Part shown: positions 1-60,000 of the stretch, piece by piece | Numbering within the stretch: the first letter of the stretch is position 1 | Layout of the letters: every line of letters starts with the position of its first letter | Source of the DNA: Tubulanus polymorphus | Taxonomy: Eukaryota > Nemertea > Palaeonemertea > Tubulaniformes > Tubulanidae | Length of the DNA stretch: 60,000 bases | NCBI RefSeq assembly: GCF_964204645.1 | Contig: NC_134033.1 | Span: forward strand, 11,741,155-11,801,154 | Reading direction: 5' to 3' | Made by a program: the position numbers and the translations under genes | Notes under the pieces: model-generated | Database searches by the model: none | Told to the model about the DNA's origin: nothing | Seen by the model: the letters and a program-made list of their open reading frames with translations, nothing else

Positions 1-651
1 TTCAAATCCCAATGTGAACGATACAGAAAGCAGAAAACCCGTTATCGCTGCTATTTCGCAGTTGTATTTTGTTGTTATGTTTCCACCACTGTCGGTCAAA
101 CAAACGAGATCGACTCTAAATCAATTTCTAATCCTCAAAAAATTTGGCACAATCTACAACTTCCTTGCAATTCCTTTTCAAGCAGCAAATACTCTCTCAG
201 ATGCAAAATAAAAAACCTCCAGCGACTCAAACTCCTATCTCTGCGATAACCCCAAACAATCGAAAACATGCGACAAACAACAATATTTCATTTAGCAGAA
301 ACAGAATTTTATTGGCGATTTGGACGACTGGTACATAATTTTTTTAAACTTGCAGGGTCCGAAATATAGTTTGACACTATCGGAATACAGCTGTTGTATA
401 TATGTGCGAAGGAAAAACTTCGAACGAAACAATATTGGATATTTATTTCGATGAAACTTATTCCCGTGTTGAAGATTTCAATTTCCGACTTCGTGTCACC
501 GACACTTACTAAATGAGAAAGGGGATTCCTTTACAAGAAAGGCGAATAATATATACACTTCGTCTGGGATGAATCAGACAAATCGATTAACTTTGACCGA
601 TCGTATGTGGATAGATTTTTCGGAATCCTTGAAGATGAACAGCTCACCTGT
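1..651. other. 3' flank of gene 1, no gene seen
   Basis: This stretch lies downstream of the gene 1 stop codon. Short open frames here have no domain signature and no splice-site support. An AATAAA on the minus strand at 442-447 could be the gene 1 polyadenylation signal, about 205 nt past the stop. Nothing else is recognised. Confidence 0.5.
442..447 (-). terminator. Possible polyadenylation signal of gene 1
   Basis: AATAAA on the minus strand, about 205 nt beyond the stop codon of gene 1. It is a consensus hexamer in a suitable place, but no cleavage site can be shown from sequence alone. Confidence 0.35.
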
Positions 652-6463
<5,812 letters not shown>

Positions 6464-6522
6464 GCTGACCGATTCAGTTGTCTGTGGTTTCTATGCTATA
6501 AGCTTAGTGATCTATTTGATCA

Positions 6523-6528
6523 TATATA
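6523..6528 (-). promoter_or_regulatory. TATA-like box of gene 1
   Basis: TATATA lies 60-65 nt upstream of the gene 1 start codon, within CATATATAAAGGG read on the plus strand. This spacing would put transcription start near 6495 and give a short 5' leader. It is supported only by position and sequence. Confidence 0.4.
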
Positions 6529-6529
6529 A

Positions 6530-7914
6530 AGGGACATTACTTACGTGAGCCACGCCTTCTAATTGGTAATTCAATATACAAAGTGTTCTTCAAATGTAAT
6601 AAAATTCTCCAAAGTGCTTCGAATAACAGTAGAGGGTCTACCATCACAAGCACATGTTACTGGATCGAAAATTTATTACTCTCTTTTTACAATTGTAATT
6701 GAAAATCGTGAGTATCACTTCCACTGAATATATTGAATGTAAATTAGAATTCTCGTCTTCTAGACTTGTTGAGGATTGTGTCGATAAATCTATTGGAATT
6801 TTTCCGCAATTTCAATTCAGTTTGAAACGCAAAATCATCGAAATTTTCCCTTATATTTTTTATGCATTAGACCGCCGTCGTGCACGTATGATAATCCATC
6901 GAACGATACAAGCCAAAACGATAGATGTTAATATCCTAAACACGAAAAAGTCAATGATTTGATATGATTTGATATGATTTATTTTCAAGTAAAATTAATG
7001 AATTAAAAAATGCATTAAAATGTGATAATATTAAATTAGGGACTGCTTCGAAGCAACATTTAGCTTATACAAGAAAACAGCCCTAGAAAAGAGGAAAAAA
7101 TATACATAAGATGAAAACTAACGATAAAAACCCACGATATACAGATTAAAGTTTTAAAATTGAGCATTTATTGAATAAATTCTCAAATATAACTCTCTTT
7201 ATATAGTGGGCTTTGTGGATTTATATCTTATCATCTGTTCTTCGCGTTTGAGTGTACGGGTTATTCTACTAAAACTAACGATTTTGATGAATCTCGTATT
7301 CCGAAAAGTCCGTTGTATCGCTAAATCAATCCAGCGTATAGTTGTCTAGTAGATTAGTAATTAGGGTGTCAGTAAGTATAGGATTGCCTGAATAAAATAG
7401 CATAGGTTTGATTACCTAAGGGTAGGAAAATATAACTGTGTAATGTTTCTAGTTTTGCTGATTTGCAACGATTGATTCATCGGTGGCTAAAGCTTAATAA
7501 ATCGCTGAACTATCTTCGATGGCTTTTAGATTGGTAAAATCGTTGTTTTTCATGTATATACATATAATCCAATAATACCCTCTTGTCGAAGTGATTCACT
7601 TGTCGACTACTTGAAAATATATTTCGTTCAGATAAGGTTGGTAATGTTTAGTTAATCAAACAGCTGGATGTTGAAAGGAGAAACTAATGAAATGAAAAAT
7701 ATTTCTTTTGAATAAGATATTAATTTTTCAATCGCTTTTAAACTTCAATATTAATATATGCGATATCGTGAGGCGTATGTTTGACAGTGAATGTAAGTGA
7801 AAGGCGGAGATGAGAGAAAGCCCGATACATTTCCGACCGACCTACTCTGTTGATCTGACTGAATAGTATAAACCAAAAGAAAAATAATAAGCCATTCGCT
7901 GTTGTTGATAGGAA
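6530..7914. other. Intergenic region between genes 1 and 2
   Basis: AT-rich DNA without convincing exons. Open frames such as the one at 6699-6962 have no domain, no splice context and ordinary AT-rich composition. A degenerate element copy lies at 7115-7255. Nothing else is recognised. Confidence 0.5.
7115..7255. mobile_element. Degenerate palindromic copy (D) of the short element
   Basis: The left part (GATAAAAACCCACGATATAC) matches the inverted tail of copy A at 3461-3607. The right part (CTTATCATCTGTTC...CGCGTTTGAGTGTA) matches the direct tail of copy B at 12079-12220. Two tails therefore point outward from the centre, as in the palindrome at 5501-5723, but the hammerhead-like core is missing. 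It is an old, eroded copy. Confidence 0.4.
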
Positions 7915-7920
7915 TTTAAT
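7915..7920 (-). terminator. Possible polyadenylation signal of gene 2
   Basis: ATTAAA, the commonest variant hexamer, on the minus strand about 97 nt past the gene 2 stop codon. The position is plausible; there is no other support. Confidence 0.3.
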
Positions 7921-8016
7921 TTTTTTTGACAACTATAACTGGTATATTCCCGACAAATCATGTCCGATACGAAATTGTGTACGGCTTCGAGTTGGGTGTC
8001 TTTGCGACGTCATTAC

Positions 8017-11000
8017 CTAGTTGTTCGCCATCTTTTCTTTAATCCAGTCTACGAATTGAATGACATCGGTGTAGACGCCCGGGCTTCTAGCTTGAGCACA
8101 TCCGTATCCCCATGACACGATTCCATTGAGTTGATAACGTCCGTTCACTTCGCAGACGAACGGTCCACCGCTGTCACCCTGTCAGTTAAAAATAAACGGA
8201 CAAATTCGTCCATGAATGTAATCAATTAAATGAAGCGATGGTCCAGTTTGATAAACAAGATAAATTCTAAACCACTGGACAGAACAGTTGTTAATCTGCC
8301 ATTATTTTATGAATTTATTAGACGGTGCCGGGAAATGAATTTGATACTATCCAGGACAATGGAAGGTCCGGTGCTAGGGGTTGCAGTGTGGATACTGCTT
8401 GCTATAATTGGGCTTGATTTCGAATATGAAACATATTGATATGTCTCCAAACATACATCGTTGTAGATATGAAACGTTCCAGACATAGGGTGAAACTTAA
8501 GTTATCGAAGCCGGATGTTAAAGTCAATCAACTCCTATGTAAGTGAATTCAATTGTTGTGGGATTGATGAACCTTTAACTCGTGGAAGGGAGTCTGCTGA
8601 ACTGATAGTTTCAAATTGGTGCTAAATCCGCGGCAGGTACAAATGCACTTTGAGTCGTTACCTGGCAAGAATCGTGGCCTCCAACGTCGTAACCGGCGCA
8701 AATCATGTACTCAGTAATACGGTTCTTCATGTAATCACGATTACACCTGTCTCGTCCAATTACTGGTACTTCAGTCTGTTTCAAGTTGCCGTGGTCGCTT
8801 GTACCTGAATCAGAAAAGGACATTAATGGCTTTAGATTTAGAACATTTCAATCGATTAAGAAACAATCGAATCCAATTTCCACGCTTAATTTCAAGATAT
8901 GTTACTCCCTCTTCTCATCCACACTCGGGTCCACAATCTCCTCTACATTATATTTAAATATTTCACATTATACTTAAATATTTCATATTACGTTTATTCC
9001 TGTATACCTCTCTATGACATTATTATTAAAATTATTCTAATCATCATTATCATTATTATCATAATTATTACTATTATCAAACGTTTTACATTTGATTTAA
9101 GTAATCTTAATTGAAACAATTCAACAACATGTTGAGGATCGGTATGATCTCTTTTGAAAAAAACCAGTTTCTGCCTCCACAAATCATCAATCTATCAAAG
9201 CGGCAATTCATATCCTTACCTTGAGTTCGTCCCCAGCCTGTTGTGTAACACTTTTGTCCATCGTATACAGAAGATGTCGGCAGACAGGCGGGTGAAACTC
9301 TGTCAGTCAACGTCGCAGGTCGTTCTAATTTCAGCAGCGTTATATCTCTATTCACACGCGATGAATCGTAATTTTCATGGACGAACACTTTGGAAACCTG
9401 AATCACTTGTTTATCCGCCTCTCTCTTGGTGTGCATACCCAGAGCGACCTTATAACTAGATGGATTCGTCGACCTGTATAGTTAAAATTAATTTACATCA
9501 TGTAACATTGATTGATACGTACCCTAGTTATCATTTTAGAAGACAATTATGAGACCATTGAATGTACAAAATGTTATATGAACTATAAAGGAATTTCATT
9601 TACGTCAGGAAATAAAATGTTTTACGAGACCCAACGTAGTTTATCTATCACGTGATCGAACACGTGTCTCATCACTTGTTGAACTCCACCCACTGAGTAA
9701 CCTCGTGACGATTCAGTTCATCTGAGTTCTAGACGCTGGTGTTTCATTTTCACGGGGCAAGGGGTATCATAAATGGCATTCCAGCCGAAGTGGTCTCCAA
9801 TACAGAATGACAATAACGGTTCACTGACAGCCACAAACTTCAACAAATTGAAAATAAACTAATTATTTACCATCCAAAACAATGAGCGGCGCTGATAGCC
9901 CACTGCGGGGCGATCAAAGTGGCTCCACATCCTTGGAATCCGTTGTTTAGCAGACCAGCCATCCACGGCCAGCTTCCGGGACGAGCTTCTTGGCCACCGA
10001 CAATTCTGAATCCGTCCAAACCATTTCCTGGAAGCGGGGTAATGGCGGGCACTCCACATTTACCATCAACACTCGGTTTCGTGGTGGTGTATAATGGAAG
10101 TCTGGTTGTTGTTGGTCTCATGGTTGTTGTTGGTCTCATGGTTGTAGTCGTTGGTTCCCGCGTGGTCGACGTTACTCCAGGAGGTGACGGGGTCGCTGTA
10201 ATGGGAACAATAATCATTTCGATTACACGTCCTTATTGTCTCCGCAAATTGGCTGCCCATTCAGTGTTTGAATCATTGTCAGAAATGTAAAGCCTAGTAC
10301 AATATTAACGAAATATATTAAAAAGAGTGCATGCGATCTTGAATATTACATAAAACTTACCGAATGTCGGCACGAATTCATATTTGAGTTTGAAACCAGA
10401 TTTCTGAACATTTTCGTTCGAATAAAACCCTATGCTAACGGTGGTCGCACCCATGTACGATTCGATATTCGGTCCGGTCTGTCCGCAAAGGAATGTCCAG
10501 TCGGACCAGGTTTGGTCACTTTTCAAGTATATCATTCGTACTGCATCCGCACATCTTTATACGAAATATGTTTAAACAAGATATCGAAAGGTAAAATTAT
10601 CAATCATAAAACTAGTTCATTTGTTGATTGTAATCTGCTTGTAATTGTTACATATGACATCCATCCGCCTTTTCATTGATCTATGTTATTTGTTGCATGA
10701 ATCTGTATGCGAGGGAAATGAATGATGTGTGATTGTGTGTGTTTTAAGGTGGCCCAATGCTCCAAACAAGCATTCTTGCTTTCTATTGGGCTATCCTTCA
10801 CTAGATATTATAACATCTTGTCGACTCTTTATTCATATTTATATGAAATGTTATGCATGACCATCTGTTAACTATAAACTATATATCTATATAAATCACG
10901 ATGACGCCGCTTGTTATGAAATAAATCGAATCAACAAATAAATGTACATAAAGTTAGTTATTACCCCATATAAGAATGATCGTTTTCTTCTTCCAAATCG

Positions 11001-11363
11001 AATTCAACCGTTTTCAACTTAACAACGAATCCTTCCGGAGCCGTGATGTACGACGAGCAGTAGTAGTCAGAATCGTAACTGGCCGAGCCGTACTTGGCGT
11101 GTGATAGGAATTCACCCGAATAACCGTCTCCAACGTCGATGGCGGTTCCACATATGCCTGTTACCCAATAGAATAATGATGTTGAAAATAGCAATAGAAA
11201 TAGTTACGGAACGAACGAACGAACGAACGAACGAGTATTTTCGAGTATTTGCGGCGGATCGCTAACAATTGGAAATTTCACGAAAAGTAAACTCATACTT
11301 ACCCGCAAATGCTTGCTGCGCACAGGCAATGAGAACAAGAACGACAACTATCGCTAACTTCAT
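8017..11363 (-). CDS. Gene 2: secreted CUB-trypsin serine protease, 7 exons
   Basis: Exons in gene order: 11303-11363, 10965-11157, 10361-10554, 9871-10195, 9220-9473, 8662-8804, 8017-8178; phases agree and sum to 443 aa plus TAG. Start [20 protein letters not shown] is a clean signal peptide; a possible in-frame upstream Met would bury it. A four-cysteine CUB domain spans about aa 21-149, a Thr-rich linker about 150-190, and a trypsin domain begins at I214 after the activation cleavage GFR/IVGG. The catalytic triad is H254 (SAAHC), D301 (NRDITLLKL) and S393 (GDSGGP). D387, six residues before the serine, predicts cleavage after Lys or Arg. It is therefore expected to be an active extracellular zymogen. 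The CUB domain probably targets it to a partner. Neighbouring Lys/Arg-rich structural proteins are possible substrates, which is inference from proximity only. Confidence 0.9.
8179..8661. other. Last intron of gene 2, nothing seen
   Basis: It separates the exon ending in HDSCQ from the exon starting at GDSGGP. A short plus-strand open frame is present but has no signature. No repeat recognised. Confidence 0.5.
9016..9078. repeat. ATT/ATC trinucleotide microsatellite
   Basis: Imperfect run of ATT, ATC and ATA triplets in the gene 2 intron 8805-9219. The rest of that intron holds nothing recognisable. Confidence 0.8.
9474..9870. other. Intron of gene 2, nothing seen
   Basis: It interrupts the trypsin domain just after the catalytic histidine (AAHCFGW). 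No repeat, RNA gene or conserved element was recognised. Confidence 0.5.
10555..10964. other. Intron inside the CUB domain, nothing seen
   Basis: It separates the two halves of the CUB domain of gene 2. The acceptor chosen (AAAG before TGTGCGGATGC) restores the third CUB cysteine and the phase; the nearer GCAG acceptor would shift the frame. Confidence 0.5.
11208..11234. repeat. (GAAC)n microsatellite
   Basis: About six to seven tandem GAAC tetranucleotides in the first intron of gene 2. Confidence 0.9.
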
Positions 11364-11423
11364 ATTCAGACCGGATTGTACCGTGCGATCTATACGACCT
11401 TTGACTATCAGCCGTTGAACAAC

Positions 11424-11432
11424 CCCTTTTAA
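11424..11432 (-). promoter_or_regulatory. Weak TATA-like element of gene 2
   Basis: CTTAAAAGG on the minus strand, 61-69 nt upstream of the gene 2 start codon. The spacing would allow a leader of about 35 nt. The match is weak. Confidence 0.2.
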
Positions 11433-11603
11433 GTCCATCGTGCTGACCACCAGATGCTCGATATGACAGACCCACTACAAGCCTTTAATCTCCCTATCAT
11501 AAATCGGTGCAACAGTGATCCCGATATCTTAATCACATATAATCGTCCGCATTAAATACCGTTCAGAGATAATAACATGTTCGAAAATCAGTGCATTGAC
11601 AAC

Positions 11604-11979
11604 GGTGGCTGATTCGGTCCTTACTAAAAAAATTTTCTGTACGGCTAGAGCAACGATGACAAAATGTTCACAGTGGCCCGTTTTTTACTTTTCTCGCGCG
11701 AGAATTCAAAAAGTTTGGTTTTCTCGCGCGAGAAAACAAAAAAATGGGCCATTTGTAAAAAATTTTTATCCAGCTTCTAGCCAGTCAGAAAAATTTTAAG
11801 CCAAAATGTTTTGTTTTCTCGCGCGAGAAAACCAAAATGTTTTGAATCCTCACGCGAGAAAACCAAAATGTTTTGTTTTCTCGCGCGAGAAAACCAAAAA
11901 AAGTGCCACTGTGAACATTTTTTTAATCGTTGCTCTAGCCTTACAGAAAGTTTTTTTAGTATGGCCCGAATCAGCCACC
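11604..11979. mobile_element. MITE with about 75-bp inverted ends and internal CGCG palindromes
   Basis: The ends GGTGGCTGATTCGG (11604 onward) and its reverse complement (to 11979) continue as imperfect inverted repeats of about 75 bp, covering GGCTAGAGCAACGAT and CAGTGGC. The interior holds five copies, two imperfect, of the 18-bp palindrome TTTTCTCGCGCGAGAAAA spaced by A-rich linkers. No transposase is present. It is a non-autonomous inverted-repeat element; the superfamily cannot be assigned because no clear target duplication is seen. Confidence 0.75.
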
Positions 11980-12078
11980 ATACATTTACTGTTAATCAAA
12001 TATATAATTGAAGGGAGTATATTTTCCAATGATTCCTCAAGTGTTTGAAAATCCCTCGTTTTTTTTTATATTCTCACG

Positions 12079-12220
12079 TCACCTGTCGATGATCTCTAGG
12101 GCGAGATCGAAACGTCGTGTCTTATTTTTTTACTGAATAAATTCTCTTTTAGTTTTTATAATTTGTTCAATTTGTACATAGTGGCTTTTTTCTTATCATC
12201 CGTTCACCACGTTTGAGTGT
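12079..12220 (+). mobile_element. Short interspersed element with hammerhead-like core (copy B)
   Basis: CTGTCGA-T, helix GATCTC/GAGATC, GAAACGTCGTG at 12083-12118, then an AT-rich body and the tail CTTATCATCCGTTCACCACG. It is the best-matched partner of copy A at 3461-3607: the roughly 40-nt core differs at only two positions. Confidence 0.5.
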
Positions 12221-13514
12221 AGTTATTGTACTCTATAGCTCAAAGATTTCAGTCAAAACGTCATTAATTCTCTTCTAGTTTTTTTTTCCATCTCATTATG
12301 GGTTTTCAATCGATAGTCGCTTAGCTATGGAAACCATTTTGATTCCTTTCTAGAGTTCGTCAGGGTTTCTACGATTCTAAGTCGATTCTACGATTACCTT
12401 CTACGATTCAATTTTTTCTTTTTTGGTACAAATCATTCAGCACGGAATTCATAATTTTGGTGTGTAAATAGTAGTGAGAAAGAGATTATTTCCACCTTTG
12501 TTTTGAATTCCACTTCCTTCATAGTTTACGATTATCATTCATTTGAAACGAAACTCATGATCAAAACCGAAAAAGGTATCAGCTTTTCTCCAAAACTAAA
12601 CTAAACAAAATGAATGCATGGAACCACCTTTGAGGGGGCACAGGGTCAAGGCATCCAATTCATACGTGCATGAACCACTCGTACCAGTAACCACATGAAT
12701 TCGGCCGAAAAAATATCGTGAAAATTATAATCCACCTGGGATTCGAATCTCGACGATCATTCGGTCAGTTCATAACGACCACCTTGACGAACGAGGAAAA
12801 CACTATGGAAATATTCATATTTTGATCGTTTATTGAGTCAGAAGTGGCCACTTCTACACAGATTTTACAGCATCAAAAAAAAGAAGGAATTGTTTCCTAC
12901 GTTGTCCCCCATAAAACAGTTAAAAACTACAATATATACGAATTTAAACAGTTTAATAAAAATAACACACTTTACTATTCCGACCACGTGGAGCTCGCAC
13001 GCGTGCGGGCGGCGTGGCGGGGAAATTCGTCATTTGGTAATATAACAATTAAATAGAAACACCCTTTTCGAGCAAATTTATTGTGACTAGACTAATTAAG
13101 AAACTAGATACGGTGCTCCAATTGACCACTAGATATTATATTCTTCTGATTTATCAAGGAGAATCAGAATATCTATTCTGAACGAGAAGGACGTCGAACT
13201 CTGATTCCCACACATTACTGCTCTAACAGTTATCTGATCAGTGCATATACCGGTACCCCAGCTACTAATCATATCGAGAGTCCTTTTAGTTCGAAATGAT
13301 ATATTCTGACAACTTCCAGCGGAGACATCGTTAAAAACCGAATTCACGATAACAACGTTACGTGTAAAGTCTTACATCAAGTCAGTGACATTGTTTCGTC
13401 AATTTGACAACTCAGTTGTAAGTTTTAACAGTTATAATGAAGCCAGGCCTGATTTTTTTTTTTCGGGATATATCATAACATATGTACAATATTGCCTAAC
13501 GCGCCTAAACGAAG
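12221..13514. other. Intergenic region upstream of gene 3's 3' end
   Basis: Apart from the SINE-like remnant, this is AT-rich DNA with small runs of TCTACGATT near 12370-12410. The minus-strand open frame at 13129-13347 lies in the expected 3' untranslated region of gene 3 and shows no domain. AATAAA at 13077-13082 (minus) is a possible polyadenylation signal for gene 3. Confidence 0.4.
12690..12815 (-). mobile_element. Possible tRNA-derived SINE remnant
   Basis: On the minus strand, GAGATTCGAATCCCAGGTGG resembles a pol III B box in its T-arm setting, preceded by GAACTGACCGAATGATCGTC. No good A box or closed cloverleaf is visible, so this is at most a SINE remnant and not a working tRNA. Confidence 0.3.
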
Positions 13515-14180
13515 TTAAGATCCTGGTAGCCAATTAACGATTCCATTGATCCGCAAACTTTTCCTGAAAATAAAGAACGTTTCGGGTTAAAAACCAATCG
13601 TAGCCATAAATATCGATCGATGTTGAATCATTCAGTTAAACAGTTCAATGGAGATGGAAATCTACTCACTTTTTAGACTGAGAGTGTGTTTGTGCTGAGT
13701 GGCTTGCAACTTTAGCAGCGACTTTTTCGTCCCCCTTCTTCTTCATCGTCTTCATCTTACCATCTGTTTTCTTCTTCCCTTCATCCTTCTTCTCCCCTGC
13801 CTTCTTCTTTATCTTCATTTCTTTATGCTTGTTCGGTTTAGCAGGTTTGATGCTTTCACCGTTCGGCGCAGCTGCAGCGTTCACAGCACCCGTGTCGATC
13901 GCGGATGTTTCAGCGCCAGCACTGCTATTACTACTGCTGCTGCTGCTACCACTGCTAGCTACCATGCTACCACTGCCGCTGCTGCTACCACTGCTAGCTA
14001 CCACTGATTGCTGGGCAGCTACAGCTACGCTTTGTTGGCTGGAACCATTCACAACCTGTTTGACCTCAGTCGGTTGCACGGTTTTTATGATGACTTGCCG
14101 AACGTGATGCGCCGACTTGACGATTGTGTCTTGCGGTTTCGACGACACCTTTTCAGTGACACTTTGTTTTAATGCGTTGC
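13515..14180 (-). other. C-terminal Ser-rich and Lys-rich tail of gene 3
   Basis: Exon 13670-14180 encodes runs of Ser/Gly/Ala (for example SSGSSSGSGS and SSSSSSNSS), then a polycationic stretch rich in Lys (KKKAGEKKDEGKKK). Its donor, AAAAA/GTGAGT, contains an in-frame TGA, so unspliced RNA would stop just after QSKK. The strong acceptor TTTTCAG at 13563 adds 16 codons ending NWLPGS and TAA. Both ends are possible; splicing fits the consensus better. Cationic tails occur in marine adhesive proteins, where they aid surface binding and coacervation; that use here is inference. Confidence 0.7.
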
Positions 14181-17100
14181 CTAAGGAAGTAAAACGTCTG
14201 ATTTTAAGATTCCCGAAGAATTACAATGCCTGCCACAGTCACAAACAGCCCTTTCAATAGCAATCCTGGACAAGAAGCTTGTTAGCTTTAAAAGCTAAGC
14301 GGAGTTCTTCATTACTGTTTCAAAAATCTCAATTGTTCAAAATGCGCTTATGCATAAATATCACGAATATACTATGTTTCGTGCATCTGTAGTCATGTAA
14401 CAAATGGGTTTTCACTACATTCGTATTTCGAATTAAACGGTAGAAAAATCGCCGGTCCCACTGATACTGATCGAACGAACTTGACTGTATATTATTATAT
14501 TGAATCAAGGGGAAATACGTACGATGACATTGCCAATCACCAACTCGTCGAAAACCTGTTGGACACTTGATAACGCAGCGAATAGTTTTATGTTTCAAGT
14601 CAATCAGTCGAGTCGTTCCAGCCGGACATTGCGAATCTAAAACAACATAGCAAATAAATGTTATTGAGCTACCATAGGAATATCACAAAGCCATCGTTGA
14701 GGTGTAGTAATTTATGTCATACTGAGTTAAGTTAGTCAATTTCTTCCACTTACAAACGCACTTCTTCTGCAACAGCGTATAACCAGTAGGGCACGAGTAT
14801 TTGATTCTGTTTAGGTATTCTGAAGCAAAGATATAACACAACGTGATACACTATGGGGAAGTATTACAGATATTTCGAATAGGTAGAAATATAATGCAGA
14901 ATTTGATGAACATACTGTAGCAGAGATCGCCGTTCTTTTTCGTGTCGGGTGGACATTTCGAAACTGGATGAAGAACAAATTGAATAGAATGTATGTATTA
15001 TGTTAGGTGACGAGACTAGCTCTCCTAGTTAAAAGACATCTCTCCTAGTTAAAAGCTCGTTTTGAGAAACCTTGAAGGAAAGAATTTAGGAAGAAAACGT
15101 TGACTAACCAATACAGCTGTCTCCCTTCCTGGTTGCGTAGTCTGGACAGCCTCGAACAATCTTCATCTGCGTACAAGTTTGCATATGCCTCGTGAACCCG
15201 ACCGGACATATTCGACTCGTACTGACCACTGGAATATGTATATATAAGGTGAATACGAAAAAATATTCTATGCAGATATATTGGTAAGAACATATTCGTA
15301 TGGGAAATTAATCGATTCAGGTTTAGTGAATAAGGCCTTGTTTCTAGATGTTACTTACATAGACATGAGGATCCAGTGTCACTCCATCCAGGTGGACATG
15401 GAACCCCTATAGCGAAAGAAATACAATGAATTACATGTCAGAAATGAATATCAAATTCAAATATAAACATAACAGTAGGCAATATATTCATTGATGATGG
15501 TTTAAGTCATCACAATAAAGGAACCACAATTTTTTCTTACGTTTGCATGATCCGTTCTGCAGTTCGTAGCCAGGTGGGCAAAGTATCACTGCAAATTTGA
15601 TCATAAAGAATTTCACATGACTGACATTTTAACAAAAGTTCAATATAAAAGCGAATGGCATTGAATCACTGCTCTGTAGGCGATACTAAGCGTCCAAGTA
15701 AACTTACTGATTGGCAATTTGAAGCAATTCTTTTCGATTCGTTGGAAACCTGGGCTGCAGTCGCTGTCTGCAATATACGTGAATTCGTTATCAAAGTTTG
15801 TCTATGAATCTATACCAATTTCTTTACGGTAAACACATATACATGTAGCGATATATTGTCTAGTTTATGAATATATATTATATAACCCGCTCACCAAATG
15901 TTATCCTTAGGATGAGTAACGATATCAAATCGAAGAAATCTTTGCTGGCATCAGCGAGATACCAATACATCTGCCACGTATATCTCCATACAAGTTGAGG
16001 CCTGACCTTTTTACCTGGAAAATCAAAACGGAATTAACGGAATATCGTGAAGAATCAAAAGCAAAATCATTTCAATTTCGTCTGTTTCAACAAGGCATCA
16101 ATACACAACAAGGTGCACGATGCAGGAAACAGGAAAAAGTTTCCCAGAGATCGAAAATGTTCGACCTCGTGTTTCTGTGCTTTCCTGCGTCGTGTGTGTT
16201 TTGGGCTTTAGGTTTGACTGATCATTAGTCGACGCTGACCTCGATCACACGTACCGAATGCAATAAACATGAGTCTTATACCGCTTTTACGGACAAGGTC
16301 AGCCTGAGCCAGCGCTGCTTTTTCGTTCGATGTTTTTCCCGAGCTGAATACGACGGCGAATTGGGCTCGGTCTTTACTCGGCTTGGCTATTTTCAACAGA
16401 GACGCGAACGCTTGCTTCAAATCTGGTACACCCTTTTCTGGTTTACCGGACGTCATAATCTTTGGTGATAGAAAAAAGAGATGAACTTAAATGAAAATAA
16501 ATTCCATGCGATTTGCATACAATATTTAAAGACTTATATGTATTACGTCTTTCGTTATATCTATCAGAACACTTTTATAATTCGTGGATGAAATGCATAA
16601 GAAATTCGTAACAAATTGTTTTCTTTATTTCAGTAAGCATGGGATAAACCCTTAGATAACTCATCTAAATTAACTATAGGGTGCACATCTTATACGATCA
16701 ATGATTAGTATAGGTATAGTCCTCACCTTGAGCATGTAACCTTGTTTGCCCAGTTTGCTGACGTCTTGTACTCCGCAGACAACATGTGACCGAGAGGCAA
16801 ATGTGATTTCGGTAACTCGTACAGCATCGGGGCCAATAGGGAACGCTTGCACCATCAATCTTATAAACGATTTCACAAGTTCGATGTTGCGTTTACCGAA
16901 TGTGGTCGAAGTGTCCACCAAGAAGTACAAATCTATTTTCAGCTGACCTAAAACGACAGAAATTAACGAAACCATGCATCATACCTAAAACACAACATAC
17001 CAAAAGTATATTCGGTCGAAGTGGTTAAAAGCAATTTGTACTTACTTATTTCATCGGTATCTTCCCATTCACAGTCGTTATCAACACTTTTATAACCACG

Positions 17101-20100
17101 TGGACATCCAGTTATAGCTAGAAAATGAGGGAACACCGTTCTTAGTACACTGTACAGTTTGTTCACTTTTCATAGGGATGAGTTAAACAGTTTTTTTGAG
17201 GGTAACACAATATCGTTTGAACTTTGAAATGAAACTGGCCCCTAATAATATACCAAACAATGGTACAATTGTTACCATATTCTGTGCGTCTTTTGCAGAT
17301 GAAAATCATTTGTATCTTATAAGCAGCTATCGCATCATAAAAAGCTCAATAAACATATCTTTCTATTACAGAGAGCGTCAATGTCGATCAAGTGTAAGAA
17401 ATGAAATTTGAAGGTTTCGATACAGGCCAGACTTTAAAGGTACTTACGCAAACAAACCGCTGATTTAGTAAGGTTGTAACCGGGAGGACATCCATCCGGT
17501 TTTGGAATACATTTGCCCCCAAGCTGTACCTGGTCCGAATGACAATTCATACGTGCTACAAGAATAAATTGTGTATCAATTATGTGGCAACATCGTGGAT
17601 TCAACTTGTGGCAAGTGAAAAATCACCAGATACGACCCCGATTCCTTCTGTACTCAGAATCGTACTCAGAATAAGTATATCAATTCACGGTGAAAATCAA
17701 ACGGAGTAGAAAAATCAATATAAATGATGTGTGTTGTATTCGTGTTAAATGCATTCATTAATCAATTCGTTGTTGTGGAACGAAACTAATTCTACTTACA
17801 GAAACATTCTTTCTGATAAAGAATCATTCCTTTTGGACACCCGACAACTGTAACGATGATAACGTTAAAGATGTGACAAGGTAACAATTAAATTGGAAAT
17901 ACCCCCTTCCAAATAAAGATACTTACATTTACACTTCTTGTTTTTGATCTTGTATCCAGGTTTACAAACTAAAGAGCTGGCTGTGAGAATGATAATACAC
18001 ATGTTAGAATATTCCGCTTATGAATTAGGCGTTTTCGTTAGAACCGACGAGATGAACTTACAACAGAATTTCTTGGTTCTCCACGATTTCACGGGTAATT
18101 GTGTATCATTGCAGTTTTTCTCCAAAGCATTCAACGCCGAACATACCTATCAAAAATAAGTATCGACCATGCACAGCTCATTACGAATAGAGCCTAGTTA
18201 TCTAATTGATAATCAAAATTGGACTTAATAGTTCGTTTCATGGCCGTAAGTACAGGGGGCAAGTCACCCAATACCAAAGAAATATTTTAAATAGGGTTTT
18301 TTAAACAGCGAAATCAGTGCATAGCAAACAACATGTCTACAGATAGGGGCCTACGTGGTAGGTGGAATTTACATAAATACATATATAATTCATATAATCA
18401 AAATGCGACACGGGGATTACATGATTTATAAAAAGAGGGATTAAACTTGTTAGATGGGGAAAACATCTTAAAATTTTTGTGTATTGATTATCGGAAAAAA
18501 GACAATATATCGATCTGTGAAGGCTATCATTTTTCCAAAGGGCTAGAATCGTTCTTTTTTGATATTTGATATTTCTCAAATGAAAACGCGTTAGGAAGAA
18601 TCGCAAAATAGAAAATCTAATTCAAATTTTACCCGTTTTTGTTGATTTTCCTTCTTATTTTCCTGACAGACGAACGATTCGCACAGTCGGTAAACATCGT
18701 CAGATTTGATGCGTTTGTCCTTTATACATTCGGCGAATGGACCCGTTTTATCGAGTATATAACCACAGTATTTGTTAGTCTTGACAAGTTGCTGCAATTT
18801 CCTATCGCATTTAGGTGGAACGGCGCACCTTCGATTGATAGAAAATAAAACGCTCACAAAATATCATTCGATTCGAAAACAACTAGTGAAAACTTGTACG
18901 TATTACAAAGAAATTAACTGCGATTTTGATACACGCTGTAGAAATAAGAACATACTTTTTATTGGGATTATCGGAATTGTCCTCGACTATGAAATGCGAG
19001 GCGGGCATCTTTGGTTCGGACGACTTGATGACGTCGTCGTCTTTATTGCCGTTGCAATTTCCACAGAGTCCGATCATTTTGCCTGATAACGAAATCACGA
19101 AAGTATTCAAGGGATATTAAAGCAGAAGTAAGTCGATAATAGAATAGCAGAGCCGTGGTCTTAAATAGCAGGGTTAGTGGTTTATAAATATCGAGTTGTA
19201 GGATAAGCAATACATGTAGAACTAATGAGCTTAGACTGGTCATTGGTTGTTTGATTGGCTATTGGACCAAAATGAGAGAAACCAGCAATATATAAATCTA
19301 CTCATATCCACCTACCTGAATATTTCTTGGGCGTGTAAACTTTGAGATCGTTATCGCCGTCAAACATGACCGACACCCCGCAGTTATTTTCCACTACGAC
19401 GAACTGCTTGGATTTGGTGACGGATATATATGGGTGTATGTTCTCTATCGGTCCACTCGGCGCTGCAAACTTATCTCCGTTTTCAACCTGACCATTGAAA
19501 AAGATCATTTTAAAAGAAATCAGTACGGAATTGTATTCGAACTGCTCGTTTAGTGGAAATATTACGCGCAACCGGTCTAGTCAGGCAGGGTATCAGGCCA
19601 CAGTTGCGCATTTAGAATAAAGGGCAGGCAACTCACTAGAATTTGTTTGTTTTTCATGATTCGGATCGTGGTACCCATCATACTGACGTCAACAAGACGC
19701 GGACTGTTGGTGCTAGCTCCCGGGTGTTTCTCGGTCTTAACTTCGATGTTAAATGAACACTGGTCACTTGTCGTCACCGCCGTCGATTTGGAAAGAGTGT
19801 ATTTACACTCCCCGGTGAAATCGTACGTGTACTTATCGTAAGATACATATTGTTTACCGCCTTGTATATGACAGAAGCACTTATCTGTTGAAAAATGAGT
19901 AACATGAAAAATAACTTGAACATATATTGACACCTGGAGGAAAAGATTCGAGAGTTCTTTCGGTTATATTCCACCACGGTTATAAATGAACGAACCTTAA
20001 TTATACACCTTTTCATCATTATAACAGTGGGACCTCGTTATAACTAATTCGGATACCGGCGATTCATCGGATATATCAAATGTTAAATTGTGTCCCAAGT

Positions 20101-23100
20101 ATGAAATTTCATTTATTTACTGGGTCCCATGAGTTTCGTTGTAACGAGGTTCCACTGTAGTAACATATCTTCTTAAAGTATCAGCACATTTTGCCAAGCA
20201 ATTTGTTGGTATTCATATTGTAGTAGAGTGTGCCTACCTTTCAGTGGTTTATCGCTACCACATGAAAACCAGGAAAACGTGCTCTTCTTTTTACGCAGGA
20301 ACGTCTTTTCGTCCGCTGCGCCGGTTGATTTTTTCGACATGAAACATGTTTTCATTTTCGTATCGTAGACGATGCTGTCGCATTTGAACTGTTCGGAAGT
20401 GATGCACAAAATCGTACAGGCGGCGTGCGACCCGATCCGCAGCGTCTGGTCAAACTTTCCGACTTTATACTGCCAACCGGCGGCCGATTTTACTTCCAGT
20501 TTATCGCCTAAAGGGATAGATAAAGGTCCACCGTGAATAAAATACGTCAATCGTTAGTAGAAGTCTACTGCACATTCTTAACGATTGTTTACTTACAAAC
20601 GCATGTTCTTCCAACGATTCTCTCGTTCTTTGCGCATCTCATGGCCAAAACTAGAACAAACGACGATATGAAGACAGAACATACTTGGCATTGAAATGAA
20701 ATGTAGATGGGAATATGAAGAAATTTTCACCTCTTCTGTGAAGAGATACGCACAATATGCTTAAATACTAAAAGTTTACCACAAGTTTATACTACAAGTT
20801 TATGCTAAAGTCCTTTTTAAGTCGTTTAATAATATTGTGGGATTTTACAATTAATGTCTCATCTCGGGTATCGTGATCCACTGATTCATTACGTTTGAGC
20901 TGTACGTCTTTTCCTTTTCTATCCCGAGTGTATTCCAATGGTTTTTACTTACGGGATAGAGTCACATTCTCGACACGTATAGCTGTATTCGACAATGAAG
21001 TGTTACTGATAACCATGAAATTTGAAGTGGTTGTCAACATGGATAGTTCACTAGAAGGCACAGCGCTTAGCATTACTACGTTTACTCCTGCCTGCCAAAG
21101 TTCCGATCCTTTCTCGAGTGCTGTGTCAATTTTTACAGTTTTCCCACTACGAAATATAATCATGGCATTAAATGTTTGCATCAATAACTATGTGAATGCA
21201 TCATTATACACGTTTGTATAAATACGAATTCACATTCAATGTTTCCTAAAATCTCAACTCGGGAATCTACCTGCTGATGACCACCAATACAGTCGGTACG
21301 TTTTTACGCCTGCCAAACTTGTCACTGATCACGTGTTTTTTTATTTCTTCGAAGGCAGCTGTGATGTTAGGTTGATGGCCGGTTTGCTTTACGGCATCCT
21401 TCGACTTGCCATTGACGCACTGACTCGTTTCACACGTCAATAGATTAGTAACGATCCTTAGGTCTTTACAGTACACTGCCGTAGCTAAGTGCATTCCCAT
21501 CTTGCTGACCTATTTTATTGCGGAATCAAAGAAATTGAGCTTAAATAAAATTTTCCACGTAATGATTTCGATTCGACGTATTCGACAATTAGTGGAAATT
21601 GAAACGGGCTTCGGGATGAAAATTAGCCTGCATGCTTTTAGACATTTCTCGGATTTGCAACTGAATTGAAATGAATATATATTTCAATATTAGCCCTTGT
21701 AGCTTACCCTCCAAGCCAATGTTACAATGTTGAAAGTTCATGTCCCGCAGCCTACCTTAACATGTTCAATAATTTCTAAGAACAGTCTGGACATCGTGTC
21801 GAACTGAGGTGGCAAGCTTCCCGATGATACGTCCAACATCACGATTACATCTACTTTTCCATTAACTGCATTAGCAATTAAATACATCACGTCGTCAATT
21901 AAGGCCGTTATACCTTAGAAAAAAACCCCACCTTACTCGGTCGGGATTTGACCATAAACATTTTAGAGTTCACTGGACACTTGTTTAGAACCACGTTTAG
22001 GAAAAATAAAGATATTTTTTCGCAAAAGGTCTTAGTAGAATTCACCGAATTGACCGGTACCGAGAGTAAGGCCACGTTTAGGAAAAAATAAATATACTTT
22101 TTGCCAATAGGTCTTAGTAGAATTCACCGAATTGACCGGTACCGAGAGTAAGGTTGAGTCTACAGTAGTAAGATCGAAAAACGTTTTTAAAGATCAAACG
22201 AAATAACGCACCGATGCAAACTCCATCTTTGAATTCCATATGACCGGGACACTTGCATTCGTACGAGCCATCTTTGTTTTTACACTTTGCTCCTTTCGGG
22301 CACACATTCTTCAATTGACATTCATCAACGTCTGTTCGATTCAATAGAATACCGATAATAATTAGACAATCACAATTAGAGTACCAGCATCGCTATTGCA
22401 GCACTGCAGCAATCTTTGCTCGTTAAAACCAATTTCAATGATTACTATACGTCCTACGTACCACTGAATAGAAAATATCTTATATATTTGTTTACCTTGT
22501 CTATATATGTTGACAATGTTTGGAATCGGAGGAAATTTCGATCATGTAAAACTGACGATTTAGTCATGTCATATATGGTGTACTGGTAGCCAAATACTTT
22601 TATTCGAGGTTAAAAACTTACCCTCACACGACTTTGCGGTGGACAGCGACTTCGTCGAGTTCGTTGACGATTTCCCGCCGAAGACCTTTGGGGCCACCTT
22701 GCCCAGGTCACAATTCGAGTCTTGAAAAAAAAGAGATGAACAAACTATGAAAATTCTGTGTCGGTTTGAGGAGCATAAACGTGCTATTGATGTTGACATA
22801 CAAAGGAATAACGGGAACGCACACCTTGAACAAACTGAATGATGAATCTCGACATGAATAGGGTGATGTCCGTTATTTTCAGGTGGTGGTAGAATACTGA
22901 AGAAATTATCTGTTTGTAGAAAACCGTTTCGACAGTCGAGAACGCGATCATATACACGCGCGCTATACGTGACAATCTGTTCATTTCGGCCGCTGCCGAG
23001 TCCTGTGCCTCCGAAGCACCAGAACCGATAACTAAAACTATCTAGAAAGAATAGATCATTATTCAAGATTAATGTCGGACCATTTCACATCTGGGCTCTG

Positions 23101-26100
23101 TGTTCGACTTATCATTTTCGAATCCTCGCAGAGTCAAATTTTAGGCGAGAACCATAGAACTATTCATACTTGTTTAGAAGACGGCTTTGTACCAACGGAG
23201 AAGACCTTCGTTCGGATAGTATGGATTACAGAACCGATATTTGGTGGTTCCTGGCGACTCCGGACGACTTTTATAACGTTCAAGGCTTCGTCTTCATTCT
23301 GAAATCCAACGACAATATCAACATATTTCACAAATCGTTATCGTGTATGTTAACGTCGATACATCCATCTTGACATGAATAGGATCGCCGACATTACTTA
23401 CTGCTATATCTTTATTTACAGTTAGTGCCTTATCCGAGAATGTCACTAAAGTCAGACGGACCATCTTAGGACCAACGTCTAGTTTTTGCACAACCCTTGA
23501 AGCTAGGTCCTTAGCATTTTCGAGGATAGTCCAGGAAACTTCTTTCGATACGTCAATGACTATGACAACGTGCAACTTCATCGACACTACAATGGATTTA
23601 TGCACATCTATCGTTTTATTAAATCATTAAGAAGAGAAAAGAAGTTCTATCCAATTAATGAATATTTTACCGATGCATCCTTGTTTTGGGCTAAGTTTGA
23701 GGAGGCTGCTACAAGGACAGGCGAATGATCCTGGTAGGTTTTTACACGTCCCTCCGCGGTGGCATGGGTTACTGCCAAGACATTCGTCAATATCTATTTT
23801 AAGAGTGAAAGTATACCAGTTTATAATTGTGTTGTCTTTAGGTCTTTTAAACGATTTAGTATTTTCGACAATAGGCCTATACATTAACATTTCTGTGTTC
23901 AAATTCAAAGATAGAGCATATCGGCCAAAGCGAGTGCCAAAGGCAGTAATTAAAAGTGGATTTTGGAGTTCTTTTCAAAGAATTTACAAAATTATATCTC
24001 TAGACATGGTATATCTCGGTACTTTCAAAATTCTCAAACGTTCACAAACGATGAAATTGGTAACTCAGCACTTCACTCACCGTGACAAGATGAAGAAGTA
24101 CTGGTTCCATTCTTTTTCGCCATGGAGTAACCAAATTTCTTGCATTTATACGTATCTGAAAAAAGTCAAAATGTTAAAGAAGCATGGTTCGTGATCATGG
24201 GGTACCGGTATTTGCCCTGGGTACAGTTTCCTCGCTTACCAGTGAAAATACGTTTGAAGATCGTTACTGACTTTCTAATCCAGACGTCGGTCTGAAGAGA
24301 TGAACTTGATATGACGTTTAGGATCGGTAACCATTTTATAAGGATGTTTGCTTCGGATGCGATGGAGACAGTGTACATGCGAACCTAACACATTAACGAT
24401 TTAAAAAGAAAGTTGAATAAAGAGCTTGATAATGAACAATTGATGAAAGGCAAACACAGTTCCTAGTTTTGGGGCAACTTACTAAATCCCGTTGGGGAAA
24501 ATTCACATAGATTTCAGGCATGAATTCATACAAGCAAGCACGCGCTACCTTCGCAAATACATCGCGCTTGGTTCATTATTATATCCCAACTTGAAGAAAT
24601 CATTCACTAACCTTCATATCATACAATTTTTTAAGTTCATCCATCACTCGTATTCTGTCATTATCGATACCTGCTCCTATGTAGAGCAGAACCTTTTTGG
24701 CTTTGACTCGATGGCCGCCTGATGTCAGTGCAATTCTAGCACTTTTTACGCAGGCCTGGAGGGACCTATTCGATGGCTTTTTGTTCAAACTTTCCTCAAC
24801 TTTCGATTCAGCGCAACTGTAGTCGTTGCAGTCTTTTAATTTGTTGGCAATGACTGGTGGAGACTGGCACAGAATCGTAGTTTCCCTAAAGGATTCGGCT
24901 TTGAATGGCAGGGCGGCGACAATTACGCCAAACACTTTGAGAATGATCTTAAATCCGTTTTCTTCACTCATAGATTGAAGCTTAACAGTGCTGTCAAGAA
25001 TGATTGCCATATCAACGGCACCACTAAGGCGAACTAGAATTATAGAGGTAAATATTGTAACATAACGGATCGTTATAAAACCGCCTCTTCATTAGCTGTG
25101 CACATAACTATTAAGCCCCATACATACCTTTTGGGAACGTTACGTTGTCTGGAAGACTTATATTTGGCTGGATAGTGATCCTACTTGTATTCCCAACAGT
25201 GACTCTTAGTGAAATAGTGGTTTGTTCACCAATGTTTTCAGCGACCTCGTGAATTATCCCTTGAGGTGTAGTATTATTATCAGGTGATACGATTGATGTA
25301 CTTGATGATGGTTCAATGCACTGGGTAGTTTTAATGTCCCAGGTAGCCCTTACATTTTGACACTTACAGGATGAGATCTGCATATCATACAAGGCCGTAG
25401 ACGGACAAGGCTGACACTTGTTCATAAGATCGATAAAGTTTGGGGCGTTACAGACACATTTGTGATTCTTCAAGCTGAAACCATTCTTACAGATACACTG
25501 CCCACCAACAGAACTAGAGTATTTTGGGCAGATGCATTTACCATACTCGTCTAAGACCATATTGCCGGAACATGAAGACGGAACACATGACGTAATCTTC
25601 GGGTTATACATTTCTCCATTTGGACAAGATGTACAAGTGCCATTCTTGGTGTATTTGGGAGGAACGCATTCGCAAACACGCTTGAAACTATTCATCTCAT
25701 AGCCATCATTGCATTTGCACAGCATTGTTTCTGGGTCTTCGACCGAATGGCAGGGGCAGACACATTCACCTTTTTTCAACTGCTTGTTTCCTAAGCAAAT
25801 GCATTTCTTAAGAGATGAAATATATATCGCACCAGCGGGGCATTTCATTACACATTGGTTGTCAACTGCGAACTGGCCAGGAGGACAGATGATGATTGGT
25901 GAGGTTTGGGTTATCTTCTTTGTCGTTGTAGATATCTGATGTATATCCTCCGGTACACACTTCCCAGTATTTAAATCAAATATTTTTCCAGGTGGGCATG
26001 TAATAGATGGTGATTCAGTTGTTGAAAAAGATTCCGGCGTTTTGCATTTATTAGATACTGGATCAAATATTTGCTCAGGCTTACACATTACTGCAGCCAT

Positions 26101-29100
26101 ATCCGTTGTCCCAGAAGATGGGGATATGCTTGTTGGTCCCGGATGAACAGTTGTTACGGTTCTTGAATGCGTTGTTTGTATACTTAGTTGACAGGTTTCA
26201 GTTGATGTGTTGAATGTTTGTCCAGGAGGACAGGTAACACCTACCGGTGTAGTCGCCATAGTTTTACACGTATTCGATACAGGATCGAGTGTTTCTCCGG
26301 GTTTACATGTTACAACAGAAGAGGGTCCACTAGTTGTCGTTATTTGTTTGCACGTGTTTGTTGCACTGTCCCAAACTGATTTTCCATCGACACATTTGCA
26401 CATTTTTGTAGAACTATCGGACTGAGAACCCGTAACGCACGGAACGCATTTCTTTTGTGAATTGATATATTTAGGCGCCTTACAACTACACTTCTCTTTT
26501 TCAAGAATGAATCCATTTGAACAAACGCAAGCACCTCCATTCGGCATCGAACCGCTAGGGCAAACACATTTACCAGTTCCATCTCGGAACTTGCCACCCT
26601 TACAAGGATTCGGCTTACACGAGTGGCTGGCTTGGTCATATTGCTGACCTTTAGGGCATGTTTTACATCGTCCATTCTGTAGGTATTTCGGCTGATCACA
26701 TTTGCAAACCTTATCAACGGCGTTCATTTCAAAACCATTCTGACACTTGCAATCCGCGGATGCAGGATCGTATTTGGAATTTTGTGGACATTCGCACTTG
26801 TTATTTTTCTCGACCATTACACTAGAACATTCACACTTCGTTTTCAGTGAGTTGAAAACCATCTTCTGGTCCTTACATACGCATTCATTGTTTTTCGCAA
26901 CCATACCCGCTGGACATGGTTCTTTCGTTGGTCCTGAAGTTGGGGCTATACTCGTCGGTCCAGGGTGACCGGTTGTTGCAGATTCTGGAGGAGTGGTTTG
27001 TGTGCTCGATTGACAGGTCTCAGTCGCTGTGTTGAATGTTTGTCCAGGAGGACAGGTAACACCTACCGGTGTAGTCGCCATAGTTTTACACGTATTCGAT
27101 ACAGGATCGAGTGTTTCTCCGGGTTTACATGTTACAACAGAAGAGGGTCCACTAGTTGTCGTTATTTGTTTGCACGTGTTTGTTGCACTGTCCCAAACTG
27201 ATTTTCCATCGACACATTTGCACATTTTTGTAGATTTATCGAATTGAGAACCCGTAACGCACGCAACGCATTTCTTCTGTAAATTGATATATTTAGGCGC
27301 CTTACAGCTACATTTCTCATTTTCAAGAATGAATCCATTTGAGCAAATGCAAGCACCTCCTCTCGGCATCGAACCGCTAGGGCAAACACATTTACCAGTT
27401 CCATCTCGGAACTTGCCACCCTTACAAGGATTCGGCTTACACGAGTGGCTGGCTTGGTCATATTGCTGACCTTTAGGGCATGTTTTACATTGTCCATTCT
27501 GAAGGTATTTCGGCTGATCACATTTGCAAACCTTATCAACGGCGTTCATTTGGAAACCATTCTGACACTTGCAATCCGCGGATGCAGGATCGTATTTGGA
27601 ATTTTGTGGACATTCGCACTTGTTATTTTTCTCGACCATTACACTAGAACATTCACACTTCGTTTTCAGTGAGTTGAAAACCATCTTCTGGTCCTTACAT
27701 ACGCATTCATTGTTTTTCGCAACCATACCCGCTGGACATGGTTCTTTCGTTGGTCCTGAAGTTGGGGCTATACTCGTCGGTTCTGGATGATCGGTTGTTG
27801 CAGATTCTGTATGAGTGATTTGTGTACTCGGTTGACAGGTCTCAGTCGCTGTGTTGAATGTTTGTCCAGGAGGACAGGTAACACCTACCGGTGTAGTCGC
27901 CATAGTTTTACACGTATTCGATACAGGATCGAGTGTTTCTCCGGGTTTACATGTTACAACAGAAGAGGGTCCACTAGTTGTCGTTATTTGTTTGCACGTG
28001 TTTGTTGCACTGTCCCAAACTGATTTTCCATCGACACATTTGCACATTTTTGTAGAACTATCGAACTGAGAACCCGTAACGCACGGAACGCATTTCTTTT
28101 GTGAATTGATATATTTAGGCGCCTTACAACTACACTTCTCTTTTTCAAGAATGAATCCATTTGAACAAACGCAAGCACCTCCTCTCGGCATCGAACCGCT
28201 AGGGCAAACACATTTACCAGTTCCATCTCGGAACTTGCCACCCTTACAAGGATTCGGCTTACACGAGTGGCTGGCTTGGTCATATTGCTGACCTTTAGGG
28301 CATGTTTTACATTGTCCATTCTGAAGGTATTTCGGCTGATCACATTTGCAAACTTTATCAACGGCGTTCATTTGGAAACCATTCTGACACTTGCAATCCG
28401 CGGATGCAGGATCGTATTTAGAATTCTTTGGACATTCGCATTTACTATTTTTCTCGACCATTACACCAGAACATTCACACTTCTTTTTCAGCGAGTTAAA
28501 AACCATCTTCTGGTCCTTACACGCGCATTCATTGTTTTTCGCAACCATACCTGCTGGACATGGTTCTTTCGTTGGTCCTGAAGTTGGGGCTATACTCGTC
28601 GGTCCAGGGTGACCGGTTGTTGCAGATTCTGGAGGAGTGGTTTGTGTGCTCGATTGACAGGTCTCAGTCGCTGTGTTGAATGTTTGTCCAGGAGGACAGG
28701 TAACACCTACCGGTGTAGTCGCCATAGTTTTACACGTATTCGATACAGGATCGAGTGTTTCTCCGGGTTTACATGTTACAACAGAAGAGGGTCCACTAGT
28801 TGTCGTTATTTGTTTGCACGTGTTTGTTGCACTGTCCCAAACTGATTTTCCATCGACACATTTGCACATTTTTGTAGATTTATCGAATTGAGAACCCGTA
28901 ACGCACGCAACGCATTTCTTCTGTAAATTGATATATTTAGGCGCCTTACAGCTACATTTCTCATTTTCAAGAATGAATCCATTTGAGCAAATGCAAGCAC
29001 CTCCTCTCGGCATCGAACCGCTAGGGCAAACACATTTACCAGTTCCATCTCGGAACTTGCCACCCTTACAAGGATTCGGCTTACACGAGTGGCTGGCTTG

Positions 29101-32100
29101 GTCATATTGCTGACCTTTAGGGCATGTTTTACATTGTCCATTCTGAAGGTATTTCGGCTGATCACATTTGCAAACCTTATCAACGGCGTTCATTTGGAAA
29201 CCATTCTGACACTTGCAATCCGCGGATGCAGGATCGTATTTGGAATTTTGTGGACATTCGCACTTGTTATTTTTCTCGACCATTACACTAGAACATTCAC
29301 ACTTCGTTTTCAGTGAGTTGAAAACCATCTTCTGGTCCTTACATACGCATTCATTGTTTTTCGCAACCATACCCGCTGGACATGGTTCTTTCGTTGGTCC
29401 TGAAGTTGGGGCTATACTCGTCGGTTCTGGATGATCGGTTGTTGCAGATTCTGTATGAGTGATTTGTGTACTCGGTTGACAGGTCTCAGTCGCTGTGTTG
29501 AATGTTTGTCCAGGAGGACAGGTAACACCTACCGGTGTAGTCGCCATAGTTTTACACGTATTCGATACAGGATCGAGTGTTTCTCCGGGTTTACATGTTA
29601 CAACAGAAGAGGGTCCACTAGTTGTCGTTATTTGTTTGCACGTGTTTGTTGCACTGTCCCAAACTGATTTTCCATCGACACATTTGCACATTTTTGTAGA
29701 ACTATCGAACTGAGAACCCGTAACGCACGGAACGCATTTATTTTGTGAATTGATATATTTAGGCGCCTTACAACTACACTTCTCTTTTTCAAGAATGAAT
29801 CCATTTGAACAAACGCAAGCACCTCCTCTCGGCATCGAACCGCTAGGGCAAACACATTTACCAGTTCCATCTCGGAACTTGCCACCCTTACAAGGATTCG
29901 GCTTACACGAGTGGCTGGCTTGGTCATATTGCTGACCTTTAGGGCATGTTTTACATTGTCCATTCTGAAGGTATTTCGGCTGATCACATTTGCAAACCTT
30001 ATCAACGGCGTTCATTTGGAAACCATTCTGACACTTGCAATCCGCGGATGCAGGATCGTATTTGGAATTTTGTGGACATTCGCACTTGTTATTTTTCTCG
30101 ACCATTACACTAGAACATTCACACTTCGTTTTCAGTGAGTTGAAAACCATCTTCTGGTCCTTACATACGCATTCATTGTTTTTCGCAACCATACCCGCTG
30201 GACATGGTTCTTTCGTTGGTCCTGAAGTTGGGGCTATACTCGTCGGTTCTGGATGATCGGTTGTTGCAGATTCTGTATGAGTGATTTGTGTACTCGGTTG
30301 ACAGGTCTCAGTCGCTGTGTTGAATGTTTGTCCAGGAGGACAGGTAACACCTACCGGTGTAGTCGCCATAGTTTTACACGTATTCGATACAGGATCGAGT
30401 GTTTCTCCGGGTTTACATGTTACACCAGAAGAGGGTCCACTAGTTGTCGTTATTTGTTTGCACGTGTTTGTTGCACTGTCCCAAACTGATTTTCCATCGA
30501 CACATTTGCACATTTTTGTAGAACTATCGAACTGAGAACCCGTAACGCACGGAACGCATTTCTTTTGTGAATTGATATATTTAGGCGCCTTACAGCTACA
30601 TTTCTCATTTTCAAGAATGAATCCATTTGAGCAAATGCAAGCACCTCCTCTCGGCATCGAACCGCTAGGGCAAACACATTTACCAGTTCCATCTCGGAAC
30701 TTGCCACCCTTACAAGGATTCGGCTTACACGAGTGGCTGGCTTGGTCATATTGCTGACCTTTAGGGCATGTTTTACATTGTCCATTCTGAAGGTATTTCG
30801 GCTGATCACATTTGCAAACTTTATCAACGGCGTTCATTTGGAAACCATTCTGACACTTGCAATCCGCGGATGCTGGATCGTATTTAGAATTCTTTGGACA
30901 TTCGCATTTACTATTTTTCTCGACCATTACACCAGAACATTCACACTTCTTTTTCAGCGAGTTAAAAACCATCTTCTGGTCCTTACACGCGCATTCATTG
31001 TTTTTCGCAACCATACCTGCTGGACATGGTTCTTTCGTTGGTCCTGAAGTTGGGGCTATACTCGTCGGTCCAGGGTGACCGGTTGTTGCAGATTCTGGAG
31101 GAGTGGTTTGTGTGCTCGATTGACAGGTCTCAGTCGCTGTGTTGAATGTTTGTCCAGGAGGACAGGTAACACCTACCGGTGTAGTCGCCATAGTTTTACA
31201 CGTATTCGATACAGGATCGAGTGTTTCTCCGGGTTTACATGTTACAACAGAAGAGGGTCCACTAGTTGTCGTTATTTGTTTGCACGTGTTTGTTGCACTG
31301 TCCCAAACTGATTTTCCATCGACACATTTGCACATTTTTGTAGAACTATCGAACTGAGAACCCGTAACGCACGCAACGCATTTCTTCTGTAAATTGATAT
31401 ATTTAGGCGCCTTACAGCTACATTTCTCATTTTCAAGAATGAATCCATTTGAGCAAATGCAAGCACCTCCTCTCGGCATCGAACCGCTAGGGCAAACACA
31501 TTTACCAGTTCCATCTCGGAACTTGCCACCCTTACAAGGATTCGGCTTACACGAGTGGCTGGCTTGGTCATATTGCTGACCTTTAGGGCATGTTTTACAT
31601 TGTCCATTCTGAAGGTATTTCGGCTGATCACATTTGCAAACCCTATCAACGGCGTTCATTTCAAAACCATTCTGACACTTGCAATCCGCGGATGCAGGAT
31701 CGTATTTGGAATTTTGTGGACATTCGCACTTGTTATTTTTCTCTACCATTACACCCGAACATTCGCATTTCTGATTTTGTGAGTTATAAACCATATTCGA
31801 GTCTTTACATTCACATTTACCATTTCGTTCAACCATACCCTTTTTACACTTTGCAGTCGTTGTTGTTGCAGGCTGCTTCGTTGTTTCAGTGGTCGGTGCT
31901 GGGCCTGCCGACGTTGTAACTGGTGGACTAGTCGTTGTCTTTTCGGGACTTGGAGGTGACGTTTTTGGTGTGGATTTCGTTGTCATTTGTCCACAAGTAT
32001 TCGTCGCACTATCCCACGTCGCTTTCCCGTCGCATTTACACATTTTTGTCGTTTGGTCAAACGTAGATCCAGAGACACATGATGTGCACTTGTTCGTCTT

Positions 32101-35100
32101 TTTATCGACGAACTTAGGTGCTTTACAAACGCAATTTTTACTGACGAGTGTAAAGCTATTTTTGCAATCGCATTTATCCCCATTTTCAGTCGATGCTGAA
32201 GGACAAACACATTTACCACTTTTGTCTCGGAACTTGTCACCTTTACAAGAATTCGGTTTACACGTTTTAGAGGCTTCGTCATATTGCAGTCCATTGGGAC
32301 ACGTTTCACATTTTCCATCCTTAACGTATTTCGGAGGATCACATTTGCAAACTTTATCAACGGCGTTCATTTGGAAACCATTTTCGCACTTACAATCCTT
32401 CGATGGTTCATCGTATTTAGAATTTTGTGGACATTCGCACTTGTTATTTTTCTCTACCATTACACCCGAACATTCGCATTTCTGATTTTGTGAGTTATAA
32501 ACCATCTTCGAGTCTTTACATTCACATTTACCATTTCGTTCAACCATACCCTTTTTACACTTTGCAGTCGTTGTTGTTGCAGGCTGCTTCGTTGTTTCAG
32601 TGGTCGGTGCTGGGCCTGCCGACGTTGTAACTGGTGGACTAGTCGTTGTCTTTTCGGGACTTGGAGGTGACGTTTTTGGTGTGGATTTCGTTGTCATTTG
32701 TCCACAAGTATTCGTCGCACTATCCCACGTCGCTTTGCCGTCGCATTTACACATTTTTGTCGTTTGGTCAAACGTAGATCCAGAGACACATGATGTGCAC
32801 TTGTTCGTCTTTTTATCGACGAACTTAGGTGCTTTACAAACGCAATTTTTACTGACGAGTGTAAAGCCATTTTTGCAATCGCATTTATCCCCATTTTCAG
32901 TCGATGCTGAAGGACAAACACATTTACCACTTTTGTCTCGGAACTTGTCACCTTTACAAGAATTCGGTTTACACGTTTTAGAGGCTTCGTCATATTGCTG
33001 TCCATTGGGACACGTTTCACATTTTCCATCCTTAACGTATTTCGGAGGATCACATTTGCAAACTTTATCAACGGCGTTCATTTGGAAACCATTTTCGCAC
33101 TTACAATCCTTCGATGGTTCATCGTATTTAGAATTTTGTGGACATTCGCACTTGTTATTTTTCTCTACCATTACACCCGAACATTCGCATTTCTGATTTT
33201 GTGAGTTATAAACCATCTTCGAGTCTTTACATTCACATTTACCATTTCGTTCAACCATACCCTTTTTACACTTTGCAGTCGTTGTTGTTGCAGGCTGCTT
33301 CGTTGTTTCAGTGGTCGGTGCTGGGCCTGCCGACGTTGTAACTGGTGGACTAGTCGTTGTCTTTTCGGGACTTGGAGGTGACGTTTTTGGTGTGGATTTC
33401 GTTGTCATTTGTCCACAAGTATTCGTCGCACTATCCCACGTCGCTTTCCCGTCGCATTTACACATTTTTGTCGTTTGGTCAAACGTAGATCCAGAGACAC
33501 ATGATGTGCACTTGTTCGTCTTTTTATCGACGAACTTAGGTGCTTTACAAACGCAATTTTTACTGACGAGTGTAAAGCTATTTTTGCAATCGCATTTATC
33601 CCCATTTTCAGTCGATGCTGAAGGACAAACACATTTACCACTTTTGTCTCGGAACTTGTCACCTTTACAAGAATTCGGTTTACACGTTTTAGAGGCTTCG
33701 TCATATTGCAGTCCATTGGGACACGTTTCACATTTTCCATCCTTAACGTATTTCGGAGGATCACATTTGCAAACTTTATCAACGGCGTTCATTTGGAAAC
33801 CATTTTCGCACTTACAATCCTTCGATGGTTCATCGTATTTAGAATTTTGTGGACATTCGCACTTGTTATTTTTCTCTACCATTACACCCGAACATTCGCA
33901 TTTCTGATTTTGTGAGTTATAAACCATCTTCGAGTCTTTACATTCACATTTACCATTTCGTTCAACCATACCCTTTTTACACTTTGCAGTCGTTGTTGTT
34001 GCAGGCTGCTTCGTTGTTTCAGTGGTCGGTGCTGGGCCTGCCGACGTTGTAACTGGTGGACTAGTCGTTGTCTTTTCGGGACTTGGAGGTGACGTTTTTG
34101 GTGTGGATTTCGTTGTCATTTGTCCACAAGTATTCGTCGCACTATCCCACGTCGCTTTGCCGTCGCATTTACACATTTTTGTCGTTTGGTCAAACGTAGA
34201 TCCAGAGACACATGATGTGCACTTGTTCGTCTTTTTATCGACGAACTTAGGTGCTTTACAAACGCAATTTTTACTGACGAGTGTAAAGCCATTTTTGCAA
34301 TCGCATTTATCCCCATTTTCAGTCGATGCTGAAGGACAAACACATTTACCACTTTTGTCTCGGAACTTGTCACCTTTACAAGAATTCGGTTTACACGTTT
34401 TAGAGGCTTCGTCATATTGCTGTCCATTGGGACACGTTTCACATTTTCCATCCTTAACGTATTTCGGAGGATCACATTTGCAAACTTTATCAACGGCGTT
34501 CATTTGGAAACCATTTTCGCACTTACAATCCTTCGATGGTTCATCGTATTTAGAATTTTGTGGACATTCGCACTTGTTATTTTTCTCTACCATTACACCC
34601 GAACATTCGCATTTCTGATTTTGTGAGTTATAAACCATCTTCGAGTCTTTACATTCACATTTACCATTTCGTTCAACCATACCCTTTTTACACTTCGCAG
34701 TCGTTGTTGTTGCAGGCTGCTTCGTTGTTTCAGTGGTCGGTGCTGGGCCTGCCGACGTTGTAACTGGTGGACTAGTCGTTGTCTTTTCGGGACTTGGAGG
34801 TGACGTTTTTGGTGTGGATTTCGTTGTCATTTGTCCACAAGTATTCGTCGCACTATCCCACGTCGCTTTCCCGTCGCATTTACACATTTTTGTCGTTTGG
34901 TCAAACGTAGATCCAGAGACACATGATGTGCACTTGTTCGTCTTTTTATCGACGAACTTAGGTGCTTTACAAACGCAATTTTTACTGACGAGTGTAAATC
35001 CATTTTTGCAATCGCATTTATCCCCATTTTCAGTCGATGCTGAAGGACAAACACATTTACCACTTTTGTCTCGGAACTTGTCACCTTTACAAGAATTCGG

Positions 35101-38100
35101 TTTACACGTTTTAGAGGCTTCGTCATATTGCTGTCCATTGGGACACGTTTCACATTTTCCATCCTTAACGTATTTCGGAGGATCACATTTGCAAACTTTA
35201 TCAACGGCGTTCATTTGGAAACCATTTTCGCACTTACAATCCTTCGATGGTTCATCGTATTTAGAATTTTGTGGACATTCGCACTTGTTATTTTTCTCTA
35301 CCATTACACCCGAACATTCGCATTTCTGATTTTGTGAGTTATAAACCATCTTCGAGTCTTTACATTCACATTTACCATTTCGTTCAACCATACCCTTTTT
35401 ACACTTTGCAGTCGTTGTTGTTGCAGGCTGCTTCGTTGTTTCAGTGGTCGGTGCTGGGCCTGCCGACGTTGTAACTGGTGGACTAGTCGTTGTCTTTTCG
35501 GGACTTGGAGGTGACGTTTTTGGTGTGGATTTCGTTGTCATTTGTCCACAAGTATTCGTCGCACTATCCCACGTCGCTTTCCCGTCGCATTTACACATTT
35601 TTGTCGTTTGGTCAAACGTAGATCCAGAGACACATGATGTGCACTTGTTCGTCTTTTTATCGACGAACTTAGGTGCTTTACAAACGCAATTTTTACTGAC
35701 GAGTGTAAAGCCATTTTTGCAATCGCATTTATCCCCATTTTCAGTCGATGCTGAAGGACAAACACATTTACCACTTTTGTCTCGGAACTTGTCACCTTTA
35801 CAAGAATTCGGTTTACACGTTTTAGAGGCTTCGTCATATTGCTGTCCATTGGGACACGTTTCACATTTTCCATCCTTAACGTATTTCGGAGGATCACATT
35901 TACAAACTTTATCAACGGCGTTCATTTGGAAACCATTTTCGCACTTACAATCCTTCGATGGTTCATCGTATTTAGAATTTTGTGGACATTCGCACTTGTT
36001 ATTTTTCTCTACCATTACACCCGAACATTCGCATTTCTGATTTTGTGAGTTATAAACCATCTTCGAGTCTTTACATTCACACTTACCATTTCGTTCAACC
36101 ATACCCTTTTTACACTTTGCAGTCGTTGTTGTTGCAGGCTGCTTCGTTGTTTCAGTGGTCGGTGCTGGGCCTGCCGACGTTGTAACTGGTGGACTAGTCG
36201 TTGTCTCTTCGGGACTTGGAGGTGACGTTTTTGGTGTGGATTTCGTTGTCATTTGTCCACAAGTATTCGTCGCACTATCCCACGTCGCTTTCCCGTCGCA
36301 TTTACACATTTTTGTCGTTTGGTCAAACGTAGATCCAGAGACACATGATGTGCACTTGTTCGTCTTTTTATCGACGAACTTAGGTGCTTTACAAACGCAA
36401 TTTTTACTGACGAGTGTAAAGCCATTTTTGCAATCGCATTTATCCCCATTTTCAGTCGATGCTGAAGGACAAACACATTTACCACTTTTGTCTCGGAACT
36501 TGTCACCTTTACAAGAATTCGGTTTACACGTTTTAGAGGCTTCGTCATATTGCTGTCCATTGGGACACGTTTCACATTTTCCATCCTTAACGTATTTCGG
36601 AGGATCACATTTGCAAACTTTATCAACGGCGTTCATTTGGAAACCATTTTCGCACTTACAATCCTTCGATGGTTCATCGTATTTAGAATTTTGTGGACAT
36701 TCGCACTTGTTATTTTTCTCTACCATTACACCCGAACATTCGCATTTCTGATTTTGTGAGTTATAAACCATCTTCGAGTCTTTACATTCACATTTACCAT
36801 TTCGTTCAACCATACCCTTTTTACACTTTGCAGTCGTTGTTGTTGCAGGCTGCTTCGTTGTTTTAGTGGTCGGTGCTGGGCCTGCCGACGTTGTAACTGG
36901 TGGACTAGTCGTTGTCTTTTCGGGACTTGGAGGTGACGTTTTTGGTGTGGATTTCGTTGTCATTTGTCCACAAGTATTCGTCGCACTATCCCACGTCGCT
37001 TTCCCGTCGCATTTACACATTTTTGTCGTTTGGTCAAACGTAGATCCAGAGACACATGATGTGCACTTGTTCGTCTTTTTATCGACGAACTTAGGTGCTT
37101 TACAAACGCAATTATTACTGACGAGTGTAAAGCCATTTTTGCAATCGCATTTATCCCCATTTTCAGTCGATGCTGAAGGACAAACACATTTACCACTTTT
37201 GTCTCGGAACTTGTCACCTTTACAAGAATTCGGTTTACACGTTTTAGAGGCTTCGTCATATTGCTGTCCATTGGGACACGTTTCACATTTTCCATCCTTA
37301 ACGTATTTCGGAGGATCACATTTGCAAACTTTATCAACGGCGTTCATTTGGAAACCATTTTCGCACTTACAATCCTTCGATGGTTCATCGTATTTAGAAT
37401 TTTGTGGACATTCGCACTTGTTATTTTTCTCTGCCATTACACCCGAACATTCGCATTTCTGATTTTGTGAGTTATAAACCATCTTCGAGTCTTTACATTC
37501 ACATTTACCATTTCGTTCAACCATACCCTTTTTACACTTTGCAGTCGTTGTTGTTGCAGGCTGCTTCGTTGTTTCAGTGGTCGGTGCTGGGCCTGCCGAC
37601 GTTGTAACTGGTGGACTAGTCGTTGTCTTTTCGGGACTTGGAGGTGACGTTTTTGGTGTGGATTTCGTTGTCATTTGTCCACAAGTATTCGTCGCACTAT
37701 CCCACGTCGCTTTCCCGTCGCATTTACACATTTTTGTCGTTTGGTCAAACGTAGATCCAGAGACACATGATGTGCACTTGTTCGTCTTTTTATCGACGAA
37801 CTTAGGTGCTTTACAAACGCAATTTTTACTGACGAGTGTAAAGCCATTTTTGCAATCGCATTTATCCCCATTTTCAGTCGATGCTGAAGGACAAACACAT
37901 TTACCACTTTTGTCTCGGAACTTGTCACCTTTACAAGAATTCGGTTTACACGTTTTAGAGGCTTCGTCATATTGCTGTCCATTGGGACACGTTTCACATT
38001 TTCCATCCTTAACGTATTTCGGAGGATCACATTTGCAAACTTTATCAACGGCGTTCATTTGGAAACCATTTTCGCACTTACAATCCTTCGATGGTTCATC

Positions 38101-41100
38101 GTATTTAGAATTTTGTGGACATTCGCACTTGTTATTTTTCTCTACCATTACACCCGAACATTCGCATTTCTGATTTTGTGAGTTATAAACCATCTTCGAG
38201 TCTTTACATTCACATTTACCATTTCGTTCAACCATACCCTTTTTACACTTTGCAGTCGTTGTTGTTGCAGGCTGCTTCGTTGTTTCAGTGGTCGGTGCTG
38301 GGCCTGCCGACGTTGTAACTGGTGGACTAGTCGTTGTCTTTTCGGGACTTGGAGGTGACGTTTTTGGTGTGGATTTCGTTGTCATTTGTCCACAAGTATT
38401 CGTCGCACTATCCCACGTCGCTTTCCCGTCGCATTTACACATTTTTGTCGTTTGGTCAAACGTAGATCCAGAGACACATGATGTGCACTTGTTCGTCTTT
38501 TTATCGACGAACTTAGGTGCTTTACAAACGCAATTATTACTGACGAGTGTAAAGCCATTTTTGCAATCGCATTTATCCCCATTTTCAGTCGATGCTGAAG
38601 GACAAACACATTTACCACTTTTGTCTCGGAACTTGTCACCTTTACAAGAATTCGGTTTACACGTTTTAGAGGCTTCGTCATATTGCTGTCCATTGGGACA
38701 CGTTTCACATTTTCCATCCTTAACGTATTTCGGAGGATCACATTTGCAAACTTTATCAACGGCGTTCATTTGGAAACCATTTTCGCACTTACAATCCTTC
38801 GATGGTTCATCGTATTTAGAATTTTGTGGACATTCGCACTTGTTATTTTTCTCTGCCATTACACCCGAACATTCGCATTTCTGATTTTGTGAGTTATAAA
38901 CCATCTTCGAGTCTTTACATTCACATTTACCATTTCGTTCAACCATACCCTTTTTACACTTTGCAGTCGTTGTTGTTGCAGGCTGCTTCGTTGTTTCAGT
39001 GGTCGGTGCTGGGCCTGCCGACGTTGTAACTGGTGGACTAGTCGTTGTCTTTTCGGGACTTGGAGGTGACGTTTTTGGTGTGGATTTCGTTGTCATTTGT
39101 CCACAAGTATTCGTCGCACTATCCCACGTCGCTTTCCCGTCGCATTTACACATTTTTGTCGTTTGGTCAAACGTAGATCCAGAGACACATGATGTGCACT
39201 TGTTCGTCTTTTTATCGACGAACTTAGGTGCTTTACAAACGCAATTTTTACTGACGAGTGTAAAGCTATTTTTGCAATCGCATTTATCCCCATTTTCAGT
39301 CGATGCTGAAGGACAAACACATTTACCACTTTTGTCTCGGAACTTGTCACCTTTACAAGAATTCGGTTTACACGTTTTAGAGGCTTCGTCATATTGCAGT
39401 CCATTGGGACACGTTTCACATTTTCCATCCTTAACGTATTTCGGAGGATCACATTTGCAAACTTTATCAACGGCGTTCATTTGGAAACCATTTTCGCACT
39501 TACAATCCTTCGATGGTTCATCGTATTTAGAATTTTGTGGACATTCGCACTTGTTATTTTTCTCTACCATTACACCCGAACATTCGCATTTCTGATTTTG
39601 TGAGTTATAAACCATCTTCGAGTCTTTACATTCACATTTACCATTTCGTTCAACCATACCCTTTTTACACTTTGCAGTCGTTGTTGTTGCAGGCTGCTTC
39701 GTTGTTTCAGTGGTCGGTGCTGGGCCTGCCGACGTTGTAACTGGTGGACTAGTCGTTGTCTTTTCGGGACTTGGAGGTGACGTTTTTGGTGTGGATTTCG
39801 TTGTCATTTGTCCACAAGTATTCGTCGCACTATCCCACGTCGCTTTGCCGTCGCATTTACACATTTTTGTCGTTTGGTCAAACGTAGATCCAGAGACACA
39901 TGATGTGCACTTGTTCGTCTTTTTATCGACGAACTTAGGTGCTTTACAAACGCAATTTTTACTGACGAGTGTAAAGCCATTTTTGCAATCGCATTTATCC
40001 CCATTTTCAGTCGATGCTGAAGGACAAACACATTTACCACTTTTGTCTCGGAACTTGTCACCTTTACAAGAATTCGGTTTACACGTTTTAGAGGCTTCGT
40101 CATATTGCTGTCCATTGGGACACGTTTCACATTTTCCATCCTTAACGTATTTCGGAGGATCACATTTGCAAACTTTATCAACGGCGTTCATTTGGAAACC
40201 ATTTTCGCACTTACAATCCTTCGATGGTTCATCGTATTTAGAATTTTGTGGACATTCGCACTTGTTATTTTTCTCTACCATTACACCCGAACATTCGCAT
40301 TTCTGATTTTGTGAGTTATAAACCATCTTCGAGTCTTTACATTCACATTTACCATTTCGTTCAACCATACCCTTTTTACACTTCGCAGTCGTTGTTGTTG
40401 CAGGCTGCTTCGTTGTTTCAGTGGTCGGTGCTGGGCCTGCCGACGTTGTAACTGGTGGACTAGTCGTTGTCTTTTCGGGACTTGGAGGTGACGTTTTTGG
40501 TGTGGATTTCGTTGTCATTTGTCCACAAGTATTCGTCGCACTATCCCACGTCGCTTTCCCGTCGCATTTACACATTTTTGTCGTTTGGTCAAACGTAGAT
40601 CCAGAGACACATGATGTGCACTTGTTCGTCTTTTTATCGACGAACTTAGGTGCTTTACAAACGCAATTTTTACTGACGAGTGTAAATCCATTTTTGCAAT
40701 CGCATTTATCCCCATTTTCAGTCGATGCTGAAGGACAAACACATTTACCACTTTTGTCTCGGAACTTGTCACCTTTACAAGAATTCGGTTTACACGTTTT
40801 AGAGGCTTCGTCATATTGCTGTCCATTGGGACACGTTTCACATTTTCCATCCTTAACGTATTTCGGAGGATCACATTTGCAAACTTTATCAACGGCGTTC
40901 ATTTGGAAACCATTTTCGCACTTACAATCCTTCGATGGTTCATCGTATTTAGAATTTTGTGGACATTCGCACTTGTTATTTTTCTCTACCATTACACCCG
41001 AACATTCGCATTTCTGATTTTGTGAGTTATAAACCATCTTCGAGTCTTTACATTCACATTTACCATTTCGTTCAACCATACCCTTTTTACACTTTGCAGT

Positions 41101-44100
41101 CGTTGTTGTTGCAGGCTGCTTCGTTGTTTCAGTGGTCGGTGCTGGGCCTGCCGACGTTGTAACTGGTGGACTAGTCGTTGTCTTTTCGGGACTTGGAGGT
41201 GACGTTTTTGGTGTGGATTTCGTTGTCATTTGTCCACAAGTATTCGTCGCACTATCCCACGTCGCTTTCCCGTCGCATTTACACATTTTTGTCGTTTGGT
41301 CAAACGTAGATCCAGAGACACATGATGTGCACTTGTTCGTCTTTTTATCGACGAACTTAGGTGCTTTACAAACGCAATTTTTACTGACGAGTGTAAAGCC
41401 ATTTTTGCAATCGCATTTATCCCCATTTTCAGTCGATGCTGAAGGACAAACACATTTACCACTTTTGTCTCGGAACTTGTCACCTTTACAAGAATTCGGT
41501 TTACACGTTTTAGAGGCTTCGTCATATTGCTGTCCATTGGGACACGTTTCACATTTTCCATCCTTAACGTATTTCGGAGGATCACATTTACAAACTTTAT
41601 CAACGGCGTTCATTTGGAAACCATTTTCGCACTTACAATCCTTCGATGGTTCATCGTATTTAGAATTTTGTGGACATTCGCACTTGTTATTTTTCTCTAC
41701 CATTACACCCGAACATTCGCATTTCTGATTTTGTGAGTTATAAACCATCTTCGAGTCTTTACATTCACACTTACCATTTCGTTCAACCATACCCTTTTTA
41801 CACTTTGCAGTCGTTGTTGTTGCAGGCTGCTTCGTTGTTTCAGTGGTCGGTGCTGGGCCTGCCGACGTTGTAACTGGTGGACTAGTCGTTGTCTCTTCGG
41901 GACTTGGAGGTGACGTTTTTGGTGTGGATTTCGTTGTCATTTGTCCACAAGTATTCGTCGCACTATCCCACGTCGCTTTCCCGTCGCATTTACACATTTT
42001 TGTCGTTTGGTCAAACGTAGATCCAGAGACACATGATGTGCACTTGTTCGTCTTTTTATCGACGAACTTAGGTGCTTTACAAACGCAATTTTTACTGACG
42101 AGTGTAAAGCCATTTTTGCAATCGCATTTATCCCCATTTTCAGTCGATGCTGAAGGACAAACACATTTACCACTTTTGTCTCGGAACTTGTCACCTTTAC
42201 AAGAATTCGGTTTACACGTTTTAGAGGCTTCGTCATATTGCTGTCCATTGGGACACGTTTCACATTTTCCATCCTTAACGTATTTCGGAGGATCACATTT
42301 GCAAACTTTATCAACGGCGTTCATTTGGAAACCATTTTCGCACTTACAATCCTTCGATGGTTCATCGTATTTAGAATTTTGTGGACATTCGCACTTGTTA
42401 TTTTTCTCTACCATTACACCCGAACATTCGCATTTCTGATTTTGTGAGTTATAAACCATCTTCGAGTCTTTACATTCACATTTACCATTTCGTTCAACCA
42501 TACCCTTTTTACACTTTGCAGTCGTTGTTGTTGCAGGCTGCTTCGTTGTTTTAGTGGTCGGTGCTGGGCCTGCCGACGTTGTAACTGGTGGACTAGTCGT
42601 TGTCTTTTCGGGACTTGGAGGTGACGTTTTTGGTGTGGATTTCGTTGTCATTTGTCCACAAGTATTCGTCGCACTATCCCACGTCGCTTTCCCGTCGCAT
42701 TTACACATTTTTGTCGTTTGGTCAAACGTAGATCCAGAGACACATGATGTGCACTTGTTCGTCTTTTTATCGACGAACTTAGGTGCTTTACAAACGCAAT
42801 TATTACTGACGAGTGTAAAGCCATTTTTGCAATCGCATTTATCCCCATTTTCAGTCGATGCTGAAGGACAAACACATTTACCACTTTTGTCTCGGAACTT
42901 GTCACCTTTACAAGAATTCGGTTTACACGTTTTAGAGGCTTCGTCATATTGCTGTCCATTGGGACACGTTTCACATTTTCCATCCTTAACGTATTTCGGA
43001 GGATCACATTTGCAAACTTTATCAACGGCGTTCATTTGGAAACCATTTTCGCACTTACAATCCTTCGATGGTTCATCGTATTTAGAATTTTGTGGACATT
43101 CGCACTTGTTATTTTTCTCTGCCATTACACCCGAACATTCGCATTTCTGATTTTGTGAGTTATAAACCATCTTCGAGTCTTTACATTCACATTTACCATT
43201 TCGTTCAACCATACCCTTTTTACACTTTGCAGTCGTTGTTGTTGCAGGCTGCTTCGTTGTTTCAGTGGTCGGTGCTGGGCCTGCCGACGTTGTAACTGGT
43301 GGACTAGTCGTTGTCTTTTCGGGACTTGGAGGTGACGTTTTTGGTGTGGATTTCGTTGTCATTTGTCCACAAGTATTCGTCGCACTATCCCACGTCGCTT
43401 TCCCGTCGCATTTACACATTTTTGTCGTTTGGTCAAACGTAGATCCAGAGACACATGATGTGCACTTGTTCGTCTTTTTATCGACGAACTTAGGTGCTTT
43501 ACAAACGCAATTTTTACTGACGAGTGTAAAGCCATTTTTGCAATCGCATTTATCCCCATTTTCAGTCGATGCTGAAGGACAAACACATTTACCACTTTTG
43601 TCTCGGAACTTGTCACCTTTACAAGAATTCGGTTTACACGTTTTAGAGGCTTCGTCATATTGCTGTCCATTGGGACACGTTTCACATTTTCCATCCTTAA
43701 CGTATTTCGGAGGATCACATTTGCAAACTTTATCAACGGCGTTCATTTGGAAACCATTTTCGCACTTACAATCCTTCGATGGTTCATCGTATTTAGAATT
43801 TTGTGGACATTCGCACTTGTTATTTTTCTCTACCATTACACCCGAACATTCGCATTTCTGATTTTGTGAGTTATAAACCATCTTCGAGTCTTTACATTCA
43901 CATTTACCATTTCGTTCAACCATACCCTTTTTACACTTTGCAGTCGTTGTTGTTGCAGGCTGCTTCGTTGTTTCAGTGGTCGGTGCTGGGCCTGCCGACG
44001 TTGTAACTGGTGGACTAGTCGTTGTCTTTTCGGGACTTGGAGGTGACGTTTTTGGTGTGGATTTCGTTGTCATTTGTCCACAAGTATTCGTCGCACTATC

Positions 44101-47100
44101 CCACGTCGCTTTCCCGTCGCATTTACACATTTTTGTCGTTTGGTCAAACGTAGATCCAGAGACACATGATGTGCACTTGTTCGTCTTTTTATCGACGAAC
44201 TTAGGTGCTTTACAAACGCAATTATTACTGACGAGTGTAAAGCCATTTTTGCAATCGCATTTATCCCCATTTTCAGTCGATGCTGAAGGACAAACACATT
44301 TACCACTTTTGTCTCGGAACTTGTCACCTTTACAAGAATTCGGTTTACACGTTTTAGAGGCTTCGTCATATTGCTGTCCATTGGGACACGTTTCACATTT
44401 TCCATCCTTAACGTATTTCGGAGGATCACATTTGCAAACTTTATCAACGGCGTTCATTTGGAAACCATTTTCGCACTTACAATCCTTCGATGGTTCATCG
44501 TATTTAGAATTTTGTGGACATTCGCACTTGTTATTTTTCTCTGCCATTACACCCGAACATTCGCATTTCTGATTTTGTGAGTTATAAACCATCTTCGAGT
44601 CTTTACATTCACATTTACCATTTCGTTCAACCATACCCTTTTTACACTTTGCAGTCGTTGTTGTTGCAGGCTGCTTCGTTGTTTCAGTGGTCGGTGCTGG
44701 GCCTGCCGACGTTGTAACTGGTGGACTAGTCGTTGTCTTTTCGGGACTTGGAGGTGACGTTTTTGGTGTGGATTTCGTTGTCATTTGTCCACAAGTATTC
44801 GTCGCACTATCCCACGTCGCTTTGCCGTCGCATTTACACATTTTTGTCGTTTGGTCAAACGTAGATCCAGAGACACATGATGTGCACTTGTTCGTCTTTT
44901 TATCGACGAACTTAGGTGCTTTACAAACGCAATTTTTACTGACGAGTGTAAAGCCATTTTTGCAATCGCATTTATCCCCATTTTCAGTCGATGCTGAAGG
45001 ACAAACACATTTACCACTTTTGTCTCGGAACTTGTCACCTTTACAAGAATTCGGTTTACACGTTTTAGAGGCTTCGTCATATTGCTGTCCATTGGGACAC
45101 GTTTCACATTTTCCATCCTTAACGTATTTCGGAGGATCACATTTGCAAACTTTATCAACGGCGTTCATTTGGAAACCATTTTCGCACTTACAATCCTTCG
45201 ATGGTTCATCGTATTTAGAATTTTGTGGACATTCGCACTTGTTATTTTTCTCTACCATTACACCCGAACATTCGCATTTCTGATTTTGTGAGTTATAAAC
45301 CATCTTCGAGTCTTTACATTCACATTTACCATTTCGTTCAACCATACCCTTTTTACACTTTGCAGTCGTTGTTGTTGCAGGCTGCTTCGTTGTTTCAGTG
45401 GTCGGTGCTGGGCCTGCCGACGTTGTAACTGGTGGACTAGTCGTTGTCTTTTCGGGACTTGGAGGTGACGTTTTTGGTGAGGATTTCGTTGTCATTTGTC
45501 CACAAGTATTCGTCGCACTATCCCACGTCGCTTTCCCGTCGCATTTACACATTTTTGTCGTTTGGTCAAACGTAGATCCAGAGACACATGATGTGCACTT
45601 GTTCGTCTTTTTATCGACGAACTTAGGTGCTTTACAAACGCAATTTTTACTGACGAGTGTAAAGCCATTTTTGCAATCGCATTTATCCCCATTTTCAGTC
45701 GATGCTGAAGGACAAACACATTTACCACTTTTGTCTCGGAACTTGTCACCTTTACAAGAATTCGGTTTACACGTTTTAGAGGCTTCGTCATATTGCTGTC
45801 CATTGGGACACGTTTCACATTTTCCATCCTTAACGTATTTCGGAGGATCACATTTGCAAACTTTATCAACGGCGTTCATTTGGAAACCATTTTCGCACTT
45901 ACAATCCTTCGATGGTTCATCGTATTTAGAATTTTGTGGACATTCGCACTTGTTATTTTTCTCTACCATTACACCCGAACATTCGCATTTCTGATTTTGT
46001 GAGTTATAAACCATCTTCGAGTCTTTACATTCACATTTACCATTTCGTTCAACCATACCCTTTTTACACTTTGCAGTCGTTGTTGTTGCAGGCTGCTTCG
46101 TTGTTTCAGTGGTCGGTGCTGGGCCTGCCGACGTTGTAACTGGTGGACTAGTCGTTGTCTTTTCGGGACTTGGAGGTGACGTTTTTGGTGTGGATTTCGT
46201 TGTCATTTGTCCACAAGTATTCGTCGCACTATCCCACGTCGCTTTGCCGTCGCATTTACACATTTTTGTCGTTTGGTCAAACGTAGATCCAGAGACACAT
46301 GATGTGCACTTGTTCGTCTTTTTATCGACGAACTTAGGTGCTTTACAAACGCAATTTTTACTGACGAGTGTAAAGCCATTTTTGCAATCGCATTTATCCC
46401 CATTTTCAGTCGATGCTGAAGGACAAACACATTTACCACTTTTGTCTCGGAACTTGTCACCTTTACAAGAATTCGGTTTACACGTTTTAGAGGCTTCGTC
46501 ATATTGCTGTCCATTGGGACACGTTTCACATTTTCCATCCTTAACGTATTTCGGAGGATCACATTTGCAAACTTTATCAACGGCGTTCATTTGGAAACCA
46601 TTTTCGCACTTACAATACTTCGATGGTTCATCGTATTTAGAATTTTGTGGACATTCGCACTTGTTATTTTTCTCTACCATTACACCCGAACATTCGCATT
46701 TCTGATTTTGTGAGTTATAAACCATCTTCGAGTCTTTACATTCACATTTACCATTTCGTTCAACCATACCCTTTTTACACTTTGCAGTCGTTGTTGTTGC
46801 AGGCTGCTTCGTTGTTTCAGTGGTCGGTGCTGGGCCTGCCGACGTTGTAACTGGTGGACTAGTCGTTGTCTTTTCGGGACTTGGAGGTGACGTTTTTGGT
46901 GTGGATTTCGTTGTCATTTGTCCACAAGTATTCGTCGCACTATCCCACGTCGCTTTGCCGTCGCATTTACACATTTTTGTCGTTTGGTCAAACGTAGATC
47001 CAGAGACACATGATGTGCACTTGTTCGTCTTTTTATCGACGAACTTAGGTGCTTTACAAACGCAATTTTTACTGACGAGTGTAAAGCCATTTTTGCAATC

Positions 47101-50100
47101 GCATTTATCCCCATTTTCAGTCGATGCTGAAGGACAAACACATTTACCACTTTTGTCTCGGAACTTGTCACCTTTACAAGAATTCGGTTTACACGTTTTA
47201 GAGGCTTCGTCATATTGCTGTCCATTGGGACACGTTTCACATTTTCCATCCTTAACGTATTTCGGAGGATCACATTTGCAAACTTTATCAACGGCGTTCA
47301 TTTGGAAACCATTTTCGCACTTACAATCCTTCGATGGTTCATCGTATTTAGAATTTTGTGGACATTCGCACTTGTTATTTTTCTCTACCATTACACCCGA
47401 ACATTCGCATTTCTGATTTTGTGAGTTATAAACCATCTTCGAGTCTTTACATTCACATTTACCATTTCGTTCAACCATACCCTTTTTACACTTTGCAGTC
47501 GTTGTTGTTGCAGGCTGCTTCGTTGTTTCAGTGGTCGGTGCTGGGCCTGCCGACGTTGTAACTGGTGGACTAGTCGTTGTCTCTTCGGGACTTGGAGGTG
47601 ACGTTTTTGGTGTGGATTTCGTTGTCATTTGTCCACAAGTATTCGTCGCACTATCCCACGTCGCTTTCCCGTCGCATTTACACATTTTTGTCGTTTGGTC
47701 AAACGTAGATCCAGAGACACATGATGTGCACTTGTTCGTCTTTTTATCGACGAACTTAGGTGCTTTACAAACGCAATTATTACTGACGAGTGTAAAGCCA
47801 TTTTTGCAATCGCATTTATCCCCATTTTCAGTCGATGCTGAAGGACAAACACATTTACCACTTTTGTCTCGGAACTTGTCACCTTTACAAGAATTCGGTT
47901 TACACGTTTTAGAGGCTTCGTCATATTGCTGTCCATTGGGACACGTTTCACATTTTCCATCCTTAACGTATTTCGGAGGATCACATTTGCAAACTTTATC
48001 AACGGCGTTCATTTGGAAACCATTTTCGCACTTACAATCCTTCGATGGTTCATCGTATTTAGAATTTTGTGGACATTCGCACTTGTTATTTTTCTCTACC
48101 ATTACACCCGAACATTCGCATTTCTGATTTTGTGAGTTATAAACCATCTTCGAGTCTTTACATTCACATTTACCATTTCGTTCAACCATACCCTTTTTAC
48201 ACTTTGCAGTCGTTGTTGTTGCAGGCTGCTTCGTTGTTTCAGTGGTCGGTGCTGGGCCTGCCGACGTTGTAACTGGTGGACTAGTCGTTGTCTTTTCGGG
48301 ACTTGGAGGTGACGTTTTTGGTGTGGATTTCGTTGTCATTTGTCCACAAGTATTCGTCGCACTATCCCACGTCGCTTTGCCGTCGCATTTACACATTTTT
48401 GTCGTTTGGTCAAACGTAGATCCAGAGACACATGATGTGCACTTGTTCGTCTTTTTATCGACGAACTTAGGTGCTTTACAAACGCAATTTTTACTGACGA
48501 GTGTAAAGCCATTTTTGCAATCGCATTTATCCCCATTTTCAGTCGATGCTGAAGGACAAACACATTTACCACTTTTGTCTCGGAACTTGTCACCTTTACA
48601 AGAATTCGGTTTACACGTTTTAGAGGCTTCGTCATATTGCTGTCCATTGGGACACGTTTCACATTTTCCATCCTTAACGTATTTCGGAGGATCACATTTG
48701 CAAACTTTATCAACGGCGTTCATTTGGAAACCATTTTCGCACTTACAATCCTTCGATGGTTCATCGTATTTAGAATTTTGTGGACATTCGCACTTGTTAT
48801 TTTTCTCTACCATTACACCCGAACATTCGCATTTCTGATTTTGTGAGTTATAAACCATATTAGAGTCTTTACATTCACATTTACCATTTCGTTCAACCAT
48901 ACCCTTTTTACACTTTGCAGTCGTTGTTGTTGCAGGCTGCTTCGTTGTTTCAGTGGTCGGTGCTGGGCCTGCTGACGTTGTAACTGGTGGACTAGTCGTT
49001 GTCTTTTCGGGACTTGGAGGTGACGTTTTTGGTGTGGATTTCGTTGTCATTTGTCCACAAGTATTCGTCGCACTATCCCACGTCGCTTTCCCGTCGCATT
49101 TACACATTTTTGTCGTTTGGTCAAACGTAGATCCAGAGACACATGATGTGCACTTGTTCGTCTTTTTATCGACGAACTTAGGTGCTTTACAAACGCAATT
49201 TTTACTGACGAGTGTAAAGCCATTTTTGCAATCGCATTTATCCCCATTTTCAGTCGATGCTGAAGGACAAACACATTTACCACTTTTGTCTCGGAACTTG
49301 TCACCTTTACAAGAATTCGGTTTACACGTTTTAGAGGCTTCGTCATATTGCTGTCCATTGGGACACGTTTCACATTTTCCATCCTTAACGTATTTCGGAG
49401 GATCACATTTGCAAACTTTATCAACGGCGTTCATTTGGAAACCATTTTCGCACTTACAATACTTCGATGGTTCATCGTATTTAGAATTTTGTGGACATTC
49501 GCACTTGTTATTTTTCTCTACCATTACACCCGAACATTCGCATTTCTGATTTTGTGAGTTATAAACCATCTTCGAGTCTTTACATTCACATTTACCATTT
49601 CGTTCAACCATACCCTTTTTACACTTTGCAGTCGTTGTTGTTGCAGGCTGCTTCGTTGTTTCAGTGGTCGGTGCTGGGCCTGCCGACGTTGTAACTGGTG
49701 GACTAGTCGTTGTCTTTTCGGGACTTGGAGGTGACGTTTTTGGTGTGGATTTCGTTGTCATTTGTCCACAAGTATTCGTCGCACTATCCCACGTCGCTTT
49801 CCCGTCGCATTTACACATTTTTGTCGTTTGGTCAAACGTAGATCCAGAGACACATGATGTGCACTTGTTCGTCTTTTTATCGACGAACTTAGGTGCTTTA
49901 CAAACGCAATTTTTACTGACGAGTGTAAAGCCATTTTTGCAATCGCATTTATCCCCATTTTCAGTCGATGCTGAAGGACAAACACATTTACCGCTTTTGT
50001 CTCGGAACTTGTCACCTTTACAAGAATTCGGTTTACACGTTTTAGAGGCTTCGTCATATTGCTGTCCATTGGGACACGTTTCACATTTTCCATCCTTAAC

Positions 50101-53100
50101 GTATTTCGGAGGATCACATTTGCAAACTTTATCAACGGCGTTCATTTGGAAACCATTTTCGCACTTACAATCCTTCGATGGTTCATCGTATTTAGAATTT
50201 TGTGGACATTCGCACTTGTTATTTTTCTCTAACATTACACCCGAACATTCGCATTTCTGATTTTGTGAGTTATAAACCATCTTCGAGTCTTTACATTCAC
50301 ATTTACCATTTCGTTCAACCATACCCTTTTTACACTTTGCAGTCGTTGTTGTTGCAGGCTGCTTCGTTGTTTCAGTGGTCGGTGCTGGGCCTGCCGACGT
50401 TGTAACTGGTGGACTAGTCGTTGTCTTTTCGGGACTTGGAGGTGACGTTTTTGGTGTGGATTTCGTTGTCATTTGTCCACAAGTATTCGTCGCACTATCC
50501 CACGTCGCTTTCCCGTCGCATTTACACATTTTTGTCGTTTGGTCAAACGTAGATCCAGAGACACATGATGTGCACTTGTTCGTCTTTTTATCGACGAACT
50601 TAGGTGCTTTACAAACGCAATTTTTACTGACGAGTGTAAAGCCATTTTTGCAATCGCATTTATCCCCATTTTCAGTCGATGCTGAAGGACAAACACATTT
50701 ACCACTTTTGTCTCGGAACTTGTCACCTTTACAAGAATTCGGTTTACACGTTTTAGAGGCTTCGTCATATTGCTGTCCATTGGGACACGTTTCACATTTT
50801 CCATCCTTAACGTATTTCGGAGGATCACATTTGCAAACTTTATCAACGGCGTTCATTTGGAAACCATTTTCGCACTTACAATCCTTCGATGGTTCATCGT
50901 ATTTAGAATTTTGTGGACATTCGCACTTGTTATTTTTCTCTACCATTACACCCGAACATTCGCATTTCTGATTTTGTGAGTTATAAACCATATTCGAGTC
51001 TTTACATTCACATTTACCATTTCGTTCAACCATACCCTTTTTACACTTTGCAGTCGTTGTTGTTGCAGGCTGCTTCGTTGTTTCAGTGGTCGGTGCTGGG
51101 CCTGCCGACGTTGTAACTGGTGGACTAGTCGTTGTCTTTTCGGGACTTGGAGGTGACGTTTTTGGTGTGGATTTCGTTGTCATTTGTCCACAAGTATTCG
51201 TCGCACTATCCCACGTCGCTTTCCCGTCGCATTTACACATTTTTGTCGTTTGGTCAAACGTAGATCCAGAGACACATGATGTGCACTTGTTCGTCTTTTT
51301 ATCGACGAACTTAGGTGCTTTACAAACGCAATTTTTACTGACGAGTGTAAAGCCATTTTTGCAATCGCATTTATCCCCATTTTCAGTCGATGCTGAAGGA
51401 CAAACACATTTACCACTTTTGTCTCGGAACTTGTCACCTTTACAAGAATTCGGTTTACACGTTTTAGAGGCTTCGTCATATTGCTGTCCATTGGGACACG
51501 TTTCACATTTTCCATCCTTAACGTATTTCGGAGGATCACATTTGCAAACTTTATCAACGGCGTTCATTTGGAAACCATTTTCGCACTTACAATCCTTCGA
51601 TGGTTCATCGTAATTAGAATTTTGTGGACATTCGCACTTGTTATTTTTCTCTACCATTACACCCGAACATTCGCATTTCTGATTTTGTGAGTTATAAACC
51701 ATCTTCGAGTCTTTACATTCACATTTACCATTTCGTTCAACCATACCCTTTTTACACTTTGCAGTCGTTGTTGTTGCAGGCTGCTTCGTTGTTTCAGTGG
51801 TCGGTGCTGGGCCTGCCGACGTTGCAACTGGTGGACTAGTCGTTGTCTTTTCGGGACTTGGAGGTGACGTTTTTGGTGTGGATTTCGTTGTCATTTGTCC
51901 ACAAGTATTCGTCGCACTATCCCACGTCGCTTTCCCGTCGCATTTACACATTTTTGTCGTTTGGTCAAACGTAGATCCAGAGACACATGATGTGCACTTG
52001 TTCGTCTTTTTATCGACGAACTTAGGTGCTTTACAAACGCAATTTTTACTGACGAGTGTAAAGCCATTTTTGCAATCGCATTTATCCCCATTTTCAGTCG
52101 ATGCTGAAGGACAAACACATTTACCACTTTTGTCTCGGAACTTGTCACCTTTACAAGAATTCGGTTTACACGTTTTAGAGGCTTCGTCATATTGCTGTCC
52201 ATTGGGACACGTTTCACATTTTCCATCCTTAACGTATTTCGGAGGATCACATTTGCAAACTTTATCAACGGCGTTCATTTGGAAACCATTTTCGCACTTA
52301 CAATCCTTCGATGGTTCATCGTATTTAGAATTTTGTGGACATTCGCACTTGTTATTTTTCTCTACCATTACACCCGAACATTCGCATTTCTGATTTTGTG
52401 AGTTATAAACCATCTTCGAGTCTTTACATTCACATTTACCATTTCGCTCAACCATCCCCTTTTTACACTTTGCAGTCGATGTTGTTGCAGGCTGCTTCGT
52501 TGTTTCAGTGGTCGGTGCTGGGGTTGCCGACGTTGTTACTGGTGGAACTTTGGTTCGTCCCGGCGTTGTTTTCGATGATTTTGGTACACATTTCTCAGTT
52601 GGGGTGTCATAGATTTCTCCTGGTTTACAAGTAACTTTGCTACGTCCCGGTGTTGTTGTCGACGATTTTGGTACACATTTCTCAGTTGGGGTGTCATAGA
52701 TTTCTCCTGGTTTACAAGTAACTTTGGTTCGTCCCGGCGTTGTTTTCGACGATTTTGGTACACATTTTTCAGTAGGGGTGTCATAGATTTCTCCTGGTTT
52801 ACATGTAACTTTTTTGCGTCCTGGCGTTGTTTTCGATGATTTTGGTACACATTTCTCAGTTGGGGTGTTATAGATATCTCCTGGTTTACAAGTAACCTTT
52901 TTGCGCCCCGGCGTTGTTTTCGATGATTTTGGTACACATTTTTCAGTAGGGGTGTCGTAAATCTCTCCAGGTTTACAAGTAACTTTGGTTCGTCCAGGCG
53001 TTGTTTTCGACGATTTTGGTACACATTTCTCAGTTGGGGTATCATAGATTTCTCCTGGTTTACAAGTAACTTTGGTTCGTCCCAGTGTTGTTTTCGACGA

Positions 53101-56100
53101 TTTTGGAACACATTTCTCGGTGGGGGTGTCGTACATTTCTCCTGGTTTACAAGTAACTTTAGTTCGTCCGGGTGTTGTTCTCGATGATTTTGGTACACAT
53201 TTTTCAGTAGGGGTGTCATAGATTTCTCCTGGTTTACAAGTAGCTTTGCTACGTCCCGGTGTTGTTGTCGACGATTTCGGTACACACTTCTCAGTTGGGG
53301 TGTCATAGATTTCTCCTGGTTTACAAGTAACTTTTTTGCGTCCCGGCGTGGTTTTCGATGATTTTGGTACACATTTCTCAGTTGGGGTATCAAAGATTTC
53401 TCCTGGTTTACAAGTAACTTTGGTTCGTCCGGGTGTTGTTTTCGATGATTTTGGTACACATTTCTCAGTTGGGGTGTCGTAAATCTCTCCAGGTTTACAA
53501 GTAACTTTGGTTCGTCCCGGTGTTGTTTTCGATGATTTTGGTACACATTTCTCAGTTGGGGTGTCATAGATTTCTCCTGGTTTACAAGTAACTTTGCTAC
53601 GTCCCGGTGTTGTTTGCGACGATTTTGGTACACATTTCTCAGTTGGGGTGTCGTAAATCTCTCCAGGTTTACAAGTAACTTTGGTTCGTCCCGGTGTTGT
53701 TTTCGATGATTTTGGTACACATTTCTCAGTTGGGGTGTCATAGATTTCTCCTGGTTTACAAGTAACTTTGCTACGTCCCGGTGTTGTTTTCGACGATTTT
53801 GGTACACATTTCTCAGTTGGGGTGTCATAGATTTCTCCTGGTTTACAAGTAACTTTGGTTCGTCCCGGTGTTGTTTTCGATGATTTTGGTACACATTTCT
53901 CAGTTGGGGTGTCGTAGATTTCTCCAGGTTTACAAGTAACTTTGGTTCGTCCCGGTGTGGTTTTCGATGATTTTGGTACACATTTCTCAGTTGGGGTGTC
54001 ATAGATTTCTCCTGGTTTACAAGTAACTTTGGTTCGTCCCGGTGTTGTTTTCGATGATTTTGGTACACATTTCTCAGTTGGGGAGTCATAGATTTCTCCT
54101 GGTTTGCAAGTAACTTTGGTTCGTCTCGGTGTTGTTTTCGATGATTTTGGTACACATTTCTCAGTTGGGGTGTCATATATTTCTCCTGGTTTACAAGTAA
54201 CTTTGCTACGTCCCGGTGTTGTTTTCGACGATTTTGGTACACATTTCTCAGTTGGGGTGTCATAGATTTCTCCTGGTTTACAAGTAATTTTGGTTCGTCC
54301 CGGTGTTGTTTTCGATGATTTTGGTACACATTTCTCAGTTGGGGTGTTGTAGATTTCTCCAGGTTTACAAGTAACTTTGGTTCGTCCCGGTGTGGTTTTC
54401 GATGATTTTGGTACACATTTCTCAGTTGGGGAGTTATAGATTTCTCCTGGTTTACAAGTAACTTTGGTTCGTCCCGGTGTTGTTTTCGATGATTTTGGTA
54501 CACATTTCTCAGTTGGGGAGTCATAGATTTCTCCTGGTTTGCAAGTAACTTTGGTTCGTCCCGGTGTTGTTTTCGATGATTTTGGTACACATTTCTCAGT
54601 TGGGGTGTCATATATTTCTCCTGGTTTACAAGTAACTTTGCTACGTCCCGGTGTTGTTTTCGACGATTTTGGTACACATTTCTCAGTTGGGGTGTCATAG
54701 ATTTCTCCTGGTTTACAAGTAACTTTGGTTCGTCCCGGTGTTGTATTCGATGATTTTGGTACACATTTCTCAGTTGGGGTGTCATAGATTTCTCCTGGTT
54801 TACAAGTAACTTTGGTTCGTCCCGGTGTTGTATTCGATGATTTTGGTACACATTTCTCAGTTGGGGTGTCATAGATTTCTCCTGGTTTACAAGTAACTTT
54901 GGTTCGTCCCGGTGTTGTTTTCGATGATTTTGGTACACATTTCTCAGTTGGGGTGTCGTAGATTTCTCCTGGTTTACAAGTAACTTTGGTTCGTCCCGGT
55001 GTTGTTTTCGATGATTTTGGTACACATTTCTCAGTTGGGGTGTCGTAGATTTCTCCAGGTTTACAAGTAACTTTGGTTCGTCCCGGTGTTGTTGTCAATG
55101 ATTTTGGTACACATTTCTCAGTTGGGGTGTCATAGATTTCTCCTGATTTGCAAGTAACTTTGGTTCGTCCCGGTGTTGTTTTCGATGATTTTGGTACACA
55201 TTTCTCAGTTGGGGAGTCATAGATTTCTCCTGGTTTGCAAGTAACTTTGGTTCGTCCCGGTGTTGTTTTCGATGATTTTGGTACACATTTCTCAGTTGGG
55301 GTGTCATAGATTTCTCCTGGTTTACAAGTAACTTTGCTACGTCCCGGTGTTGTTTTCGACGATTTTGGTACACATTTCTCAGTTGGGGTGTCATAGATTT
55401 CTCCTGGTTTACAAGTAACTTTGGTTCGTCCCGGTGTTGTTTTCGATGATTTTGGTACACATTTCTCAGTTGGGGTGTCATAGATTTCTCCTGGTTTACA
55501 AGTAACTTTGGTTCGTCCCGGTGTTGTATTCGATGATTTTGGTACACATTTCTCAGTTGGGGTGTCATAGATTTCTCCTGGTTTACAAGTAACTTTGGTT
55601 CGTCCCGGTGTTGTTTTCGATGATTTTGGTACACATTTCTCAGTTGGGGTGTCATAGATTTCTCCTGGTTTACAAGTAACTTTGGTTCGTCCCGGTGTTG
55701 TTTTCGATGATTTTGGTACACATTTCTCAGTTGGGGTGTCGTAGATTTCTCCAGGTTTACAAGTAACTTTGGTTCGTCCCGGTGTTGTTGTCGATGATTT
55801 TGGTACACATTTCTCAGTTGGGGTGTCGTAGATTTCTCCAGGTTTACAAGTAACTTTGGTTCGTCCCGGTGTTGTTGGCATAACTCTGATTGGTGTTGTA
55901 CCTCCTTTTGGTGTTGTGACGCTTCCTTTTGGTGTTGAACCTCCTTTTGGTGTTGTTACGCTTCCTTTTGGTGTTGTGCCTCGTTTTGGTGTTGTTACGC
56001 TTCCCTTCGGTGTTGTGCCTACTTTTGGTGTTGTGCCTCCTTTCGGTGTGGTACCTCCTTTTGGTGATGTAACACTTCCTTTTGGTGTTGTACCTCCTTT

Positions 56101-59100
56101 TGGTGTTGTAATGCTTGCTTTTGGTGTTGTAATACTTCCTTTTGGTGTTGTAACGCTTCCTTTTGGTGTTGTACCTCCTTTTGGTGTTGTAATGCTTCCT
56201 TTTGGTGTCGTGCCTCCTTTTGGTGTTGTGCCTCCTTTAGGTGTTGTGGTGTTTCCTTTGAGAGTTGTGCCTCCTTTTGGTGTTGTGACGCTTCCTTTTG
56301 GTGTTGTGCCTCCTTTTGGTGTTGTGACGCTTCCTTTTGGTGTTGTGCCTCCTTTAGGTGTTGTGGTGTTTCCTTTGAGAGTTGTGCCTCCTTTTGGTGT
56401 TGTGACGCTTCCTTTTGGTGTTGTGCCTCCTTTTGGTGTTGTACCTCCTTGTGGTGTTGTGACGCTTCCTTTTGGTGTTGTGCCTCCTTTTGGTGTTGTG
56501 ACCTTTCCTTTTGGTGTTGTGCCTCCTTTTGGTGTTGTGGTGTTTCCTTTTGGTGTTGTGACGCTTCCTTTTGGTGTTGTGCCTCCTTTTGGTGTTGTGG
56601 TGTTTCCTTTGTGAGTTGTGCCTCCTTTTGGTGTTGTGACGCTTCCTTTTGGTGTTGTACCTCCTTTTGGTGTTGTAACGCTTCCTTTTGGTGTTGTGCC
56701 TCCTTTTGGTGTTGTGGTGTTTCCTTTGGGTGTTGTGCCTCCTTTAAGTGTTGTGCCTCCTTTTGGTGTTGTGGTGTTTCCTTTTGGTGTTGTGACGCTT
56801 CCTTTTGGTGTTGTGCCTCCTTTTGGTGTTGTGGTGTTTCCTTTGTGAGTAGTGCCTCCTTTTGGTGTTGTGACGCTTGCTTTTGGTGTTGTACCTCCTT
56901 TTGGTGTTGTAACGCTTCCTTTTGGTGTTGTGCCTCCTTTTGGTGTTGTGGTGTTTCCTTTGGGTGTTGTGCCTCCTTTTGGTGTTGTGCCTCCTTTTGG
57001 TGTTGTGGTGTTTCCTTTGGGTGTTGTGCCTCCTTTTGGTGTTGTGCCTCCTTTTGGTGTTGTGGTGTTTCCTTTTGGTGTTGTGACGCTTCCTTTTGGT
57101 GTTGTGCCTCCTCTTGGTGTTGTGGTGTTTCCTTTGGGAGTTGTGCCTCCTTTTGGTGTTGTGACGCTTCCTTTTGGTGTTGTGCCTCCTTTTGGTGTAG
57201 TAGTGTTTCCTTTGGGTGTCGTAGCATTTCCTTTCGGTGTTGTTGTTACTCCTTTAGGTGTTGTAGTATTTCCATTGGGTGTTGTGCCTCCTTTTGGTGT
57301 TGTAGTATTTCCTGTTGGTGTCGTTGTTCCAACGCACTTTTTCTTATCCGGTGATTCCATTGTACCATTTGGACAGGTGCATATGTTTTTTTTTTGGTCC
57401 CAGGATTTTCCACCGTCGCATTTTTTCTCGCATGATTTTGATTGATTGTTTTCCGTGTAACCTTCTTTACACACACATTTGCTATTTTTCACGACTCGAT
57501 TTTCGGATTCTTTGCATGTAGCGTTTGGTTGCTTGCACTCGCCATTGACTCGACTTTCACCTTCTTTGCAAACCGGTTTGCATGTTCCATTTACTTTCTC
57601 AGTCCCATTGGTGCATACCGATTGACAGGTGCCATTTCTAAGTACTTTACCATCGGTACAATTAACCTGCCCTAGAAGTTTATCCAGATGTGACATTTTA
57701 GACAAGCGAAACCTGTAGTAATGATTATCGATGTTAAATCAGGGGGCTGTTTCACATCTCTTGGTGTAATATAACTCGTTATACATATTAAGGGTTGATC
57801 ACTTGAAAATGAACTAATTCCAACACACTTGTCGGATCTCGCAACACTGTGGAAATTGGTCAGACCCTGTTTATTGAATGATTGTAGGGATGGAATGGCA
57901 TAATCAAATAACTAGAAGGTCCGATGGATATATATCATACCATAGCTCAATTTGTACACGACATATCAAAACTGCTCACTATCGATTTCGCGGGAATTTC
58001 GAAACTCATCATAAGATAGGTTAGTAAAGTTACTGAAAATTGCTTTAAAAATAGCCTACCTCCACAATTCCCGGTGGCCTCGTTAAATTTCTGATCTGAC
58101 TTTTCACAAGCGGCTGAAGTTATAAAGGGGCTTTTAAAAACATGTTTGACTGTTACGAAGTGTTTTTGAGTATTTCGATTTCTCAGTATGCTAAGTTCTT
58201 ACCAAGACAGTGGTCCCCAACTTTGATTAAGGGCGGTGGACACTTATCTGAAATTAAAGCATTGACAAGCATTGTTTATGTCACTATTACTCATCAGGAC
58301 TGAACTTAAGATGGCGATGCTGATATATGATGTCAGTGACAGAAAATATTTGAAATTCAAACGACTCACCCATTTGGCATTCACCATTTGTTGGCTTAGA
58401 ACCGACGGGACACGTTGGATTAGGAGGTGGATAGGCTGAAATTACGTGACACTGGATCGTTAAAGGACCTTCTTATTTAGAAAGCATTTATGGCAGTGAA
58501 ATCCAAACTAGGGACCAAAATGAGAATAGAGGAAAAGATTTATTTCTGAAACTCACTGATGCATTTTTTTGTGGTAATGTCCCATTTCTCTCCAGACAAA
58601 CATGGTGGGCAAGTCAGCACTGTAACAATTCAAGCATGGAATTGCTAGCAACGCATAAGTATTGTATGAAAAATGTAGATGTTCAACCGCGTGTGTAGTT
58701 ACCAATTGTAAATACTTACGGATACAAAGATTGCACTCTTTCGACCATCCCTCCGGGCACTTGTCAGCTACGGATGACAAACATTGTATGAAAAGAGGTA
58801 CGAAAATATCAATAGGTATGTACAGTAAAATGAGGGCTCGTCAGTCAAGATGGCCATGGCGTGCATCAGGTTTCCTCTCATACTCATTTAAAGTCTATTC
58901 ATTTTTCCCTCAAATCTAATGGACCCCAAATGAAATTGTATCATATGTGAACCAAACAGGATTGACATGAGTTGTATCCAGGAAGAAAGCCACTAAATAT
59001 TTGGATGGATATATGAAAGCTGTGGGTACTGGAGTGTGTAATGGGTAGTGTAGTGTGATCTGTGTGCATTTTGGTGGCCAGCACACAGATCACATCGTTC

Positions 59101-60000
59101 ATTGGGGTTTAGTCCAGGACTCGCGAGATTTTCAACAACACGGAAGTAACGTGTAATAAATGATGACTTGAATTGCATGACTACCTACCACCCCTCATTA
59201 TTGTTGGAAAACTAAACGTTCCGCACTGACTAAAAATTAGTAATAATAATCAATAACATTTTAGAAATGGCCAGAATTTTAACTTAGGTTCTATCTCATT
59301 TTTATTTTACAATTGCGATTGCTATAATTTTTTTTAAACGGCCGTTAAGGCTTCATGTTTCGTCTGCAATTCACTGCAAATAGTTACGCAACTACGCACA
59401 TTTCAGTGTTTTTGGCAGCTGTACACTCAATCGGCACCGTTCGTGACTAGCTTCACTGCGGAATTATCATTAATTAACATCGCCATATCACATCATCAAC
59501 TTATATTGTGCCTTAAAACCCTAACAGCCGAAATAATTGAAATACACACACGATTTCTATCATTGAAAATTGAGAGAATGGCCGTGTTTGTGTTCTGCTG
59601 CTTCGCGTAAATCCCGCAGGGTGGCGCCACCGCGCGGAGTGGGGCCGATACGTCTACGACACATGATTTGTTTATTTGTTTATGTAGAAGGAGCTTAAAA
59701 AAACTTGTTGAAAGTTTATTGAAATATAACTCGATTTTGATCGAGGTGTACTGGTGGGATACTACTGAGGGCTACAATAGCTGGAAATATTTCGAATATT
59801 AAGTCGGCTACTCACCCTTGCACGAGGAACCAGACTTTTTAAAGCCAACGGGACAGGTATGGACTGCAAAAAGAGAACAGATGAAATATACGAAACGAAT
59901 ACGTAGAAAACGTAAATCTATTTACATATTTAACATGTTTTTGACTGACCGATGTTAACTTACACATGTAAAGCTGTCGCTTTTCGTTACAGACCTTGGT
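13515..60000 (-). CDS. Gene 3: giant modular secreted protein, 43 exons in window, 5' partial
   Basis: At least 12,681 aa. Exons in gene order: 59964-60000 (partial), 59816-59863, 58720-58767, 58557-58619, 58370-58435, 58203-58247, 58060-58113, 25128-57671, 24612-25033, 24240-24384, 24081-24155, 23671-23793, 23363-23586, 23170-23298, 22825-23041, 22622-22720, 22212-22331, 21756-21865, 21271-21509, 20953-21146, 20597-20650, 20238-20507, 19637-19884, 19316-19487, 18956-19082, 18633-18828, 18062-18146, 17927-17980, 17800-17847, 17448-17555, 17046-17117, 16727-16947, 16255-16459, 15895-16014, 15708-15767, 15541-15588, 15359-15406, 15109-15228, 14916-14963, 14754-14819, 14523-14636, 13670-14180, 13515-13563. 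Every junction keeps phase, and cysteine modules or domains continue across them. The product is extracellular, Cys- and Thr-rich and well over a megadalton. No enzyme domain is present. A structural glue, mucus or matrix role is inferred from family resemblance. Splicing is predicted; alternative acceptors are possible, for example at 23586. Confidence 0.85.
14181..14522. other. Intron of gene 3, nothing seen
   Basis: Separates the last two-cysteine module exon from the Ser/Lys tail exon. The inverted pair GCTTGTTAGC/TTTAAAAGCTAAGC is too weak to call. Confidence 0.5.
14523..15767 (-). other. Seven module exons of gene 3, C-terminal set
   Basis: Exons of 48-120 bp, all phase 1 to phase 1, encode modules of the form C-P-x-G-(Y/F)-x(5-8)-C, for example CPPGYELQNGSC, CPPGWSDTGSSC, CPTGYTLLQKKC and CPTGFRRVGDWQC. 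The exons at 15109-15228 and 14523-14636 hold two modules each. The same spacing recurs inside the giant exon (CKPGEIYDTPTEKC). They form a Cys-rich stalk between the fourth vWA domain and the Ser/Lys tail. No Pfam family name can be given with confidence. Confidence 0.8.
15895..16947 (-). other. Fourth vWA domain of gene 3
   Basis: Three exons encode IDLYFLVDTSTTFGK through VRPQLVWRYTW, the order of a von Willebrand factor A domain. The metal-ion site starts DTSTT, so the last Ser of the DxSxS motif is replaced by Thr. vWA domains bind collagen, matrix or other proteins, often through Mg2+ at this site. A role in assembling the secretion is likely but not shown. Confidence 0.8.
17046..17980 (-). 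other. Two-cysteine module exons between C8 and the fourth vWA
   Basis: Four phase-1 exons encode CKPGYKIKNKKC, CPKGMILYQKEC, a double module with CPPGYNLTKSAVC, and CPRGYKSVDNDC. They take the place a TIL domain has after C8 in mucins and in gene 1, and may be a replaced or divergent TIL. Confidence 0.75.
17118..17447. other. Intron of gene 3, nothing seen
   Basis: AT-rich; a short plus-strand open frame overlaps it without any signature. Confidence 0.5.
18062..19884 (-). other. vWD and C8 domains of gene 3
   Basis: The vWD half-domains are on 19637-19884, 19316-19487 and 18956-19082: YTYDFTGECKYTLSK near the start and LCGNCNGNKDDD near the end. The usual GDPH motif is replaced by GGKQYVSYDKYTYD. 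C8 follows on 18633-18828 and 18062-18146, with YCGYILDKTGPFAEC at the front and VKSWRTKKFC at the end. vWD-C8 pairs drive disulfide multimerisation in mucins and von Willebrand factor. A C-G-L-C-like pair (LCGNC) is retained, so the same role is plausible. Confidence 0.85.
18147..18632. other. Intron splitting C8 of gene 3, nothing seen
   Basis: It interrupts the C8 domain between NQQKR and VCSAL. No repeat or RNA gene was recognised. Confidence 0.5.
20025..20157. mobile_element. pogo/Tigger-like MITE
   Basis: The ends CAGTGGGACCTCGTTATAAC and its imperfect reverse complement (GTTGTAACGAGGTTCCACTG) match the classic terminal repeat of pogo/Tigger elements. It is 133 bp long, without coding sequence, in the intron between the PAN-like exon and the vWD domain. 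The right side is followed by TA as expected for this family; the left TA is changed. Confidence 0.65.
20238..20507 (-). other. PAN/apple-like domain of gene 3
   Basis: One 270-bp phase-1 exon encodes C-T-I-L-C, F-K-C-D-S-I-V-Y-D and K-T-C-F-M-S, the cysteine spacing and hydrophobic pattern of a PAN/apple domain. Such domains bind proteins or carbohydrate. It sits directly between the third vWA and the vWD. The assignment is by pattern and needs a profile search. Confidence 0.6.
20597..21865 (-). other. Third vWA domain of gene 3
   Basis: Exons 21756-21865, 21271-21509 and 20953-21146, closing into 20597-20650, encode VDVIVMLDVSSGS, then VPTVLVVISSGKTV and the final LLAMRCAKNERIV. The metal site reads DVSSG, so the second Ser of DxSxS is lost. 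An EGF-like exon precedes it, as it does the second vWA. Confidence 0.8.
20825..20910 (+). mobile_element. Tail fragment (copy E) of the short element family
   Basis: AATATTGTGGGATTTTAC...CATTACGTTTGAGC resembles the tails of the elements at 5501-5723 and 12079-12220. No core motif is present. It lies in the intron 20651-20952. Confidence 0.3.
21991..22153. repeat. 81-bp tandem direct duplication
   Basis: Two copies of an 81-bp segment starting CCACGTTTAGGAAAAA and ending CCGGTACCGAGAGTAAGG lie head to tail in the intron 21866-22211 with few differences. A recent local duplication without coding effect. Confidence 0.8.
22212..22331 (-). other. Calcium-binding EGF-like exon of gene 3
   Basis: A 120-bp phase-1 exon opens with DVDEC and has the six-cysteine EGF pattern closing at GVC. 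DVDEC is the calcium-binding EGF signature. It links the second and third vWA domains. Confidence 0.85.
22622..23586 (-). other. Second vWA domain of gene 3 plus linker exon
   Basis: Exons 23363-23586, 23170-23298 and 22825-23041 encode a vWA domain: LHVVIVIDVSKEVS at the metal site, LTLVTFSDKAL, then IVLVIGSGASEAQD. The site reads DVSKE, lacking the second Ser. Exon 22622-22720 adds a Ser/Lys linker with two cysteines before the EGF. Confidence 0.8.
23671..23793 (-). other. EGF-like exon of gene 3
   Basis: A 123-bp phase-1 exon opens with DIDEC and continues NPCHRGGTCKNLPGSFACPC, the pattern of a calcium-binding EGF module. Confidence 0.85.
24081..25033 (-). other. First vWA domain of gene 3, just after the giant exon
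   Basis: Exons 24612-25033 and 24240-24384 encode a vWA-like domain (AVDMAIILDSTVKLQS, then KKVLLYIGAGIDNDRI). The metal site reads DSTVK, so both serines of DxSxS are lost. Exon 24081-24155 adds a two-cysteine linker. The giant exon ends NVTFPK in phase 1 and joins VRLSGAVDMAI here. Confidence 0.75.
25128..26110 (-). other. Diverged solitary Cys module at the end of the giant exon
   Basis: Keeps the order of cysteines and landmarks of the 711- and 822-bp units (GYEMNSFKRVCEC, PPKYTKNGTC, CPNGEMYNPKITSC) but with many substitutions. It ends in a Thr/Ile-rich stretch with Asn-X-Thr/Ser sites before the donor. It looks like an unhomogenised, older copy of the repeat. Confidence 0.8.
25128..57671 (-). 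CDS. Giant single coding exon of gene 3, 32,544 bp
   Basis: One open frame of 10,847 codons without a stop, bounded by an acceptor (CTTCTAG before GGCAGGTTAAT) and a donor (CCAAAAG/GTATGTA), both phase 1 and both joined in frame to neighbouring exons. In protein order it holds a Cys-rich start, a TTPKG tract, 38 87-bp repeats, a 711-bp array, an 822-bp array and a solitary diverged module. Almost all is two-cysteine modules alternating with Thr/Pro-rich spacers, typical of extracellular disulfide-rich mucin-like proteins. An upstream in-frame ATG at 57705 exists but lies before the acceptor and is not needed. The exon is longer than the longest human coding exon (in MUC16, somewhat over 21 kb). 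Confidence 0.9.
26110..31700 (-). repeat. 822-bp (274-aa) coding repeat, about 6.8 copies
   Basis: Each unit contains GFQMNAVDKVCKC, QPKYLQNGQC, CPKGQQYDQASHSC, CKPGETLDPVSNTC and CPPGQTFNTATETC, plus a Thr/Pro spacer. It is homologous to the 711-bp unit with two extra two-cysteine modules. Two spacer types (TTPPESATTGHPG and ITHTESATTDHPE) are interspersed, and the units at 27.0 and 28.7 kb look identical in the stretches compared, so dimers of 1,644 bp were probably copied. Confidence 0.9.
31700..52545 (-). repeat. 711-bp (237-aa) coding repeat, 29 copies plus one hybrid
   Basis: The landmark KKGMVERNGKCEC recurs 30 times at exactly 711-bp steps. Each unit has 26 cysteines in paired C-x-C and C-x-x-C spacing (for example DPPKYVKDGKCETC, CPNGQQYDEASKTC, NGFTLVSKNCVC) and one Thr/Pro/Ser spacer (SPPSPEKTTTSPPVTTS). 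Units differ by only a few bases. The last one switches to the 822-bp family within CPQNSKYD. Even cysteine number suggests closed disulfides within each unit. No indels are seen in 20.6 kb. Confidence 0.95.
33230..44600 (-). repeat. Tandem duplication of an eight-unit block (2 x 5,688 bp)
   Basis: Private variants repeat at exactly 5,688 bp: CTTCGCAG at about 34696 and 40384, TACAAACTTT at 35901 and 41589, GTCTCTTCGGG at 36203 and 41891, TTTTAGTGGTC at 36861 and 42549. The order of eight variant units is the same in both blocks (roughly 33.2-38.9 kb and 38.9-44.6 kb). Confidence 0.85.
52560..55874 (-). repeat. 87-bp (29-aa) coding repeat, 38 copies
   Basis: The motif GGTACACATTT recurs from 52583 to 55802 at exact 87-bp steps, giving 38 copies with no indel. 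Each encodes TTPGRTKV, then CKPGEIYDTPTEKC, then VPKSSK: one two-cysteine module and one basic Thr/Pro spacer. The unit length is divisible by three, which keeps other frames open and creates the long shadow frames seen here. Confidence 0.95.
55875..57328 (-). repeat. Thr-Pro-Lys-Gly mucin-like tract (TTPKG repeats)
   Basis: About 480 aa of TTPKG followed by G, N, SV or SI. There are no cysteines. Thr next to Pro favours mucin-type O-glycosylation, and the regular Lys makes it cationic rather than acidic if the glycans are neutral. Variation among 15-24-bp subunits shows replication slippage. Confidence 0.9.
57329..57671 (-). other. Cys-rich start of the giant exon
   Basis: Six to seven short cysteine modules: CTDGKVLRNGTC, CTNGTEKVNGTC, CKEGESRVNGEC, CKEGYTENNQSKSC and CPNGTMESPDKKKC. 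They continue without break the modules of the tiny exons upstream, showing that the giant exon grew from the same building block. Confidence 0.85.
57672..58059. other. Intron 5' of the giant exon, nothing seen
   Basis: Ordinary AT-rich intron. No repeat related to the giant exon and no RNA gene was recognised. Confidence 0.5.
58060..58767 (-). other. Five tiny module exons upstream of the giant exon
   Basis: Exons of 45-66 bp, all phase 1, encode one two-cysteine module each: ACEKSDQKFNEATGNC, CPPPLIKVGDHC, CPVGSKPTNGEC, CPPCLSGEKWDITTKKC and CPEGWSKECNLC. Each is flanked by GT/AG and joins the next in frame. Confidence 0.85.
58768..59815. other. 1-kb intron of gene 3
   Basis: Contains a 14-bp perfect inverted repeat (TGTGATCTGTGTGC at 59054-59067 and its complement at 59081-59094) and a GC-rich patch with GGTGGCGCCACC near 59620 in otherwise AT-rich DNA. 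No gene is seen. Confidence 0.5.
59816..60000 (-). other. Module exons at the window edge
   Basis: Exon 59816-59863 encodes CPVGFKKSGSSC. Exon 59964-60000 (KVCNEKRQLYM) is cut by the window end. Both splice in phase 1, so gene 3 continues upstream and its signal peptide lies outside. Confidence 0.8.

What the first reader, a model, noticed from the sequence alone, without database searches (positions are those of the whole stretch)
25128..57671. A 32.5-kb protein-coding exon
The sequence shows one open frame of 10,847 codons with in-phase acceptor and donor joined to ordinary small exons. This exceeds the longest human coding exon (MUC16, somewhat over 21 kb) and would rank among the longest known. 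The flanking gene parts average about 130 bp per exon, so intron loss or intron-free amplification is confined to this segment.
Basis: partly seen in the sequence, partly recalled or inferred. Interest (0 to 1): 0.88.

Follow-up and report, generated by a model that had tools for sequence, protein, structure and literature searches.

The report
Giant 32.5-kb exon, cysteine-module protein
An animal gene appears to contain one uninterrupted coding block of about 32.5 kb that repeats a tiny two-cysteine motif more than 500 times inside a huge secreted protein of the glue or mucus type; it is very long, but longer coding exons are already reported in people.

Summary
The minus strand carries a stop-free frame of 10,875 codons (57738-25111); a phase-1 acceptor (57671, weak) and donor (25128, strong) bound a 32,544-bp exon, placed in a predicted 55-exon gene (71505-13666, about 13,600 aa). 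Differences between repeat copies favour synonymous sites, so it is coding. Of its 1,085 cysteines, 1,084 fall into 542 C-x(10-13)-C modules: 38 units of 29 aa, 29 of 237 aa, a hybrid, and six of about 274 aa. Flanking mini-exons mostly encode one such module each, which fits intron-free fusion and amplification. The exon is bracketed by two diverged copies (E 4e-73) of a VWA/EGF/VWD region. Closest architecture: flatworm adhesion protein ap2, or a mucin. Membership is not shown; function is inferred. The record claim fails as worded: a 2026 preprint reports longer human MUC12 coding exons. Copy number is uncertain, since 5,968 bp recur exactly one 8-unit block away. No RNA or read data were available. 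No relative of the repeat was found. The species is an unnamed animal, probably bilaterian.

The parts
25128..57671 (-). giant coding exon, 32,544 bp, phase 1-1
57319..57671 (-). 5' cysteine-rich start of the exon
   Evidence: translation; composition
55903..57318 (-). TTPKG/SVTTPKG low-complexity block, no cysteine, 38.1% Ser+Thr, 14.4% Pro, net charge +72
52546..55876 (-). 38 tandem 29-aa units, one two-cysteine module each
31849..52467 (-). 29 tandem 711-bp (237-aa) units, each 13 two-cysteine modules plus a Thr/Pro-rich linker of 48 aa; neighbouring units 99.3-99.9% identical
31027..31848 (-). hybrid unit joining the 237-aa and 274-aa arrays
26095..31026 (-). six 822-bp (274-aa) units, each 15 two-cysteine modules in the copy examined; the sixth is more diverged
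25128..26094 (-). unique 3' part of the exon, further two-cysteine modules and the linker to the next VWA domain
33168..44823 (-). units 12-19 recur as units 20-27: exact 5,968-bp match at lag 5,688 (44823-38856 against 39135-33168)
25111..25113 (-). in-frame stop, inside the 94-bp predicted intron
24612..25033 (-). next exon, start of a VWA domain
   Evidence: VWA found in the C-terminal half by Pfam
58060..59863 (-). cysteine-rich mini-exons upstream of the giant exon (59863-59816, 58767-58720, 58619-58557, 58435-58370, 58247-58203, 58113-58060); 58767 and 58247 are candidates that the model skipped
13666..24155 (-). remaining 3' exons: VWA, EGF, VWA, VWD, C8, cysteine mini-exons, VWA, and a last Ser/Gly- then Lys-rich exon (14180-13666)

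Best explanation
SHOWN by sequence: an intron-poor island, one 32.5-kb exon, lies within an intron-rich gene and is under protein-level selection. It encodes tandem two-cysteine modules with Thr/Pro-rich spacers, is strongly basic (net +647 over 10,848 residues), and is flanked on both sides by related VWA/EGF/VWD regions. INFERRED: it is the repetitive core of a giant secreted extracellular protein. Each C-x(10-13)-C module folds as a disulfide-closed beta hairpin, the modules stack into long rods, the Thr/Pro spacers carry O-glycans, and the terminal VWD/C8 and VWA/EGF regions link molecules to each other and to matrix or surface, giving a cohesive glue or mucus. The core arose by fusion of mini-exon modules without introns, then grew and was homogenised by unequal exchange of whole units and blocks. 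Component odds: real single exon 0.9; secreted structural protein 0.8; adhesive rather than general mucus, egg coat or matrix about 0.45.
For: Open frame and phases. Synonymous excess in all three unit types. 542 modules take up 1,084 of 1,085 cysteines; G at position 4 in 44 of 79 distinct modules against 7% background. Of 16 mini-exon peptides that I picked by hand, 14 hold a single C-x(10-13)-C module and 2 hold three cysteines; G at position 4 in 11 of those 14. The two halves of the predicted protein match each other, E 4e-73, 24.5% over 1,154 columns. Pfam: N half VWA x3, VWD, PAN, EGF_CA (below cut-off); C half VWA x3, VWD, C8, EGF_CA; a TIL exon on the N side. AlphaFold model (4 rows, mean pLDDT 71.7): two-stranded hairpins of 3 or more residues in 11 of 13 modules. 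Block duplication. Flatworm glue proteins have the same plan: Mlig-ap2 14,794 aa with 21 x 255 and 25 x 221 aa repeats between VWD/TIL and TSP1 domains; Tmed-ap2 7,228 aa with 8 x 330 and 12 x 230 repeats, 22.5% Lys; Mile-ap2 with an exon of at least 15 kb.
Against: No RNA, protein or tissue data. The 5' acceptor is weak. The gene model uses generic splice matrices, codons from ORFs that I chose, and a fixed start and end region; it left out at least the TIL exon and several mini-exons and an EGF exon. No hit for the repeat in the protein searches, so no conservation evidence. Pfam finds PAN only in the N half and C8 only in the C half. TSP1, typical of ap2, was not found in this gene. The model fold has pTM 0.38 and no Foldseek match at E <= 0.001. 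The exact block copy could be an assembly expansion. Adhesive function rests on analogy alone.
Confidence: 0.5

Rival explanations
1. Gel-forming mucin or general mucus/cuticle protein: same exon and same protein, but a hydrated barrier gel and not a glue.
For: VWD, C8 and TIL are domains of gel-forming mucins (recalled); Thr/Pro-rich blocks and linkers; large intron-free tandem-repeat exons are the rule in mucins (PMC13345508 abstract, listing; passages). Mucus proteins with ap1-like domain order exist in flatworms (PMC6745481).
Against: The core is 10% cysteine and only 21.9% Ser+Thr, unlike a classical heavily O-glycosylated mucin core; three VWA domains on each side are not typical of gel-forming mucins (recalled).
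Confidence: 0.3
2. Egg-coat, gamete-binding or extracellular-matrix protein of the zonadhesin/matrilin sort.
For: The only two hits of the N half are amphioxus zonadhesin-like (E 7e-34, 26% identity, 26% coverage) and MATN1 (E 3e-8).
Against: The hits reflect shared VWA and VWD domains; zonadhesin-like protein has no counterpart of the core repeat (best E 0.10).
Confidence: 0.15
3. Two tandem genes: the giant exon is the last exon of an upstream gene (ending at stop 25111, ...FPKGMYGA) and the VWA region is a duplicate gene.
For: An in-frame stop lies 15 nt past the donor, and the two halves are paralogous.
Against: Only 94 bp separate the donor from the next exon, leaving no room for a promoter and signal-peptide exon; donor and acceptor agree in phase and the donor is strong.
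Confidence: 0.08
4. The array length is an assembly artefact; the true exon is shorter or longer.
For: 29 units at 99.3-99.9% neighbour identity over 20.6 kb, and an exact 5,968-bp recurrence.
Against: Most units carry private or patterned variants, so the array is not one copy stamped out; even without the duplicated block the exon would be about 26.9 kb.
Confidence: 0.25

Closest known systems
Flatworm temporary-adhesion protein ap2 (Mlig-ap2, Tmed-ap2, Mile-ap2)
   Same: very large secreted protein; two consecutive tandem arrays of about 220-330 aa units; VWD and TIL domains; Lys-rich or Thr-rich; at least one giant exon (Mile-ap2, 15 kb or more)
   Different: no TSP1 found here; VWA, PAN and EGF present here; repeat sequence not compared, as ap2 sequences were not at hand; this unit is 13 two-cysteine modules
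Human tethered mucins MUC12, MUC4, MUC16
   Same: central intron-free tandem-repeat exon of tens of kb, flanked by small exons, length-variable by repeat gain and loss
   Different: core here is cysteine-rich and modular; no search for SEA or transmembrane parts was made; MUC12 alleles are longer
Caddisfly/moth heavy-chain fibroin and spider aggregate spidroins
   Same: structural secreted protein in one or two huge repetitive exons (28,008 bp in Phryganopsyche; AgSp1 42,270 bp in two exons)
   Different: no domain or sequence resemblance noted; those are Gly/Ser silk-type repeats without this cysteine lattice
Amphioxus zonadhesin-like protein
   Same: VWA and VWD/C8/TIL domains; best database hit of the N half
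   Different: no giant repeat core

Membership tests
Flatworm ap2 adhesion proteins | two tandem arrays of 220-330 aa repeats in a giant secreted protein | tested here: met
   29 x 237 aa and about 6 x 274 aa; secretion only predicted by eye from the first exon
Flatworm ap2 adhesion proteins | VWD and TIL domains | tested here: met
   VWD in both halves, TIL exon at 62569-62396, not part of the model
[quoted passage not shown]
   none reported by Pfam in the modelled halves; exons missed by the model were not all scanned
Flatworm ap2 adhesion proteins | sequence homology of the repeat; expression in adhesive glands | not testable with these tools
   no ap2 sequence or expression data at hand
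Gel-forming mucins | VWD-C8-TIL assemblies | tested here: inconclusive
   one VWD in each half, C8 by Pfam only in the C half, TIL only on the N side
Gel-forming mucins | Ser/Thr/Pro-rich, heavily O-glycosylated core | tested here: not met
   core is 21.9% Ser+Thr, 8.4% Pro, 10.0% Cys overall; only the TTPKG block (38.1% Ser+Thr) and the linkers (45.8%) look mucin-like
MUC16/MUC12-type tethered mucins | SEA domains and a transmembrane segment | tested here: inconclusive
   no SEA in Pfam results, which scanned four stretches of the exon and the two modelled halves; transmembrane not tested
EGF-type proteins | EGF fold in the repeat modules | tested here: not met
   190-aa module block: 0 Pfam families at E <= 0.1; Foldseek none at E <= 0.001

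The most novel reading that the evidence does not exclude
A lineage-specific class of giant secreted protein whose core is a lattice of more than 500 two-cysteine hairpins, born when a string of one-module mini-exons lost its introns and became a 13-module cassette that was then amplified into a single exon of over 30 kb, between two duplicated VWA/VWD arms: a new structural principle for a bioadhesive or mucus rod, and a traceable case of how a record-class exon is made.
Probability: 0.35. Interest if true: 0.7.

Novelty: new variant of a known kind. Interest (0 to 1): 0.52.

Why it matters
A 32.5-kb exon is far beyond the size at which exon definition is thought to work, so it is a natural test of how splicing spares very long exons; here the donor-like sites above score 4 are fewer than synonymous shuffling predicts (1 against 5.8, P 0.013), though that is one of six measures, and the other five do not reach 0.05. 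The locus also shows candidate stages of exon growth side by side: single-module mini-exons, a fused cassette, arrays, and a recent block duplication. If the protein is a glue, its repeating disulfide hairpin is a simple unit for biomimetic materials.

Tried and rejected
Rejected: satellite or non-coding repeat that happens to lack stops (synonymous excess, domain context, in-phase junctions). Rejected: longest human coding exon is MUC16 (PMC13345508). Rejected: spider AgSp1 as a longer single exon (two similar exons). Considered and left: PKZILLA giant genes, which I only recall; one search gave two papers, seen as listings only. Pfam on exon stretches gave a Ribosomal_S24e match over its cut-off (E 9e-10) in the stretch 50500-53193 with no single stretch passing, which I take as weak matches summed over the 29-aa repeats; MORN, Galaxin_repeat, DUF6172 and others were below cut-off. 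PDB by sequence gave one antibody chain at E 0.05. Contig C77 was tried as a mitochondrial genome and is not one. Literature searches for longest exons were seen as listings apart from the papers named. A mucin/VWA/Nematostella query found none.

Organism: G000 is 267.8 Mb in 77 contigs; CCCTAA telomere repeats at 2 of 8 contig starts looked at (one of the eight reads N); a let-7 match at 51.1 bits, under Rfam's cut-off of 53.5, with the 22-nt mature form (recalled) complete in L050. I read this as Bilateria; no species name.

Not answered: a search for paralogues of the VWA/VWD arms in the own genome, bantam (85, 90), GFP family (27).
Full report
Observation. The frame is real and lies on the minus strand: stop to stop 57738-25111, 10,875 codons, no internal stop; the next longest frame of the window has 852 codons. 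The stretch 57671-25128 is 32,544 bp and begins and ends in phase 1. The donor is strong (5.9) and the acceptor weak (-0.1 on a generic matrix). AG sites at 57712 (2.2) and 57666 (0.1) give phases that do not fit the phase-1 mini-exons upstream. The frame's own stop lies in a predicted 94-bp intron before the next exon at 25033. Inside the exon I count 2 strong donor-like and 0 strong acceptor-like sites (0.06 and 0.00 per kb; upstream flank 0.07 and 0.33).

Gene. A simple dynamic-programming model (generic splice matrices, codon scores from ORFs that I picked, fixed start and end regions) gives 55 exons, 71505 to 13666, 13,602 aa. The 54 other exons average 153 bp, median 128. The model is incomplete: it leaves out a TIL exon (62569-62396; Pfam E 8e-11), mini-exons listed, and an EGF-like exon near 23.8 kb seen by eye. 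The first exon starts with a hydrophobic signal-like stretch. The halves before and after the giant exon match each other collinearly (E 4e-73, 24.5% over 1,154 columns). By Pfam both have three VWA stretches and a VWD; EGF_CA is over cut-off only in the C half, PAN is found only in the N half, C8 only in the C half. So the giant exon sits between two arms that arose by duplication.

Core. From 5' to 3' the exon holds a short cysteine-rich start, a TTPKG block, 38 units of 29 aa, 29 units of 237 aa, one hybrid unit, six units of about 274 aa, and a unique end. A greedy count finds 542 pairs C-x(10-13)-C, which take up 1,084 of 1,085 cysteines. The 237-aa unit is 13 such modules and a 48-aa Thr/Pro-rich linker; the 274-aa unit has 15. 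Of 16 mini-exon peptides that I chose from the flanks, 14 are a single module of this spacing and 2 have three cysteines. Glycine is at position 4 in 44 of 79 distinct core modules and in 11 of the 14 mini-exon modules, against 7% background. This resemblance is short and partly rests on my choice, but it supports the view that the core is a fused and amplified string of mini-exon modules.

Selection and turnover. Between copies, synonymous variants exceed the null in all three unit types (figures in the observation check). One search gave column-based ratios near 0.2, but its 237-aa figure included the hybrid unit, so I rely. Neighbouring 237-aa units are 99.3-99.9% identical. Units 12-19 and 20-27 share the same variants at all 22 variable columns, and 5,968 bp match exactly at a lag of 5,688 bp; units 26-27 recur as 28-29. 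This is what unequal exchange by blocks gives, and also what an assembly expansion could give.

Structure. A model of one unit from four rows (mean pLDDT 71.7, pTM 0.38) shows two-stranded hairpins in 11 of 13 modules with a disordered linker. Foldseek has no match at E <= 0.001; the top row is a Chlamydomonas mastigoneme filament (E 1.6e-3, TM 0.21). I take the hairpin ladder as likely and the overall shape as unknown.

Relatives. In the own genome the 265-aa query, taken across the 237/274 junction, found 37 matches at E <= 0.001, all inside this exon (counts are lower bounds). The protein database gave no hit for the 237-aa array (7,989 candidates scored) and none among 514 candidates of comparable full length for the last part. 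The N half hit two amphioxus proteins through VWA/VWD.

Comparison. Flatworm ap2 glue proteins share the plan, a giant protein with two tandem arrays of 220-330 aa units and VWD/TIL domains, and Mile-ap2 has an exon of at least 15 kb (PMC6410801, PMC6745481, PMC9229212; passages). TSP1 was not found here and VWA is extra, so I do not file it as ap2; it may work like one. For length: MUC12 alleles exceed it (PMC13345508, passages); h-fibroin exon 2 reaches 28,008 bp (PMC12576367, section 13); AgSp1 is split over two exons (PMC6553539, passages).

Verdict. Real and ranking among the longest coding exons that I could find, but not a record. The interesting part is the modular cysteine core and the visible route from mini-exon to giant exon. 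Transcription, copy number and function remain open.

Noticed in passing
window 11474-8020 (minus strand): Neighbouring gene with a signal-like start and a trypsin-type protease domain (Pfam Trypsin on one piece); a related stretch lies beyond the window near -3.5 kb.
   Followed up: partly
window 4758-1759 and about -7314 to -9949 (L011): Two similar VWD-containing gene stretches with near-identical exons, apparently a tandem duplication.
   Followed up: partly
window coordinates 78866-75200 (L008, upstream of the gene): Gene with astacin, TSP1-like and two MAM-like stretches (Pfam tested one astacin and one MAM piece).
   Followed up: partly
window 4170-4429: AT dinucleotide array of 130 copies.
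   Followed up: no
window 31790-48838 and on (plus strand): Series of 231-codon open frames on the opposite strand, one per 711-bp unit, a by-product of the repeat.
   Followed up: no
window coordinates 88650-81494 (L009, L008): Minisatellite-like stretches translating to CPERPLSFCRYQPALRGQFNCCSLTSDIT-type repeats in the upstream intergenic region.
   Followed up: no
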